64,000 bases of DNA from Methylomonas sp. ZR1 (lineage in GTDB: Bacteria > Pseudomonadota > Gammaproteobacteria > Methylococcales > Methylomonadaceae): NCBI RefSeq assembly GCF_013141865.1, contig NZ_RCST01000001.1, forward strand, positions 2,790,001 through 2,854,000, written 5' to 3'. The notes under the pieces are model-generated. The model worked only from the letters and a program-made list of their open reading frames with translations, was not told where the DNA came from and made no database searches. Below, one piece after another: positions 1 through 64,000 of this stretch (within the stretch, counting starts at the first letter, position 1; each line of letters begins with the position of its first letter). The translations under genes and the position numbers were made by a program.

Positions 1-1826
<1,826 letters not shown>

Positions 1827-1946
1827 ATCGCTCAAGTTACGCGCTCCGGCCTGGAATGGCCTCAAAATTTAAAAACCGAGTAATTGTATCAGGACTACTC
1901 GCATCCCACCGCCATCATAGCCCTATGAACGGCGACTTTCGCAGTT

Positions 1947-2564
1947 TTATTTAAAACCTTTCGCCAAAATATACACTTCGTTACTTCTGGGCCGCGAAGC
2001 TTTCGGCTTTCTAATCACCACACTGCTGAACTGCTGACGCACTTGATTATAGTATTCATCAAATCCGGCGCCCTGAAACATCTTGATCAAAAACGTCCCA
2101 CCCTTAGCCAGTATATGTTGCGCGGCATCCAGGGCCAATTCGCCCAAGTAAATCGCCCGCGGCTGATCCATTTCCCGACTACCACTCATATTGGGGGCCA
2201 TATCCGACAATAACAAGTGAACCGGTTCGCCATCAAGCACTTTATATAGCTGCTCCAGCACCTCGTCTTCCCGGAAATCGCCTTGAATAAAATCGACGCC
2301 ATCAATAGGATCGATAGCCAACAAATCCAGCGCAATCACCTTATTTTTTTTACCGACGATTTTACTAACATATTCGGACCACCCACCCGGTGCAGCGCCT
2401 AGGTCAACTATATTAATACCAGGTTTTATGATTTTGTCTTTTTCTTGGATTTCTATCAGCTTGAACACTGCGCGAGAACGGTAGCCCATGGCCTGCGCTT
2501 TCTTGACATACTCGTCTTGGAAATGTTCCTGCATCCACTGCTGGCTACTTTTGCTGCGTGCCAT
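1947..2564 (-). CDS. rlmE: RlmE, 23S rRNA U2552 2'-O-ribose methyltransferase
   Basis: SAM-dependent methyltransferase (FtsJ/RrmJ) that modifies U2552 in the A-loop of 23S rRNA late in 50S assembly. The 205 residues match the family length. The SAM-binding loop DLGAAPGGWSEYV is near residues 54-66, and the catalytic K-D-K-E tetrad is readable as K35 (RAVFK), the Asp of LLSDMAPN, the Lys of FLIKMF and the Glu of NEVY. It is followed by ftsH 120 bp downstream and diverges from yhbY with only 50 bp between starts, so the two promoters must be packed into that gap. Confidence 0.97.
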   Translation of the reverse strand: MARSKSSQQWMQEHFQDEYVKKAQAMGYRSRAVFKLIEIQEKDKIIKPGINIVDLGAAPGGWSEYVSKIVGKKNKVIALDLLAIDPIDGVDFIQGDFREDEVLEQLYKVLDGEPVHLLLSDMAPNMSGSREMDQPRAIYLGELALDAAQHILAKGGTFLIKMFQGAGFDEYYNQVRQQFSSVVIRKPKASRPRSNEVYILAKGFK

Positions 2565-2614
2565 ATTTTCTATTCGTGTAAAATTGCTGGGTTTTTAAAG
2601 TTTAAGGAAACAGA

Positions 2615-2881
2615 GTGAATCCTATTCAAAAGAAAAAGCTGAAAGCTGAAGCTCACCCGCTCAATCCTGTGGTGATTATCGGCCAGGCCGGTTTGACCGA
2701 AGCAGTTATCAAAGAAATTAATGTAGCGTTGGACGCTCACGAGCTGATCAAAGTCAAAATTCGCGCAGAAAGAGACGAGCGTGCCACTATCAGAGAACAA
2801 ATCTGCGCGCAAACCAAGGCCGAACTGGTGCAATCTATTGGCCAAATAGCCGTTATTTATCGTTTGAACCCCAAGAAATAA
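2615..2881 (+). CDS. yhbY: YhbY, CRM-domain ribosome assembly RNA-binding protein
   Basis: Small CRS1-YhbY (CRM) domain protein associated with pre-50S ribosomes. Its 88 residues are the standard length of a single CRM domain. Family marks are the opening KKKLKAEAHPLNPVVIIGQ, the turn GQAGLTEAVI and the basic segment KVKIRAERDER. It uses a GTG start at 2615 preceded by AAGGAAA. It diverges from rlmE, so two ribosome-biogenesis genes share one short promoter region, and it converges with greA across a symmetric terminator. Confidence 0.93.
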   Translation: MNPIQKKKLKAEAHPLNPVVIIGQAGLTEAVIKEINVALDAHELIKVKIRAERDERATIREQICAQTKAELVQSIGQIAVIYRLNPKK

Positions 2882-2885
2882 ACTC

Positions 2886-2912
2886 AATGGGGAGGCATGC
2901 CTCCTCCCCATT
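2886..2912. terminator. Bidirectional hairpin terminator between yhbY and greA
   Basis: Perfect 10-bp inverted repeat AATGGGGAGG / CCTCCCCATT with a 7-nt loop, sitting in the 41-bp gap between the convergent yhbY and greA stops. No strong T tract follows on either side, so efficiency is uncertain. Confidence 0.7.
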
Positions 2913-2922
2913 ACCAATCAAC

Positions 2923-3399
2923 TTAAATATATTGGACCGAGAGAATCTCGTATTCGATATTGCCGCCCGGTGCTTTTACCGTCACCACGTCTTCCACTTC
3001 TTTGCCGATTAATGCTCTGGCAATCGGCGAACCCACGGAAATGCGGCCTTCCTTGATGTTGGCTTCGTCTTCGCCGACGATCTGATAGGTCACTGTCTTG
3101 CCGGAATCGAGATCTTCGATTTCCACTGTCGCCCCGAACACGACCTTGCCGTTGGCTTCGGTTTTTGTCACATCAATGATATTGGCGTTAGATAACTTGC
3201 CTTCGATTTCAGCGATACGGCCTTCGGCAAAACTTTGCTGTTCGCGCGCCGCGTGGTACTCGGCGTTTTCTTTTAAATCGCCGTGGGCACGTGCTTCAGA
3301 GATGGCCTGAATGATGCGCGGTCTAACCACAGTTTTAAGTTCTTCCAATTCGGCGCGCAATTTATTGGCACCCACCACTGTCAGTGGAAATTTTTGCAT
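2923..3399 (-). CDS. greA: GreA, transcript cleavage elongation factor
   Basis: GreA enters the RNA polymerase secondary channel and stimulates cleavage of backtracked transcripts. The 158 residues equal E. coli GreA. The N-terminal coiled coil (about residues 1-75) contains the acidic tip segment [16 protein letters not shown], whose Asp and Glu chelate the catalytic metal. The C-terminal FKBP-like domain holds the [17 protein letters not shown] segment. It is the last gene of the carA-carB-greA series, 33 bp after carB. Confidence 0.97.
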
Positions 3400-3432
3400 T
3401 TACTGCTCCCCTTTTGAATTCAAATTCATCCG

Positions 3433-6400
3433 TTAAAATGTTTTATGCAAGTCTTGCAGACAGTTCACGTCGCCGGCATCGAGTTCGCCCAAGGCATAAC
3501 AAGCGGCACGCGCACCCGCCATCGTCGTGTAATAGGTCACTTTGCGCTGCAAGGCTTCGCGGCGCATGGTAAACGAATCGGCCACGGCTTTAACGCCTTC
3601 GGTCGTGTTGACGATCAACTGCACCTCGCCGTTTTTGATCATATCCACAGTATTGGGCCTGCCTTCGTTGACCTTGAAGATTTCCTTGCAAGGAATACCG
3701 GCTTCTTTCAATACCTTGGCAGTACCGCGAGTCGCCACAATCTCGTAATTTTTGTCGATCAGCATTTTAGCCAGTTCCGGCAGCTTAGGTTTGTCGGCAT
3801 CACGGATACTGATTAACACCTTGCCGCTGTGACTCAAATCCACACCACACGCGCGTTGCGATTTGGCAAACGCTTCGCCGAAGGTCTTACCGACGCCCAT
3901 GACTTCACCGGTCGATTTCATTTCTGGTCCCAACAGCGGATCAACGCCGGGGAACTTAATGAACGGGAATACCGCCTCTTTCACCGAGAAATATTCGGGA
4001 ATACGCTCTTCGGTAATGCCCTGCTCTTGCAAGGATTTACCGACCATCACCCGCGCGGCAATTTTCGCCAGCGGATAACCGGTGGCTTTGGACACGAACG
4101 GCGCGGTACGCGAGGCACGCGGATTCACTTCCAGCACGTAAATGGTTTCGCCCTGAATCGCGAACTGGGTATTCATCAGACCGCGTACACCCAGCGCTTC
4201 GGCCATTTTCGCGACTTGCGCACGCAGTTGATCCTGCATATGCGCCGGCAAATCGTAAGGCGGCAACGAACACGCGGAGTCACCGGAATGCACACCGGCT
4301 TGCTCGATATGTTCCATCAATCCGCCGATCAGCACGGTTTCGCCGTCGTAAATCGCATCAACGTCCATTTCCACCGCATCGTCCAGAAATCTATCCAGCA
4401 ATACCGGCGAATCGTTGGAGACACTGACCGCTTCTTTCATGTAGCGACGCAAACCTTCTTCGTTGAACACGATCTCCATCGCCCGACCACCCAACACATA
4501 GGATGGGCGCACGACCAAGGGATAACCGAGTTCGCGAGCCGAATTAACGGCTTGCTCGACCGAACGTGCAGTGGCATTGGGTGGTTGCAACAGATTCAAA
4601 CGCTCCAGCAATTTCTGAAAACGCTCGCGATCTTCAGCCAAGTCGATAGAGTCCGGCGAAGTACCGATAATCGGCGCACCAGCAGCTTCCAAGGCCCGGG
4701 CCAGTTTTAACGGCGTTTGCCCACCATATTGGACGATGACACCCTTGGGCTTTTCCAGTTCGATGATTTCCAGTACGTCTTCCAGCGTCAAAGGCTCGAA
4801 GTACAAACGGTCGGAAGTATCGAAGTCGGTAGAAACGGTTTCCGGGTTACAGTTGACCATGATGGTTTCGTAACCATCTTCGCGTAGCGCCAACGCGGCA
4901 TGCACGCAGCAATAATCGAACTCGATACCTTGGCCGATCCGGTTTGGGCCGCCACCAAGAATGATGATTTTTTCCTTATCGGACGGATTGGCCTCGCATT
5001 CCTGCTCGTAAGTCGAATACAGATAAGCCGTATCGGAAGCAAACTCCGCCGCGCAAGAATCGATGCGCTTATAAACCGGACGCACGCCTTTTTTGTGACG
5101 GACGCTGCGCACTTCCGATTCTTTGGTTTCCAACAGTTTCGCGAGGCGTCTATCAGAGAAGCCTTTACGCTTCAGCCGCAACAACTCGCCCGGCTCCAGG
5201 GTCGCCAGGGTTTTGGTGGACAAGGTTTTTTCAGTATTAATCAGATCCTCGACCTGCGCCAAGAACCACGGATCTATTTTCGACGCCTGATGAATGTCTT
5301 CAAAACTCAAACCGCTACGGAAGGCATCCGCCAAATACCAGAGGCGTTGCGGACCGGGATAGCGTAGTTCTTTGAGAATGGTGTCTTCGCTATTAGCATC
5401 GTTCAAATCGGCAATTTCATCCAGACCATCGACACCCACTTCCAAGCCACGCAAAGCTTTTTGCAAAGACTCCTGGAAGGTGCGGCCAATCGCCATCACC
5501 TCGCCGACCGACTTCATTTGCGTGGTCAGCCTGTCATTAGCTTGCGGGAATTTTTCAAAGGCAAAGCGCGGCACTTTGGTAACCACATAATCGATGGACG
5601 GCTCGAACGACGCAGGCGTAGCACCGCCGGTGATTTCGTTACGCAATTCATCCAGCGTATAGCCCACCGCCAATTTGGCCGCGACTTTGGCAATCGGGAA
5701 ACCGGTGGCCTTGGAGGCCAAGGCCGACGAACGCGAGACACGAGGATTCATTTCGATGACAATCAAGCGGCCAGTGTCGGGATTGATGGCAAACTGTACG
5801 TTGGAACCGCCGGTATCGACACCGATTTCCCGCAATACCGCCAACGAAGCGTTACGCAGGATTTGATATTCCTTGTCGGTCAGGGTTTGCGCCGGGGCTA
5901 CGGTGATCGAATCACCGGTATGCACGCCCATAGGGTCGAAATTTTCGATTGAGCAAATGATGATGCAGTTATCTTTGGAATCCCGCACCACTTCCATTTC
6001 AAACTCTTTCCAGCCCAAAATCGATTCTTCGATCAACAATTCGCTGGTCGGCGACAGATACAGGCCGCGCTCGCAAATTTCGATGAATTCTTCGCGGTTA
6101 TAGGCAATACCGCCGCCGCTGCCGCCCATCGTGAACGAGGGCCGAATCACGGTGGGATAACCCACTTCTTCCTGCGCCGCAAAGGCTTCTTCCATGCTGT
6201 GTGCGACTTTGGCTCTAGACACTTCCAAACCAATGCGCGCCATCGCTTCATTGAACAGCGCACGATCCTCGGCCATGTTGATGGCTTCTTTGGTCGCACC
6301 TATCATTTCCACGCTGTATTTTGCCAATACGCCGTGTTTGTCCAGCGCCAGCGCACAGTTCAGCGCGGTCTGGCCGCCCATGGTCGGCAACACCGCATCG

Positions 6401-6648
6401 GGACGTTCTTTTTCGATGATTTTCTCAACGGTCTGCCAGTCGATAGGCTCGATGTAAATCGCGTCGGCCATATCCGGGTCGGTCATGATCGTCGCCGGAT
6501 TGGAGTTGACCAGAATAACCCGGTATCCCTCTTCCCGTAGCGCTTTGCAAGCCTGGGTGCCGGAATAATCAAACTCGCAAGCCTGACCGATGACAATCGG
6601 TCCTGCGCCCAGTAATAAAATCGATTTTATGTCGGTTCTTTTTGGCAT
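3433..6648 (-). CDS. carB: CarB, carbamoyl-phosphate synthase large subunit
   Basis: Makes carbamoyl phosphate from bicarbonate, ATP and the ammonia channelled from CarA, feeding both pyrimidine and arginine synthesis. The 1071 residues (E. coli 1073) show the two homologous ATP-grasp halves: a first [17 protein letters not shown] near residue 14 and its counterpart [15 protein letters not shown] near 560, each with an [12 protein letters not shown] or [15 protein letters not shown]-binding segment. A C-terminal MGS-like allosteric domain (about 930-1071) follows. It begins 17 bp after carA and is clearly co-transcribed. Confidence 0.98.
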
Positions 6649-6665
6649 ATCACTCTGTATAAAAC

Positions 6666-7799
6666 TTAAGCTGAACGAGGCTGGTTCATCAAATCGATGA
6701 AATCGTCGAACAAGGACTCGACATCTTGCGGGCCGGGACTGGCTTCCGGATGCCCCTGAAAGCTGAAGGCCGGCACGTCGGTGCGGGCGATGCCCTGCAA
6801 ACTGCCGTCGAACAGCGATACGTAGGTGGCTTTCAGGTTGGCGGGCAAAGAGTCGGCGCTAGCGGCAAAACCGTGGTTTTGGCTGCTGATCATCACCCGG
6901 CCGGTTGCCAGTTCTTGCACCGGATGGTTGGCACCGTGATGGCCGAATTTCATTTTCTCGGTTTTCGCGCCGCTGGCTAAAGCCAATAACTGATGGCCCA
7001 AACAAATACCGAATACCGGCACTTTTTTGTCCAGGATGGTTTTGATCGCTTCGATGGCATAGGTGCAAGGCTCCGGATCGCCAGGACCGTTGGATAAAAA
7101 CACGCCGTCGGGATTCATTGCTAACACTTCGGCGGCGGGCGTTTTGGCCGGAACGACCGTGACCTTGCAACCGCGGTTGGCCAACAAACGCAGGATATTG
7201 CGCTTGATACCGAAATCGTAAGCCACTACATGCTTGGTCAAATCAGGCGCTTGTTGATGACCTTCACCCAGCTTCCAGACGTTTTCGGTCCAGACATAGG
7301 CTTGGGCGGTAGTCACTTCCTTCGCCAGATCCATACCTTTCAAGCCTGGAAAGCCTTCGATGGCCTGTTTCGCAGCGTCTAAATCAACCGACTCACCGGC
7401 CATGATGCAACCGCGTTGTGCGCCTTTGTCGCGCAGCAAGCGGGTTAATTTGCGGGTGTCGATGTCGGCAATTGCCACCACGTTGTGCTCGCGCAGATAT
7501 TCGGGCAGGGTTTTCGCGTTACGCCAGCTGCTGGCCAGCAAAGGCAAATCCCGTATCACCAGGCCGCTGGCAAACACTTTGACAGATTCGTCGTCTTCAG
7601 GATTAGTACCGACATTACCGATGTGCGGATACGTCAATGTGACGATTTGCCGTGCGTACGACGGATCGCTGAGAATTTCCTGATAGCCGGTCAGTGCCGT
7701 GTTAAAAACCACTTCTCCCACGGAACAGCCGTCGGCACCTATCGAAATGCCGTGAAACACCGTCCCGTCTTCTAGTACCAGTAATGCAGGTTTGTTCAA
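6666..7799 (-). CDS. carA: CarA, carbamoyl-phosphate synthase glutaminase subunit
   Basis: Glutaminase that supplies ammonia to CarB. The 377 residues compare with 382 in E. coli. The class I amidotransferase domain carries the nucleophile in [10 protein letters not shown] and the His-Glu pair in GHPEASPGP. The N-terminal domain starts [12 protein letters not shown] as usual. The initiation codon is TTG at 7799 behind a good AAGGTGG site. No ATG is available nearby, so weak initiation may set the CarA level. Upstream is a 244-bp leader containing a strong hairpin (7823-7852). Confidence 0.97.
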
Positions 7800-7822
7800 G
7801 ATTGGCCACCTTAGATGTAGAA

Positions 7823-7852
7823 AACGGGATAAATCTTGCGATTCATCCCGTT
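7823..7852 (-). promoter_or_regulatory. Hairpin in the carA leader, possible attenuator
   Basis: On the coding strand AACGGGAT...ATCCCGTT encloses a second stem AATC/GATT with a GCAA tetraloop, giving 12 pairs with one mismatch, followed at once by TTTTC. It lies 24 bases upstream of the TTG start of carA. The shape fits an intrinsic terminator placed in the leader. Attenuation is an inference. Confidence 0.5.
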
Positions 7853-8043
7853 CCTGATAGATAAAAACTTAGGTGATTTTACGAAATTATGGCTGTTTGG
7901 TCATTAACAATTTTCTAACTTGGTGCGTCACCGAGATTCCACTGTTTCACAAAGACACTGTATTTATTGCCAATTCCGCCTTATCCGAGCTGCCCGGGCG
8001 CCAGCAGCCACTGCACCGGGCTGTGTAAGGACAACAGGTTCAG

Positions 8044-8484
8044 TCAATGTTCGAATTTGCCGATTTCGGCTTGCAGTTTTTCTTGCTGCGCCGCCGTCAA
8101 CAGCATAAACACGTCATGATCAAGCTTGGATTTTTCCAAGGCCATCTGCTGATGCATCGCCGCAGATTTCTCAAGCAACGCTTTGGCCTTTTCCTCATTG
8201 TAATCCGCGGAAAAGCTCAAAGCGTGCAATTCGGCTCGTAGCGCATGCTCGTCTTTAAATCGGGCCTGGCCGTCACCGAATCGGGTTTTCATTAAATTCT
8301 TGATATCCGCTTCCTGCTTTTCGCTGAGATCAAGATTTTTTAAAAATCTCGGCAAATGTTGCTCGCCGTCCGCCTCGCCAAACCTATGCATCGGCGGTTT
8401 CCCGCCGCCGTGGTGCCCGCCGTGCGGCGGCTCAGCCATTGCAGTTAGGGGTAACAAGCCAAGCACTAACACTAATTTTTTCAT
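8044..8484 (-). CDS. CpxP/Spy-like periplasmic LTxxQ protein
   Basis: Predicted periplasmic chaperone or stress sensor of the Spy/CpxP family. The chosen start is ATG 8484 with GGAGAG eight bases upstream. A longer frame reaches 8532 but lacks that site. Residues 1-18 form a signal peptide ending AMA, then comes a His/Gly-rich stretch (PPHGGHHGGGKPP), then an all-helical body with the two family motifs LSEKQ and LTAAQ. In E. coli CpxP inhibits CpxA. Here it diverges from a CpxRA-like pair with a perfect CpxR box between them, so a feedback role is likely. The His-rich N-terminus suggests metal binding, as in CpxP homologues called ZraP or CnrX. Confidence 0.82.
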   Translation of the reverse strand: MKKLVLVLGLLPLTAMAEPPHGGHHGGGKPPMHRFGEADGEQHLPRFLKNLDLSEKQEADIKNLMKTRFGDGQARFKDEHALRAELHALSFSADYNEEKAKALLEKSAAMHQQMALEKSKLDHDVFMLLTAAQQEKLQAEIGKFEH

Positions 8485-8583
8485 AACACTCTCCACAAAA
8501 CGATGATAAATCCAAGGACAAAACTTGTTCAATTTCGTCGTAGCCAGTATTTCAAATCAGAGGTTAAGTGCTGTTAGTGCCGT

Positions 8584-8598
8584 GTAAAATCAGGTAAA
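8584..8598. promoter_or_regulatory. CpxR box between cpxP-like and cpxR-like genes
   Basis: The sequence GTAAAATCAGGTAAA is an exact match to the known CpxR consensus GTAAA-N5-GTAAA. It lies in the 178-bp divergent region, 99 bp from the cpxP-like start and 64 bp from the response-regulator start, so it can serve one or both directions. Confidence 0.75.
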
Positions 8599-8662
8599 CC
8601 CTGCTGGTTGTCTACGGAAGCCGCGGCTATGATGATGAACACACAGCCAACGAGCGAGAACC

Positions 8663-9346
8663 ATGCACAAAGTGTTAATTATCGATGACGATGTCGAACT
8701 GGCGGGATTATTCCGAGAGTATCTAACGCAGGAAGGTTTTAATGTGGACGTCAGCCATACCGGCGCCTCCGGACTGCAACATGCCCTATCCGGCGAATAT
8801 CAATTAGTCATTTTGGACATCATGCTGCCGGATATCAAAGGCACCGAGATATTGACGCGCATCCGCCTGGAAAGCCGGGTGCCGATACTGATGTTTACCG
8901 CCAAGGGCGATGACGTGGACCGCATCATTGGCTTGGAATCCGGCGCCGACGATTACGTCCCCAAGCCCTGCACGCCCAGAGAACTGGTTGCCAGAATTCG
9001 GGCTATTTTGCGCCGAACCCAGCCCGCCGCCAGTCTCTCGCCGGGACCGATTGTGGCCGGGCCGCTGCAACTGTGGCCGGAAAAACGCAAAGCTGCCTGG
9101 TTTGAACAAGACCTGGACCTAACCAGCACCGAGTTCAATTTGCTGGAAACTTTGGCCAGTCAGGTGGGCCGGGTCGTCAGCAAAAACGAGCTCTCCGAAA
9201 AAGCCCTGGGCAGGCCTCTGGCGCGTTTCGACCGTAGCATTGACGTCCATATGAGCAGCATCCGCCAGAAACTCGGCAACCAGCCGGACGGCCGCTCTTA
9301 CATTCAGACCGTGCGCGGCCAAGGCTACCAGATGATCAAGGCATAA
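8663..9346 (+). CDS. cpxR: CpxR-like OmpR-family response regulator
   Basis: DNA-binding two-component regulator of 227 residues. The receiver domain has the acidic pair IDDD at 7-10, the phosphoacceptor D52 in VILDIMLPD, the Thr in MFTAKGDD and the Lys of YVPKPCTP. The C-terminal winged helix (about 130-227) contains LTSTEFNLLETL and ends VRGQGYQMIKA, typical of CpxR rather than PhoB or QseB. One base separates it from the kinase gene. The adjoining CpxP-like gene and CpxR box support the specific name. Confidence 0.85.
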   Translation: MHKVLIIDDDVELAGLFREYLTQEGFNVDVSHTGASGLQHALSGEYQLVILDIMLPDIKGTEILTRIRLESRVPILMFTAKGDDVDRIIGLESGADDYVPKPCTPRELVARIRAILRRTQPAASLSPGPIVAGPLQLWPEKRKAAWFEQDLDLTSTEFNLLETLASQVGRVVSKNELSEKALGRPLARFDRSIDVHMSSIRQKLGNQPDGRSYIQTVRGQGYQMIKA

Positions 9347-9347
9347 G

Positions 9348-10826
9348 ATGGGCAGATTGTTTTGGAAGTTTTTCTTTGCTTTCTGGCTGGCTCTATTAAC
9401 CGCAGGCATCGGTGTGGGTACCGCCGTCTGGCTCAGACACTCCGCGCAGCAAAACCTGTCGGCCAAGCCAGCCGATGTCGTCGATGTCAGACGCGCCTCG
9501 CTAGTCAAGCTGGCCGCCAGCACCCTGCCGCATGGCGGCGTCAAGGGCTTGCACGATTTTATTCAGACTTTGCAAAGTACCCGCTTTCCACCGATATACG
9601 CGGTAGACGATACGGATCGGGAATTACTGGGCAGACCCTTAGCGACAGAGGTATTGCAGCAGGCCAGAGCCTTACAGCGAAAAAACGCCTACCCGGATGC
9701 TATCCAAATGATTGCAGCCGACGACGGCCAACACTATTTACTATTCGTTCCGCTACCGGAGCACGGCTTTGGTGGCCTGTTCAGGCCGTCATTTCCAGGT
9801 AATCCCGGACTGCCTGCATTTGGCTTCGACGGCTCCATGCTAGGAGACCGGCCACCACCACCGAGCGGTAATCCAGAGGATCACGGCCCTCGCCCGCACC
9901 GCGAACCGCCCGCGCCGATTTTACCGATAGTCTCCGGCTGCTTGGCCAGCCTGCTGTTCAGCGGACTGTTGGCCTGGTATTTCGCCAAACCCATCCGCAG
10001 CCTGCGCGACGCTTTAAGCGCTGTCGCTCAAGGCCGGCTAAATACCCGCATCGGCAATGCAATGGGTAGACGGAGCGACGAATTGGCGGACCTGGGTCGT
10101 GACTTTGACCATATGGCGCAACAAATCTGCTCGCTAATCAGTGCCCAGCAACATCTGCTGCACGATGTATCCCACGAACTTCGCTCGCCGTTGGCGCGTA
10201 TCCAAGCCGCTATCGGCCTAGCCCAACAACAACCGGAAAAATTGCCGACCACGCTGGAACGCATCGAACGGGAATCGCAACGAATCAGCGATTTGGTCGG
10301 CGAACTATTGATGCTATCTAAGCTGGAAGCCGGCGTTGCGCCAGGAAAACTAGATGCTATCAATCTCGACGACCTACTGGCCGACATTGTCGCCGACGTG
10401 CGTTTCGAGGCGGAACCGAAACGTATCGCATTGAGGTATCTCGGCGATGTTGACGTGGAGGTCGAATGCCAAAGCGAACTATTACATCGCGCTATCGAAA
10501 ACGTGCTGCGTAACGCCGTGCAACACTGTCAAGCCGACGGCACGGTATTCGTTGCCGCCGATTTTGATAGCGCTAATCGTCACTTAAGAATTCGGGTGGA
10601 CGATGACGGCCCTGGGGTACCCGATCAGGATTTGACGGCCATTTTTCAGCCGTTTTTCCGCAGTGGTCAAGCACAAAAACCGCACAGCACCGGCCTGGGA
10701 CTCACCATCGCGCATCGAGCCGTCGAGGCGCATGGCGGCAGCATCAGCGCCGGCAACCGGCTGCAAGGTGGTTTAAGTGTTCTGATTGAAATCCCGTTTC
10801 CAATACGGCACGCAAACGAGAGGTAA
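9348..10826 (+). CDS. cpxA: CpxA-like envelope-stress sensor histidine kinase
   Basis: Inner-membrane sensor kinase of 492 residues. Transmembrane segment 1 spans about 7-28, the periplasmic sensor 30-190, and transmembrane segment 2 about 191-211, followed by a HAMP domain. The H box LHDVSHELRSPLARIQ has the phosphorylated H276, then come the N box ENVLRNAVQH and the G boxes DDDGPGVPD and TGLGLTIAH. The periplasmic domain has an unusual insert near 150-190 rich in Pro and Gly (PPPPSGNPEDHGPRPHREPP) not expected in E. coli CpxA. Translationally linked to the regulator gene. Confidence 0.85.
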   Translation: MGRLFWKFFFAFWLALLTAGIGVGTAVWLRHSAQQNLSAKPADVVDVRRASLVKLAASTLPHGGVKGLHDFIQTLQSTRFPPIYAVDDTDRELLGRPLATEVLQQARALQRKNAYPDAIQMIAADDGQHYLLFVPLPEHGFGGLFRPSFPGNPGLPAFGFDGSMLGDRPPPPSGNPEDHGPRPHREPPAPILPIVSGCLASLLFSGLLAWYFAKPIRSLRDALSAVAQGRLNTRIGNAMGRRSDELADLGRDFDHMAQQICSLISAQQHLLHDVSHELRSPLARIQAAIGLAQQQPEKLPTTLERIERESQRISDLVGELLMLSKLEAGVAPGKLDAINLDDLLADIVADVRFEAEPKRIALRYLGDVDVEVECQSELLHRAIENVLRNAVQHCQADGTVFVAADFDSANRHLRIRVDDDGPGVPDQDLTAIFQPFFRSGQAQKPHSTGLGLTIAHRAVEAHGGSISAGNRLQGGLSVLIEIPFPIRHANER

Positions 10827-10828
10827 GT

Positions 10829-11224
10829 ATGTTTAAACTCAAAAAGTGGCTGTCAGCCACGCTGATAGCTTTACTGTCGGCATGGACGCTAAGCGCGAGC
10901 GCCGACCCGTTTCATCATCACGGCGGCCGGCATTTTGGCGGACACTTCCGTCCGGGTTTTGGCTTCTACTTCGGCGCTCCACTCTATCCCCGACCGTTTT
11001 ACCCGTCCTATCCTTACTACCCGGCGTATCCGTATTACCCGCGGGAAATTATCACCGTACCGGTGCAACCCCCGGTCTACATCGAGCGCGAGCGCAGCCA
11101 GCCTCAGAACGCCCCTTTAGCAGAAGGCTATTGGTATTACTGTAACGACCCGGCTGGCTACTATCCCTATGTAAAGGACTGTGCGAATGGCTGGCAACAA
11201 GTTGAGCCGACGCCGCAAAATTAG
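10829..11224 (+). CDS. Secreted Pro/Tyr-rich small protein in the cpx operon
   Basis: Family not recognised. The 131-residue product has a clear signal peptide (MFKLKKWLSATLIALLSAWTLSASA, about 25 residues), a His/Gly patch (FHHHGGRHFGGHF), then a Pro-Tyr repeat region (YPRPFYPSYPYYPAYPYYP) and a C-terminal module with two Cys (YYCNDPAGYYPYVKDCANGW) that could form a disulphide. It starts two bases after the cpxA-like stop, so it is co-transcribed with it. The last module resembles the short NPxGYYPYVxxC segment often found in Gram-negative envelope proteins of unknown role. Envelope function is an inference from the operon and signal peptide. Confidence 0.75.
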   Translation: MFKLKKWLSATLIALLSAWTLSASADPFHHHGGRHFGGHFRPGFGFYFGAPLYPRPFYPSYPYYPAYPYYPREIITVPVQPPVYIERERSQPQNAPLAEGYWYYCNDPAGYYPYVKDCANGWQQVEPTPQN

Positions 11225-11239
11225 CAGGAGACCGCAAAC

Positions 11240-11755
11240 ATGAACAGTAAAAACCCAATAGCAGGAATCTGCGTGGCACTGGCCTTGAGCGGCTGCGCTC
11301 ATATGCCTTCGGGCCCGAGTGTGATGGCGCTGCCCGGCACCGGCTTATCATTCGAACAATTTCGCCAGGACGACTACCAATGTCAGCAATACGCGGCCGG
11401 ACAAGTAGGCGCTACGCCGAATCAGGCCAGCGCCGATAGCCAAATCGGCAGTGCCGCAGTTGGCACGGCAGTGGGAGCGGCCGCTGGCGCCGCTATTGGT
11501 GGAGGCGGTGGAGCGGCAATCGGCGCGGGCACGGGATTAGTGGCCGGCACTATCGTCGGCAGCGGCGAATCAAGACGCTCCGGTTATGCCACCCAACAAG
11601 GTTACGACAATGCCTATGTGCAATGTATGTATGCCAAGGGGCACAGAGTACCGGTATCCGGGCAGTTTTCTTACCAATCGCCGACGCCGAAAACATCACA
11701 GCCTAGCATCCCGCCACCACCGCCCGGATTACCGCCACCACCACCGTATCGGTGA
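11240..11755 (+). CDS. Glycine-zipper outer-membrane lipoprotein
   Basis: Lipoprotein of 171 residues with lipobox LALSGC (Cys near residue 19). A glycine-zipper segment at about 73-105 (repeated GxxxG, e.g. VGAAAGAAIGGG) could insert in a membrane, and the C-terminus is Pro-rich (SIPPPPPGLPPPPPYR). Similar proteins are annotated as glycine-zipper or YMGG family, several under envelope-stress control. It follows the previous gene by 15 bp behind the site AGCAGGAG, so it is the likely last gene of the cpx-type operon. Exact function unknown. Confidence 0.8.
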   Translation: MNSKNPIAGICVALALSGCAHMPSGPSVMALPGTGLSFEQFRQDDYQCQQYAAGQVGATPNQASADSQIGSAAVGTAVGAAAGAAIGGGGGAAIGAGTGLVAGTIVGSGESRRSGYATQQGYDNAYVQCMYAKGHRVPVSGQFSYQSPTPKTSQPSIPPPPPGLPPPPPYR

Positions 11756-11765
11756 TAGTCAGGAA

Positions 11766-11799
11766 GGGCTTGCGTACCTAAAAACTCATCCGCAAGCCC
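11766..11799. terminator. Hairpin at convergent 3' ends
   Basis: Nine-bp arms GGGCTTGCG and CGCAAGCCC around a 16-nt loop, placed 10 bp after the lipoprotein stop and overlapping the last codons of the convergent autotransporter gene. The GGAAG/CTTCC flanks extend it imperfectly. Likely works in both directions. Confidence 0.5.
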
Positions 11800-14546
11800 G
11801 CTTCCAGAATGTGGTCGGAAATATTGGTTTGGCCCAAGCGGGTTTCATAACGCACGAACCCTGAGCCGCCATTGGGCAATGTAGCGCTGAGCGAACCGCC
11901 GAGGTTGACATAATCGCGGTCGGGCTCGCCGGTTTGAATCGTAAAATTACCCTGCCCCGGCTCGGCCTGAGCCAAGCGCATGTGAATCAGCCGGTTGTCG
12001 TTGAGGTATTGATGCTCCCATTCCACGCGCACGGCCGGTGTGAATACGCCCAATGACGTGCTGAGCGCATAACTGATTTGGGTACCGAGATTGCTGACAA
12101 AAGAATGATTGATTTGCTCGCCGGTGATGATGTCGAAACCGTTGCCGCTGTGCTCTTGGTATTGGGCGATATTCATGCCCAGATACTCCAAACGCAGATA
12201 AGGGCCAATGGCCCACTCGTCCCAATTGAAGTCTTTGCCGCTGCTTAATGCAAAACCGTATTGATTGCCGGTGGTTGTCGATGCGGATTGGCCGGCGAAT
12301 CCGGAAAAGGCGTATTGGCGGTTAAAGGCATAGTCATTACCGCCGTAATTTCCCACCCAATCCAGATAAATATCCTCGGGCAGATAATAGCTGCCGTATA
12401 GTGCGCCCAGATAAGTATCGCTGCTCATATTGCCGGCCGAATCGGCATATTGGGTGGAAGAATGCGTGTAGTTAAACGCCGCGCCAACCACCAGCTTATC
12501 GCTTAGCCGATAATCCGCGCCGCCCGTTACGGTGCGCGCTTGCGAATCAAAGCCGCGATCCCACGCATCACCGCGCAGATTGGCAAAATTAAAGCGGGTT
12601 TGTAAAAACACACCCAGCGGCGAATCACGGAACAGCTCGTCATCGCCCGCCGCGCCGCCTAGCCCCTGAGAGCCCACGGGGTTGGCGGATAATTGGATCC
12701 CGTTAAAATTCACCGACAAAGGCGCACCGCCGCCGCCTGCCCGTAAGCTCGCCAATCGGGTCAACGGGCCATCCATGCGCGTTGCGCCCAATTTCACCGG
12801 CCCGGCCATCTGGCTCGGCACCTGATCCGGCGTTAATGCGGCAACAGCGGTGGTTTGCTGTTCCGGACTGAGTGCTTGCAGTTGCAGACACCGGGTCGCC
12901 AAAATCCCGCTTGGGGTCGCGCAAGCCTCATTCAAGGCGGGCGCGAAAGTCTGCTGGTTAAAGGTTAATTCCGGTGAGGTGCTGGTTTCGGTCGTAAAAG
13001 GTTGCAGACTCCAGGGTGCCAATTGGCCTCGACCGCCACCGAAACTGCGTATCGCTCCCAATAAGTATTGGTTTTCCGGCAGATTGGGATCGATGTAAAT
13101 GTTGTAGTCGCTGCTAATGCTGCTTAATTGGTTCACGCCATCCGCCAATACCAGTCGACTGGCATACAATGCGGCGCCCGGCGTGCTATTGCCATCGACC
13201 AAGCTCAAACCGTTGCCGCTCGCTACCGTTACAGAACCCCAGGCAAAATTATTGACCGCACCGGCAGTGGTCTGCCCCTGATCGCTACCCACCAAGCTCA
13301 TCGCATGCTGCGTCGCGCTCGGGCCGCTGAAAACCAGATCGGCATTTGCGGTATTCCACAGGGTATTTTGCGTACTGGTATTAATAAAGTCGCCGGTTAC
13401 GATGAAAACATCGCCGGCACCGCCCACCAAATAACCGCTGGCACCTATGGACAGATTGTTAAATTGATTGATCGACGGGTCGCTCTCATAGCGGCCGTTA
13501 TTCGTGAAGTTACCGGTAAACGCCACCGAGGTATTTACCGTTCTGAAAACTCCGTCGTTACTGACATTGCCATCAAACCGATGCGTGTTGTTACCGGAAA
13601 TATCGACGCGCCCTTGCCCGCTGTTATAGAAATCGCCGGTCCCGGTAATTAGGCCGGTTTGCGCCAGATTGAATTGGCCGGTATTGCTTATAGTGCCGGT
13701 ATTGTTCAGCACGCCGTGATTGCTGAAAGTACCTTGGTTACTCAGTTGCCCGGCGTTGCCGAAATTTCCCTGATTGACCAGTGCGCCGGCGTTTGTCAGC
13801 GTATTGCCTGCTACATTGTCGATGCTGCCGCTATTGACCATCTGTCCGGCATTCTCGATTACACCTTGGTTGTTGATGGCGCCGAAATTGGCGAAAACGC
13901 CTGAGCCATGACTGAACGTGGCGCTGTTATTGACTAATGTGCCATAGTTGTTGAAATCGCCGCCGGTGTTGTAATAGTAACCGGGCAGAGTGCTGAAACT
14001 GTCATTCGCACTAATAGAACTAACGGCTATAGGTGTGACAGTCACCTGAAAAGGCGCGAAACCGGATATGCCATTCTGGTCTTTCCCAAACCCTCCGGCA
14101 GTATTCGGTTGGTAAACATAGTCCAGCGTTGCGCCGAGACCGATAAAGTAAGTCCCCGGCGTTTTAGGGGCCGTGAGTTGACCGGAAAACGATCCGCTCA
14201 GGCTACCGAAACCGGGACCGATTCCGCCGGAGTAAAACCCGGCCGAGCCAGCCTGTGCCGGGGCAATCCAAGCGGTATAAAGCTGGATAATGCAGCCTGG
14301 GCAGTAACTGGTGTCGCCTTCCTGGATGCTGTAACCACCCGCCAAATTAACGGTGGCCCCCGAACCTACCGTTGCCGAGTTTCCGGCAAAACTCCCCCGG
14401 TCTGCGCCGGCAAAGAACGGCTGAGTAATCGTGACATTACGCCCAATCACCGACCAGGACACATCGGATGACAACGCATCAGCTAGCGCAGACCCGGAGG
14501 CGCAAGCCAACAAGCCAATCCGTATCGGACCCTTTAATTTCATCAC
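11778..14546 (-). CDS. Type V autotransporter with hexapeptide NxGxxx repeats
   Basis: Secreted surface protein of 922 residues. Signal peptide about 1-22, a unique N-terminal region to about 195, then a passenger stretch at about 199-350 built of six-residue repeats of the form N-x-G-x-x-x (NNQGVI, ENAGQM, VNSGSI and so on), which should fold as a beta-helix. The C-terminal 270 residues form an autotransporter beta-barrel, ending in the usual aromatic-terminated strand (LEAGLRMSF). N-terminal cysteines YCPGC could bind or cross-link. Passenger function (adhesion or other) cannot be told from sequence. It follows the cytochrome c4 gene on the same strand, 124 bp apart. Confidence 0.85.
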   Translation of the reverse strand: MMKLKGPIRIGLLACASGSALADALSSDVSWSVIGRNVTITQPFFAGADRGSFAGNSATVGSGATVNLAGGYSIQEGDTSYCPGCIIQLYTAWIAPAQAGSAGFYSGGIGPGFGSLSGSFSGQLTAPKTPGTYFIGLGATLDYVYQPNTAGGFGKDQNGISGFAPFQVTVTPIAVSSISANDSFSTLPGYYYNTGGDFNNYGTLVNNSATFSHGSGVFANFGAINNQGVIENAGQMVNSGSIDNVAGNTLTNAGALVNQGNFGNAGQLSNQGTFSNHGVLNNTGTISNTGQFNLAQTGLITGTGDFYNSGQGRVDISGNNTHRFDGNVSNDGVFRTVNTSVAFTGNFTNNGRYESDPSINQFNNLSIGASGYLVGGAGDVFIVTGDFINTSTQNTLWNTANADLVFSGPSATQHAMSLVGSDQGQTTAGAVNNFAWGSVTVASGNGLSLVDGNSTPGAALYASRLVLADGVNQLSSISSDYNIYIDPNLPENQYLLGAIRSFGGGRGQLAPWSLQPFTTETSTSPELTFNQQTFAPALNEACATPSGILATRCLQLQALSPEQQTTAVAALTPDQVPSQMAGPVKLGATRMDGPLTRLASLRAGGGGAPLSVNFNGIQLSANPVGSQGLGGAAGDDELFRDSPLGVFLQTRFNFANLRGDAWDRGFDSQARTVTGGADYRLSDKLVVGAAFNYTHSSTQYADSAGNMSSDTYLGALYGSYYLPEDIYLDWVGNYGGNDYAFNRQYAFSGFAGQSASTTTGNQYGFALSSGKDFNWDEWAIGPYLRLEYLGMNIAQYQEHSGNGFDIITGEQINHSFVSNLGTQISYALSTSLGVFTPAVRVEWEHQYLNDNRLIHMRLAQAEPGQGNFTIQTGEPDRDYVNLGGSLSATLPNGGSGFVRYETRLGQTNISDHILEAGLRMSF

Positions 14547-14670
14547 ACTGTTAATTTGCTATGCGCTTGGATTGCGGGATTTTGAGAACTATGCACATAA
14601 GGTTAGCCGAATCATTCAACAAAACAACCGCATCGTCAGGTACTCTCAACGATGCGGAATATCAAATAAT

Positions 14671-15237
14671 TTATAAGGACCCCAAATAAGCGGCCACCGC
14701 CTTGATGTCGTCTTCGCTAAGCGATTGTGCCAGAGCATTCATTTGCGGGGCCTTGCGCGCGCCTTTTTTGAAATCGGTTAGCTGTTTGGCTAAATATTGC
14801 GGATGCTGTCCGGCCAGTTTCGGCACCATACCTATACCTTGCGCATTGTTGCCGTGGCAACCCAGACACATAGCAGCTTTGTCTTTACCCTGCTTAACCA
14901 AATTGGCGTCGCTGCTACCGGCCGATTTGCCGTGCAAGCTGGCGTAATACGCAGAAATATTTTGAATGTCGGTGTCGCTCAAGCCTGAAGCCAATGGCTT
15001 CATCACCTCGTTATCACGCTGACCGTTGCGAAATTTATTCAGCTGACTCTCGATATACACCGCGCTCTGCCCCGCCAGACTGGGCCATAACGGGCTGCTA
15101 CTGACGCCGGCCGCACCGTGGCAACCTTGGCATGCAGCCGCTTTCGCCTTGCCTGCTTCGATATCCGCTGCATTGACGCCTGCGGCAAACAGCCCCAGCA
15201 TGACGATATATTTCATTTTATGATATTTATTATTCAT
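14671..15237 (-). CDS. Cytochrome c4-like dihaem periplasmic cytochrome
   Basis: Two tandem cytochrome c domains, each with a CxxCH haem site (CQGCHGAAG near residue 30 and CLGCHGNNA near 120), probably carrying electrons from a bc1-type complex to a terminal oxidase. I chose ATG 15237 (GGGTGATTC upstream), giving 188 residues with a signal peptide ending GVNAA. The frame remains open to 15330, but that extension is Cys/Arg-rich and not signal-like. Distal Met ligands are plausible in MKPLASGLS and MNALAQSLS. It diverges from the yidE-like gene. Confidence 0.88.
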   Translation of the reverse strand: MNNKYHKMKYIVMLGLFAAGVNAADIEAGKAKAAACQGCHGAAGVSSSPLWPSLAGQSAVYIESQLNKFRNGQRDNEVMKPLASGLSDTDIQNISAYYASLHGKSAGSSDANLVKQGKDKAAMCLGCHGNNAQGIGMVPKLAGQHPQYLAKQLTDFKKGARKAPQMNALAQSLSEDDIKAVAAYLGSL

Positions 15238-15371
15238 CGGAATCACCCTTGGTTGGCTTGTTGTACAATCCTGACCACATAATGCGCTATCAGGCTTCTG
15301 CATCATAGTCAGGCGACATTGACTAAGCAAACCTAAATCCCTTCAACCCACTCGAACCAAAGGAATAGGCC

Positions 15372-17033
15372 ATGTCGTGGTTGCTATCGCTTTTTAATCA
15401 AGATTCCGTGCCGCACACACTACTAATTATTAGCTTGGTAGTGGCAAGCGGCCTGGTGTTGGGCAGAGTAGCGCTGGCCGGCATTCAACTGGGCATCGCC
15501 GGCGTGCTGTTTTCCGGACTGCTATTCGGGCATTTCCAACTGAGTATCAATCCGGAAGTGATGCATTTCTTGCGAGAATTCGGCTTGGTACTCTTCGTTT
15601 ACGCGATTGGTTTGCAAGTCGGCCCCAGCTTTGTCAGCTCGTTTTTTCGTTACGGCTTGCGACTGAACGGCATGGCCGCCGCTATTGTGCTATTGGGCGC
15701 ATTAATTACGGTATTAATCAGCATTGTCGGCGAGATTCCGATGCCCGTGGCGGTGGGCCTGTTTTCCGGCGCCACCACCAATACCCCCTCCCTGGCCGCC
15801 GCCCAGCAAGTACTGGGCGGGATTGCCGGCATCGACAGCGAAACCTTGAAAATGCCGGGCTTGGGCTATGCGGTGGCCTACCCATTCGGTATCGCCGGCA
15901 TCATTCTGGCCATGCTACTAAACAAACGCTTGTTTAAAGTCGATATAGCCGACGAAGCCAAAAGCTTTGCCGACCAACAACAGCAAGACACCCATGTACC
16001 GATCTGGAAGGATTTGCGGGTGGAAAACCCTAATCTGAACGGTTTAACGCTGAGCCAAATTCCGTTTTTCGAAGGCATGAACGTGGTGATGACCCGGATT
16101 CTGCACAATGGTGCAGTCGATGTCGCCGGCCAGGAAAGCCGCCTGGCAATTGGCGACACCATCCGACTGGTCGGCGAACGTGAACCTTTGGAACAACTGA
16201 AAATTCTGATCGGCCCTGAGTCGGATATCGATCTGAAACAAATTGCCACCAATTTGCAAAGCCGGCGACTGGTAGTCACCAACAAATCCGCGATCAATCA
16301 AACTGTCGGCAATCTGTGCATGCTTTACGGCGTGACTATTTCCCGGATTCATCGGCCTGATGTCGAGTTCTCGCCCACCAGCAATGTGCATGTCCACTTC
16401 GGTGACGAGCTGAATGTGGTGGGTCATCAGGAAGCGTTAAACAGTATCGAAAAAGCCCTGGGTAACTCACTGGAAGAACTCAACCATCCGCAGATCATGC
16501 CGATTTTTATCGGCATCTCGCTGGGAGTGTTGCTGGGCAGTCTGCCCATGTATTTACCCGGCATTCCCTCCGCGGTCAAACTGGGCATGGCCGGCGGGCC
16601 TTTGCTGGTGGCCATTATGCTCAGCCGGGTGGGTAACTGGGGCACGATGACCTGGCATTTACCGAAAAGCTCCAACATCATTTTAAAAGACATCGGCATT
16701 GTGTTGTTCCTGGCCTGCGTCGGTTTGCACTCCGGCGATCAATTCGTCGAAACGCTGGTCAAAGGCGATGGTTTTTACTGGATGGCCTGCGCGGCATTAA
16801 TCACTTTGCTGCCTCTGCTGATCGTCGCGGCCGTAGGCCGGATAGTCTACAAACTCAACTTCCTGACGCTTTGCGGCTTGCTGGCCGGCAGCATGACCGA
16901 TCCGCCCGCGTTGGCGTTCGCTAATAACCTCAGCCCGGCGGCAGCGGTGTCCATGGCCTATGCGACCGTGTATCCCCTGGTCATGATTCTGCGGATCATC
17001 GCCGCGCAGCTGATTATCTTGTTGGTGCATTAA
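15372..17033 (+). CDS. YidE/YbjL-family (AspT-type) transporter with TrkA-C domains
   Basis: Inner-membrane protein of 553 residues, exactly the length of E. coli YidE. Two blocks of about five transmembrane helices (1-185 and 375-553) flank a cytoplasmic region with two RCK_C/TrkA_C domains (about 205-285 and 295-370; WKDLRVENPNLNGLTLSQIPF, VVTNKSAINQTVGNL). Family members include the aspartate:alanine antiporter AspT. The substrate of YidE itself is unknown, so no substrate is claimed. Start ATG has AGGAAT upstream. Confidence 0.9.
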   Translation: MSWLLSLFNQDSVPHTLLIISLVVASGLVLGRVALAGIQLGIAGVLFSGLLFGHFQLSINPEVMHFLREFGLVLFVYAIGLQVGPSFVSSFFRYGLRLNGMAAAIVLLGALITVLISIVGEIPMPVAVGLFSGATTNTPSLAAAQQVLGGIAGIDSETLKMPGLGYAVAYPFGIAGIILAMLLNKRLFKVDIADEAKSFADQQQQDTHVPIWKDLRVENPNLNGLTLSQIPFFEGMNVVMTRILHNGAVDVAGQESRLAIGDTIRLVGEREPLEQLKILIGPESDIDLKQIATNLQSRRLVVTNKSAINQTVGNLCMLYGVTISRIHRPDVEFSPTSNVHVHFGDELNVVGHQEALNSIEKALGNSLEELNHPQIMPIFIGISLGVLLGSLPMYLPGIPSAVKLGMAGGPLLVAIMLSRVGNWGTMTWHLPKSSNIILKDIGIVLFLACVGLHSGDQFVETLVKGDGFYWMACAALITLLPLLIVAAVGRIVYKLNFLTLCGLLAGSMTDPPALAFANNLSPAAAVSMAYATVYPLVMILRIIAAQLIILLVH

Positions 17034-17103
17034 AACTGATTCATTCATCGGATTGTCTGGTTCGGCGGCTAAAATCCCCGAGCCAACTGAGGCGCGTACT
17101 GCG

Positions 17104-17739
17104 ATGACATCGACCTTAATCATCAACTACCAGAATTTGGCTCCCTGCGATGGCGAGTTGTATCTACTGCCAGCTTTCTACCCACCCACCATTGCAGATG
17201 GTTATTTGCGCAGCTTGCTGCAAAACCTGGCCTGGCAAACCGAACAAATCCATATCTTCGGGCGTTGGGTGCCGGTACCGCGCTTGATGGCCTGGTACGG
17301 CGACCCGGGCGCCGACTACCGCTATTCCGGGGTAGATCACCAACCCTTGCCCTGGACCAGCGAGCTACAATCCATACGAAGCGACGTCGAAACCATTTGC
17401 CAGCAGCCTTTCAATAGCGTTTTGGCGAATCTGTATCGCGACGGCAAGGACTCGATGGGCTGCCATACCGATAATGAAAAAGAGCTGGGGGCGAATCCGC
17501 TGATTGCTTCATTAAGTTTCGGCGAGACGCGATTGCTGCGCTTTCGACACGCCCGCAGCTGCACGGTGCTGGATATCGAGCTAAGGCACGGCGATTTGCT
17601 GATCATGGCCGGCGAGTTGCAGCACCATTGGCGCCACGAACTTCCCAAAACTCGCCAAGCCAAGCAAGCCCGGATCAATCTGACTTTTCGGCGGATTGTG
17701 TCAACGCCCACTTCGCCCGCGCTATCCGCAGCGCGTTAA
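17104..17739 (+). CDS. AlkB-like 2-oxoglutarate/Fe(II) dioxygenase
   Basis: Predicted oxidative demethylase of alkylated bases, nearer to the ALKBH2/3-type than to E. coli AlkB. Iron ligands are readable in MGCHTDNEKELG (His and Asp), with the distal His in LQHHWRHELPK, and the 2-oxoglutarate-binding arginines in RINLTFRR. Substrate-pocket motifs include PRLMAWYGDPG and NLYRDGKDSMG. I prefer ATG 17104 (GAGG 11 bases upstream) over the TTG at 17053, giving 211 residues. The 3' end overlaps the convergent sulfatase-fold gene by 65 bp. Confidence 0.88.
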   Translation: MTSTLIINYQNLAPCDGELYLLPAFYPPTIADGYLRSLLQNLAWQTEQIHIFGRWVPVPRLMAWYGDPGADYRYSGVDHQPLPWTSELQSIRSDVETICQQPFNSVLANLYRDGKDSMGCHTDNEKELGANPLIASLSFGETRLLRFRHARSCTVLDIELRHGDLLIMAGELQHHWRHELPKTRQAKQARINLTFRRIVSTPTSPALSAAR

Positions 17740-19432
17740 CCTTATCGACCACCAACTTTCTGAAATCCTGTTCCGCCGGTAGCTTGCTAATTACGCGAGT
17801 ATTGTCACCATCCAGTTTAACCAGATAGTCTTGGTTTTCGGCAAATACACTAACCATATCCCGGTTGTCGCCGCGCCGATGAATGATGTATTTGGGCGAG
17901 GTTTTTGCTGCACCGAACAATATCCCGTTCCAATCCGAATAACATTGCTTGCCGGCGATCAAACCCTGCAAACTATTAAACACATCAATTTGTTGATATT
18001 GATTGTTTTCCACGCTTGCTGGCTGATCACCATCGACAATCACTAAAGGCACTTTGGCCGAAGCTTTATACTGGCCATATAACTCGACTTCGGCTTTTTT
18101 TAAGGGCGTCATCGAATGATGGTCGCCGACAATAATCAAGAGACCATTCTTGAAAAAGCCCTTATTTTTTAGTTCTTGATAAAACCGGCCTATTTGCTTA
18201 TCGGTATAGGTAATGGCCGCCGATTCGGATTTTTCCTTAGTCTCTGGATTAATATAAGGATGATGACTGCTAACCGTTTTGATAAACAGCATAAAATTAT
18301 TTTTTTTATTTTTCTCTATCCTATCCAAGGCTCTTAAATATAACGCCTCGTCCGGCGCGGCCTCAAAATGAAACCGCTCCCATTTATCGTACTCCGGCTG
18401 GTCGTGGCCTTCGATATAATCAAACCCTATGCTTTTTGCCCAGACTCCGGTATTACCAAACTCCAAATCCGCGGTAGTTAAAAATTCGGTTTTATAACCG
18501 TGCTTTTTAAGGATATTGGGCAGGGAATCTTTTATATTATAAAAACTATAAAACGACGTACCGCCGTCGTCGGTATAACTGGAGGGCGGATAGAGCGGCT
18601 GCAAGCCCGTCAGCAGCGCGACTTCGCCATCTTCAGTGATAAAGCCGTTGGCATAAAAATTCTTGAACGCTTGATGTTGGCGAGCAATTTCATCCAGATT
18701 GGGCGTCCAATCGTGGATGCCGGAGAAATATCGACTTTGATAAGCGGAAAGGGACTCCACCATCAAAATAATAATATTCTTAATTTCTACCGGCTGAGTT
18801 TGGCAGTTTATAGGCTCTTGAAAACTAAAATTATCGACATAAGCGGCGCTATACTGCGCAGCCTCGGATAATATGGTTAAGTTATAGTCAATGACGTTTT
18901 TATAAATCCAGGCATGGGCGTATTTTTCATTATCGGCAAACGCAGCGGCCAACGGTAAGCCAAGAATTAAGCAGATGGGCCACTTTTTGAAATAAGGATT
19001 TATGGATTTAAACCTTACCCACGAAAAATATAACGGCACAGCCAAGACTAATGCGCTAAGCCCAAGCATACCAAAATCGCTTAATCCATAAATTTGCTGA
19101 ATATATTTATACGAATAATCCGAATATTTTATTGCGTCACCCAAAGCCAAATGGGTATTAAAATTAACGATAATGGCGTAATCAATAATATAAAGCGCAA
19201 ACAACAACAAAGCCGCCAAACGTAATATTGCTGCCAGCCCACGCATGATAGTCGGCAGAAACGAAAAATACAGCAATATAAAAATACCGCCATAAATCAG
19301 CGCGTCATTACATAAAACCTGAGTAAATCCCAGAAAACGGGTGCCGGTATAGTGATAAATAAAATTATCGACATACCACCCTTTCAGCAGCAAGGGCGCA
19401 ACCAAAATAAGCCATAAAACCGTTTTGCCCAT
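17675..19432 (-). CDS. Membrane sulfatase-fold phosphotransferase (LtaS/OpgB-like)
   Basis: Alkaline-phosphatase-superfamily enzyme of 585 residues. Five transmembrane helices in residues 1-190 are followed by a periplasmic catalytic domain. Metal-site motifs are IIILMVESLS (first Glu), NGFITEDGEVALLTG with the likely Thr nucleophile, and LLIIVGDHHSM (Asp-His). The topology fits phosphoglycerol or phosphoethanolamine transferases that decorate glucans or lipids. The donor and acceptor are not identifiable. The gene is visibly richer in A+T (long T runs near 18300) than its neighbours, which could mean horizontal acquisition. Its 3' end overlaps the convergent alkB-like gene. Confidence 0.8.
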   Translation of the reverse strand: MGKTVLWLILVAPLLLKGWYVDNFIYHYTGTRFLGFTQVLCNDALIYGGIFILLYFSFLPTIMRGLAAILRLAALLLFALYIIDYAIIVNFNTHLALGDAIKYSDYSYKYIQQIYGLSDFGMLGLSALVLAVPLYFSWVRFKSINPYFKKWPICLILGLPLAAAFADNEKYAHAWIYKNVIDYNLTILSEAAQYSAAYVDNFSFQEPINCQTQPVEIKNIIILMVESLSAYQSRYFSGIHDWTPNLDEIARQHQAFKNFYANGFITEDGEVALLTGLQPLYPPSSYTDDGGTSFYSFYNIKDSLPNILKKHGYKTEFLTTADLEFGNTGVWAKSIGFDYIEGHDQPEYDKWERFHFEAAPDEALYLRALDRIEKNKKNNFMLFIKTVSSHHPYINPETKEKSESAAITYTDKQIGRFYQELKNKGFFKNGLLIIVGDHHSMTPLKKAEVELYGQYKASAKVPLVIVDGDQPASVENNQYQQIDVFNSLQGLIAGKQCYSDWNGILFGAAKTSPKYIIHRRGDNRDMVSVFAENQDYLVKLDGDNTRVISKLPAEQDFRKLVVDKVNALRIARAKWALTQSAEKSD

Positions 19433-19457
19433 ACCGAGGAAGCAGTTGAAAATGCGG

Positions 19458-20024
19458 TTAATCGCGAGTTAACTTCAGGAAGTGGAAGATATCAACTTCA
19501 ATCACACCGAATGCAGTGATCCACAGCAACGCATCGTAAGCATCCAGCCATTCTGACTGCATCAGCCAAGCCACGACCATACCGATCAAGCCAATAAATA
19601 CCAGCACGGTGACCAACCAAAACGCCTGCCGGTGCCGCTCCACCAAAGCCGGCCAGCGCACTTCCAATTCGAGCAACACGATCAATCCAAACCAAAGCAA
19701 GGAGTTGACCACATCCAGCCATTCGTTATCGCGGACGTAGCTGCCGAACACCAGCACAATCACCACAATCAATAGATTCCGCACTGCGTGCAAGGTACGC
19801 TCGTTGAATGGCGAGGCCTTGACGGTTTCCAGCTCGAACATCACCAACAATATCACCCAGGTCAGCGCATCAACCGCCGTCGTCAGCGTATCGACCGCTG
19901 CGTATATGCCGATATTCAACGTCAACAAGGCCAGTATCGCCAGTTTGTATTTGGGGTAGGTAAGAAAAAACTCGGCGTTGGGCATAACGGTATGATTAAT
20001 TGAGTCGAACGCCAAACTACTCAT
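19458..20024 (-). CDS. Integral membrane protein with threefold internal repeat
   Basis: Family not recognised. The 188 residues contain about six hydrophobic helices arranged as three similar helical hairpins, each ending in an acidic signature: VDALTWVILLVMFELE, NSLLWFGLIVLLELEV and DALLWITAFGVIEVDI. The Asp/Asn-x-Leu-x-Trp entry and Glu-x-Glu/Asp exit recur at about 55-60 residue spacing, pointing to internal triplication. It lies 25 bp upstream of the sulfatase-fold gene on the same strand, so the two are probably co-transcribed. A channel, transporter or scaffold is possible; nothing firmer can be said. Confidence 0.75.
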   Translation of the reverse strand: MSSLAFDSINHTVMPNAEFFLTYPKYKLAILALLTLNIGIYAAVDTLTTAVDALTWVILLVMFELETVKASPFNERTLHAVRNLLIVVIVLVFGSYVRDNEWLDVVNSLLWFGLIVLLELEVRWPALVERHRQAFWLVTVLVFIGLIGMVVAWLMQSEWLDAYDALLWITAFGVIEVDIFHFLKLTRD

Positions 20025-20093
20025 GGCAAAGGTTTGACGGAAAAGACATGAACCAAGACGGCGTCAGGCTGGCGCCGTCGTGACCAACAGGAA

Positions 20094-20489
20094 TTATTTA
20101 ACGAAACAGGCTTTTTCCGCCTCGGCATCAGCGTCTTTCAGCTTGGTGCGCAAATCCTTCGATTGTTTGGGATCGCGAAACGCCGCGCCGGCTTCGCCTG
20201 GAGTTTTTTGCATCTGGGTAAAGGTTTTAGCCGATTCGTATTCTTCGAAGCTGAGTTTTTCGGCGATTTTGTCGATTTTGCAACCGCAAGCGTATTGGCT
20301 GATATAGGTTAGGCCGCCGTGCTTGGCCACACATTCCAGCACGTACTCGACGCGGTCGCGGGTGGGATAATCATTGACCAGTGCCGCAGGCTCGCCGGCA
20401 GCGGCGTCCGGTTTTGAATTTTCCTGAGTAGCGGCGCAACCGCTTAGCAGCGTGATAACAGCGAGAGTAGCGAAGATTGATTTTGTCAT
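20094..20489 (-). CDS. Small lipoprotein with conserved Cys cluster
   Basis: Not assigned to a named family. The 131-residue product has lipobox LLSGC (Cys 18) and, in the mature part, cysteines in EYVLECVAKHGG, YACGCKIDKIAEKL and a terminal EKACFVK, four or five in all, suggesting disulphides or a metal site in the periplasm. The rest is helical and charged. It follows a DUF302 lipoprotein gene by 32 bp on the same strand, so they probably form a two-gene unit. Confidence 0.75.
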   Translation of the reverse strand: MTKSIFATLAVITLLSGCAATQENSKPDAAAGEPAALVNDYPTRDRVEYVLECVAKHGGLTYISQYACGCKIDKIAEKLSFEEYESAKTFTQMQKTPGEAGAAFRDPKQSKDLRTKLKDADAEAEKACFVK

Positions 20490-20521
20490 GGTGCTCGTTT
20501 TTTCGTTATAGGGATATTAAA

Positions 20522-20980
20522 TTATTGCTCGGCGGCGAAGTCGACAATCTGTCGTAATTGCGGGTTCATTTCCTTGGCGAATTTATTCAAGGCGGGGTTG
20601 CCCGTATCTTCCGGTAACAAATGCGTCCTGACGATGGTTTTACCTTCGAATTGATAGGTCACCACATTGCAGGGCATATAGCCTATCGCGTGCGGGGTGA
20701 TTTCCAGCACTACTTTTGCCAACGTCAGATTGCAAAACTGTACCGTATCGTATTCCGGAAAGTTCGTGGCCCCTCTGTCGCGGATGACCTTCCCCACCCG
20801 ACTGTGGCCGGTAATGCGAAAGTTATGTTCGGCAATCGCTACTTCCAGTTCGGTCAATACTTCGTCGTAGGGTTTGCTGGTTTCCACCTGATAATACGTC
20901 ACTTCTTCGGTATGCACAGACTGCGCGGCACAACTTGCAATCAACGGCAGGCTTGCGAAAATGACGACTCTTTTAAACAT
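20522..20980 (-). CDS. DUF302-family lipoprotein
   Basis: Exported lipoprotein of about 152 residues. The N-terminus MFKRVVIFASLPLIASCAAQ has lipobox LIASC. The mature region matches the DUF302 pattern, with an early amphipathic helix (SKPYDEVLTELEVAIAEHNF), RITGHSRVG, then the strands FCNLTLAKVVLEITPHAIGYMPC. DUF302 proteins are found in periplasmic or redox contexts but have no settled function. ATG 20980 is preferred over a TTG two codons earlier. The divergent mobA starts only 17 bp away. Confidence 0.8.
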   Translation of the reverse strand: MFKRVVIFASLPLIASCAAQSVHTEEVTYYQVETSKPYDEVLTELEVAIAEHNFRITGHSRVGKVIRDRGATNFPEYDTVQFCNLTLAKVVLEITPHAIGYMPCNVVTYQFEGKTIVRTHLLPEDTGNPALNKFAKEMNPQLRQIVDFAAEQ

Positions 20981-20997
20981 CGGCAAAGCTTACCATC

Positions 20998-21606
20998 ATG
21001 AACGGGCAAAACAAAGTGAGCGGCGTAGTGCTGGCGGGCGGTATGGCTCGGCGCATGCAGGGCCAGGACAAGGGCTTGTTGATATGCCATAACCGGCCCT
21101 TGGTGAGTTATGCGCTGGCCGCCATGAACCCATTGGTCAACGAGTTATTCGTCAGCGCTAATCGCCATCAAGACCAATACCGGCAATTCAATTATCCGGT
21201 CATCAGCGATGCCGAACTCAGCTTTGACGGACCGCTGGCCGGCATTCTGGCGGCGATGCAGACCGCTCAGCATCCGATATTACTGGTAGCGCCGTGCGAT
21301 TCACCGTTGGTTGCAAGCATGCATTTGCAACGCTTGCTCGACGCATTAATAAGCCAGGATGCTGACATCGCCGTGGCTTTTGACGGCGAACGCTTACACC
21401 CGGTTTTCGCCGCGCTGAAAACGCGCTTGCAAACGGATTTACAGAACTACCTGCATAGTGGTGAGCGCAAGTTACAAGCTTGGTTTCACCGGCATTCACT
21501 GGTCGAGGTGGATTTCAGCGACTCGCAGCACCTCTTCGTCAATATTAATACGCTGGCGGAATTGTCGGCTGTGGAGCAATCGTTAGCCGAAATCTTGCCT
21601 CAATAG
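20998..21606 (+). CDS. mobA: MobA, molybdenum cofactor guanylyltransferase
   Basis: Attaches GMP to Mo-molybdopterin to make the MGD cofactor of DMSO-reductase-family enzymes. The 202 residues fit the family. The nucleotide-binding loop LAGGMARRMQGQDKGLL is at 12-28, the metal-binding Asp in VAPCDSPLV near 101, and the DGERLHPVFA segment near 137. It stands alone between divergent and convergent neighbours. Confidence 0.94.
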   Translation: MNGQNKVSGVVLAGGMARRMQGQDKGLLICHNRPLVSYALAAMNPLVNELFVSANRHQDQYRQFNYPVISDAELSFDGPLAGILAAMQTAQHPILLVAPCDSPLVASMHLQRLLDALISQDADIAVAFDGERLHPVFAALKTRLQTDLQNYLHSGERKLQAWFHRHSLVEVDFSDSQHLFVNINTLAELSAVEQSLAEILPQ

Positions 21607-21624
21607 CGAGTTGATATTAGCCGC

Positions 21625-24600
21625 TCAGTGCACCGCTTTTTCACTGCTGACGATTAACAGCGCTTCTCCCGAGCGATTACCCAAAACCGTTGCATGCATA
21701 CGCACCGGGATAATTTTCTGATCCTTGGTGATACGTTTGGTCTTAATACTTTTCACGCCGCCAGCAAGGATCAATTCCTGAATCAGTTGTTGGGTAATGC
21801 CCCTTTCATCGTCAGAGACGATCTCGGCAAACGTCATGCTGGCGGCGTCCAAGCTATCCCAGCCGTATAAGATTTCGGCGCCTTTATTCCAAGCGGTAAT
21901 CTTCCCTGACACTTCAAACAGAATGATCGCTTCATCGGTGTCCATCACTATCGTGGCCAGCTTTTGCAAACAATTTAAACATTCCTGTTTTTCGACTTGG
22001 TGCTGGTGAACGTAATCGCGCTCGGTTAACGCGATTAACTCCCTGGCCGAGTTCTCGGCCTGGAACATACAAGCCGACGCCGAAACGTGCACCACCTTAC
22101 CGTATTTGCTCAGCCGCTTGGCCTGAAACGACGGCAAGGTGTTACCCACTTTCAGGTTGCTTAAACCTTGCTTGGCAAAATGCTTTTCGTCGTCCGGAAT
22201 CAGATTGTAAAAATTCATCCCCAGCGCTTCATGCGCCGACCAGCCATACAGTTTCTCGGCAGCATGATTCCACGTCACGATGGTACCGTCCGGTTCGAGC
22301 AAGGTAATCGCATCGTTGGAGAACTGTACAAATTTGGCCAACCTTAGCGTTTCTTGCTCCTCCCGCTTATGCAATTCCAATTGCGCGCTTTTCAGCTGAT
22401 TGATGTCCACAAAAGTCAAAATAACGCCGGCATTGACTTTGGCTGAAACTACGTAGGGAATCACCCGCAATAGATACCAGGTACCGTTTTCAAGTTGAAT
22501 CTCCTGATCGAAACAGTTGTGTTGATCGTTGACACCTTTAACGACAGCGATGACATCCAGATCTTTGATGGTATGCGTCAAGTGATAAAACGGCCGCCCG
22601 AGATCGGTTTCCAAAATATGGAATATCGACTGTAGTTTCGGAGTAAATCGCCTAATATCCAGATTCTCGTCTAAAAACAGCGTAGCGATATTGGTGCTAT
22701 TGAATAAGTTATCCAAATCGTTATTCAGTAAGGTCAACTCGACTATCTTGCCCTGGTGTTCGGCATTGACGGTATAAAGCTCTTCGTTGACCGATTGCAA
22801 TTCCTCATTCGTACTCTGCAATTCCTCATTACTTGCCAATAATTCTTCGTTGGTAGCTTGCAGTTCTTCGTTGGAGGTTTCCAACTCTTCCACCGTAGCT
22901 TGCAGGTTTTCGCGGGTAAACTGTAATTCTTGCTCTAAATCGATAATGCGTTGTTTGGCGTCTAAATTGACATCGTAGATCAGGGTTTCCGTCTCGCTAA
23001 AACAAGAAGGATCCACCGTCTCAGTAATCATCGCCGCCACTAAGATTTCTTGGCCCTTCTTGCCCGGCAGGGGTTTAAATTGCAGTCTAAACGTCCGTAA
23101 ACTGTCCTGCTCTCTGACCCGAATATTGGACAACACAATTTCGTTATTCGCTTTTAAGGCTTTTTGGATACCTGTGGAAATGGGTATGGATAAATCTTTT
23201 TTAACAATTTTACTGACATTACTCACCAGTTTGCCGCTGGGATAACTCAAATAATCTTTAGAATCGCCGAAAATATGGGATATTTCCATATTCTCATTAA
23301 TTATCATCGTAAACGGCAAGACATCATTAGATATTGCCCTAATGAAGCGATCCAATACTCTTTCTTCCTGACCACTAAGTGCATTCGAGGAGCGCACAGA
23401 AGTTGGATACGGCGAGTACGTCATTAAAGCACTGGGAGAGGCAGTAAAACCTAAGGATTTATATTTTCCTTTGGAGCGATATAGTTTTGATTTGGCGCTT
23501 GCCACATCGAAATACTCACCCATATCGCCTATCGTTTCACTGGTACCCAACACCAACAAGCCTTCCTTTACCAGAGAAAAGTTGAATAACTCCAATATCT
23601 TCTTCTGTAAAACAGGCTGCAAGTAAATCAACACGTTTCGACAGCTAAGTATATGAATATTGGTAAATGGCGGATCTTTAATCAGGTTGTGCTGGGCAAA
23701 CACCACCATTTCCCGAATTTTTTGACTGACCTGAAAATAATCTTCCCGGCGAATAAAGTACTTCGATAGAAGCTTGGGAGGAATATCCGCAATAATACTT
23801 TCCGGATATTTACCGTTACTGGCTTTCTCAATGGCGGTTAGATCAACATCGGTCGCAAAAATCTTCACGCGAAAATAATGCCCGGAATACTCCCGATATT
23901 CCGACAACAACATCGCCAAGGAATAAGCTTCCTCGCCGGTTGAGCATGCGGTCACCCAAACTCGCAATTCGTCTTCTTGTAATAACTTGACGACTTTTTT
24001 CAACCAATGCTCACGAATATCGTCAAATACGTGCTCGTCGCGAAAAAAACTGGTAACCCCTATCAACAACTCCTGAAATAACACTAAAACTTCATGAGGA
24101 TTTGTTTGCAATAAGTTTAAATACTCGGATATATCTTTTAAGTGATTGATCGATATACGCCGTTCAATGCGTCTAACTACCGTATTGGGTTTATAAAAGG
24201 TAAAATCGATTTTGCACTTTTCTCTAAGGATTGAAAAAATCCGCGTGATGTCACTGTCGTCAGACGAGACGATATTTTTTTCCTGTAAGGTGGCATAGGG
24301 ATGCTTAACAAACGCCAGCAACTGACCGGGCATCTTCTCCGGCGGCAAACTAAAATCCGCCAAACCCGTAGCGAAGGCATTCTTGGGCATGCCGTCGAAT
24401 TTGGCGGAATTTTCGTCTTGCACCATCACCATGCCGCCGAATTCTTTGATGGCACGAATACCACGTGTGCCATCACTGCCGGTGCCGGACAAAATGATAC
24501 CTACCGCCAGTTCTCTGGCGTCCTCGCTCAAGGAGCGCAAAAATATATCGATCGGCAGATTAATCCCTTTGCTGGGATCTTGCTCGGCCAGCAATAACTG

Positions 24601-24888
24601 GTTGTGAAACACCGTGACGTTTTTCCGGGGCGGAATCAAGTAGACGGTGTTGCGCTCGATTTTCATACCATCCTCGATGCGCTTTACCGGCATGGCGGTA
24701 TGTTTGGACAATAGTTCAGCCATCAAACTTTTATACTGTGGTGACAAATGCTGAATCACCACAAACGACAAGCCGCTATTGGCAGGCATATTCTTGAAAA
24801 ATGCCTCAATCGCTTCCAAGCCTCCGGCCGAAGCACCGATCCCGACAATATACTGCGGCGGCACTTTTACAGTGTTTTCATTATCCAT
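21625..24888 (-). CDS. CheB-CheR-PAS hybrid signalling protein
   Basis: Large soluble protein of 1087 residues combining chemotaxis-type methylesterase and methyltransferase with PAS sensors. The CheB domain spans about 10-195 with the catalytic triad S20 (GIGASAGG), H47 (VIQHLSP) and D139 (GTGSDG). The CheR domain spans about 215-485, with SAM motif [20 protein letters not shown] and [13 protein letters not shown] [13 protein letters not shown] long coiled coil with TNEELQ/SNEELQ repeats lies at about 640-735. Three PAS domains follow. No receiver domain is present and no chemoreceptor genes lie nearby, so it probably methylates or senses outside flagellar chemotaxis. A kinase partner, if any, is encoded elsewhere. 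Confidence 0.92.
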
Positions 24889-24968
24889 AAAACCATGTTA
24901 TTTAATATCGATCGTTTAAATTAATAAAGCCTCTGGACAACATTACCCTCCACGCGGCGATAGAAAAA

Positions 24969-25553
24969 TCAAGCCTTATTTGTGTCGCTGATCACGTCGC
25001 TAATATTTGTGATAGTCACGACTAATTTACGTGCTTTCAAATCAAACGATTCGCCTGCCGTATCGCTACCGTCATCCGCATTACCTTTAATCAAAGCAGG
25101 AAAAGCCAAATTCTTATCGCCTTGCAAACGCAACTGCAAACTTTTATGGGCTGGCGCTTTGAAAAAAGCATCAAAACGGTGAATAAATATATTTTTATCT
25201 TCTTCGAAGATTAGTTTGGAAAAATGGGTTTTCTGCAATTTACTGGCTTTATAACCCAACATATCTGCAAACGTATGATTTGCTTGCTCTATAAAACCTT
25301 GATAATCCAGGGTGATAATACCCACCGGAACGCAATGGTAAGTAAAATTTAACTTATTATTTAGGCGGGATAACTCAAATTGCGCTTTTTGCAGCTCTTC
25401 ATTCTGCATTTGCAATTCAATTTGGTAAACTTGTAAATCATAAAATAGACGCTGGATTTCTTCCGGCGTAATACTACTGATTTCTTGCGGCGTGAAATCT
25501 ATAATTTTCTCCGCCATTTCTTTTAATTTAGCAGCATGAGAATCTAATGTCAT
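24969..25553 (-). CDS. PAS-domain protein upstream of cheB-cheR hybrid
   Basis: Cytoplasmic protein of 194 residues. The N-terminal 75 residues are helical, containing TPEEIQRLFYDLQVYQIELQ and MQNEELQKAQFELSRL, the type of coiled linker seen in front of PAS domains of methanotroph sensors. One PAS domain follows (about 70-165; GIITLDYQGFIEQANHTFADMLGY). There is no output domain, so it looks like a partner or truncated sensor. It is co-oriented with the CheB-CheR protein, 80 bp upstream, and probably works with it. Confidence 0.8.
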   Translation of the reverse strand: MTLDSHAAKLKEMAEKIIDFTPQEISSITPEEIQRLFYDLQVYQIELQMQNEELQKAQFELSRLNNKLNFTYHCVPVGIITLDYQGFIEQANHTFADMLGYKASKLQKTHFSKLIFEEDKNIFIHRFDAFFKAPAHKSLQLRLQGDKNLAFPALIKGNADDGSDTAGESFDLKARKLVVTITNISDVISDTNKA

Positions 25554-26026
25554 AACAGTATTTCCTTATTAATTTATATTTATTTTTTGAAAAACTTAGT
25601 GGAAAATTCTAGTTCCCACTATTTCTACTCCCTATCGATTCGTCCACTTCTATCCTCTTCGGATTTTACCGATACCTTACCTGCAACTTATTGAATTAAA
25701 ACCTGACGCAGCGCCCAGCACTGGGATTGTAATACAGAACAGATACTCGAGCGTTTGCTGCGTAGTGTTTGCCCGCCTTAATATCCCTACTTTTTACTTG
25801 AACATTTATTTCAAGCGGTGAATTTTTTAGTTCCCGAATAAACAGATATCCGCGCAAATAAACCACCGCCTTTTCGGATCAAACACAAGCAAACGCAGCG
25901 TAGTTTTCCGCAAAATATCAGCACTGGCAAACACTACAATTAGTGGCGTTAATATCCGACCGATCAAAGGTTGTGTCATTTACGCCGCATTATGCTAACG
26001 TAAATTTTTTTTTGCTTGGAACCACG
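25554..26026. other. Intergenic region, 473 bp
   Basis: Divergent spacer between the PAS gene and the exported protein gene at 26027. It begins with an A+T-rich stretch (25555-25600). No conserved RNA, terminator or named regulatory site was recognised. A possible promoter for the + gene is TTGTGT ... TATGCT near 25970-25996. Confidence 0.4.
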
Positions 26027-26965
26027 ATGAAACGATCCACTCTCGCCATCATTCTGACATGCTGTTCGTCGGGTATTTTTGTCCCATCAGCCTTTGCAAT
26101 CACTACGCCGGCAGAGCAGGATAAATTGCGCATTCATACCAGCATGCCCCGAAGAACCAGCGATTCGCTGTTTTCATACACGGCGGAATGGCGTATCGAC
26201 GATGGGGAGCTATATCGCTCTACCGGCTTGAGCTTTCTGAATGCACACAAGTTTGATGATCCGACACAGGCTCACGCGGTCACCAAAAAACTACTTACAT
26301 CAATGAAAGACGGCATGATTCAGCTCGATCCGAATTGGCGCGGCATCACTATTACCCAACCGCCGGAACAAGCAGAATTAATCATCGCCAACAAAACCGG
26401 CTATTCGTTGACCACGGTAACGGTTAGAGATTACAGCAACCAAGGCTTGCGTTTCGATCTTGCCGATAAAAATTTCAACGCCGACGGCGTGCAAGTGGCT
26501 TTTGATCTGGTGTTCAGCGCGGATGTGGAATATCTGGACGGCTTTTCCTCGAAAAAAGCCCTCACCGCCTCACAAGGCGAAATCGAGATTAAGATAGACG
26601 ACCAAAAACCGATTCATATCAAAACCGACGGTAAAACCACTCGCGAACTCGAGCAAGAAATCGCCAAACAGTTGAGCGTCTCGCACCTTGCTGAAACACC
26701 GCTTTATCCTGGCATGGTCAGCAACGATACCCGTAACAACAAGCCATTCGATGGCAGCGAAGTGCAATTTTTAAATCTTGCCGCCAAATCGATTGCCATT
26801 GACATTACCGACCCCGCCTTGGGCGTACTCGCCAAGTTCAAATTCAAAGACGACAATCATTCGGTGAAGGTCGTGGAACCGCGCTTCATGCTTGGCGCGT
26901 TGGCCTTGACGGTACTTTTAGCCATTATCTATTTTCGGCGCAAAAACCAGCAGAAATCGATATAA
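26027..26965 (+). CDS. Exported protein with C-terminal membrane anchor, unknown
   Basis: No family recognised. ATG 26027 is preferred because it opens a good signal peptide (MKRSTLAIILTCCSSGIFVPSAFA). A longer frame from 25943 adds 28 non-signal residues. The 312-residue product has an extracytoplasmic beta-rich region (about 25-280) with no Cys and a single C-terminal helix (RFMLGALALTVLLAIIYF) followed by RRKNQQK. The layout of signal, large ectodomain, hydrophobic helix and basic tail is like a sorted or tail-anchored surface protein, but the VPxPxA motif of the exosortase proteins is absent. It ends at a strong symmetric hairpin. Confidence 0.7.
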   Translation: MKRSTLAIILTCCSSGIFVPSAFAITTPAEQDKLRIHTSMPRRTSDSLFSYTAEWRIDDGELYRSTGLSFLNAHKFDDPTQAHAVTKKLLTSMKDGMIQLDPNWRGITITQPPEQAELIIANKTGYSLTTVTVRDYSNQGLRFDLADKNFNADGVQVAFDLVFSADVEYLDGFSSKKALTASQGEIEIKIDDQKPIHIKTDGKTTRELEQEIAKQLSVSHLAETPLYPGMVSNDTRNNKPFDGSEVQFLNLAAKSIAIDITDPALGVLAKFKFKDDNHSVKVVEPRFMLGALALTVLLAIIYFRRKNQQKSI

Positions 26966-26977
26966 CAGTTCTAATCT

Positions 26978-27007
26978 CCGGGTGGCCCAGGGCGCGCGGC
27001 CACCCGG
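26978..27007. terminator. Bidirectional hairpin terminator
   Basis: Perfect 10-bp arms CCGGGTGGCC and GGCCACCCGG with a 10-nt loop, in the 55-bp gap between two convergent genes. Weak A/T flanks. Expected to end both transcripts. Confidence 0.75.
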
Positions 27008-27020
27008 CTTAAGTTTTAAA

Positions 27021-27503
27021 TCAATGCCCGGAATGTTCAGGCTGCTTATCGGTGACGCTGGTTCTACGCAAAATATAGCGATCAGCAAGTTTGCCGGTGA
27101 ACCGGTTGCCGCTAGTATCCAACTGAATCAACGCATCTTTTTCAACCAGATATTGCTGGGAAGTTGCGCCATTCTTTGGCGTCAAAACCAGAGTGTTGGC
27201 TTTTTCGCCAGGGGCAAACTTACCCTTTTCAGTAAACTCCCTTTCCGATTTCCCCAAAAATTGGGTCATCAGCAGATAACTGCCATTTTTGTTCAAAGCC
27301 AGCGTGGTTTTCACGCCGATGCAGTCGGCACAAGGGGTTAAGCCAGTATAAATCCCCGGCCAATCCATACTCTTGTGTTCGTGATGAGCATCCTTGTCGT
27401 CAGTCCCCGCCGTTTCGGCAAGCACTGGATTAAAAGCAGAAATAGCTGCCATCACCAGAAAAATGACCAGATTTTTTTTTAATTTTGATCTAACTGTTCG
27501 CAT
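27021..27503 (-). CDS. NlpE N-terminal-domain-like copper/envelope-stress protein
   Basis: Resembles the N-terminal domain of NlpE, the outer-membrane lipoprotein that signals adhesion and copper stress to Cpx. The hallmark is GIYTGLTPCADCIGVKTTLAL, with the CxxC motif, followed by beta-strands of the half-barrel (LNKNGSYLL, TLVLTPKNG). ATG 27503 with AGGAG upstream is the real start. The first 28 residues are a signal peptide ending VLA without a lipobox Cys, so unlike E. coli NlpE this is probably a soluble periplasmic protein. A His-rich segment DAHHEHKS precedes the domain. A CpxRA pair sits 18 kb away in the same window. Confidence 0.82.
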   Translation of the reverse strand: MRTVRSKLKKNLVIFLVMAAISAFNPVLAETAGTDDKDAHHEHKSMDWPGIYTGLTPCADCIGVKTTLALNKNGSYLLMTQFLGKSEREFTEKGKFAPGEKANTLVLTPKNGATSQQYLVEKDALIQLDTSGNRFTGKLADRYILRRTSVTDKQPEHSGH

Positions 27504-27746
27504 ATTTGCTCCTGAGCAAACCGTCGCTAATAATAATTTTTTGAGTACGTACCACGCTGGAAATCCTTTGTACACCGGAGTTCATTCACGAAAAGCCTGG
27601 CTAAGGAAAAATCTGCAGTAGACACCCCATGCCCACCGTTTGATTTCTATTCATTGACCTAAGCGCATACAGTTGCTCTCTTAAAGCCCCGCTTACAAAA
27701 CCTCAGGATTCCAACTACCTATTGTGGCATAGCTGCAAAGGATTGA

Positions 27747-27760
27747 CTGATTTCAATCAA
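27747..27760. promoter_or_regulatory. FNR/ANR-like palindrome
   Basis: CTGATTTCAATCAA differs from the FNR/ANR consensus TTGAT-N4-ATCAA at one of ten positions. It lies downstream of the small membrane protein gene and 244 bp upstream of the nlpE-like start, both on the minus strand. Function is an inference. Confidence 0.3.
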
Positions 27761-27789
27761 CAAACATATTTAACGGAAGCAACAAAGCT

Positions 27790-28122
27790 TTAAAACGGAA
27801 ATACCGATAGATTCAAACCGATCATCGCGACATTCATTACAAATCCGTAGTTAGCCATGGTTTTGCGGAGTTTCGACTTAAACATCGCCACGGCAGCCAA
27901 CGCTAAGCCAACCAGATCCATCACGATAAAAGCCACCACTAAGAAGCGTAAGCCATCGCTGTTGGAGACGCCATCCGTAGCGGCATAGATCGGAAATAAA
28001 ATAAATAACCAGATAACAAAGTTACAAGCTGCCAGCAACAACGCCGCATTAGAAAACCCAAGTAATCGAAATTTCACATGGCGGGGCGGCGTTTCTTGAA
28101 ATTCGTTGATCGGTTGATTCAT
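27790..28122 (-). CDS. Small membrane protein, three to four helices
   Basis: Not recognised. About 110 residues from ATG 28122; a GTG four codons upstream is an alternative. Hydrophobic segments at about 20-45, 57-80 and 88-108 alternate with basic loops (KSKLRKTM), giving a predicted inner-membrane protein. It stands alone, and no partner is suggested by the neighbours other than the oxidase operon that starts 440 bp away on the opposite strand. Confidence 0.6.
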   Translation of the reverse strand: MNQPINEFQETPPRHVKFRLLGFSNAALLLAACNFVIWLFILFPIYAATDGVSNSDGLRFLVVAFIVMDLVGLALAAVAMFKSKLRKTMANYGFVMNVAMIGLNLSVFPF

Positions 28123-28562
28123 TGTGGCTACCACGGTTTAGTGATTCGACACGGACGCTTGCAAGCAGTTTTTCGGTGTTTCATGCCAGCGGGTCCCGTT
28201 AACTTTTTTGGGGCAAACTATCGGTTTGCACCAAATAGTGACACGACGACTTCGCCATTACCAGTTTTTTGGCTTTTTGGCTCACATCAGAGATTTCCAA
28301 CCGCACAGGGTTTCTAAATTTCCCGTTCTCCATGTCTTCCCCGCTCCGGTAAATACCGAGGCCGTTCTCGGCGCGCTTTCAGCCCACCCTCCTCTAACAA
28401 TTAGTACCGCTGATTTATTGCTTTCGGTTAGCCCGGCGCTAAAGGTATGATTACCCTAGCAATCAGATGGTAAAGTCATCAGTAAGAATGACAAAGCCCC
28501 TGCTGTTCATGCCGTTGGTTGCCAACCTAATTCCTATCAAAACGCATACAAGAAGGAAGGAT
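28123..28562. other. Intergenic region ahead of the oxidase operon, 440 bp
   Basis: No gene is supported here. The only structure noticed is a small palindrome TGATT-N8-AATCA at 28448-28465, about 100 bp before the first oxidase gene, which could be an operator. The frames open in this stretch lack ribosome sites and family resemblance. Confidence 0.4.
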
Positions 28563-28715
28563 ATGAACAATCTCTCAGAAGAAGAACGTCAAAAAATTTT
28601 GCAAAGCTCACCGGTGGGCACTTGGGCGCTAATGTTGATAGTCGGCGGCGGCATGGTCGTAGCCTGGCTGTTGATGTACTACGGCATCTTTTTGCCTCGC
28701 GGCCATATTGGTTAA
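28563..28715 (+). CDS. Small single-helix subunit (IIa-like) of ba3-type oxidase
   Basis: Fifty-residue membrane peptide from ATG 28563, with AGAAGGAAGG immediately upstream; a longer frame from 28467 is not needed. One hydrophobic helix (WALMLIVGGGMVVAWLLMYYGIF) follows an acidic N-terminus (NNLSEEERQKIL). It is the first gene of the oxidase operon, nine bases before subunit II. Its size, topology and position match the small subunit IIa found in B-family haem-copper oxidases. Confidence 0.8.
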   Translation: MNNLSEEERQKILQSSPVGTWALMLIVGGGMVVAWLLMYYGIFLPRGHIG

Positions 28716-28724
28716 GGGGGAGAC

Positions 28725-29249
28725 ATGCATATCGATAAACTGGAAAAAAACTGGGCCGGTATCTCGTTGGGGATAGCCGGCCTGTTTGTGACCGTCATTT
28801 TAGGGTCGGCGTTTTTTCACGGCATTCACGCGCCGAGTAACGTCGAAACCATAGACTCCGCCAAACTGCATCTCTCCGCCGAGTTCGCCGAAGACAAGCT
28901 GGGCGTACAACATAATGCTAACGGTAGCGTCACCGTGCGCATGGTGGCCGGCCGTTACGGCTTTTATCCAAAAGAACTCACGCTGCCGGCAGAAACTGAA
29001 ATTACCTTTCGCTGGGTCAGCCTGGACGTCATCCACGGCGTGCATATGCCAATGACCAATATGAGTACGATGATCGTACCCGGCTATGTGGCGCAGGTAA
29101 GCACCGCCTTTCATCATGCCGGCGATTATCCCGTGCTGTGCAACGAATATTGCGGCATGGGCCACGCGCATATGTGGAGCAACATCAAGGTGGTGAGCAA
29201 GGCGCAATGGGAAGCGCTCAACAAACAAGGGGGAGCAAATCATGGATAA
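28725..29249 (+). CDS. Cytochrome c oxidase subunit II, CuA-bearing (ba3-like)
   Basis: Periplasmic electron-entry subunit of 174 residues. One N-terminal transmembrane helix (about 12-33) is followed by a cupredoxin domain with a full CuA site: H104 (VIHGVH), C139 and C143 with H147 and M150 in CNEYCGMGHAHM. One helix and short length are typical of B-family oxidases. It overlaps the subunit I gene by 8 bp, indicating translational coupling. Confidence 0.92.
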   Translation: MHIDKLEKNWAGISLGIAGLFVTVILGSAFFHGIHAPSNVETIDSAKLHLSAEFAEDKLGVQHNANGSVTVRMVAGRYGFYPKELTLPAETEITFRWVSLDVIHGVHMPMTNMSTMIVPGYVAQVSTAFHHAGDYPVLCNEYCGMGHAHMWSNIKVVSKAQWEALNKQGGANHG

Positions 29250-30861
29250 CGCAGCGGAAAAAAAATTGGCGCTGACCCATTTCTGGGTAGCGTTTGGCTC
29301 GTTCGGGCTGGCGGCGGTGATGGGCCTGTATCAGGTCATCGAGCGCAGCGGCTTTTTCGGCTTTCTGGAATCCCGAGAGGTGTATTACGCCTCGGTCAGT
29401 ACCCACGGCGTGTTGATGGGCTTTGTCCTTACCACCTTCTTCATCATGGGCTTTGGCTATTATGTGGCCAACACCACCTTGAAACTGCCGGTGTGGAACA
29501 AGACTTTTGCCTGGACCGGCTTCGGCGTGGCATTGACCGGCGTAGTCTTGGCGGCATTGCCGTTGCTGCTGGGCCAGGCCTCGGTGCTGTTTACCTTTTA
29601 TCCGCCATTGATGGCGCATCCGCTGTTTTACATCGGCGCAACCTTATTGGTGGTCGGCTCCTGGTTCTGGTGCGTGTCGATGATTGTCATGTACATGCAA
29701 TGGAAAAAGATCAATCCGGAGCAACCCGTACCATTGGCGATGTTCGCCACCACCGCGAACGCCATTTTATGGCTGTGGACCAGCGCCGGCGTAGCCGCCG
29801 AAGTGTTGTTCCAACTGATACCCTGGGCTTTGGGCTGGATCGATACCATCGATGCCGGCTTGGCGCGCACGCTGTTCGCCTGGACCCTGCATCCTATCGT
29901 TTATTTCTGGCTGATTCCCACCTACACGGCGTTTTATACTTTGGTGCCCAAGCAAGCTGGCGGTTTTTTGTTCAGCGATGAGATGGCCCGGGCCGCATTC
30001 ATCTTATTGGTGGTATTCAGCTTGCCGATCGGTTTTCATCATTTATACATGGACCCGGAACAAGGCCACGGCTGGAAAATCCTGCATGCGGTCGGTACCT
30101 TTGTCGTCACCCTGCCAACCTTCATCACCGGTTTTACCGTGATTGCCTCACTGGAAATCGCCGGTCGTTTGAACGGCGGCAAGGGCTTGTTCGGCTGGAT
30201 TGCTGCCCTGCCCTGGAATAATCCCATGGTATTGGCCATCATTCTGGGCTTGTTGATGCTGATCTTCGGCGGCTTCGGCGGCTTGGTTAATGCCAGCTAC
30301 GCAATGAACGCGATGGTGCATAACACTGCCTGGATTTCCGGACACTTCCACCTAATCTTCGGCGGCACCACCATCATCATGTACTTTGGCATTGCCTATT
30401 ATTTCTGGCCGATTTTGACCGGTAAACCACTGTTCTGTCCTTCAATGGCGGTTGCTCAGCTGTGGAGCTGGTTCATCGGCATGATCATCATGACTACCCC
30501 TTGGCATATTCTGGGCTTGCTAGGCCAGCCACGCCGCATCGATAGCGTCAATTACAACAATCTGTTGACGATTTCCTGGGAACCCTACGAGGTAACGATG
30601 ATTTTCGGCGGTTTGATCCTGGTCGTTTCGGCCGGCATGCTGGTTTACAACCTGTATAAAACCCATCTCGGCAGCGAAAGTTATCAGGGTGAAGTGGAAT
30701 ACGCCGAGCCGATTCACGCGGTCAGTAATCTGCCCGGCTATCTAAACAACTTCACCTTATGGAATATCGTGATCGGCGTGTTCATGCTGATCGCGTTCGG
30801 CTATCCGATCCTGCAATTCTTCTTGATGGAAACCTTTGGTTCAGGCAGATGGGGGGTCTGA
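29242..30861 (+). CDS. Cytochrome c oxidase subunit I, B-family (ba3-like)
   Basis: Catalytic haem-copper oxygen reductase subunit of 539 residues with about 13 transmembrane helices. Haem and copper ligands are visible: low-spin haem His in VSTHGVLMGF, CuB/Tyr segment HPIVYFWLIP, the CuB histidine pair GFHHLYMD, and the haem pair GHFHLIFGG. The Glu of the A-family D-channel is absent, and the overall pattern is that of ba3-type enzymes, which work at low oxygen. GGGGGAG precedes the ATG. The operon continues with a dihaem cytochrome c, a likely electron donor. Confidence 0.93.
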   Translation: MDNAAEKKLALTHFWVAFGSFGLAAVMGLYQVIERSGFFGFLESREVYYASVSTHGVLMGFVLTTFFIMGFGYYVANTTLKLPVWNKTFAWTGFGVALTGVVLAALPLLLGQASVLFTFYPPLMAHPLFYIGATLLVVGSWFWCVSMIVMYMQWKKINPEQPVPLAMFATTANAILWLWTSAGVAAEVLFQLIPWALGWIDTIDAGLARTLFAWTLHPIVYFWLIPTYTAFYTLVPKQAGGFLFSDEMARAAFILLVVFSLPIGFHHLYMDPEQGHGWKILHAVGTFVVTLPTFITGFTVIASLEIAGRLNGGKGLFGWIAALPWNNPMVLAIILGLLMLIFGGFGGLVNASYAMNAMVHNTAWISGHFHLIFGGTTIIMYFGIAYYFWPILTGKPLFCPSMAVAQLWSWFIGMIIMTTPWHILGLLGQPRRIDSVNYNNLLTISWEPYEVTMIFGGLILVVSAGMLVYNLYKTHLGSESYQGEVEYAEPIHAVSNLPGYLNNFTLWNIVIGVFMLIAFGYPILQFFLMETFGSGRWGV

Positions 30862-30863
30862 TC

Positions 30864-31511
30864 ATGAAAAAACTCATTCTAAGCGCAGCATTATTGTTGC
30901 CCAGCGCGGCTTTTGCCCAGCCTTCCTCACAAGTCGCCTGGACTGCCGAACAGTTAAATTTCGTGAAAGCCGGCAACCCGCAAAAAGGCGAAGAACTAGC
31001 CAAGGCTTGCAGCGCCTGTCACGGCGAAAAAGGCATCAGTATCTCGGCGGCGTTCCCGTCGCTAGCCGGGCAATTGCCGACCTATTTGTACAAGCAATTG
31101 CAGGATTATGCCGACGGTAGCCGGGATAACGCGATGATGTCGGGCTTGGCCAAAACCCTGAGTAACCAGGACGCCGCCGATTTGGCGGCATGGTTCGGCT
31201 CGCAACCGCCAGCCTTCCAATCGAAAACAGTAATGGTCTATGAAAAAGCCGAAGCCTTGGTTAAAAACGGCAGCCGTGAGCGGGTGTTACCACCTTGCGA
31301 AGTCTGCCATGGCGGCGACGGCAAGGGGCAAGCCGTCGATATTCCGGCCATCTCCGGCCAAAATGCAGATTACATCTCGGCCACACTGCATGCGTTTAAG
31401 GAAGGCTCTCGTCACAACGACATCTACAGCCGGATGCGCATCATCGCGCAAACCCTGACTGATGAAGAAATCAGCGAACTGGGTTATTACTACCAAAATA
31501 TCAAAAACTAG
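30864..31511 (+). CDS. Dihaem cytochrome c, likely donor to the ba3-like oxidase
   Basis: Periplasmic cytochrome of 215 residues starting at ATG 30864, two bases after the subunit I stop. The signal peptide MKKLILSAALLLPSAAFA is clear. Two c-type domains have haem sites CSACHGEKG and CEVCHGGDG, with candidate axial Met in MMSGLAKTLS and SRMRIIAQTL, resembling cytochrome c4. Position in the oxidase operon argues that it passes electrons to CuA. A second, separate cytochrome c4-like gene is at 14671. Confidence 0.9.
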   Translation: MKKLILSAALLLPSAAFAQPSSQVAWTAEQLNFVKAGNPQKGEELAKACSACHGEKGISISAAFPSLAGQLPTYLYKQLQDYADGSRDNAMMSGLAKTLSNQDAADLAAWFGSQPPAFQSKTVMVYEKAEALVKNGSRERVLPPCEVCHGGDGKGQAVDIPAISGQNADYISATLHAFKEGSRHNDIYSRMRIIAQTLTDEEISELGYYYQNIKN

Positions 31512-31525
31512 TAACATGCTTGGCA

Positions 31526-31553
31526 CGGGAGGCAAGGCTTTTGCCTCCCGTTT
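31526..31553 (+). terminator. Rho-independent terminator after the oxidase operon
   Basis: Ten-bp arms CGGGAGGCAA and TTGCCTCCCG around a five-base loop, followed by TTT, 14 bases after the cytochrome gene stop. Separates the oxidase operon from the membrane cytochrome gene. Confidence 0.8.
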
Positions 31554-31601
31554 GAAACCTTGCGCTAAGCGATACCCTGCTCAATAACCCGGAAAACATC
31601 T

Positions 31602-32393
31602 ATGTCTGATCGCAACCAAACACCTGTTAAATATGCGTACAAAGGCGCCAATCTGATCAGCTTCGGCCTCTCGATCAAATTGCTGTTCACCGGTTATCTA
31701 ACGACGATAGCCGCCGGTTATTTAATGGCCTTAATCCAGATTTTGTTTACCCACGGCATGGCCGACGGCAAATTCGGTTTGTCGATGGACGATATTGTTT
31801 ACAGCTACTATGGCGACCGCTCCGGTTCGGTGTTGGAATCCAAATTGAATGGATCGATGAAATACAACGCACCGGAACAGGAGCGTTTCAAAATCATTCA
31901 ATGGGTCAGGGATGGCGGTGACGAAGCGGTTTATAACAAGGACATCAAACCCATCGTCGAGCAATTTTGCATAGGCTGTCATAGCGCCAATGCCGGTTCG
32001 TTGCCGGATTTCACCAAGTTCGAAAACTTAAAAAAGCTGACCGAATCAAACGAAGGCGCAACCTTTCAATCACTGACCCGCCTGTCGCATATCCATTTGT
32101 TTGGGATCAGTTTTATTTTTATGTTTGTCGGCATCATTTTCAGTTTTAGTACCGGTGTGCCTTGCAAATATAAATACCCCGCCATCGTGATGCCTTATTT
32201 GTTTCTACTGATTGACATCGCCTCGTGGTGGCTGACTAAACTCAATCCCCACTTCGCCTTGTTGGTGATTGTCGCCGGGGCCGGCTTGGGCGTTTCCTTT
32301 GCCTTTATGTGGACCGTGTCCATGTATCAAATGTGGATACTGGGCGGCATTCTGAAGCAATCCGACCGCCGCAACGCGATATTGCGCGATTGA
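31602..32393 (+). CDS. Membrane-anchored monohaem cytochrome, unknown family
   Basis: Integral membrane protein of 263 residues. One helix at about 23-47, a loop of about 110 residues holding a single c-type haem site CIGCHSAN near residue 124, then three helices at about 163-183, 192-212 and 219-250. The segment LTRLSHIHLFGISFIF carries a His-x-His in the second helix that could ligate haem or bind quinol. I know no named family for this layout. It lies directly downstream of the ba3-like oxidase operon, behind a terminator, and may feed or tune it. Confidence 0.78.
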   Translation: MSDRNQTPVKYAYKGANLISFGLSIKLLFTGYLTTIAAGYLMALIQILFTHGMADGKFGLSMDDIVYSYYGDRSGSVLESKLNGSMKYNAPEQERFKIIQWVRDGGDEAVYNKDIKPIVEQFCIGCHSANAGSLPDFTKFENLKKLTESNEGATFQSLTRLSHIHLFGISFIFMFVGIIFSFSTGVPCKYKYPAIVMPYLFLLIDIASWWLTKLNPHFALLVIVAGAGLGVSFAFMWTVSMYQMWILGGILKQSDRRNAILRD

Positions 32394-32408
32394 CTGCTGA
32401 GTTGATTG

Positions 32409-32439
32409 GTGGGGCGCCGGCAAATTTTTAGGCGCCCAC
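32409..32439. terminator. Imperfect hairpin between convergent genes
   Basis: GTGGGGCGCC pairs with GGCGCCCAC with one bulged G, loop GGCAAATTTTTA. It sits in the 68-bp gap between the membrane cytochrome gene and the HDOD gene. Confidence 0.45.
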
Positions 32440-32461
32440 TTGGCGATGACAGGCGGCGAAT

Positions 32462-33391
32462 TTAATCGGTAAGTTGTTCCGCAGTGGCTAGAATTTTCGC
32501 TAAATCGTCATTCTGGCTGTCGAGTATTTCCAGACAAACCGCCTCATCCAACCCCAGCAAGTCCGGCACTTCCTCCGGACACACCTGGTTCGATGCGTCG
32601 CCTATGCCTAAACGTCCCAACAGGCAATCGCTGTAAAACGTCAGCAGATTCAGTTGGTGGTTTTCGCCGCGATAGAAGGGGTTGTGATGGTGATAGACAA
32701 TATCGGTAATCATGCGCGGCATCGACCACACATTCATCAGCCAGGCGCCGATTTCGGCATGATTCAGCCCGAAGGCAAAAGTTTCCAGATTGAAAATCGC
32801 CAGACTGGGATTGGCGGTGATCAAGCCACTCAAATAACTGAATTCGTCAGGAAAACGATGCCCCAGTAACGGGAAACCAATATTGTGCATCAAGCCTGAT
32901 AAAAACAAGGCTTGCGGCTCAGGTCGCGTAGCGGCCGGCATAACAGCGGCCAACTGCGCCATCAAGCGGGTGCTGGCCAAGGCATGGGTCCAGAACATCC
33001 GCGTACCTATCTGCCCTTCCTTTGGCGATTTCAACGGTGCCAGCACCGCCAAACCCAAAGCCAAATCCAATACAAAATCAAACCCCAACACGCGAGTAAT
33101 CGCATCATGTACCGTCGTGATCTGGCCGCGATAACCGTAGAGCGCCGAACTGGCCCAACGGGTAATTTGCGCTGTCAATAAAGGGTCGAGTTCGATGATG
33201 TCGGCTAATTTGCGCGCATCCGCGCTGGGATCGGCGATCAGATTCAATATGCGCAGCGCGCTGCCGGGCAAAGGCGGCAGCGCTTTAATCTGGGCGATAG
33301 TCTCGCGCATGTCGCGCGGCGGGGTCAAACCGTTGCGTTGCCGGCTGCCAACGTTATCAAGCGTCCAGTTTATCAGGTTGGATTCCATCAT
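32462..33391 (-). CDS. HDOD-domain protein
   Basis: Cytoplasmic regulator of 309 residues dominated by an HDOD domain (about 30-235). Family marks are IKALPPLPGSALRILNLIADP, TRVLGFDFVLDLALGL, LFLSGLMHNIGFPLLGH and LNHAEIGAWLMNVW. The HD-phosphohydrolase metal residues are largely lacking, as usual for HDOD, so no hydrolase activity is expected. Its start lies 11 bp after the stop of the sigma-54 activator gene, so both are one operon and probably one signalling path. Confidence 0.87.
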   Translation of the reverse strand: MMESNLINWTLDNVGSRQRNGLTPPRDMRETIAQIKALPPLPGSALRILNLIADPSADARKLADIIELDPLLTAQITRWASSALYGYRGQITTVHDAITRVLGFDFVLDLALGLAVLAPLKSPKEGQIGTRMFWTHALASTRLMAQLAAVMPAATRPEPQALFLSGLMHNIGFPLLGHRFPDEFSYLSGLITANPSLAIFNLETFAFGLNHAEIGAWLMNVWSMPRMITDIVYHHHNPFYRGENHQLNLLTFYSDCLLGRLGIGDASNQVCPEEVPDLLGLDEAVCLEILDSQNDDLAKILATAEQLTD

Positions 33392-33402
33392 TGCCCCGCC
33401 AC

Positions 33403-34707
33403 TTAATTTAGATTGAGTCGGTTAAGTTTACGGTACAGCGTTCGTTCACTGATATTCATTTCCGCCGCTATCAACTTGCGATTCCCCTGATACTTGCTGA
33501 TCAAACTATTGATAAACTCCGCCTCGAATTGCGCCATGCTGTTAATTGGCGGGGAATATGCATCGCTACTTGCCTCACTGGCGGCGGCCGGCTCCCCTAC
33601 TGCTTGGCGCTGCATAAAATGTATGTCGGCTTCTTGAATGCTTTTATCCTGACACAAGCCGGCCGCCAATTGCAGACAGTTTCGCAGCTCGCGAATATTG
33701 CCGGGCCAAGCGTATTGGATAAGCTTGATTAAGGCCGATTGCGTCATTGTATAGCCGCTATCGGCCTCGGTGTTTAACTGCGCTAAAAAATGATCGATCA
33801 ATAAGGGCAAGTCCTGTCTACGCAGCCTCAGTGGCGGCACTTCGACCGGAAACACCGATAAACGGTAGAACAAATCTTCGCGAAACCGACCGGCTTTGAC
33901 CATGTCCGCTAAATTTCTATGCGTAGCACATACCACTCTGACATTGGCTTTTTGCATCGCCGTGCCGCCTACCCGCCGAAATTGGCCGCTTTCCAGGGCG
34001 CGCAGCAGTTTGGGCTGTTGCGACAGCGGCAAATCGCCAATCTCGTCGAAGAACAGGGTGCCATTGTTAGCTAATTCGAATAAGCCTTTTTTTGCAGATG
34101 TCGCGCCGGTAAACGCACCCTTTTCATGCCCGAACAATTCGCTTTCAAATAACTCTTCGCCCAGAATCGTACAATCGACAATCACAAAATTGCCATCCGC
34201 CTGCCGGGAATGGCTATGCACAAATTCCGCCGCCAATTCCTTACCGGTGCCGGTCTCACCCAGCAATAATACCGGTGCTTGCGTATCCGCCGCCTGTTGC
34301 AGCCGAGTTTTATATTGTGCAAACGCCGCCGACTTACCGATCATGGCCGGTGCCTCGTTGCCTTTTGCCGCGGATCTTTTCAACACGGTTAGCGTTTCGC
34401 CTAAATACAATGTGGCATCGGCATCCAGCAACGGAAAACCGCGCGCACTGAAAGAACGCTGGGAACTGGCATCGTTGGTGTCGGCAAAAATACCGGCGTA
34501 GGCTTCCAGAGTTTGAAATAAGCGCTGATGGCGGCAATTGCGGTTTTCGACGCAGCACGGTTGGCCGACCAAATTCTGCCGCATGACGCCAAAACTCTGT
34601 TCCCAAGCGCGATTCACTGCCACGATGCGTAAATCGGCGCCGATTATGATCAGCGGCAGATCATGAGTTTCCAGCAACGATTCCAGCGTAAAGGCACTGT
34701 GCGGCAT
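33403..34707 (-). CDS. PAS-sensing sigma-54-dependent transcription activator
   Basis: Enhancer-binding protein of 434 residues. The N-terminal PAS-like domain (about 1-120) contains NRNCRHQRLF, with two cysteines in QPCCVENRNC that could hold a metal or redox group. The AAA+ domain (about 145-365) has Walker A GETGTGKE, the sigma-54-contacting GAFTGA loop and FFDEIGDLPL. A Fis-type helix-turn-helix ends the protein (KLIAAEMNISERTLYRKLNRL). It begins the operon with the HDOD gene. The target promoters are not evident in this window. Confidence 0.92.
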   Translation of the reverse strand: MPHSAFTLESLLETHDLPLIIIGADLRIVAVNRAWEQSFGVMRQNLVGQPCCVENRNCRHQRLFQTLEAYAGIFADTNDASSQRSFSARGFPLLDADATLYLGETLTVLKRSAAKGNEAPAMIGKSAAFAQYKTRLQQAADTQAPVLLLGETGTGKELAAEFVHSHSRQADGNFVIVDCTILGEELFESELFGHEKGAFTGATSAKKGLFELANNGTLFFDEIGDLPLSQQPKLLRALESGQFRRVGGTAMQKANVRVVCATHRNLADMVKAGRFREDLFYRLSVFPVEVPPLRLRRQDLPLLIDHFLAQLNTEADSGYTMTQSALIKLIQYAWPGNIRELRNCLQLAAGLCQDKSIQEADIHFMQRQAVGEPAAASEASSDAYSPPINSMAQFEAEFINSLISKYQGNRKLIAAEMNISERTLYRKLNRLNLN

Positions 34708-35126
34708 AAATTCCTATCAATGTTTTCGGTGTTGTTAGCGCGTTAAAGGCCATTTAAACCCTTCAGCCCTTGGCATCAATGTTGCGCAATACCGCTAAGG
34801 ATAACTCATTCATCACCAGGGAACATCTATCAAAGTTGGTCAACTGCCGTTATGAACACGCCTATGTTTTAACCCTAGGGCAAGCGAAGCAGCATAACTA
34901 TAGACTCAGATGCGCCTACTGGGTGGGTCATCAAAACCGCGATGGCGAGAATGGGCGCCTCATTCATCCCACAACGATCAGGTGTGCCGGTATGCGAGCC
35001 ACCACGAATGACCGCAATCCAGTGAAAAAAGGGAGGTTAAGAATTTCAGGAAAATGCAAAAGATGATGGGCAACAACGATATGACAATCGTTGGCATACT
35101 GCAGCGTCGGGGCTTACTAACAAACG
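34708..35126. other. Intergenic region left of the IS cluster, 419 bp
   Basis: Between the sigma-54 activator and the IS256 remnant. A 98-codon + frame at 34770-35066 lacks a convincing ribosome site and family resemblance. A direct copy of neither neighbouring IS end was seen here. Possibly debris of earlier insertions. Confidence 0.4.
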
Positions 35127-35886
35127 GAGGGTGTCCTGAATTTTGTGTAAACGGGTTTTGTTAGTGGTTTAGCATTCTGTCTTCAAACTGAATGCTAAAC
35201 CGATTTAAAGCCGCTTTCCAGTCATGTAATGGCATCGTCCATTTTTTACTGATATTCATCAGCGCCAAATAGAACAATTTCGACAAGGCCTCGTCACTGG
35301 GAAATGAGCCGCGATTCTTGGTGGTTTTCCGCAAACTCATGTTCACCGACTCAATAGCATTGATGGTGTAAATGATGCGGCGTATCTCCGGCGGATAGTC
35401 AAAGAAGGGAATGATCCGATCCCAATTGCGCCGCCAAATCTGGGCAATCGGTGGATAGGCCTCGTTCCACTGAGCCTCGAATTCTGACAGGTTCTGCTCA
35501 GCGTCGGTGACGGTGACGGTGGCGGACTGGTAAATCCGCTTGAGATCATCGGCAATCTGCTTACGCATCTTCCAACTGACATAGTTCAGGCTGTTGCGGA
35601 CTAGGTGGACGATACACAGTTGGACGGCGGCGTGTGGATAGAGGGTTTCTATCGCTTCCGGGAAGCCTTTCAAACCATCGACACAGGCAATGAAAATGTC
35701 TTGGACGCCGCGATTCTTTAGGTCGGTGACGACTTGCAACCAGAACTTGACGCCTTCGATTTGGGCGATCCATAAGCCCAGCACTTCCTTTTCGCCGTTC
35801 ATATTGATGCCAATCGCCAGATAAACCGCTTTGACGCGCACGGCACCGGTATCGCGCACTTTGACGTGGATGCAGTCGAGATAAAC
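35127..35886 (-). mobile_element. IS256-family element, 5' half lost
   Basis: Right-hand part of an IS256-type element. The outer end is probably near 35127 (GGAGGGTGTCCTGAATTTTG), the usual terminal style of this family, and the other end is missing because an IS66-type element begins at 35887. No continuation of the IS256 element was found beyond the IS66 and IS630 elements, so the remainder was deleted rather than only interrupted. Confidence 0.75.
35161..35886 (-). pseudogene. IS256-family transposase, C-terminal part
   Basis: About 240 residues of an IS256 (Transposase_mut) protein of roughly 400. The frame starts inside the catalytic core at YLDCIHVKVRDTG, whose Asp is the first DDE residue, and includes the second Asp (FIACVDGLKGF), the CIVHLVRNS segment, and the catalytic Glu in INAIESVNMSLRK. 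The N-terminal DNA-binding half is absent at the IS66 boundary, so it cannot be functional. Confidence 0.9.
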
Positions 35887-35942
35887 GTAAGCGCCCTATA
35901 AACCACGCCATTGAATTTTTCTACAAAGCCGTGCGAATTTGG

Positions 35943-37525
35943 TTAGGCCGTTGGATTGGCGAGGTGCCAGGGCAGCAATGCCTCAAAGTCTTCGACGGTT
36001 TTGGCCAGGGGCAACTGACGGAACAACGCCGCCAGATAGGTGTAAGGTTCGATTTGGTTGGCTTTGCAGGTTTCGATTAGCGAGTACAGATTGGCACTGG
36101 CCTTCGCGCCGACCACCGTGTCACAGAACAACCCGTTGCGGCGACCGACGACAAACGGGCGTATGGCGTTTTCACCGAGGTTGTTGTCGATGGGCCAAGC
36201 ACCGTTTTCCACAAACCGAATCAGCTTCGGCCATTGCGACGACAGCTAATGCAAGGCCTTGCCCAGCAAACTGCCGGGCGTGACCCCATGCAGATGTTCG
36301 ACCAGCAAACCTTCGATATTGGCTAATACCGGCTTGCTGTGCTGTTGACGCTGCAGCGTGCGCTGTTCGGCACTCAGATCTTTGGCTTTGGCCTCAATCG
36401 CATACCGTTCACCAATCGCGGCGATAAACTGCGTCGCCAGTGATGCTGATCCACGCGCGGCTTTGGGGATGGCCGCTTCTGCTTCGACAAAATAGCGGCG
36501 CGCATGCACCCAACAGCTGATGTGAATGGCACCTCGCACTGTCGCAATAGCGTTATACACCTCATAGCCGTCGCTCATGAGAACGGTGCCAGGCAGGATG
36601 CCTTCGTAGAGGGGTTGCGCATGACTTCCGCCACGACCGGGCGTGTAGCTAAACAGCCGAATCGGCGGTCCGGACCCGGTCATTTGCGCCCACAGATAGC
36701 TTTTACGTTGCGCGGCACGTCCAGCTTCCTTGAGCACTTGCCCCCCCCGGTTTCGTCGCCCAGAATCAGATTGGCTTCCAGCAGATGATCACGCAGCAGA
36801 TTGATGATGGGCTGCACCGCTTGACCGACTCGCACTGTGCTGGCGGCCAGCGTGGTGCGCGACAGATCGCCGCCGAACCGGCTAAGCAAGTTGGCTTGCC
36901 GATACAACGGCAGGCTATCTTGGTATTTAGCGGTAACGATCCAGGCCAAGGCCGTTTCGGTCAATAAACCTTTGGGAATGATGCGCGCCGGTACCGGCGT
37001 CACGCGAATGCTATTGTCGCAGCAGGGACAGGCGTATTTGATGCGCTGATGCTGAATCACCCGGACCTGTTGCGGCACAATGTCGAGTTGCTCGCTGATG
37101 TCCGCGCCAATTTCCACCAGCGTATGGCAGTCATGCGCGCAGACCCGCTCAGCTTCCGGTAGCTCATGGCGCACGATCTCGCGCGGCAGGAGGGGATCGA
37201 GCGGCTTGCGGCCGCGTTTCTGGCGGCTGTGGCCGGCCACCTCAACCGCTTCGGGCGTCGCTTCCTCGGCCACCGGCGTTCCATTGGGTGCCAGCGCTTC
37301 AGCTTCGTTCAGGAAGAGATCACGCTGATCGGGATTGCGCCGCGCCTCGGACTTGGCGGCATATAGACGATGCAGAAAAGCATCCACACGTTCCTTCAAC
37401 AGATCACGCTCGACCGTCACTAACCGTAATTAATTCGCCAGCCGCTGCTGTTCATCCACTAAGGCCTGCGTGTCCGTTAACAAGGCTTGATAGTCTTCGG
37501 TGGACAGCGTGATGGCGGTCGTCAT
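35943..37525 (-). pseudogene. IS66 transposase TnpC, three disabling mutations
   Basis: ATG 37525 opens MTTAITLSTEDYQALL, then a TAA nonsense codon ends it after about 31 residues. The frame continues as TVERDLLKERVDAFLHRLY with the zinc-like VCAHDCHTL and CPCCDNS cysteines to GDETGGGK. There a run of eight C (plus strand 36741-36748) causes a frameshift, after which the protein resumes as KEAGRAAQRKSYLWAQ and SDGYEVYNA until a TAG at 36246-36248. The final part NGAWPIDNNLGENAIRPF (with the catalytic Glu) follows in the same frame to 35943. Confidence 0.9.
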
Positions 37526-37556
37526 GCCGCTATTTTACTGGATTTAAGTCATTGTT

Positions 37557-37924
37557 TCAGCTTGATTTTGTATAGATACGCGCCGAATGCGGGCGCATCG
37601 CCGCCAAGTCAATGCCGGCTAACAGCCAGTGCAGTTGCTCCACCATCAACGTGACCACCGCCGCCTCTTTCGGCCAACGAAATCGATCCGCTTCCAAGCG
37701 CTTGAGCATCAACCAAAAACCCGTGCGATCCCACAACAGCAACTTGATCCGATCCCGGCGGCGATTACTGAACACATAAATCGCCGGCTCGAAGGGGTTC
37801 AAGCCCAATGCCTGCTCGACCAACACCACCAAGCCATTTATGCCCTGTGGGTATTGATAGCCTTGCGACCATCGATGGGTTCCCGGTGCAGGTAGACCTT
37901 TAATCCCGGTTTGAAACTGAACAT
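37557..37924 (-). pseudogene. IS66 accessory protein TnpB (Orf2), frameshifted
   Basis: Starts at ATG 37924 as MFSFKPGLKVYLHREPIDGR, typical of IS66 Orf2, then an indel near 37850 shifts the frame. The rest reads NGLVVLVEQALGLNPFEPA, YVFSNRRRDRIKLLLWDRTG and FRWP, all family hallmarks, and stops at 37557. Confidence 0.88.
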
Positions 37925-38110
37925 GGCAAGGCCGCCAATGCATTCAAAAGTAACGGCAAATCGCTGAGTGCGACTGACTGTAATGTGAGTTTAACGCCGT
38001 TGGGCAACGTCGCATTGAGCGCTGATTCAGCCGGTTTCGCTTCGCTCAGTGAATGAATGGGCATAAAAGCCGGCAACCCGGCTGAACTGTTCGGAGCAGA
38101 ACAGGCCTCA
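37900..38110 (-). pseudogene. IS66 TnpA remnant
   Basis: A short frame (ATG 38064 or upstream) ending at 37900 reads LPNGVKLTLQSVALSDLPL and overlaps the tnpB start by 25 bp, as tnpA does in this family. The N-terminal helix-turn-helix region is missing, with only about 25 bp left before the presumed element end. Confidence 0.6.
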
Positions 38111-38141
38111 TCATGATAAAGTCCTATCCACTTACGTACTA

Positions 38142-39256
38142 GTGCTTAATTCCGTAAGTTAGCGATAGTATTTCGTAATTGCGCACCGCGGACCTCGCGT
38201 TTCCGCCATCGAAAAGGTGTAGCCGTTGGATTGTAAGCGGCAATAAAGTCTTCAATCGCTTGCCGCAGGGCTGCGATGTTTTGGAAACTGGCGCCGCGTA
38301 AAGCTTTACGAGACAGAATGCCGAACCAGATTTCCACCTGATTCAGCCAACTGGCTGAGGTGGGCGTAAAGTGGAAATGGACATTGGGATGCTGAGCCAG
38401 CCAGGCGTCGCATTTTTTGTGGGTACAGTAATGTCCAGAATCACATGCAACTCTTGGCCAGCCGGCGTCTCGGCAACAATCGTGTCCATGAACCCGAGAA
38501 AATCTTCACGCCGCTTCGTTTCGGTTATCTGGGCGATGATGTTACCGGTTGCGACCTGCAGAGCTGCAAACAAATTCAGTGTCCCATGACGCTTATAGGT
38601 GCTCTGGAATCCGCGCGCGATCTTGCCACTGTCGGTTTCAACGTACCCGGTCATTCGTTCCAGCGCTTGGATACTGGGTTTTTCGTGGACACTGATGACT
38701 AAGGCATTTTCGGGCGGACTCAAATACAAGCCAACAATGTCCGCCGCCTTTACCGCAAATTCTTTGTCGGTACTGACGCACCAGGATCGCTGTCGTTGCA
38801 GACAAATCCCTTCCTTACGGAGCACGCGCCAAACCGCGTAAACCGAACTATCCAGGGCCTGAGCTACAGCGGGACCATCCCAGACGGCTTGTCCCTTTGG
38901 CGGTGGTAGCTCAAGGATTGCTAAGACACGCTGTCGAAAATGCTCATCATACGTCTTCGGTGCGCCCGGCCGACGTTCGTCTGACAGCCCCAAAAGCCCC
39001 TGAGCCATAAAGCGGTTTCGCCACTTGATGACCGTATTGGCCCGCGTTCGGCATTGCGCTGCAACCGCTTGGACTTGCGCGCCATCCAGGCAGCCCAGAA
39101 TCATCCGGGCTCGCTCGACTACTCGAGCTTCTTCCGTACGGCTCGCTGCGCGTCGCTCTCACTCTGCCCGCACGTCCGCGGAACACTCAATTTTTGGGCT
39201 ACTCGTGACATCCCTCCAAGATTACATTATTAGCACCTAATAACGCAACTAAGCAC
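38142..39256 (-). mobile_element. IS630-family element with TA target duplication
   Basis: Bounded by TA dinucleotides at 38140-38141 and 39257-39258, as expected for IS630 insertion at TA. The inner inverted ends GTGCTTAATTCCGTAA and GTGCTTAGTTGCGTTA differ at three positions. Length 1115 bp. The right flank enters a 42-bp tandem repeat tract; the left flank abuts the IS66 end. Confidence 0.85.
38146..39211 (-). pseudogene. IS630 transposase, two frameshifts and a lost catalytic Asp
   Basis: ATG 39211 behind GGAGGG opens MSRVAQKLSVPRTCGQ and hits TAG after about 30 codons. A one-base deletion near 39119 separates it from ERARMILGCLDGAQVQAVA. The frame then runs through RWRNRF-like helices and SVHEKPSIQALERMTGY, where family members have Asp before Glu but this copy has His. 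A second one-base deletion near 38425 follows VILD, after which the protein resumes with QVEIWFGILSRKALRG and ends RGAQLRNTIANLRN at 38146. Confidence 0.88.
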
Positions 39257-39258
39257 TA

Positions 39259-39507
39259 GAAGTTTTCTCCATCATTCATGCTAGGAACCACACGGTTGGA
39301 GTAATTTTGTGCAACACCCAAGCTCCGAGCTCGATCAATCGAGAAATTTTCTCGACCATCCAAGCTTTTTTCTCGATCATTTCACTTCAGAACTCAATCA
39401 GCCAAGCTCAGAACCCCAACACTGGAGTTATTTTGTCCAACAGCCAAGCTCTGTACTCAAACAGTCGAAAACCAAACCGGACTAACTACATCCCGAAATA
39501 CTTCATT
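39259..39507 (+). repeat. 42-bp degenerate tandem repeat cut by IS630
   Basis: CCAAGCT recurs at 39318, 39360, 39402 and 39444, exactly 42 bp apart. Units at 39298, 39340, 39382 and 39424 align, and units one and four match at 24 of their first 27 bases. As 42 is 14 codons, the plus frame reads GVILCNTQAPSSIN, REIFSTIQAFFSII, SLQNSISQAQNPNT, GVILSNSQALYSNS and stays open from the IS boundary to TAA 39564. A partial unit EVFSIIHARNHTV directly follows the IS end, so the insertion seems to have cut the array. Whether it was coding is undecided. Confidence 0.65.
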
Positions 39508-39589
39508 CCGCAAATTTCATCGATTGCCTTCCAGCCACCCAAGCCAGAGTCAGCGCCCGAATAAAACCCGCAACACCCGTGTATTACAT

Positions 39590-39629
39590 TTCACAAAATC
39601 TTCATTTAGCAATCACAAGTTCATCACAA
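39590..39629 (+). promoter_or_regulatory. Four-unit Pho box upstream of the nucleotidase operon
   Basis: Units TTCACAA (39590), TTCATTT (39601), ATCACAA (39612) and ATCACAA (39623) are spaced exactly 11 bp, with 4-bp AT-rich spacers, the architecture of PhoB sites. A possible -10 (TAGGCT or TGTACT) begins about 10-14 bp later. The phosphatase operon downstream makes PhoB control the natural reading. Confidence 0.65.
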
Positions 39630-39748
39630 AATTTCCTTAGGCTGTACTTGCTTTACCCATAGCGATGGAAATTTCTCAACCCCATATGAACGAGCAGCCA
39701 GCGGCTTATAACAAAAACGCCCGCGCGGTCTCTATCGGAGCACTCTAA

Positions 39749-40303
39749 ATGATTAAACAATCTGTTCTTGCCATGGCTTTGCTATCGGCAATTTGTACGC
39801 AAGCCGAGGCGGTTACTCTCAATGCCGACGGCGCTTGGCATGCGTTTGACGTAGACAACTCAGTATCTAACTCGGGTGGTTTGGAGTGGATAGACCTGGA
39901 TAACAATGCGTTGAGCTTTGACTTTACCTTAACCGGCTCGGCGGTTTTGCGCGTAGTGGACGCCGGCTTCGCTGGTGATAGATTCAAGATTTTTAACACG
40001 GCCAGCGTAATCGGTGAAACCTCGGCCGCCGTTAACAATTATCCAACTTCTGTTTACAGCGATTTTGACTTGGCTTACGCCAGCTCAGACTACAGCCGCG
40101 GCGAATTTCTGCTGGGTGCCGGCAGTTACCAAATCAGCGGCCTGCTGATCCAATCCGCTCTGGATGATACCTCCACCGAGCTTAACGCCACCGTAGGCGC
40201 TGTCAGTCTGACCGCCGTGCCGCTGCCTGCCGCTGCCGGTTTATATGCCGCCGGGGCCGGCCTGCTGGGCTTGGTCTCTCGTCGCCGCAAATCCACTAAA
40301 TAA
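39749..40303 (+). CDS. Small exosortase-sorted (VPLPA/PEP-CTERM) protein
   Basis: Exported protein of 184 residues. Signal peptide about 1-21 (MIKQSVLAMALLSAICTQAEA), a beta-rich domain (about 25-150) of unknown fold, and a C-terminal sorting signal VPLPAAAGLYAAGAGLLGL followed by VSRRRKSTK. The motif, helix and Arg cluster are those of exosortase substrates in biofilm-forming proteobacteria. It is the first gene of the Pho-box operon and precedes the 5'-nucleotidase by 11 bp. Its biochemical role is unknown. A binding or anchoring partner for the nucleotidase is one idea. Confidence 0.82.
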   Translation: MIKQSVLAMALLSAICTQAEAVTLNADGAWHAFDVDNSVSNSGGLEWIDLDNNALSFDFTLTGSAVLRVVDAGFAGDRFKIFNTASVIGETSAAVNNYPTSVYSDFDLAYASSDYSRGEFLLGAGSYQISGLLIQSALDDTSTELNATVGAVSLTAVPLPAAAGLYAAGAGLLGLVSRRRKSTK

Positions 40304-40314
40304 GGGTTAAACCA

Positions 40315-42090
40315 ATGAAATTAAACAAACTTGCCATCGGCATTGCCTTGGGTTTGGGCACACTGGGCGCGGCCAATGCCTTGACCACCATCCCCACCAC
40401 CACGATTAAAATCGTCGCGTTCAACGACTTTCACGGCCAACTGGAATCGCCGGGTACCTTCCGGCAAACACCCACCAGCGCGGCAGCCACCAATATTCCG
40501 GTCGGCGGCGTGGACTGGATGGCCGGCTATATCAACGAATTGAAAAACCAAAACCCGAGCACTGTGGTGGTATCGGCAGGCGACATCATCGGCGCCACGC
40601 CGCTGGTTTCCGCGTTGTTTCACGACGAACCGACCATCGAAACCATGAATCGCCTGGGTCTGGAATTTAATGCGGTCGGCAATCACGAGTTCGACGAAGG
40701 CAAGAACGAACTGAAACGCATGCAAAACGGCGGCTGCCATCCGACCGATCCCAATTCCTGTCAAGGCGCATCCGTCGGCACGCCGGTGCCTTTTGAAGGC
40801 GCTGATTTCAAATTTCTGGCCGCCAACGTAGTCGAAACCGCCACCGGCAAAACCTTGTTTCCGCAATACGCGATCAAAGTGGTCGGCGGCGTGCGGGTCG
40901 GCTTTATCGGCATGACCTTAAAAGAAACCCCCACCATCGTCACCCCCACCGGCGTGGCCGGCCTGGAGTTCAAAGACGAAGCAGCAACCGTGAATGCGTT
41001 GATTCCGAAATTGCGGGCGCGCGGTGTGGAAGCGGTGGTGGTGTTGATTCACCAAGGCGGCACGATACCGGTCACCCAAAGCAAATCTACCATCAACAAC
41101 TGCGATGGCGGTTTGGACGGTTCGCCGATTAAAACCATCGTCAACCAATTGGACGACGAAGTGGATTTGGTGATTTCCGGCCACACGCATCAAGCCTATA
41201 ACTGCCAAATCGCCAACAAGGCCGGCCGCTTGATTTCGGTGACCAGCGCCAATTCGCAAGGCCGGGTATTAACCGACATCGACGTGGCCATCAATACCGC
41301 CAACGGTGAAGTCAGTAGCGTCAGCGCCGAAAACATCGTGGTTGATCGCAGCAACACCGCCATCACGCCCAACGCGGCGATTAAAACCATCGTCGATAAT
41401 TACAAAGCCCTGTCTACTCCCATCGCTAATCGGGTGATCGGCAGCATCAGCGCGGCGATTACCCGAACCACCACCGCAGCCGGCGAATCGGCCTTGGGCG
41501 ACGTGATTGCGGACGCGCAATTGCTGGCTACGCAAAACGTCGGTTTTGGCGAAGCCGTGGTGTCATTCATGAACCCCGGCGGCATCCGCGCCGATTTGAC
41601 CTTCCCATCCAGCGCCGCTAACGAAGGCGACGGCAAGGTAACTTATGCGGAAGCCTTTACCGTGCAACCGTTCGGCAACACCTTGGTGACATTGACCTTG
41701 ACCGGCGCGCAAATCCACACTTTGTTGGAGCAACAATTCACCGGTTGCACAGTCGGCTATCCAGCCGGCGCACCGGCTACCGGCCAAGCGTTCAACCGCA
41801 TCATGCAAGTTTCCAACGGCTTCAGTTACGAGTGGAAGGAAAAAGGCACGGCTTGCGATAACGTCGATCCCGCCAGCATCAAAATCAACGGTGTAGTGGT
41901 AGACCCTGCCGCCAGCTACCGGGTTACCGTGAATAACTTCATGGCCGACGGCGGCGATCAATATTACGTGCTCACACAAGGCACTAACCGCCTGGGCGGC
42001 GCGTTGGATCTGGATGCGTTGGAAAACTACTTTACCGTCAATGGTACTGTAGCCCCCGGCCCGCAAAATCGGATTTTGCCGGCTCCGTAA
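40315..42090 (+). CDS. UshA-type metallophosphatase/5'-nucleotidase
   Basis: Periplasmic or surface enzyme releasing phosphate from nucleotides, 591 residues with signal peptide MKLNKLAIGIALGLGTLGAANA. The metallophosphatase domain shows the dimetal ligands in VAFNDFHGQLE, AGDIIGATPL, GNHEFDEG and SGHTHQAYNC. The C-terminal nucleotidase domain (about 370-590) has FMNPGGIRADL and the substrate-stacking region near FNRIMQVSNGFSYEW. No exosortase tail is present, in contrast to its operon partner. Co-transcribed behind a Pho box, so probably induced by phosphate starvation. Confidence 0.92.
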   Translation: MKLNKLAIGIALGLGTLGAANALTTIPTTTIKIVAFNDFHGQLESPGTFRQTPTSAAATNIPVGGVDWMAGYINELKNQNPSTVVVSAGDIIGATPLVSALFHDEPTIETMNRLGLEFNAVGNHEFDEGKNELKRMQNGGCHPTDPNSCQGASVGTPVPFEGADFKFLAANVVETATGKTLFPQYAIKVVGGVRVGFIGMTLKETPTIVTPTGVAGLEFKDEAATVNALIPKLRARGVEAVVVLIHQGGTIPVTQSKSTINNCDGGLDGSPIKTIVNQLDDEVDLVISGHTHQAYNCQIANKAGRLISVTSANSQGRVLTDIDVAINTANGEVSSVSAENIVVDRSNTAITPNAAIKTIVDNYKALSTPIANRVIGSISAAITRTTTAAGESALGDVIADAQLLATQNVGFGEAVVSFMNPGGIRADLTFPSSAANEGDGKVTYAEAFTVQPFGNTLVTLTLTGAQIHTLLEQQFTGCTVGYPAGAPATGQAFNRIMQVSNGFSYEWKEKGTACDNVDPASIKINGVVVDPAASYRVTVNNFMADGGDQYYVLTQGTNRLGGALDLDALENYFTVNGTVAPGPQNRILPAP

Positions 42091-42129
42091 GTTTTAGGGA
42101 TTAGTTGTAAGCTCTGTAGTGGTACTCGG

Positions 42130-42163
42130 GCCCGCTGGTACGCGATACAGCGGGCTTTTTTTT
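42130..42163 (+). terminator. Rho-independent terminator after the nucleotidase gene
   Basis: Arms GCCCGCTG and CAGCGGGC with a 10-nt loop, followed by eight T. A textbook intrinsic terminator, 40 bp after the stop. Confidence 0.9.
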
Positions 42164-42181
42164 GCCTGACGGATCTAGCGC

Positions 42182-42925
42182 TTAGTGATGATGCTCATGA
42201 CCCATTTGCGCTTGTACCTTGATCACGAACGGGTCGGATTCCTTATCGCCCAAATCCGCAAAATCGATCACGTCGTAGCCGTCGATTGGCGTCGGTTGCC
42301 AGGGCGCAGCGCTTAAAGAATAAGCCTGCAACAGTTCGGTGCGCTCGGAAAGTTCGCCCTGTTGCCGTTCGATCAAGGCCGGTAACGCAAGGTCCAAACG
42401 CATCACCACATGCCATTCGGTATCGGCGACTTTACCTTGATATTCGCGGGTCGGGATGCCGTCGGTCCATTCTATTTCTCCGGCAGTCAGTTTGTCGAGC
42501 AGCTGGCTATCCAGCAGCAACGCCAATTTTTGCCAGGACGGCGTGATGTCCAGCATCCTTAGATCGCCGGCCTGAAATTCGATTGCCCGCTGGTCTTGGT
42601 GATACAGCTTACGGTGAATCAGCTCTTGGCCGTCACGCTGCCAAAGTTCGCCTACGCCCAATTGCGGCCGTTCTATTGTGATCTGCCGGCTATCGCGCCA
42701 GAAGCGCCAACTCACTTCTGCCGGCAATGCCTGGTGCTCGTCGTGTTCGTGCTCTGCGCCGGTGCGGGTGGTGACGAACTCGGCGGCCACGGCGGGCAAG
42801 TTTGCCGAAGACAAATCGGTGATGTTAGCGGCATGCTTGGCCGGTGCATGGCTGCAAGCCGCCAAAACGACTAATAAATTGAGACCAAGCAGTTTGGGTA
42901 AAAATTTGAAATGGGTGTTGAACAT
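42182..42925 (-). CDS. His-rich lipoprotein near the phosphatases, unknown
   Basis: Lipoprotein of 247 residues with lipobox VVLAAC (Cys 24) and no family I recognise. Histidine clusters at EHEHDEHQ (about 59-66) and the terminal GHEHHH suggest metal binding, perhaps Zn for the neighbouring metallophosphatases. The middle is beta-rich and acidic. RBS AGGATCC precedes ATG 42925. It converges with the nucleotidase gene and is preceded by a weak Pho-like pair (TTGTCAG-N4-TTGCAAT around 42985-43000), so regulation with the locus is possible but not shown. Confidence 0.75.
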   Translation of the reverse strand: MFNTHFKFLPKLLGLNLLVVLAACSHAPAKHAANITDLSSANLPAVAAEFVTTRTGAEHEHDEHQALPAEVSWRFWRDSRQITIERPQLGVGELWQRDGQELIHRKLYHQDQRAIEFQAGDLRMLDITPSWQKLALLLDSQLLDKLTAGEIEWTDGIPTREYQGKVADTEWHVVMRLDLALPALIERQQGELSERTELLQAYSLSAAPWQPTPIDGYDVIDFADLGDKESDPFVIKVQAQMGHEHHH

Positions 42926-43006
42926 GGATCCTGCACTTTAGCGGTATTCAAAAAAATGTAATTATTCAGTGAATTGCAAAACTCTGACAATTGCCGAGAA
43001 ATTGCT

Positions 43007-43111
43007 CCCTCTCCTGATGGAGAGGGTTGGGGAGAGGAGAATTAAACTAGCAAAATACTTTGTTTTCATCCCCTCACCCTACCCTCTCCCGCTGGAGAGG
43101 GATTCTTGTAC
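43007..43111. repeat. Inverted pair of dispersed palindromic repeats
   Basis: CCCTCTCC...GGAGAGGG at 43007-43026 and again at 43082-43101, the two units lying in opposite orientation with CCCCTCACCCT-type tails toward each other. The same element recurs at 49890-49962. It resembles the REP/BIME-type intergenic repeats of proteobacteria. Confidence 0.75.
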
Positions 43112-43128
43112 TTCGCAGTGAATAATTC

Positions 43129-43160
43129 CAAAAAATCAGGGACGGCCAGCGTCCCTGATT
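43129..43160 (-). terminator. Rho-independent terminator of phoA
   Basis: On the minus strand AATCAGGGAC and GTCCCTGATT form a 10-bp stem with a 7-nt loop, followed by a T run (TTTTTTGG). It lies 24 bp after the phoA stop. Confidence 0.88.
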
Positions 43161-43183
43161 CGGCTTTGGGAAAGGTTCCCGGA

Positions 43184-44797
43184 CTATTTACGCATGCCTA
43201 GCGCATCCGCCATCACATGATAAATCACGTTTTGTTCCAGCGTACCGCGTACTAGATAAGCGCCAGGGCCGTCGGCATAGATAGCCACGTCTTCGCCGGC
43301 GTGGGTTTCCGCGCTCATCGGTACGGTGGCTTCCTGCATGTAGTTCGGATTGGCGGTATCGACCGCTGTCAAATCCGGACGCAGTTTACTACCCTCGTAG
43401 GCAGCAGCGACGGTACCTTCGTTGGCAGGATTAAATTCCTTGCGTTGCAAGCCACCGGTCCAGCCTGGGCCGTTAGCATAGGTCAGCGTGGTGTAAGGCA
43501 AACCTAAAGAATCTTTAGTAACAACGCCGTCTACAGCGGTTTTACCCAGGATAGGATTGCCGCGCGAGGGGTAACCGGCGATGGTGAACACATGGCTGTG
43601 ATCGGCAGTAACCAGGATCAAGGTGTCTTCGTCGCGGGTCAGTTGTCTGGCTTTTTTCACCGCATCCGACAGCGCCACGGTATCGGTTAGCGCCCGGTAG
43701 GCATTGCCGGCGTGATGAGCATGGTCGATCCGGCCGGCTTCCACCATCAAGTAATAACCTTTGCGGTTTTTTTCCAGAATTTTGATGGCTTTTTCGGTCA
43801 TCTCGGTCAAGGACGGTTCACCGGCGGCGTCTTGCGCGCGGTCGGCTTCATAGCGCATGTGCGAACGTTCGAACAAACCCAACAAATGATCGGTAGACGC
43901 CGGATTTACCGCGTCGAACTGGGCTTTGTTCCAGACGTAGTCGGAATTATTGTATTGCGATGTCCACTCCAAGGTCAGATCGCGGCCATCGGCGCGGCGA
44001 CCTTTTTGGGTTGGGTATTCAGGGTCGGCAACGTTATTAGGCATGAAATAGCTACGACCACCGCCCAAAGCCACTTCCAGGCCGTCGCCGTAAGGAAACT
44101 CCAGCAACTGGCGAGCAATATCCTTCACGGTGGCGCCAGCAGGCAGGTTGCTGTCGGCTTCCCAATCGCGGTTGGAAATGTGGGCGTAATTCACGGCAGG
44201 CGTGGCGTGGGTAAAACGGGCGGTTGTGACGACACCGGTGGACATGCCGCGTTCCTCGGCGCGTTCCAGGATGGTTTTCACGCTTTTTGCGGCGGTGACT
44301 TCCGCGCTAGGTTCGGTACGGTTGATGCTTTGATCGACGGAAATAGCACCGTCGTTGGTTTTGACACCGGCCACCATCGCGGTAGCGGTAGGCGCGGAAT
44401 CCGAGGTTTGTTGATTGGCGCTGGCAGTAACCGAAAACGCCAGATTATTAAATTTTTCAAAGCCCAAACGGTTGAACTCCCCATCGCGTCCGGCCATTTG
44501 GCCTTCCAAAATCCGCGCGGCGGTGACGGTGGATACGCCCATGCCGTCGCCGACGAACAAGATAACGTTTTTGGCTTTGCGCAGTTGTGCTACATCGCGT
44601 TTATTGACCAACACCGCAGCCTCACCGGCTTTGAACCATTCAGCGCCGGATGTCGGTACTTGGCTGGTTTGTGCAGGTTTATGAGAATCGTGATGATCGC
44701 GGTCGGCATGGTCGTGGGCGACTGCGGCTACCGACAAGGTAAAACCGAAGGCGCCGACAGCGACTGCCGCCAGTTTTTGTGGATGTGTTTTTTTCAT
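43184..44797 (-). CDS. phoA: PhoA-family alkaline phosphatase
   Basis: Exported phosphomonoesterase with 537 residues from ATG 44797. A longer frame from 44833 lacks a ribosome site. Signal peptide about 1-28 (ending VAAVA), then a His/Asp-rich linker HDHADRDHHDSHKP. The nucleophile Ser is in TSDSAPTATAM, and Zn/Mg ligands are seen in FVGDGMGVSTV, GRIDHAHHAGNA, LVTADHSHVF and AETHAGEDVAIYA. No exosortase tail, so probably soluble periplasmic or released. A Pho box is just upstream (44846-44863). Confidence 0.94.
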   Translation of the reverse strand: MKKTHPQKLAAVAVGAFGFTLSVAAVAHDHADRDHHDSHKPAQTSQVPTSGAEWFKAGEAAVLVNKRDVAQLRKAKNVILFVGDGMGVSTVTAARILEGQMAGRDGEFNRLGFEKFNNLAFSVTASANQQTSDSAPTATAMVAGVKTNDGAISVDQSINRTEPSAEVTAAKSVKTILERAEERGMSTGVVTTARFTHATPAVNYAHISNRDWEADSNLPAGATVKDIARQLLEFPYGDGLEVALGGGRSYFMPNNVADPEYPTQKGRRADGRDLTLEWTSQYNNSDYVWNKAQFDAVNPASTDHLLGLFERSHMRYEADRAQDAAGEPSLTEMTEKAIKILEKNRKGYYLMVEAGRIDHAHHAGNAYRALTDTVALSDAVKKARQLTRDEDTLILVTADHSHVFTIAGYPSRGNPILGKTAVDGVVTKDSLGLPYTTLTYANGPGWTGGLQRKEFNPANEGTVAAAYEGSKLRPDLTAVDTANPNYMQEATVPMSAETHAGEDVAIYADGPGAYLVRGTLEQNVIYHVMADALGMRK

Positions 44798-44845
44798 GTG
44801 TTGCCCCGAGAGCGGTTGATGGAGCGGCAACATTAGCGATTGAAT

Positions 44846-44863
44846 ATGACAAGCGCGTTACGG
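44846..44863 (-). promoter_or_regulatory. Pho box upstream of phoA
   Basis: On the coding strand CCGTAAC-N4-TTGTCAT, an 11-bp-period pair close to the PhoB consensus (CTGTCAT), located 49 bp before the phoA start. Nearly the same pair occurs before the gene at 45028-46668. Confidence 0.6.
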
Positions 44864-44933
44864 GATAAAACGGGAAAGCCAGCTTAGCCGATATAGCTCG
44901 GCCAAGCTGACGTATTAACCCGGCCCTTAAATA

Positions 44934-44997
44934 CGGTTCGTCCTGAGCCCTTCGGCTGCGTTCAGGAGAGCCTTGTCGAATGGCTCAGCCCGAACGG
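44934..44997. repeat. Dispersed inverted-repeat element
   Basis: A 64-bp sequence with ends CGGTTCGTCCTGAGCCC and complementary GGCTCAGCCCGAACGG, with an internal CTTCGGCTGCGTTCAGG. The GTTCG...CGAAC design is that of short palindromic repeats scattered in many proteobacterial genomes. It lies 71 bp upstream of the phoA Pho box and 30 bp past the stop of the next gene, and may act as a terminator there. Confidence 0.55.
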
Positions 44998-45027
44998 TCT
45001 ATCCGTGTTAAATAAGGCCGGCGGATA

Positions 45028-46668
45028 TTACTGTTTACGGCCGCGTTGCATTCCCATCAAGCCCACCAGCGCGGAACCGAACAACCAAACCGCGCCCGGT
45101 ACCGGCACGGCCGATACTTTGTACAGCGAAGTGGTTTCACTTACCTCGTTGGCCACCGCCAGGTAACTGCCCTGGGCATTGCTGAAGAAACTCAGACCCT
45201 CGGGACCGATGTCGCCGCCGGTAAACAACATGTCCAAAAATTTCGGACTGTTCAGGTCAGTCAAATCCCAGACCATCACCGCATTAGAACGCTCCAAACC
45301 CAGGAACAATAAATCCCGGCCATCCACTTTACCCACTACGGCACTTTCCGGCTCAGGACCTTTGTTGTCGCTACGGCCATCGTCCCACAAGGCCTCGTAA
45401 GCCGCATTACCGGGATTCGCCGCGATCAGCGCTTTGATGGTTTGTTCCAGTTTGTCACCGGAATCGAACACCATGGCACCATTGGCATCCAGAATCGAGA
45501 ACGAGCGGGCGCCGAAGACTTGCAGTTGATCCAGGTCACCGTCGTTGTCCAAATCCCCGCTCCTGGAAACCGTTAGTCGATTCAGCTTGTCATTGTTCGT
45601 GGCCCAATCCGGTCCGTGCAAGGCTGTCATGGTGGCATTCAAGGCGGGATCGATAGTCGCTGCGCCCACCCGCACTTCTTCCGCACCGCCCGGCCAATCC
45701 TCGCGAGAGTCGCCTTCATTGGCGGTCACGTAATATTGATTGCCGTCTTTGCTAAAACTGGCGATGCCGTCGGGCATGTACATACCCATCACATTCCAGT
45801 TCTGGATATTGCCTTTCAAAGCCGCAGTGCCGGCACCGTCGCGATCCGAGACATCCAGACCGTTGCCGGCTAAATTGTGATCCTTCAAACCCAGGGCTTT
45901 AATGTCGGTGACTGTGGCGCTGGCGATGTCGATGACCGCAACCGAGTTGGCCTCTTGCAGCGTCGCAAAAGCTTTGCTGCCGTCTTGGCTAACCGCAATG
46001 TATTCCGGTTCCAGATCTTGCGCGACGCTGGCGTTCGGCCCGGTCAGACGCACGCCGCTGGCTTTCAAAGCCGCCGCCGCACCGTTGAAAGCAGTAAATC
46101 CGGCCGTTTGGACGGCAAAGCTGTTGGTGTTGATAATACTCACCGAGCCTTCCGGATCGCCGCTTGGCCCCACCAAATAGCTGCTGGGTTCGCCTTCATT
46201 CGCCACCAGCAAGCGGCTGCCGTCGGGCGTATATGTCACTGCGTCAGGGTTGGCACCGACGGTTACGCTGTGTTGCAATGTGTAGTCAGCCGCATTGTAA
46301 AAACGCACCAAACCCGGATCGGTTTTCGTCGGCGCCGTCAAAGCAATGGCCGCTTGGCCGTTTTTCACCGCCACGCTGTTGATTCCGCCGAACGCGCTCG
46401 TGGAAATGCTTTGCAGCAAATTGCCGTTCATATCCAACACGTCGATGCCGCCTTGGCCAATATTGGCCTGATTGGCATCGGTTCCCGCTACCCACAAGCG
46501 GTTGTTAACCGCATCGAAAGAGACGATTTCCGAGCCCATGGCACTGGAACCATTCGCTGCAGTGTGATTGAAGGTCCATTGATGCGACCATTGAAAATCC
46601 CCCGCAGCGCTGGCATTGGCAGAGGCCAGCACAGCAGCGACGGCGGCGGCGATTGAAGTGAGTTTCAT
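45028..46668 (-). CDS. Choice-of-anchor-I-like beta-propeller, exosortase-sorted
   Basis: Exported 546-residue protein. Signal peptide about 1-22 (ending NASA), then a beta-propeller-like domain typical of the choice-of-anchor I family (related to so-called alkaline-phosphatase-like surface proteins): PDGSRLLVANEGEPSSY, LEPEYIAVSQDGSKAFATL, YYVTANEGDSREDW and LLFLGLERSNAVMVWDL. A D-x-D-x-D-x-x-x-D metal loop is seen in DLDNDGDLDQL. C-terminal sorting signal VPVPGAVWLFGSALVGL plus MQRGRKQ. AGGAGC precedes the ATG. A Pho box upstream suggests a role in phosphate acquisition, perhaps phytate- or ester-hydrolysing, but activity is not proven. Confidence 0.85.
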   Translation of the reverse strand: MKLTSIAAAVAAVLASANASAAGDFQWSHQWTFNHTAANGSSAMGSEIVSFDAVNNRLWVAGTDANQANIGQGGIDVLDMNGNLLQSISTSAFGGINSVAVKNGQAAIALTAPTKTDPGLVRFYNAADYTLQHSVTVGANPDAVTYTPDGSRLLVANEGEPSSYLVGPSGDPEGSVSIINTNSFAVQTAGFTAFNGAAAALKASGVRLTGPNASVAQDLEPEYIAVSQDGSKAFATLQEANSVAVIDIASATVTDIKALGLKDHNLAGNGLDVSDRDGAGTAALKGNIQNWNVMGMYMPDGIASFSKDGNQYYVTANEGDSREDWPGGAEEVRVGAATIDPALNATMTALHGPDWATNNDKLNRLTVSRSGDLDNDGDLDQLQVFGARSFSILDANGAMVFDSGDKLEQTIKALIAANPGNAAYEALWDDGRSDNKGPEPESAVVGKVDGRDLLFLGLERSNAVMVWDLTDLNSPKFLDMLFTGGDIGPEGLSFFSNAQGSYLAVANEVSETTSLYKVSAVPVPGAVWLFGSALVGLMGMQRGRKQ

Positions 46669-46776
46669 AAAAATGCTCCTGAGGCACTATTCGTTTGGTG
46701 TTTGAAGAAAGGATGTGTAAGTACCAGCTCACCGACAGCGTCGGAACGGTAGTCTTGCGAATGGTAAATAGCCTTT

Positions 46777-46794
46777 ATGACAGTAGCGTTACGC
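46777..46794 (-). promoter_or_regulatory. Pho box upstream of the choice-of-anchor-I-like gene
   Basis: Coding strand GCGTAAC-N4-CTGTCAT, the second unit a perfect match to the PhoB consensus. It is 109 bp upstream of the ATG, and the pair is almost identical to the phoA box. Confidence 0.6.
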
Positions 46795-46822
46795 GACAGC
46801 CGCATCGCAAACGCCCGGAAAA

Positions 46823-46864
46823 TTGACTTGTTTCCATATTTCAATTATTGTTGAAATATGGAAA
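46823..46864 (+). promoter_or_regulatory. Promoter and palindromic ArsR operator overlapping the arsR start
   Basis: A perfect inverted repeat with 14-bp arms TTTCCATATTTCAA and TTGAAATATGGAAA, 6-bp spacer, covers 46831-46864, including the ATG at 46858. A promoter TTGACT (46823-46828), 17-bp spacer and TATTGT (46846-46851) would start transcription close to the A of the ATG, so the arsR mRNA is probably leaderless; no Shine-Dalgarno site is visible. Confidence 0.65.
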
Positions 46865-47217
46865 ATAAAACTGCTGTTATCGCACTGGCCGCATTGGCCC
46901 AAGAATCCCGTCTGGCAATTTACCGCGCGCTGGTGCAAGCCGGCCCGGCAGGTTTGGCCGCCGGAAAAATCAGTGAAGCCACCGGCATTGCCCCGTCTTC
47001 CCTATCGTTTCATTTGAAGGAATTGACTTACGCCAACCTGGTGAACTCGCGCAACGAAAGCCGCTTTGTGATTTATACGGCCAATTTTTCCGCGATGAAC
47101 GATCTGTTGGCTTTCCTGACTGAGAACTGTTGCGACGGCCATCCCTGTCTATCGCTCTCTGCCTGTTCCACCAATAACGAATCTTTACCCTCAACCCCGA
47201 CCGACACTCCATCATGA
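46858..47217 (+). CDS. arsR: ArsR-family arsenite-responsive repressor
   Basis: Winged-helix metalloregulator of 119 residues that releases its operator on binding As(III). The helix-turn-helix region has AALAQESRLAIYRAL and GIAPSSLSFHLKELTYANLV. Candidate As(III) ligands are at the C-terminus, in ENCCDGHPCLSLSACS, which places the thiols after the DNA-binding core instead of in the ELCVCDL loop of the classical E. coli type. The gene overlaps arsC by 4 bp (ATGA). Confidence 0.92.
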   Translation: MENKTAVIALAALAQESRLAIYRALVQAGPAGLAAGKISEATGIAPSSLSFHLKELTYANLVNSRNESRFVIYTANFSAMNDLLAFLTENCCDGHPCLSLSACSTNNESLPSTPTDTPS

Positions 47218-47693
47218 ACGTATTGTTTTTGTGTACCGGCAACTCCTGCCGTTCCGTCCTTGGCGAAGCCACTTTCAATCATTTGGCTCCGGCCGGCTGG
47301 CGTGGCCTGAGCGCCGGCAGCAAACCCACCGGTAAAATTCATCCGCGTTCGCTGGCTTTGCTGGCCAGAGAAGGCATATCCACCGAGGGTTATTACAGCA
47401 AGTCCTGGAATGACCTGCCGGTGACGCCGGACATCGTGCTGAGTGTGTGCGGCAATGCCGCCAACGAAACCTGCCCCGCCTACCTGGGCCCGGTCATGCG
47501 CAGCCATTGGGGCGTTGAAGATCCGGCTCACGTCGAGGGTACCGACGAGGAAATCGACGCGGCCTTCATGGTCGCGTATCGGATTCTGCGCCATCGCATC
47601 GAGCAGTTTTTTGCTTTACCGTTGGAAGAGTTAAAAAACGATCCCGAGCGCCTGAAAGCCGAACTGGATCGCATCGGCACCTTGTTGCCTTAG
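47214..47693 (+). CDS. arsC: Arsenate reductase, LMW-phosphatase fold
   Basis: Reduces arsenate to arsenite for export. The 159 residues carry the phosphatase P-loop CTGNSCRSVLGE at 8-19 and redox cysteine partners in VLSVCGNAANETCPAYLG, the Cys-relay pattern of thioredoxin-linked ArsC. Overlap with arsR by 4 bp indicates translational coupling. It supplies arsenite to the ArsD-ArsA/Acr3 route encoded downstream. Confidence 0.94.
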   Translation: MNVLFLCTGNSCRSVLGEATFNHLAPAGWRGLSAGSKPTGKIHPRSLALLAREGISTEGYYSKSWNDLPVTPDIVLSVCGNAANETCPAYLGPVMRSHWGVEDPAHVEGTDEEIDAAFMVAYRILRHRIEQFFALPLEELKNDPERLKAELDRIGTLLP

Positions 47694-47711
47694 TTGTTAA
47701 GGAGTTCTCCC

Positions 47712-48068
47712 ATGACCAGTATTCAAATATTTGATCCTGCATTGTGTTGCAGCACCGGTGTTTGCGGTGTGGAAGTCGATCAGCAGTTAGTGGGTTTTGC
47801 CGCCGATGTCGATTGGGCCAAGCAAAACGGCGCCGCCATTGAGCGCTTCAATCTGGCGCAAACCCCGTTGGCGTTTGCCGAAAACCCGGTGGTTAAAGCG
47901 TTTCTGGAACGCTCCGGCGCCGATGCCTTGCCGTTGGTCTTGGTCGATGGCGAAGTCGCCTTAGCCGGTCGCTATCCGAATCGAACCGAATTGGCGCGTT
48001 GGGCAGCCATTAGCGTAGCGGAACAGCAAGCCCCGTCGGGCTGTTGTAGCGGCAGCAGCTGTTGTTAA
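47712..48068 (+). CDS. arsD: ArsD, arsenite metallochaperone
   Basis: Delivers As(III) to the ArsA ATPase. From ATG 47712 (TAAGGAG upstream) it has 118 residues. The arsenite-binding thiols are visible as DPALCCSTGVCGVEVD (Cys12-13 and 18 in E. coli numbering), and the C-terminal CCSGSSCC gives two more vicinal pairs. The frame overlaps the longest form of arsA. Confidence 0.93.
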   Translation: MTSIQIFDPALCCSTGVCGVEVDQQLVGFAADVDWAKQNGAAIERFNLAQTPLAFAENPVVKAFLERSGADALPLVLVDGEVALAGRYPNRTELARWAAISVAEQQAPSGCCSGSSCC

Positions 48069-48085
48069 CTTCTGGTGATCGTGCC

Positions 48086-49885
48086 GTGAGCAGCGATTGC
48101 AAATTTCTCGATCAAGCGCCACGCTTTCTATTTTTTACCGGCAAAGGCGGTGTGGGCAAGACCTCCATCGCTTGCGCCTCGGCCGTAAAATTGGCGGATG
48201 CCGGCAGACGGGTGTTGTTGGTGAGCACCGATCCGGCCTCGAATGTCGGCCAGGTATTTGGTATCGCCATCGGTAATCAGATCACCGCGATTCCGGCCGT
48301 ATCCGGTCTGGCGGCATTGGAAATCGATCCGCAAGCGGCGGCGCAAGCCTATCGCGACCGTATCGTCGGCCCGGTGCGGGGCGTGTTGCCGGACAGCATT
48401 GTCAAAGGTATAGAAGAACAGCTGTCCGGGGCCTGTACCACGGAAATTGCGGCGTTCGACGAATTTACCGCGCTATTAACCGACTCCGCTTTGACCGCCG
48501 GCTACGATCAAATCGTGTTCGACACCGCCCCGACCGGCCACACCATCCGCCTGTTGCAACTACCAGGTGCCTGGAGCGGCTTTTTGGAGCAAGGCAAAGG
48601 CGACGCCTCTTGCCTGGGCCCCTTGGCCGGTCTGGAAAAACAGCGTAGCCAATATAAAGCCGCCGTCGACGCCTTGGCCGATCCGCAACGCAGCCGTTTG
48701 ATCCTGGTCGCCCGCGCCCAACCATCGACCTTGCGCGAAGTAGCCCGCACCCATGAAGAATTAGACGCCATCGGCTTAACGCAACAATATTTGGCCATCA
48801 ATGGCATCTTGCCGGCAAGCGCCACCGCACAAGACCCGCTGGCGAATGCCATCTACCAACGCGAGCAACATGCTTTGGCCGACATGCCGGCAGCTTTAAA
48901 TAGCCTACCGATGGACCGCATTGAATTAAAGCCCTTCAATCTGGTTGGACTGACGGCTCTCAGACAATTGCTTAGCAATGCCGCACCGCTAGCAATGCCT
49001 GACAGTGACGTTATGCCGGCCATACCCGCGCCTGATCTATCTAAATTGGTGGACGAGATTGCCGCCGACGGTCATGGCCTGGTGATGCTAATGGGCAAAG
49101 GTGGCGTTGGCAAAACCACCCTGGCCGCCGGATTGGCGGTGGAACTGGCACGACGCGGTTTGCCGGTGCATCTGACCACCTCCGACCCAGCCGCCAATTT
49201 AACGGACACGCTAAACGGGGCTTTGCCGGACCTGACAGTCAGCAAAATCGATCCGCATGCGGAAACCGAACGCTACCGTCAGCATGTGCTGTCCACAAAA
49301 GGCGCCAAACTAGATGAACAAGGCCGCGCCTTGCTGGAAGAAGACTTGCGCTCGCCGTGTACCGAAGAAATTGCCGTTTTCCAAACCTTTTCCCGCATCA
49401 TCCGCGAAGCCGGCAAGAAATTCGTGGTGATGGATACCGCCCCTACCGGCCATACCTTACTGCTCTTGGACGCTACCGGCGCTTACCATCGCGAGGTGGC
49501 GCGGCAGATGGGCGATTCCAATCAGCATTTCACCACGCCGATGATGCAGTTGCAGGACCCGCGTCAAACCAAGGTGCTGATCGTCACTTTAGCGGAAACC
49601 ACGCCGGTACTGGAAGCTGCTCATTTGCAAGACGATCTGCGCCGGGCCGGCATCCAACCTTGGGCCTGGGTGATTAATAACAGCGTGGCGGCGACCACCG
49701 TGCATTCGGCGCTGTTACGCCAACGCGCGGCCAATGAATTGGCGGAAATTGCCGAGGTAGCGGATCGACACGCCCAACGTTACGCGCTCGTGCCCTTGTT
49801 GCGGGAAGAACCGACAGGTGTGGAACGCTTGCTGGCATTGGCCGGCCGGCCAAACGCCTTCTCCTTTAGTACCTACGGAGCATAA
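48086..49885 (+). CDS. arsA: ArsA, arsenite-translocating ATPase, duplicated
   Basis: Soluble ATPase that drives the arsenite pump. GTG 48086 (GGTGAT upstream) gives 599 residues; a TTG at 48062 is an alternative. Two homologous halves have the P-loops FTGKGGVGKTS near residue 20 and LMGKGGVGKTT near 335, each followed by an FDTAPTGHT or MDTAPTGHT signature. As(III)-binding cysteines occur in LSGACTTEIAAFDEF and RSPCTEEIAVF. ArsA normally partners ArsB, while this operon encodes an Acr3-type pump, a known but less common combination. Confidence 0.94.
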   Translation: MSSDCKFLDQAPRFLFFTGKGGVGKTSIACASAVKLADAGRRVLLVSTDPASNVGQVFGIAIGNQITAIPAVSGLAALEIDPQAAAQAYRDRIVGPVRGVLPDSIVKGIEEQLSGACTTEIAAFDEFTALLTDSALTAGYDQIVFDTAPTGHTIRLLQLPGAWSGFLEQGKGDASCLGPLAGLEKQRSQYKAAVDALADPQRSRLILVARAQPSTLREVARTHEELDAIGLTQQYLAINGILPASATAQDPLANAIYQREQHALADMPAALNSLPMDRIELKPFNLVGLTALRQLLSNAAPLAMPDSDVMPAIPAPDLSKLVDEIAADGHGLVMLMGKGGVGKTTLAAGLAVELARRGLPVHLTTSDPAANLTDTLNGALPDLTVSKIDPHAETERYRQHVLSTKGAKLDEQGRALLEEDLRSPCTEEIAVFQTFSRIIREAGKKFVVMDTAPTGHTLLLLDATGAYHREVARQMGDSNQHFTTPMMQLQDPRQTKVLIVTLAETTPVLEAAHLQDDLRRAGIQPWAWVINNSVAATTVHSALLRQRAANELAEIAEVADRHAQRYALVPLLREEPTGVERLLALAGRPNAFSFSTYGA

Positions 49886-49887
49886 AG

Positions 49888-49962
49888 GAGAAGGTTGAGA
49901 TGAGGGGATTAAAATCAGTTATTTACATCCCTCACCCTAGCCCTCTCCCTGAGGGAGAGGGA
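49888..49962. repeat. Dispersed palindromic repeat in the ars operon
   Basis: Contains CCCTCACCCTAGCCCTCTCC...GGAGAGGGA at 49929-49962, preceded by an inverted half GGTTGAGATGAGGGG at 49892-49906. It is the same family as at 43007-43111, here sitting in the 151-bp arsA-arsI gap. Confidence 0.7.
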
Positions 49963-50036
49963 ATTTTCAGAGGTCCCCACTAAACAATGCTAGCTAATCT
50001 CCAATCTCATTCACTATTTACCCCGGAGCAAACGCG

Positions 50037-50483
50037 ATGAAACGCCTGCATATCCATCTCGCCGTCGATGATCTGGCGAAAAATATCGACTTTTATAGCG
50101 CGCTGTTTCAAAGCGCACCGAGCGTGCGCGAAGCCGATTACGCCAAGTGGCTACTGGACGATCCGCGCGTCAATTTCGCGATTTCCAGCCGCGGCCGCCA
50201 GCCGGGGTTGGATCATTTGGGCATACAAGTCGAATCGGGTGAGGAGTTGGAAGCAGCTCAGGAAAACCTGGCCGTTGCCGAGCTACCGGTCGCCGCGCAA
50301 AAACAAGCCAACTGCTGCTACGCCCAGTCCGATAAATACTGGACCGTCGATCCACAAGGCATCGCCTGGGAAGCCTTCCACTCCTTGCAAACCATTCCCT
50401 TATTTGGCGAGGATCAAGTGTTGCAACTTGAACCCGCCAGCAGCTGCTGCAAACCGCCGGCAGCCGATAACGCTGCACAGTAA
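50037..50483 (+). CDS. arsI: ArsI/CadI-like glyoxalase-fold C-As lyase
   Basis: Vicinal-oxygen-chelate metalloprotein of 148 residues. ArsI cleaves the carbon-arsenic bond of trivalent organoarsenicals. The family signature is complete: LHIHLAVDDL (metal His), PGLDHLGIQVES (second His), NCCYAQSDKYWTVDPQG with the vicinal Cys pair, and WEAF (metal Glu). A C-terminal tail SSCCKPP gives a further Cys pair. It lies between arsA and acr3 with a 150-bp gap holding a repeat, so it may have its own promoter. CadI would be the other label. Confidence 0.85.
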   Translation: MKRLHIHLAVDDLAKNIDFYSALFQSAPSVREADYAKWLLDDPRVNFAISSRGRQPGLDHLGIQVESGEELEAAQENLAVAELPVAAQKQANCCYAQSDKYWTVDPQGIAWEAFHSLQTIPLFGEDQVLQLEPASSCCKPPAADNAAQ

Positions 50484-50504
50484 ATCGCTGATTTGGAGAT
50501 TTAA

Positions 50505-51557
50505 ATGAGCACCCCGCATTGCCCCAACGCCCGTTTATCCTTTCTCGACCGTTTTTTGACGCTATGGATTTTCATCGCCATGGCGTTTGGCGTCGGCATC
50601 GGTTTTCTGTTTCCCACGGAAGTAACCGACTTCAACGCGGCGGTATCGGTCCGCACCACCAATATTCCGATCGCCATCGGCTTGATCGTGATGATGTATC
50701 CGCCGCTGGCCAAAGTCCGTTACGAAGAACTTGGCGACGTGTTCCGCAACTGGCGGATATTGGCCGTGTCCTTGCTGCAAAACTGGCTGCTCGGTCCGGT
50801 GTTGATGTTTGTATTGGCTATCGTGTTTCTGCGCGATTACCCGGACTACATGGTGGGTTTGATCCTGATCGGACTGGCGCGCTGCATCGCGATGGTCATC
50901 GTCTGGAACGAGCTTGCAAACGGCGACAACGAATACGCGGCGGGCTTGGTGGCATTTAACAGCGTATTTCAGGTCTTGTTTTACAGCGTCTATGCCTGGC
51001 TGTTCATCACCGTGCTGCCGCCCTTATTCGGCATGCAAGGCAGCCTGGTAGCCATCACCATCGGCGAAATCGCCAAAAGCGTATTCATCTATCTGGGCAT
51101 TCCATTTATCGCCGGCTTTAGCACGCGCTTTCTATTGGTCAAAGCCAAAGGCAAGGATTGGTATCACCAGCATTTCGTCCCGAAAATCAGCCCACTGACC
51201 TTGATCGCCCTGCTGTTTACCATCGTGGTGATGTTCTCGTTAAAAGGCGATTTGATCGTACAATTGCCGCTGGACGTGGTGCGGATTGCGATACCGCTGT
51301 TGATTTATTTTGTGGTGATGTTTTTACTCAGCTTTTGGCTGGGTAAAAACATCGGCGCCGGTTACGGCAAAACCACCACACTGGCGTTTACCGCCGCCAG
51401 CAATAATTTTGAATTGGCGATTGCGGTGGCGGTGGCGGTGTTTGGTATTAATAGCGGCGCGGCGTTTGCCGCGGTGATTGGACCCTTGATCGAAGTGCCG
51501 GTGATGATAGCCCTAGTCAATGTGGCTTTCTTTTTCCGTAAACAGGGGATGATTTAA
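50505..51557 (+). CDS. acr3: Acr3, arsenite efflux permease
   Basis: Ten-helix membrane exporter of As(OH)3, 350 residues, belonging to the ACR3 rather than the ArsB family. The invariant Cys is in [15 protein letters not shown], and the conserved segment [35 protein letters not shown] is intact (only key parts quoted: [14 protein letters not shown]). It follows arsI by 21 bp. Confidence 0.94.
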
Positions 51558-51621
51558 AAATAGCAAAACGTTTACCCAACGACTGCATTACCCCTCTTTA
51601 ACCTTACAAAGGAACACCCTC

Positions 51622-51828
51622 ATGGCTACTGATAAATCGAAAAACGATAGAAAGAAAATTGCGGTGGAAGAACCCACTTACGACCAACTGAAAAACTTTT
51701 CCCGCTTTAACGGCTTAAAAACCCGTACGGTGGTGGCGTGTATGGTGAATATCATGCTGCAAGATGAAGTGTTAAGCCGCCGTGTCGTCGAACAGTGCCT
51801 GGCTGCCGACTCGGAGGAAGCCAATTAG
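51622..51828 (+). CDS. Small basic protein, possible RHH-type
   Basis: Not recognised. Sixty-eight residues with a good AAAGGAAC site 11 bases before ATG 51622. The N-terminus is Lys-rich (DKSKNDRKKIAVEE), followed by a helical segment (TYDQLKNFSRFNGLKTRTVVACMVN) whose layout could be a strand-helix-helix DNA-binding fold. It is 64 bp after acr3, so it may be the last gene of the ars operon. Confidence 0.6.
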   Translation: MATDKSKNDRKKIAVEEPTYDQLKNFSRFNGLKTRTVVACMVNIMLQDEVLSRRVVEQCLAADSEEAN

Positions 51829-51978
51829 TGTCAGCCGGATCAAAATCGCCAACAATTTTAAGCGGCGTTGATTGAAGTCAAAGCTATCAGAACAAGCCTG
51901 TTTGATAATTCAGCCAGGCATGTTCAATCGCACATGCCAACGCGGTTTTTTTGGACTCATCAGCGATTAAGTCAGGTT

Positions 51979-52248
51979 ATGACTATGGACAATGACATTT
52001 TAATCGATCAAGCCCGGCAGCTTTATGCGGCATTGCATGCCAGACAAGTCGGGCTGTTGGCCCCCAACCTTACGGCATTGGATCGCCTAGAGCGTTTTAT
52101 TTTCAGTGCCTATGGCCGTTACCAGCGCCGCTTGACCCGTTGCGCACTTTGTTACCAAACCCGCAAGCATGACTGTGAGCGGGAGCCCGGTGAAAAGCGT
52201 ATTTCTTGCCAACGCCGCAACCCCTTCGCCGCTATTGCCCGGTTTTAA
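51979..52248 (+). CDS. Short hypothetical protein, doubtful
   Basis: Ninety-residue frame from ATG 51979; a longer start at 51868 is open but less likely. The first half is helical (IDQARQLYAALHARQVGLLA), the second has three to four Cys (RCALCYQTRKHDC and SCQRRNP) as in a tiny zinc-like module. No family recognised. Its ribosome site is poor, and it could be chance. Confidence 0.3.
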   Translation: MTMDNDILIDQARQLYAALHARQVGLLAPNLTALDRLERFIFSAYGRYQRRLTRCALCYQTRKHDCEREPGEKRISCQRRNPFAAIARF

Positions 52249-52579
52249 CCGGCAATATTTTGCTGTCCACGCCTGGCTTATTTGTTTAGTATTGCGCCAT
52301 GGATGACGGCGAATTTGCACAGCTTCCGTGGCGGTATCGATAGGCATCGCGCGCTTGAGTTGTCTGCATTGACGCTTGGAGAGACAGGGCAGACACTTTC
52401 ACTTGGCAAGCGGAATGTATCGCCGCCGACAAGGCGTCTTGTGGAGGCGCCCCGCCAAATAACTGCTAGTGAACGATTTGAAAAATCTAGCGCCAAATTA
52501 AGAGTGGTGTGTAGATGGCCTTTGATTTTTCAATTGCAATGGGACACAACGATTCAACCTAACTGCCCAGAACTCGACG
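52249..52579. other. Spacer before the hox operon, 331 bp
   Basis: No gene supported; a 101-codon frame over most of it lacks a start signal. Presumably holds the hox promoter. No sigma-54 (GG-N10-GC) or FNR site was recognised with confidence. Confidence 0.35.
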
Positions 52580-54361
52580 ATGAATAGTTTTATTCGATCC
52601 GTACTTGCAGAGGCGGACTATAAACCAGAAAGGCTCTTGCAGATGCTAAGGGCCGTGCAGGCGCAGTACCTGCATATTCCCAACGCGGCTATCGAACAAT
52701 TGGCCGCAGCCCTGCATATTCCCCGTACGCAGATTATTGCCGTCGCGGAATTCTATAGTTTCTTGCACCTGACACCACAGGGCCGTTACGACATTCATAT
52801 CAGCGATTCGATTACCGACCGGATGCTAGGCAAGGAAAAATTGTTGAACTACCTGGCGGAAAAATTGCGGGTTAACGTGGGTGAAGTCCGCGCGGACGGT
52901 CTGGTCAGTTTGAATAATACCTCCTGCACCGGCATGTGCGACCAAGGCCCGGCCGGTTTGGTTAACGGCTATGCGTTGACCCGTCTGGACCCTGCCAGAA
53001 TCGATGTCATCGCCAAACTGATCGAACAACAAGCGCCGTTAAGCGATTGGCCACCGGAGTTCTTTGCGGTGGAAGAGCCGGTCCGCAAACCCGGCCTGTT
53101 GCTCAACCAGCCATTCGAAAACGGCGCGGCGATAAGGGCGACCTTTGCCCGCGGCCTGACGGAAACCCTGGCGGAAGTGGACAGTTCCAATCTGCGCGGC
53201 CGCGGCGGCGCGGGCTTTAAAACCGCGTTGAAATGGCGGACCTGCGCTCAACAAACTGCCACACCGCACTACGTGATTTGTAACGCCGACGAGGGCGAAC
53301 CCGGTACCTTTAAAGACCGAATGCTGCTCGATCTGTATGCCGACCAAGTATTTGAAGGCATGACCTTGTGCGCGGCGATTATTGGTTCGGACCAGGGCTT
53401 GCTGTATCTGCGCGCCGAGTATTTATTCCTCTACGAACAATTACAACGGGTGTTGAAACGCCGCCGCGATAGCGGTTTGCTGGGGCGCAATATTCTCGGT
53501 CACGACGGCTTTGATTTTGACATCGAAATCCGCATGGGCGCCGGTGCCTATATTTGCGGCGAGGCATCCGCGCAAATCGAGTCCTTGGAAGGCAAACCCG
53601 GCATACCGCGGGTTAAGCCGCCCAACTCGGTGATCTGCGGCTATCAACGCAAACCCACCGTGGTAGACAATGTCGAGACGTTTTTCGCCGCCACTCACAT
53701 TGCTGTACAAGGCGGGTCATGGTTTGCGGAAGTCGGCACCGCACAATCCACCGGCAGCAAACTGCTCAGCATCAGCGGCGACTGCGCGCGGCCTGGCATT
53801 TACGAATACCCGTTCGGCACGTCAATTGAAGAGATTTTGCAAGACTGCGGCGCGGACGACGTCATGGGTGTGCAAGTCGGCGGGCCGTCCGGCACTTTTA
53901 TTTCCAATCGGGAATTGCAACGGCGCATAGCCTTCGAGGACCTATCCACCGCCGGCTCGTTTATGGTGTTCAACAACAGCCGCAATATTTTCGACATCGT
54001 GCAAAATTTCACTGATTTCTTCGCCCATGAAAGCTGCGGCTTTTGCACACCGTGCCGGGTCGGCACCACACTGTTGAAAAATCAGCTGCGGAAAATTGTC
54101 GAAGGCAACGGCGCTGCGGTCGACCTGGAAGAACTCAACGAGATATGCCTGGTCGTCAAAAACAACAGCCATTGCGGTTTGGGGGATTCAGCAGCCAATC
54201 CAATTTTAAGCACCCTGGCCAGCTATCCCGAGCTGTATCTTAAGCAATTAAAGCAGAGCAGTTTTACCCCGGGTTTTGACTTGGACGCCACCCTGGCCGT
54301 GGCTCGCCGCATGGCGCAGCGCGACGACGACGCGGCGCATTTATCGCAAGTGGAGAATTGA
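52580..54361 (+). CDS. hoxF: HoxF, diaphorase subunit of NAD-reducing hydrogenase
   Basis: Transfers electrons between the Fe-S chain and NAD. The 593 residues comprise an N-terminal NuoE/HoxE-like domain (about 1-155) and a NuoF-like part. FMN/NADH motifs are RGRGGAGFKTALKW and GAGAYICGEASAQIESLEG, and the 4Fe-4S site is ESCGFCTPCRVGT with a distal CGLGDSA. In the HoxE-like part only one Cys pair (NTSCTGMCDQG) remains; the usual upstream pair is absent (HISDSITDRML), so a complete N1a-type 2Fe-2S site is not expected. Operon order hoxF-U-Y-H-W, with hoxU starting two bases after this stop. Confidence 0.93.
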   Translation: MNSFIRSVLAEADYKPERLLQMLRAVQAQYLHIPNAAIEQLAAALHIPRTQIIAVAEFYSFLHLTPQGRYDIHISDSITDRMLGKEKLLNYLAEKLRVNVGEVRADGLVSLNNTSCTGMCDQGPAGLVNGYALTRLDPARIDVIAKLIEQQAPLSDWPPEFFAVEEPVRKPGLLLNQPFENGAAIRATFARGLTETLAEVDSSNLRGRGGAGFKTALKWRTCAQQTATPHYVICNADEGEPGTFKDRMLLDLYADQVFEGMTLCAAIIGSDQGLLYLRAEYLFLYEQLQRVLKRRRDSGLLGRNILGHDGFDFDIEIRMGAGAYICGEASAQIESLEGKPGIPRVKPPNSVICGYQRKPTVVDNVETFFAATHIAVQGGSWFAEVGTAQSTGSKLLSISGDCARPGIYEYPFGTSIEEILQDCGADDVMGVQVGGPSGTFISNRELQRRIAFEDLSTAGSFMVFNNSRNIFDIVQNFTDFFAHESCGFCTPCRVGTTLLKNQLRKIVEGNGAAVDLEELNEICLVVKNNSHCGLGDSAANPILSTLASYPELYLKQLKQSSFTPGFDLDATLAVARRMAQRDDDAAHLSQVEN

Positions 54362-54362
54362 T

Positions 54363-55202
54363 ATGAGCGGCACTCTTTGTATCGACGGCATCGCCGTTCC
54401 GTTCAGCGACGGCCAAACTATTATCGAAGCAGCCCGCACCGCCGGCGTTTACATTCCTTATCTGTGCCACCGGCCGGGTTACGCCCCTTACGGCAGTTGC
54501 AAACTGTGTACGGTGAAAGTCAATGGCCGCACCAATACCGCCTGCACCCTGCCGGCCGCCGACGGCCAAACCGTCATCAGCAACAGCCCCGACCTGCAAC
54601 ACGACCGCCAGCGCATCACCCAAATGCTGTTTGTGGAAGGCAACCATTTCTGCCCATCCTGCGAAAAATCCGGCAATTGCCAGTTGCAGGCCGTCGCCTA
54701 CCATCAGAACATGCTGGATAACCACTACCCGCATTTTTATGCACAGCGCGAAATGGACGCCTCGCACCCGGATATTTTGATCGATCACGACCGCTGCATT
54801 TTCTGCAATTTATGCGTGCGCGCCAGCAAGGAAAAAGACGGGAAAGACGTATTCGGCATCGCCGGGCGCGGCATCCACAAACGCCTGGTCATCAACTCGC
54901 CTAGCGGCAAGCTGAAAGACAGCGAGATTAGTGTCGATGACGAGGCCGCCCATGTCTGCCCGACCGGCGCGATTCTGGTCAAACGCAGCGCCTATCTGGC
55001 ACCGATTGGTGAACGCATCTACGACGGGCATCCCATCAGCGAAGTCGCCTGCGAAAAAGCGGTTATCAAAGCCGGCGAGGCCAGCGGCTACCCAAGCTGC
55101 GACCCGACCAAGCTGGCGGAGTCAGCTCAGCAGAACGGTGGCCCGGACTCCCACTACGCGGCGACCATGCCGCCCGCTCCGGACATCAAACATGGCCGCT
55201 AA
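54363..55202 (+). CDS. hoxU: HoxU, Fe-S subunit of the hydrogenase diaphorase module
   Basis: NuoG-N-terminal-like ferredoxin subunit of 279 residues. 2Fe-2S ligands in PYLCHRPGYAPYGSCKLC and ACTLP, a His/Cys 4Fe-4S site in GNHFCPSCEKSGNCQL, and a second 4Fe-4S in DRCIFCNLCVRAS with the distal Cys in HVCPTGAI. Total length and cluster set match R. eutropha-type HoxU, with an extended C-terminus of about 45 residues. The start ATG 54363 lies two bases past hoxF. Confidence 0.93.
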   Translation: MSGTLCIDGIAVPFSDGQTIIEAARTAGVYIPYLCHRPGYAPYGSCKLCTVKVNGRTNTACTLPAADGQTVISNSPDLQHDRQRITQMLFVEGNHFCPSCEKSGNCQLQAVAYHQNMLDNHYPHFYAQREMDASHPDILIDHDRCIFCNLCVRASKEKDGKDVFGIAGRGIHKRLVINSPSGKLKDSEISVDDEAAHVCPTGAILVKRSAYLAPIGERIYDGHPISEVACEKAVIKAGEASGYPSCDPTKLAESAQQNGGPDSHYAATMPPAPDIKHGR

Positions 55203-55731
55203 GATTAAAATCGCCACCACCTCGCTGGCCGGCTGCTTTGGCTGCCATATGTCGTTTCTGGATATAGACGAGCGCCTCTTGAAATTGGCTGACAGCGTCG
55301 AATTCGACCGCTCGCCACTCACCGACATCGAACACTGCGGCCCGTGCGACATCGGCCTGATCGAAGGCGGGGTTTGCAATTCCGAAAACGTGCATGTGCT
55401 GCGCGAGTTTCGCGCTAACTGCAAAATTCTGATCGCCGTCGGCGCTTGCGCCATCAACGGCGGCCTACCGGCGCTGCGCAACTTTTTTAAGCTGGAAGAT
55501 TGCTTGTTGGAAGCGTACCAGGACGGCATCGGCGTGGACAATCCGCAGATACCCAGCGACCCGGAATTGCCTTTGCTACTGGACAAGGTGCGGCCGGTCC
55601 ACGAGATCGTCAAGATCGATTATTTTATGCCCGGCTGTCCGCCGTCCGCCGATGTGTTTTGGCACTACCTGAGCGCATTGATCGAAGGCCGCGACCCGAC
55701 TTTACCTTACGAGTTAGTCCATTACGACTAA
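55192..55731 (+). CDS. hoxY: HoxY, small subunit of NAD-reducing [NiFe]-hydrogenase
   Basis: Binds the proximal 4Fe-4S cluster. ATG 55192 overlaps the hoxU end by 11 bp and gives 179 residues with no Tat signal, so the enzyme is cytoplasmic. Ligands appear in LAGCFGCHMSFLD, HCGPCDIGLIEG, AVGACAINGG and PGCPPSADVFWHYL. All four cluster cysteines of the soluble (SH-type) family are in place. Confidence 0.94.
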   Translation: MAAKIKIATTSLAGCFGCHMSFLDIDERLLKLADSVEFDRSPLTDIEHCGPCDIGLIEGGVCNSENVHVLREFRANCKILIAVGACAINGGLPALRNFFKLEDCLLEAYQDGIGVDNPQIPSDPELPLLLDKVRPVHEIVKIDYFMPGCPPSADVFWHYLSALIEGRDPTLPYELVHYD

Positions 55732-55743
55732 CGGAGGAACCCC

Positions 55744-57255
55744 GTGTACGAATATCTTGAAACCGCCGATCCGGCCTTGGTCGAAGCCGGCAAGTTAAAA
55801 CGGGTCGCTGTCGATCCGGTTTCCCGCGTGGAAGGCCACGGCAAAGTCACACTGCTGTTGGATGAAAACAATCAAGTCAAGCAAGCCCGGCTACACATTG
55901 TCGAATTTCGCGGCTTTGAAAAATTCATCCAGGGCCGTCCTTACTGGGAACTACCGGTCATGGTGCAGCGCTTGTGCGGCATCTGCCCGGTCAGTCATCA
56001 TCTGGCCGCCGCCAAAGCCATCGACCAGTTGGTGGGCGTCGATCCGGCCAATCTGCCGCCGGCAGCAGACAAGTTGCGGCGCTTGCTGCATTTCGGTCAG
56101 GTGTTGCAATCGCATGCCTTGCATTTTTTCCACCTGTCCAGCCCGGATTTGCTGTTCGGATTCGAAAGCGAGATCGGCAAACGCAACATCGTCGCCGTGT
56201 TGGCGGATTATCCGGATATTGGCCTGCAAGGCGTGAAACTGCGCAAATACGGCCAGGAAGTGATCCGCATGGTCTGCGGCAAGCGCATTCACGGCACCGG
56301 CGCGATTCCTGGCGGCATGAACAAAGCGCTGAGCAAAGATGAGCGCGATTATCTGAAACAAGACATCGGCCAAATCGTGAGTTGGGCGCAAGGCGCTTTG
56401 CAACTGGTCACAAAAGTCCACACCTCCAACCAGCCCTATTACGACGACTTTGCCACCATCCGCAGCAACTACCTGAGTTTGACCAAGCCTGATGGTGCGC
56501 TGGAGCTTTATCACGGCGGGATTAGGGTGAAGAACCCGCTAGGCGACACCCTCGTGGATCATTACGATTACTGCGACTATCCGGACTTGATCCGAGAAGA
56601 AGTCCGTTCCTGGACTTATATGAAATTCCCCTACCTGACGGCGCAGGGTAAAGCCGACGGCTGGTATCGGGTGGGACCGTTGGCGCGGGTCAACAATTGC
56701 GATTTTATCGACACGCCACTGGCGGAAGCCGCGCGCGTCGAATTCAAGCAACACGGCGACGCAGCCATGGTTCACAGCACCCTGGCTTTTCACTGGACGC
56801 GGATGATCGAATTACTGCATTGCGCGGAAAGTATCCAAATCTTGCTGGATGATCCTGACCTGCTGAGTAACGACTTGGTCGCCAAAGGCGAAAAACGTTA
56901 CGAAGGCATCGGCGTGATCGAAGCGCCGCGCGGCACCCTGTTTCATCATTATCAAATCGACGAAAACGACATTGTCACCAAAGCCAATCTGATCGTCTCC
57001 ACCACCAGCAACAACACGGCGATGAACGAGTCGGTGCGGCAAGTCGCGGCGGAATATCTGTCCGGCCGCGAATTGACCGAACCCTTGCTGAATAATCTGG
57101 AAGTGGCAATCCGCGCCTACGACCCGTGTCTGTCCTGCGCCACGCATGCGGTCGGCAAAATGCCCTTGCAGTTGGAATTGGTCGACGCGGACGGCAAGTT
57201 GGTGGATAAACTGGTGCGACACAGCAGCGGCGAATTCATTCACGGTAGCGAATGA
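55744..57255 (+). CDS. hoxH: HoxH, catalytic NiFe subunit of NAD-reducing hydrogenase
   Basis: Holds the NiFe(CN)2CO site. GTG start at 55744, 503 residues. Nickel ligands are in the N-terminal RLCGICPVSHH and the C-terminal DPCLSCATHA motifs. Residues after the terminal His (about 35, AVGKMPLQLEL onwards) form the extension normally removed by an endopeptidase, and hoxW for that step overlaps the stop by 4 bp. The extension is longer than the 24 residues of R. eutropha HoxH. No hyp maturation genes are in the window. Confidence 0.95.
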   Translation: MYEYLETADPALVEAGKLKRVAVDPVSRVEGHGKVTLLLDENNQVKQARLHIVEFRGFEKFIQGRPYWELPVMVQRLCGICPVSHHLAAAKAIDQLVGVDPANLPPAADKLRRLLHFGQVLQSHALHFFHLSSPDLLFGFESEIGKRNIVAVLADYPDIGLQGVKLRKYGQEVIRMVCGKRIHGTGAIPGGMNKALSKDERDYLKQDIGQIVSWAQGALQLVTKVHTSNQPYYDDFATIRSNYLSLTKPDGALELYHGGIRVKNPLGDTLVDHYDYCDYPDLIREEVRSWTYMKFPYLTAQGKADGWYRVGPLARVNNCDFIDTPLAEAARVEFKQHGDAAMVHSTLAFHWTRMIELLHCAESIQILLDDPDLLSNDLVAKGEKRYEGIGVIEAPRGTLFHHYQIDENDIVTKANLIVSTTSNNTAMNESVRQVAAEYLSGRELTEPLLNNLEVAIRAYDPCLSCATHAVGKMPLQLELVDADGKLVDKLVRHSSGEFIHGSE

Positions 57256-57701
57256 CAAAACCCATCCTGGTGTTCGGTTACGGCAACCCCAGCCGTGGCG
57301 ATGATGCTGTTGGTCCTTTGCTGTTGGATTATCTCGCCGAGCATCTGGACCTCAGCAATATCGAATTGCTCAGCGATTTTCAGTTACAAATCGAACATGC
57401 GCTGGATATACAAGACCGCGAATGGGTAGTGTTTGTCGATGCAGCCGTAGATTGCCCGGACAGCTTTACCTTTACCCCATTAACCCCAGCCCAAGACCAC
57501 AGTTACTCCAGCCATGCGCTGAGCCCGACCGCGCTGCTGTCGGTCTATGAAACCCTCGGCAAACAGCCGCTACCGCCCTGCTATTTATTAAGCATTCAAG
57601 CTGAAGCCTTCGAACTGGGCTGCGGGTTAAGCGAACGCTGCGCTGCCAACTTAGCGGAGGCCTGCCGGTTTATAGCGGCGTTTTTGAAACAAAGGCCGTA
57701 A
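57252..57701 (+). CDS. hoxW: HoxW-like hydrogenase maturation endopeptidase
   Basis: Nickel-dependent protease (HycI/HoxW family) that trims the HoxH C-terminus after metal insertion. The 149 residues start VFGYGNPSRGDDAVGP, with the metal-binding Glu/Asp and His candidates in VFVDAAVDC and SSHALSPTALL. Overlap with hoxH by 4 bp indicates translational coupling and closes the operon. Confidence 0.9.
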   Translation: MTKPILVFGYGNPSRGDDAVGPLLLDYLAEHLDLSNIELLSDFQLQIEHALDIQDREWVVFVDAAVDCPDSFTFTPLTPAQDHSYSSHALSPTALLSVYETLGKQPLPPCYLLSIQAEAFELGCGLSERCAANLAEACRFIAAFLKQRP

Positions 57702-57732
57702 GGCGTTTTCCAAATCCGGCGAAACGCCTTTC
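57700..57732 (+). terminator. Hairpin after the hox operon
   Basis: AAGGCGTTT (57700-57708) and AAACGCCTT (57722-57730), 9-bp stem with a 13-nt loop, overlapping the hoxW stop codon. The downstream T tract is weak (TTTC). Confidence 0.55.
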
Positions 57733-57758
57733 AGCCTTAAAGTTTGAAAGCTAAGCGG

Positions 57759-58925
57759 CTAGCGCGATGCCCGGAATTTTCGGCTTCCCAATAGCCCGAG
57801 TAGACCGCTGCCAAACAACCAGACCGCTGCAGGCAGCGGAACGGGGGCCGCTAAAGGCGTCATTTTGAAAGCACTACCACTTCCGGTAAACGTTAAACCG
57901 GTAACAAAACCCAGCGGATCGCTGGGATCGATCATGGCGGAAGTTTCGATGCCGGCTATGCGGAACTTGCCAACGCCGTTTTGAAAACCCAATTCGCCGA
58001 AATTAAACCAAACGCCCGCCAACAAGCGGATACCGCTGTCGACGTATTCACCGCTGGTCTCATCCCAAATCAGCAGTTGGAATTTACCGTCGCCGTATTG
58101 GTTGGGAATCATCACATCGCCGAATAAGGTGTCGGCATTTAACGCTTCATAGGTGTAAGCCACCGCCACATCCGGGTCGTAAAACCCGCCTGGTTTTGGA
58201 TTTCCGTTGCCATCCAAAACCGGCATGGGCGGTGTACTGAATGTAAATCCATCGTTGCTTGGTGTTGGTAAAACCGGTGCGGAAGGCAATGCAACCTGAG
58301 ACGTTGGCGTGCTGACATTAAAGGTATCGATCAGGCCGCTAATACGAAAATCCAATAAACCGTTGGTGACTTTGTTGATGGAATAACCAAATTTAAGTGG
58401 CTGCGACTGGAATATGCTGTTTAAGTCTTCGGTTTGAAACGAAGCAATATTGAAGCGAGATGGATCGAATAATGCTGTAATGGAAAACTCGGTTCCAGTA
58501 ACAGTTTGCTCGTCATTGCCAAGGTTAATCGCCTCGAAAGAGACTACGTCGTAATTTCCCGCATTTACATAGCCGTGATAACCGTTTACATCGATCTCAG
58601 TTTGGGTGATGTTTTGATTGTCTTGAAATGCAGCCCCAATACCTTTATTGCTAACAAAAGAAAACTTATTTTGAATTGCCGTGGACAGATAAGTATTGTT
58701 CCAAAAACCACTTTCCCATTCGGTATAAGGCGGAGTGGCCGGATTAAAATGGCTACCATCCGGTTGATCGGGATTGAACAAAAACTGGCCCGAGAACGAA
58801 TCGCCAATATTCGCCACATTGCCGTCGCTAAAAATAATATGGCCTTTATAGGAAATTTGCTGGGTGGCGTGAGCGTTAACCGAGGCAAGACACAACCAGA
58901 GTAAACCGAAGGTTTTTATTTTCAT
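57759..58925 (-). CDS. Exosortase-sorted (VPLPA-CTERM) secreted protein
   Basis: Exported protein of 388 residues, family not otherwise known. Signal peptide about 1-20 (ending NAHA), a beta-rich body with several Asn/Gly loops, and the C-terminal sorting signal VPLPAAVWLFGSGLLGLLG followed by SRKFRASR. The tail is nearly the same as those at 45028 and 60169. No hydrolase motif is visible, and no Pho box was found upstream, so it may be a structural or binding component of the extracellular matrix. Confidence 0.82.
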   Translation of the reverse strand: MKIKTFGLLWLCLASVNAHATQQISYKGHIIFSDGNVANIGDSFSGQFLFNPDQPDGSHFNPATPPYTEWESGFWNNTYLSTAIQNKFSFVSNKGIGAAFQDNQNITQTEIDVNGYHGYVNAGNYDVVSFEAINLGNDEQTVTGTEFSITALFDPSRFNIASFQTEDLNSIFQSQPLKFGYSINKVTNGLLDFRISGLIDTFNVSTPTSQVALPSAPVLPTPSNDGFTFSTPPMPVLDGNGNPKPGGFYDPDVAVAYTYEALNADTLFGDVMIPNQYGDGKFQLLIWDETSGEYVDSGIRLLAGVWFNFGELGFQNGVGKFRIAGIETSAMIDPSDPLGFVTGLTFTGSGSAFKMTPLAAPVPLPAAVWLFGSGLLGLLGSRKFRASR

Positions 58926-59036
58926 GATAATCTCCAGACTAACGTGGATTTATGAGTGTCAAAAAGCGGGTGGTTTGACCACTTTTCCACAGCCGTACTG
59001 ACTTGGCTTGAGTAAGTAAGAGGCCAAACCGTCCAA

Positions 59037-59945
59037 TTAAGCATTGAGAACCATCTCCATGATCTTTTCCGCCTGATTGTCCGGAAAACCCAACGCGATG
59101 ATGTATTGCCGAAACACGGCTTTTTTGTTTCTACCTACTTTACCTTCCACCGACATCACGGTCGCAATCCCGGTTAGTAAAATGTTTCTTTGCTGATCGT
59201 TGAGATTGCCAGCGACCGCCTTGATATAAGCAATCAATAGCTTTCTTGATAATTTCCCTGCAGGCATATCCTCGGGGTTAAGCTTAGCGAGGTCGTTAAC
59301 AGCAATCCCCAGCCGCTGCATAGTAGCGAGTATGGCATGTAATTTATTAGCATCAAAATTCCGATCTATACGCGCAACATCGACTAACACCTCGCGCAAT
59401 AACAGCACAAAACTACCATGCAAGACTTTATCAACTTTAGCGACGACACGTCGTTGCAGCTTGCCGGACAAAAAAGCTTCCAGGGTAACAACAACTACCA
59501 ACCCAGCCAAGATAGCCAGACCCCAAAGCCACTGGCCGCCAACAGTGTCATCCCACGGCACCTGCAGCGGCGGCATGGGGTTTGGCAGCACCCCAGACTT
59601 TTGCAATGATTGAATGGTAGTTTCGTCCAAGGCCCAGTATTGGCTTGAATTTTTGGCATAGACGGCATAACCGACCACCTCTGTATTAGTCGGAACAAGC
59701 AAACAGTGATCCCGTAACTGAATACCAAATAGATACCCATCGGAAGCCCATTCGGCCGGCATACCCGTTTTTTTAACCTGTTGATCCGAGACTTTTAATT
59801 CACCCAAATCGTAAAAATGATCCTCAATACCAAAGCAAACGTGAACTCTTCTGGCTTCAGCCGGCGAACTAATCAATAACAACAAAAGAACACAGACCTT
59901 CAGCAGAATTGGTGTGTTTGAGGAGTTTCTGATCAATTTATCCAT
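59037..59945 (-). CDS. Membrane protein with TerB-like C-terminal domain
   Basis: 302 residues with signal peptide (to about 32), a periplasmic region with two Cys (VHVCFGIEDHF and RDHCLLVPTN), one transmembrane helix at about 140-160 (GLAILAGLVVVVTLEAFL), and a cytoplasmic helical domain. The last 100 residues (ILLTGIATVMSVEGKVGRNKKAV and LGFPDNQAEKIME) resemble the TerB/DUF533 fold, which is an inference from the pattern. No partner is evident. It stands 90 bp from the convergent or co-oriented exosortase protein gene. Confidence 0.65.
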   Translation of the reverse strand: MDKLIRNSSNTPILLKVCVLLLLLISSPAEARRVHVCFGIEDHFYDLGELKVSDQQVKKTGMPAEWASDGYLFGIQLRDHCLLVPTNTEVVGYAVYAKNSSQYWALDETTIQSLQKSGVLPNPMPPLQVPWDDTVGGQWLWGLAILAGLVVVVTLEAFLSGKLQRRVVAKVDKVLHGSFVLLLREVLVDVARIDRNFDANKLHAILATMQRLGIAVNDLAKLNPEDMPAGKLSRKLLIAYIKAVAGNLNDQQRNILLTGIATVMSVEGKVGRNKKAVFRQYIIALGFPDNQAEKIMEMVLNA

Positions 59946-60168
59946 GCTAAATTTCGAGTCTAATTACAAGACTGAGCCCCAAATATATACAGACAAAACA
60001 TTAAGACCATATCGCCGAGGCATCCGCGCCAGCAGTCAATCCACCACCGCATGTGCTTCGATACACTAGGCCCCAGCAAAACAGCTGATGTTCTGCGAAA
60101 AACCTCAATCCGCAGTTGCTGTTGCAGATAATGCGGCAACTGACAGACATCCCCTGCCGACCACTTAA

Positions 60169-61956
60169 CTAGGCTTTTTTGCGTTTGCCAAACGCCAGAC
60201 CCAATAAAGAGCTACCAAACAACCAGGCCGCGCCGGGAACCGGTACGGGTTGTACGGAGCTTGGCGTGATTCTGAACTGGCTGACGATTTGTGGCGTGCG
60301 GTTGACGATGCCGCTCAAATCGTTGGCAATATCGCCGACGTTGTAGGCGGGAATGCCATAGGTGGTGACCAGCAGTTGTTGAGTGACCTGATCGATTTCA
60401 AACTCGGTCCAGCCAAAGGTGTGCGTGGCGACGTAATCGCCTTGCAGCAATTCGGCCTGGATTTTGCCGTCGGCGCTAGCCAGATTGGCATCCAAGCCCA
60501 GCGGGTCGTAACCCAGCGGCGTCAAAGCGCCATTGGTTACCGACTTGATGAAACTGTCCTTGGCGGCAATGCTGGGCAATGTGTCGTAGAAGGCTTTTTG
60601 TTGCGGCGTCAATAAACCTACCGCGGCCGCCAATTGCGCGACTGTTGGGCCAAACGGCGCGTCATAGGCTACGGAACCGGTGGTGATTTCGAAGGCGTTG
60701 GTGGCTTTTTGCTCACCGAAGGGTGTGAGTTGATAAGTCAGGTTATTCACCAAAGTACCGTGAATATCGGCCGACAGGAACACCACGTTATCGATTTTGT
60801 TGTCGTCGATAAACTTCAGGATTTCGGTACGTTCGGCGGCATAGCCTTCAAAGCGGTCACCAGCGCCAACCACCCCCAGGTTTTGCATTGGCTCAGGGAC
60901 AGCGATAAATTTCCAGGTGACGTCATTTTGCTCCGCTGACAGCAGATCGGCTTTCAGGTCGGCGATTTGCTGCTTGCCCAGCATGGTCCGGCTCGGGTCG
61001 AACGAGTTGGCCAAAAAGCCGCCAACCGAAGCTTGGCTTAAAGGATTCGCATCGGCTAGTTCTTTGTCGCGAAACGAGCGCGCATCCAACACCATCAAGG
61101 CCGCATCGCTGCCGAAAGTTTGGTTGCGGTACAACTTGACTTCGCCGGCCGTGCGAATGTCGCCGGTGGCACCGTAAGTCTCGTTGCGAAGCGGATTGTA
61201 TTCCTGAAAAGCCTGGATACCGTTATTGTACAAGGTACTGTCATTGATCAAGGTGCCGGCCGGATCGGCATTGAAACGCGCGTCGGTCGAGACGTCGGCG
61301 CCGCCGGCGAAGTCGTTAGTCACTTCGTGGTCGTCTATCGTCGCGAATACGGCGGTGGATTGGCGCAGATCGGCCAAGCCGTTCATGCCACCCTTGGCGC
61401 TATACACTTCAGCATGTTTGTTGCGGTAGTCGGCCAGGGATTGCGCTTGTTGCTGACCGCCGTTGACGTTGGAGGCCACATCGCCGTAAATGGTATCGCC
61501 CATCGCCACAAAAAAATCCAGGTTTCGCTGGCTGGCGTTTTTCACGGCCGGATACGGCAGTAATTCACCGCGCCAATCGCCGGATACACCAAAGCGCAGA
61601 CCAGTGGTGTTACCCAATGCCGCGGCGGTTTTAAATTGGCCGCGTGCTATCGCACCAACGCTATCGATAGCACGATAGTAATAGGTAGTATCCGCGGACA
61701 AGCCCGAGACATCCCATTTGACCGGCGCCAGCGGGTCATTCACGGTCTTAAAGCTGGATCCGACATTCTGCGTAAAAGCGCTATCGGTCGCGTACTGGAA
61801 ATATAAATCACCGGCGGTATTGGACCTTCCCCACAGTACGGCGGAAGTTTGGCTGACGTCGCCCGCGGCCACGCCGTTGGGCAATGCCGCTTGCGCTTTA
61901 CCGCCCAGAGCGACCAGCGTCGCGACGGCGGTTAATCGAACTACTTTGAATTTCAT
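60169..61956 (-). CDS. phoD: PhoD-like alkaline phosphatase, exosortase-sorted
   Basis: Extracellular phosphodiesterase/phosphatase. ATG 61956 (TTGGAGACCC upstream) gives 595 residues; a longer frame reaches 62136. Signal peptide ends GKAQA. The N-terminal Ig-like domain of PhoD (LPNGVAAGDVSQTSAVLW, SADTTYYYRAI) is followed by the metallophosphatase core with metal motifs VSGDWRGE, FFVAMGDTIYGD, IDDHEVTNDF and FLSADIHGTLV. C-terminal sorting signal VPVPGAAWLFGSSLLGLA plus KRKKA replaces the Tat-exported form typical of B. subtilis. A Pho-like box is upstream (62025-62042). Confidence 0.92.
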   Translation of the reverse strand: MKFKVVRLTAVATLVALGGKAQAALPNGVAAGDVSQTSAVLWGRSNTAGDLYFQYATDSAFTQNVGSSFKTVNDPLAPVKWDVSGLSADTTYYYRAIDSVGAIARGQFKTAAALGNTTGLRFGVSGDWRGELLPYPAVKNASQRNLDFFVAMGDTIYGDVASNVNGGQQQAQSLADYRNKHAEVYSAKGGMNGLADLRQSTAVFATIDDHEVTNDFAGGADVSTDARFNADPAGTLINDSTLYNNGIQAFQEYNPLRNETYGATGDIRTAGEVKLYRNQTFGSDAALMVLDARSFRDKELADANPLSQASVGGFLANSFDPSRTMLGKQQIADLKADLLSAEQNDVTWKFIAVPEPMQNLGVVGAGDRFEGYAAERTEILKFIDDNKIDNVVFLSADIHGTLVNNLTYQLTPFGEQKATNAFEITTGSVAYDAPFGPTVAQLAAAVGLLTPQQKAFYDTLPSIAAKDSFIKSVTNGALTPLGYDPLGLDANLASADGKIQAELLQGDYVATHTFGWTEFEIDQVTQQLLVTTYGIPAYNVGDIANDLSGIVNRTPQIVSQFRITPSSVQPVPVPGAAWLFGSSLLGLAFGKRKKA

Positions 61957-62024
61957 GAGGGTCTCCAAGGCTTTAAGACAAAAAACGTGAACGAGTCGGC
62001 AACGCCGGAGTCTAAAACCGCTCG

Positions 62025-62042
62025 GTGACAATTTGATGAATG
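62025..62042 (-). promoter_or_regulatory. Pho-like box upstream of phoD
   Basis: Coding strand CATTCAT-N4-TTGTCAC, an 11-bp-period pair with six of seven matches in the second unit. It lies 69 bp before the ATG at 61956. Weaker than the other three boxes. Confidence 0.45.
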
Positions 62043-62306
62043 GTGTGACGGCTCGATAACCCGGAGTGTTATCGATAACGGTAAACGAACTCGTGAAGGA
62101 CGAATCAACGGTAAATCTGCCCGAACCGCTTACCAAAACAATCGTGGATTTTCAGAGACCCCCATAAACCATTCGGGTTTCAACTATACTTACGAGACAA
62201 CGCCGAGAACGCAATACCGGGCGTGAGGCCCGCCCGTTTGCCCTCCGGAACAGCGGAAAGCGGGGCGCTTGCAATTGCCAAGAATCAAACTCTAGAGGGT
62301 GCAACC

Positions 62307-62957
62307 ATGCTGGTGGACGAAGGCGAAAAAATCAAGGTTCTAGTCAGAGAGTTCTTTAAAAAAGGCCATAAATCCAGTAACAAGCTTTACGACGTGGACC
62401 TTGCCGGGCATGCCGTTCTAGTGAGTATGAGCGCTAAAGGCAAGACCCGATATCAGCAAGCGTGCGAGTCTGGCAAACACAGGCTCAACGGCAGCACATC
62501 GCACTTGGACTTGGCCGAGAAATTGGTCAAGATGACTATTGCGGATCGATCAGGCAACTGCGAAGAGATGGCAGTCTTGAGCGCTTACTACGCTAAGAAA
62601 ATCTACAATATCAAGCGCGACTTACTCTATATCTGCTACGTTCACGACAAAGGCGACCACGCCTTTTGCCTGGTTTCCCAGGAAGCAATCCCCGATTCGG
62701 CGCAAGACTATGCATCGATGGCCGATTTCACCAACCGCAAGATCGCCCAATCCTGGCTAGTCATCGACCCCTGGCTGAATACTGTTTGCTACGCATCCGA
62801 CTACCTGACCAAAAGCGGCGAGAAACTTGAGAAATGGGCCTCGGAAGGCAAGCGCGTGGCTTGGATGAACGGCTCTCAAGGCCCCGGTTGGTACGTGCCA
62901 AACGGCGAATACAAGACCGAGTTCGGCAAAGCACCGGTGTTTTTGGACCCTTTCTAG
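62307..62957 (+). CDS. Papain/transglutaminase-like protein, possible effector-type
   Basis: ATG 62307 is favoured by AGAGGGTG upstream; the frame from 62223 adds 28 non-conserved residues. The 216-residue product has no signal peptide. A Cys-His-Asp arrangement is visible: RSGNCEEMAVLSAYYA (Cys), KGDHAFCLVS (His) and WLVIDPWLNTV (Asp). This order and spacing fit papain-like or transglutaminase-like cysteine enzymes, and several bacterial effectors share the GNC-E-MA ... DHAF ... IDPW pattern. The name is an inference. It stands alone and converges with eutC. Confidence 0.65.
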   Translation: MLVDEGEKIKVLVREFFKKGHKSSNKLYDVDLAGHAVLVSMSAKGKTRYQQACESGKHRLNGSTSHLDLAEKLVKMTIADRSGNCEEMAVLSAYYAKKIYNIKRDLLYICYVHDKGDHAFCLVSQEAIPDSAQDYASMADFTNRKIAQSWLVIDPWLNTVCYASDYLTKSGEKLEKWASEGKRVAWMNGSQGPGWYVPNGEYKTEFGKAPVFLDPF

Positions 62958-63304
62958 CCGCCCGCTCCAACTGCAATAGCGGCCAATTGCATTGCGACGA
63001 AAGCGCAGGTTCAGCGAGCTATGACAGCCCAATCGGCCAATCATCTCTCCAGCCATCATTGATCAAGTCTAGTCAAGTCGCCGGCTTGCGCCGAAATCAA
63101 CACGTTATTGAGCGGCATCACCGGTCCTAAATCGGTTTAATTCGGCGGCATGCGACATGAAAGCGGCCATGAAATCTTCCGCCGATTCGAACAGAAAATG
63201 GCACATCGTGTCGACTGTCAGGATGCGGGAGCAGCTGCCGAGCCACTTTTGCCTTGGCGTAATCAACTGGTTCAGAGTTTGTTTAACAACTCCGCGCTGC
63301 CAAT
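62958..63304. other. Intergenic region, 347 bp
   Basis: Between convergent genes. No open frame with support, hairpin terminator or repeat was seen. Frames on the minus strand here are shadows or run into eutC. Confidence 0.4.
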
Positions 63305-64000
63305 CTAGGTAAGCCACTGCGCCGGCATATCGTCTTTCAACGCTACCCCCGAAAAACCCAGTTGCAGCGCCTGCTTGCTCAAATAAACCAGTTTGGCAGC
63401 CGCGGCGCTGTAGCTCAGGCCGGCGGGCGGGCGAATGTTGGAGATGCAGTTGCGCTCGGCGTCGGTGTTGCCGACTTGCGGGGCGTAGGTGAGGTAAATC
63501 CCCAGGCTGTCTGCGGCGCTTAGACCGGGCCGCTCGCCGACGATGATGACAGCCAGGCGCGCGTTCAATAATCCACCGATTTCGTCGGCCAAGGCCACCC
63601 GGCCATTGGGCACCAAACACACCGGCCCCAACCGCAGCTTGGCGGCCCGGTAAGCAGCAACGATGGCGCCGAGCAAGGGCAAGCCGTGCTCATCCAGTGC
63701 AGCGGATGACAAGCCATTGCTGACAATCAAAGCTACGTCGACTGCGGATTGTTTGCGCGCCATCAGTTGTTCCCGGCTGTCCGGTGCCAGGCAACGCCCC
63801 CAATCGGGACGTTGCAAGTACTGCGCGCGGCTGACGACCGGCGTTGCGAGTACCAGCGGCTCCAAATCCAAGCTTTCCAAGCCTTCGGCAAATGCCATCA
63901 CATCCCAAACTTGATGCACCGCATCCCGAGCAGCCGCGTGGGCCAATTGAAATTCCAATAGCGCCGCAGTCGGCAGGCTGCAACCGGCGCGGCCTTGGGC
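63305..64000 (-). CDS. eutC: EutC, ethanolamine ammonia-lyase small subunit (5' end outside)
   Basis: Light chain of the B12-dependent enzyme that splits ethanolamine into ammonia and acetaldehyde. The frame is open to the right edge (AQGRAGCSLPTAALLEFQLA at 63950-64000), and about 232 residues are present. Hallmarks are EFQLAHAAARDAVHQVWD, RKQSAVDVALIVSNGLSS, GARLAVIIVGERPGLSA-like LLNARLAVIIVGERPGL, LGIYLTYAPQVGNTDAERNC and SNIRPPAGLSY. eutB, not seen, would be expected beyond the window. Stop at 63305. Confidence 0.9.
   Translation of the reverse strand, partial: AQGRAGCSLPTAALLEFQLAHAAARDAVHQVWDVMAFAEGLESLDLEPLVLATPVVSRAQYLQRPDWGRCLAPDSREQLMARKQSAVDVALIVSNGLSSAALDEHGLPLLGAIVAAYRAAKLRLGPVCLVPNGRVALADEIGGLLNARLAVIIVGERPGLSAADSLGIYLTYAPQVGNTDAERNCISNIRPPAGLSYSAAAAKLVYLSKQALQLGFSGVALKDDMPAQWLT

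Follow-up and report, generated by a model that had tools for sequence, protein, structure and literature searches.

Does the combination of exosortase-type sorting tails and phosphate control mark out a set of surface enzymes at this Methylomonas locus, and where would that leave the phosphatases that carry no tail? The window (the whole stretch of DNA analysed, 64,000 nucleotides from the methane-oxidising bacterium Methylomonas sp. ZR1) encodes four proteins which a preliminary description credited with one kind of tripartite C-terminal tail, and the tail was proposed to separate anchored from soluble phosphatases under a single regulator. The features concerned are as follows.

39588..39631, plus strand: two 22-bp matches, side by side and in register, forming a Pho-box-like array ahead of the 39749-40315 operon (score 7.2, chance per region 0.016)
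39749..40303, plus strand: small FxDxF-like PEP-CTERM protein, tail ~40217-40300 (NF038126 30.2 bits, cut-off 50)
40315..42090, plus strand: 5'-nucleotidase without a tail or a box of its own (PF02872 120 bits, PF00149 28.8 bits)
43184..44797, minus strand: PhoA alkaline phosphatase without a tail (PF00245 440.6 bits; start set at 44797, the open-reading-frame list has 44833)
44842..44863, minus strand: Pho-box-like site before phoA (score 5.9, chance 0.028)
45028..46668, minus strand: choice-of-anchor I beta-propeller, VPVPGAVWLFGS tail ~45031-45108 (NF038117 489.7 bits, cut-off 300)
46773..46794, minus strand: Pho-box-like site before the choice-of-anchor I gene (score 9.0, chance 0.007)
57759..58925, minus strand: fourth tailed protein, without a known domain, tail ~57762-57842 (box score 0.7, chance 0.19)
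60169..61953, minus strand: PhoD-like phosphatase, VPVPGAAWLFGS tail ~60172-60246 (PF09423 171.5 bits, cut-off 27)
62021..62042, minus strand: Pho-box-like site before phoD (score 7.5, chance 0.015)

Direct reading of the translations confirmed a C-terminal VP[LV]P motif, a short helix and an Arg/Lys cluster in all four proteins (39749, 45028, 57759 and 60169), each of which also has a signal peptide as judged by eye; the tail of 39749, VPLPAAAGLYAAGAGLLGLVSRRRK, is the weakest form of the four and lacks WLFGS. TIGR03370 scored 16.5 bits on 39749 and 20.2 bits on 57759, both under the curated cut-off of 25.35, PF07589 scored 19 bits on 57759 (cut-off 20.7), and the tails of 45028 and 60169 were matched only by other PEP-CTERM family models, under curated cut-offs, that of 60169 reaching 15.2 bits in a genome-wide profile search. 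We accept the tails as real because orthologues conserve them, which is stronger evidence than sub-cut-off model scores: the tail is kept in 14/14 copies of choice-of-anchor I (from 13 genus genomes) and in 5/5 genus homologues of PhoD. Judged from sequence, the four tails are genuine VPLPA/PEP-CTERM signals. PhoA and the nucleotidase, described as tailless, also read so, and none of 21 full-length nucleotidase homologues carries a tail.

Such a helix and basic cluster could hold a protein unprocessed in the inner membrane, and the tails, with their low model scores, might then be plain C-terminal membrane anchors in which no exosortase is involved. We regard this as very improbable given the exosortase machinery, which was sought elsewhere in the genome and found: the VPLPA-specific exosortase XrtD (TIGR04152) matched at 587.9 bits in a profile search (cut-off 400), in agreement with the tail type, and XrtA is also encoded, both scoring far above their cut-offs and both having, by eye, the Cys, Arg and His that we take to be catalytic. 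Furthermore, tailed PhoD is found only where XrtD occurs (6/6, vs. 4/13 for untailed PhoD; one-sided Fisher ~0.008, calculated by hand without a tree and uncorrected for kinship). A Pho-like site before xrtD itself, scoring 7.8 in this genome, was rejected as unconserved (−0.7, 1.5 and −3.8 at three other loci).

Two of the tailed proteins had been assigned phosphatase-like or propeller domains, and both assignments hold. The protein at 45028 is a choice-of-anchor I propeller (PF22494 308.3 bits, cut-off 32) whose structure model has a pLDDT of 86; the solved chains that match it by sequence number only two, one being a surface-layer propeller and the other hydrazine synthase beta. Foldseek hits include many propellers, among them a phosphotriesterase propeller in 25th place. 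The protein is at most a candidate phosphatase. The protein at 60169 is PhoD-like but scores far below the cut-off of the NCBIfam equivalog NF058638 (106.1, cut-off 1000), and its start is better placed at 61953, as the listed start at 62136 lies upstream of the Pho box. A shared phosphate role of these two proteins is supported by one giant Synechococcus protein in which choice-of-anchor I, 5'-nucleotidase and PhoD domains are fused. The PhoD protein search is silent on such giant fusions because it was restricted to similar lengths; among the 120 PhoD homologues of similar length listed, four have a precomputed PEP-CTERM domain. Plasmid-borne PhoD was uninformative (of 105 records, all are <60% identical and none reaches 80% query coverage). 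Some sources label homologues of 45028 '3-phytase', as annotation only.

Pho boxes were scored with a half-site model trained on 12 distinct pstS boxes and the porin box and checked in relatives, which replaced a strict E. coli-like Pho consensus. The strict patterns gave no excess over chance in the window (3 sites vs. 5.07 expected, and 40 vs. 39.32), nor did the strict consensus genome-wide (34 sites vs. 32 in the reversed control), where its best sites include pstS, porin and plcP. The available part of the published text gives the CTGTCAT repeat of the consensus. Under the species-trained model pstS, porin and plcP have strong boxes; scores in the single genome are modest (one of the 39 other PEP-CTERM genes scored reaches 8.2), and the tailed genes score below pstS and plcP. 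In orthologues, the box conservation of 39749, phoA, choice-of-anchor I, phoD, plcP and exeM was matched by 0/100 shuffles: phoA has a mean score of 10.5 and z of 8.6 (7 loci), choice-of-anchor I 9.4 and 10.4 (13 loci, aligned) and phoD 9.6 and 5.4 (4 loci), these z-values being inflated by kinship because the orthologues were shuffled independently. The array before 39749 is conserved across the 7 loci compared, and the exeM box is weak (mean 2.9). In the same test no conserved box was found for the nucleotidase, the cohesin-like gene described below, arsC, hoxH, 57759 or 59037. On this sequence evidence, Pho boxes upstream of 39749, phoA, 45028 and 60169 are conserved. The earlier placement of three tailed genes behind a Pho box is thus upheld by the species-trained model (39749, 45028 and 60169) and not by the strict patterns, none of which rose above chance.

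The single regulator fared in part only: the three tailed genes share conserved boxes with phoA, but 57759 has none, and a PhoX-like protein encoded elsewhere in the genome also has a tail but no box, so that not all tailed phosphatase-like proteins come under one regulator. We rejected 57759 as a member of the set, for its box score was reached by 31/100 shuffles and it is absent from the other compared island regions except one (G007), where it lies near PhoD. It may be simply a neighbour, and the same could be argued of the whole locus: PEP-CTERM proteins are numerous (48 TIGR03370 matches across the genome at E up to 10, other clusters included), so that a few may by chance be phosphatases in a Pho region, the untailed enzymes being free or in the periplasm and their tailed neighbours having unrelated functions. 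The boxless PhoX-like protein fits that account, but the box conservation is specific to the phosphate genes, and the cyanobacterial fusions also speak against it.

The gene neighbourhoods bear on the same point. The nucleotidase adjoins the 3' side of the small tailed gene 39749 across a gap of 11 bp, and a small tailed gene stands immediately upstream of it in 18/21 full-length Methylomonas loci (this gene being FxDxF-type in 17, the present one included); in the remaining 3/21 no tailed gene occurs within 300 bp of it. A box score of at least 7.2 occurs in 13/18 of these partner loci, and 5/18 have no good box. The FxDxF protein was ruled out as a second cohesin, as its profile match spans the tail region only; in a control, the match of the L217 cohesin to that profile was longer and took in the cohesin itself. 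A second untailed enzyme, the extracellular nuclease ExeM (NF033681 652.7 bits, cut-off 300), lies within the gene island, itself conserved, in six relatives and at 356 kb in the present genome. A dockerin-like C-terminal end is present in 23/24 ExeM (against the dockerin type I cut-off of 22.9, the present ExeM scores 20.0 bits by hmmscan and 24.5 bits in the genome-wide search), and in 22/22 dockerin-bearing loci with a visible neighbour the gene after exeM encodes a predicted cohesin that carries a sorting tail (of VPxP form in 20, a variant in two). This neighbour has no Pfam match; a fold model, built on a 90% identical homologue rather than on the neighbour itself, gave cohesins as its nine best PDB matches, with modest agreement (TM to target 0.42-0.58, rmsd 5.6-7.4). 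From the predicted fold, the tailed neighbour looks like a socket for the dockerin-like plug of the nuclease. For PhoA no tailed partner of either kind was seen.

The proposed split into anchored and soluble enzymes by tail is therefore too simple and fails as stated, because untailed enzymes are encoded beside tailed partners. Adjacency is no proof of binding, yet most genus loci, including those with a broken island, keep a tailed gene next to that of the nucleotidase or ExeM, and we think chance neighbourhood an unlikely account of the locus. It is probably a PhoB-controlled, extracellular phosphate-scavenging island built on XrtD (VPLPA-CTERM) cargo, tailed in cis or paired in trans, the set varying across the genus as phoD is present in 5/37 and choice-of-anchor I in 13/37 genomes. 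When phosphate is scarce, PhoB would act at the boxes that precede the 39749 operon, phoA, choice-of-anchor I and phoD, and at those of plcP and exeM elsewhere in this genome. The proteins of the set would leave via Sec; choice-of-anchor I and PhoD would have their own tails cut by XrtD and pass to the envelope or exopolysaccharide, the nucleotidase would be held by the co-expressed small FxDxF protein, and ExeM, through its dockerin-like end, by the co-expressed cohesin-like protein. Rather more tentatively, phosphate starvation could produce an enzyme array on the surface or in the matrix, in which XrtD-processed enzymes stand among others plugged into adjacent tailed partners (ExeM dockerin into exosortase-anchored cohesin, nucleotidase into FxDxF protein). 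The tail might instead be an export route and no anchor, sending Pho-regulated cargo to the exopolysaccharide or the medium. Within the accessible portions of these sources, Haft 2006 puts forward the exopolysaccharide layer as the destination of export, and the authors of an Aquincola study propose that PepA exits the cell to become part of the extracellular matrix. We give release little credence, as a cohesin-like partner would be easier to understand if it were a fixed socket, whether in cells or in the matrix.

In the literature searched we found no description of a Pho-controlled, exosortase-tailed phosphate-scavenging set, and its parts resemble several known systems. The VPLPA-CTERM/XrtD type of the PEP-CTERM/exosortase system (TIGR03370/TIGR04152) shares the tail type, signal peptide and matching exosortase. 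Published PEP-CTERM regulation, in the parts available, concerns sigma-54 with PrsK/PrsR, and biofilm, whereas the Methylomonas set has conserved upstream Pho boxes; Haft 2006 finds sigma-54/PrsR-type control upstream of 99/167 proteobacterial PEP-CTERM genes, and its available text contains neither 'phosphatase' nor 'phosphate'. Conserved Pho-boxed cargo of phosphatase type would supply exosortase research with substrates that can be measured through their phosphatase, nucleotidase and nuclease activity, and with phosphate as the switch. Compared with the Pho regulon (PhoB boxes with 11-bp half-sites), the Methylomonas boxes are similar to those of the genus pstS both in their half-sites and in their 11-bp phase, and the members of the set differ by their exosortase tails or tailed partners. 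ExeM belongs to the ExeM/NucH extracellular nuclease family (NF033681); Shewanella extracellular nucleases, in the part of that source available, bear a GlyGly-CTERM tail, and the Methylomonas ExeM differs in having a dockerin-like module in its place, followed by a tailed gene. The dockerin-like end and the cohesin-like predicted fold of the neighbour recall cohesin-dockerin pairs, cellulosomal and non-cellulosomal, with the differences that Methylomonas is Gram-negative, that an exosortase tail replaces the sortase or S-layer anchor and that the cargo is a nuclease. The available part of a review calls the function of these domains outside cellulosomes unknown; a dockerin-like nuclease with a tailed cohesin-like neighbour would offer a testable one and, if the proposal is true, the set would be a Gram-negative, exosortase-based, nutrient-regulated counterpart of the cellulosome anchor. 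Finally, cyanobacterial multi-enzyme phosphate proteins join PhoD with choice-of-anchor I, 5'-nucleotidase, phytase-like or nuclease domains in one giant polypeptide, whereas Methylomonas has separate tailed or paired proteins, which would then do the work of one giant fused enzyme in some cyanobacteria.

Four proteins of the window, encoded at 39749, 45028, 57759 and 60169, carry a C-terminal VPxP motif with a short helix and then a cluster of basic residues when read from the sequence; tail models scored them weakly in profile searches. Across the 5.18 Mb, two-contig assembly, PF07589 gave 30 matches and TIGR03370 48 (E up to 10), largely overlapping sets whose weakest members are doubtful. 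The possibility raised in the preliminary description, that the genome is without an exosortase, is excluded: XrtD, specific for VPLPA tails (587.9 bits, cut-off 400), and a second exosortase, XrtA (325.1 bits, cut-off 208), both exceed their cut-offs. As that description had claimed, the tail is missing from both the nucleotidase and PhoA.

Window features, by position
39749: small FxDxF-like PEP-CTERM protein, scoring under the FxDxF family cut-off; tailed
40315: 5'-nucleotidase; untailed
42182: lipoprotein gene
43184: PhoA; untailed
45028: choice-of-anchor I protein (NF038117, 489.7 bits), beta-propeller in the predicted model (pLDDT 86); tailed
47214-51557 and 52580-57701: arsenic-type genes and an NAD-linked hydrogenase cluster between choice-of-anchor I and phoD, with no Pho boxes before those tested
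57759: tailed, otherwise no domain match in profile searches
60169: PhoD-like (PF09423, 171.5 bits); tailed; named relatives share 93% (Methylomonas methanica R-45363) and 91% identity (M. koyamae SM2), from which the genome is assigned to Methylomonas

Strict Pho-box patterns fail in this genome. Upstream regions of pstS, taken from 30 loci (of 37 matches), exhibited a clean array of 11-bp half-sites; the 12 distinct boxes among them, with that of the porin gene added, were used to build a model. Single-genome scores are not decisive, because one of 39 other PEP-CTERM genes of the genome (43 located, one unscored, three window genes set aside) scores 8.2, above 39749 and phoD; assignment of the candidate boxes is decided by orthologues, comparing the mean best score with 100 shuffles.

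Pho-box-like sites: per-region chance in the window genome; orthologue mean score, n (including the window genome's own copy) and z (inflated by kinship, orthologues being shuffled independently)
choice-of-anchor I: 0.007; 9.4, n=13, z 10.4
phoA: 0.028; 10.5, n=7, z 8.6
39749: 0.016; 7.2, n=7, z 5.5
phoD: 0.015; 9.6, n=4, z 5.4
plcP: orthologues 20.3, n=8, z 15.3
exeM: orthologues 2.9, n=23, z 6.6
42182: 0.048; marginal, mean reached by 1 of 100 shuffles
57759: 0.19; no orthologue signal

No shuffle reached the mean of the first six genes, and the nucleotidase, the cohesin-like gene, arsC, hoxH, 59037 and xrtD, like 57759, gave no box signal in this test. The choice-of-anchor I copies scored range down to 67% identity, six of the 13 lying in fetched regions in which no other tested gene was found, and by eye the exeM upstream block is kept in most of the 23 aligned loci, its low score notwithstanding. 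Farther upstream of choice-of-anchor I, six loci of relatives (L081, L083-L086, L088) carry another Pho-box-like block in inverted orientation (about CGTGACAGGCGTATGACAA), which perhaps serves a divergent gene. Just past the window end, a strong Pho-box-like array (17.8 here, 20.1 in G003) precedes eutB, which together with eutC encodes ethanolamine ammonia-lyase (L101:309-2434), and a box of 12.8 precedes the gene at L101:4206, after which comes an ORF that by eye resembles a phosphate permease.

The same genes are grouped in six relatives (G003, G012, G019, G020, G021, G025) in the order plcP, exeM, cohesin-like gene, 39749 homologue, nucleotidase, 42182 homologue, phoA, choice-of-anchor I; plcP is outside the stretch fetched from G025, choice-of-anchor I is missing from G020 and G021, phoD comes next in G012, G020 and G021, and G003, G019 and G025 gave no PhoD match. 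Here, in the genome of the window, plcP, exeM and the cohesin-like gene lie apart, at 356 kb of the same contig, and several transposase-like ORFs (34700-39100, just before 39749) stand where relatives have it, which suggests that the island was rearranged here.

Two untailed enzymes of the island, the nucleotidase and ExeM, mostly adjoin tailed genes. The nucleotidase occurs in 22 of 37 genus genomes (the window genome and 36 others), and, one locus being a fragment, none of the other 21 copies has a tail; in 18 the gene immediately upstream encodes a tailed protein, of FxDxF type in 17 (window included) and cohesin-like in one (G013), and three have none within 300 bp. A box of at least 7.2 precedes the tailed gene in 13 of these 18 loci and not in five. 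The ExeM nuclease matches NF033681 at 652.7 bits. Of 24 homologues, 23 have a dockerin-like C-terminal module, recognised by script in 19 and by eye in four more, and the exception is 49% identical. The next gene matches a cohesin-like profile, which was made from homologues of the same protein and so indicates presence, not fold, in 22 of the 23 loci, the last lying at a contig end; its tail reads VPxP in 20 and VPLQ or LPLP in the other two. A cohesin fold is predicted from a homologue with 90% identity: its structural model reaches pLDDT 82-96 in the domain blocks, and the top nine PDB hits to it are all cohesin modules, at modest superposition (TM to target 0.42-0.58). Two further pairs lie on the same contig as the window, L217:1148-3301 (1122 kb) and L218:1348-3829 (5005 kb). 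In each a dockerin-like protein, one with BNR repeats and the other with a putative Ig domain, precedes a VPLP-tailed, cohesin-like protein. One cohesin exceeds the PF00963 cut-off of 24.1 (39.5 bits), the other falls under it (17.5), and for the dockerin-like ends the signal is weak, at 16.1 and 14.6 bits when the genome was searched, and 12.6 and no match with hmmscan.

PhoD was found in 21 of 237 family genomes, tailed in six, untailed in 13 and unreadable in two with broken frames (G042, G047); XrtD exceeds its cut-off in all six tailed, four of 13 untailed and one of two unreadable genomes. The tail is modular, and among the genomes compared tailed PhoD occurs only alongside XrtD. Ten PhoD relatives lie in named genomes. 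Two are from Methylomonas; the remaining eight share 48-60% identity, and the six cyanobacterial ones among them have ORFs of 869 to 3200 aa, several of which run off the end of the locus. Domain scans of three of the six found fusions: phytase-like, choice-of-anchor I, 5'-nucleotidase and PhoD domains in Synechococcus CS-1332 (2147 aa); endo/exonuclease, phytase-like and PhoD in Calothrix NIES-3974; and phytase-like repeats, phytase, PhoD and GDPD in Calothrix CCALA 953. Because of these fusions, domain content ties the 45028 propeller, of putative activity, to phosphate release.

The unit likely consists of secreted, PhoB-controlled proteins that release phosphate and build on XrtD cargo, in which PhoD and choice-of-anchor I carry the tail in cis, and the nucleotidase and ExeM would acquire it in trans through their adjoining tailed partners; PhoA appears to have neither tail nor tailed partner. 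After XrtD processing these proteins may stay on the surface, enter the matrix or be released. The tailed proteins of the preliminary description are a genuine phenomenon, but its boundary between anchored and soluble enzymes was wrongly placed, as the untailed nucleotidase and ExeM adjoin tailed genes. A tailed PhoX-like protein (L220:1122-2564, at 503 kb of the window's contig; PF05787, 55.8 bits), with another tailed gene after it, has no Pho box; for this reason, and because phoD (5/37 genomes) and choice-of-anchor I (13/37) are patchy in the genus, we doubt a single simple system. The literature covered, which excludes most subscription papers so that absence is not proof, describes no such Pho-controlled set of XrtD cargo. 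In a study of Aquincola the authors argue for the matrix as destination of the exosortase product, and a Desulfovibrio regulator study places PEP-CTERM targets under a regulator separate from the phosphate response.
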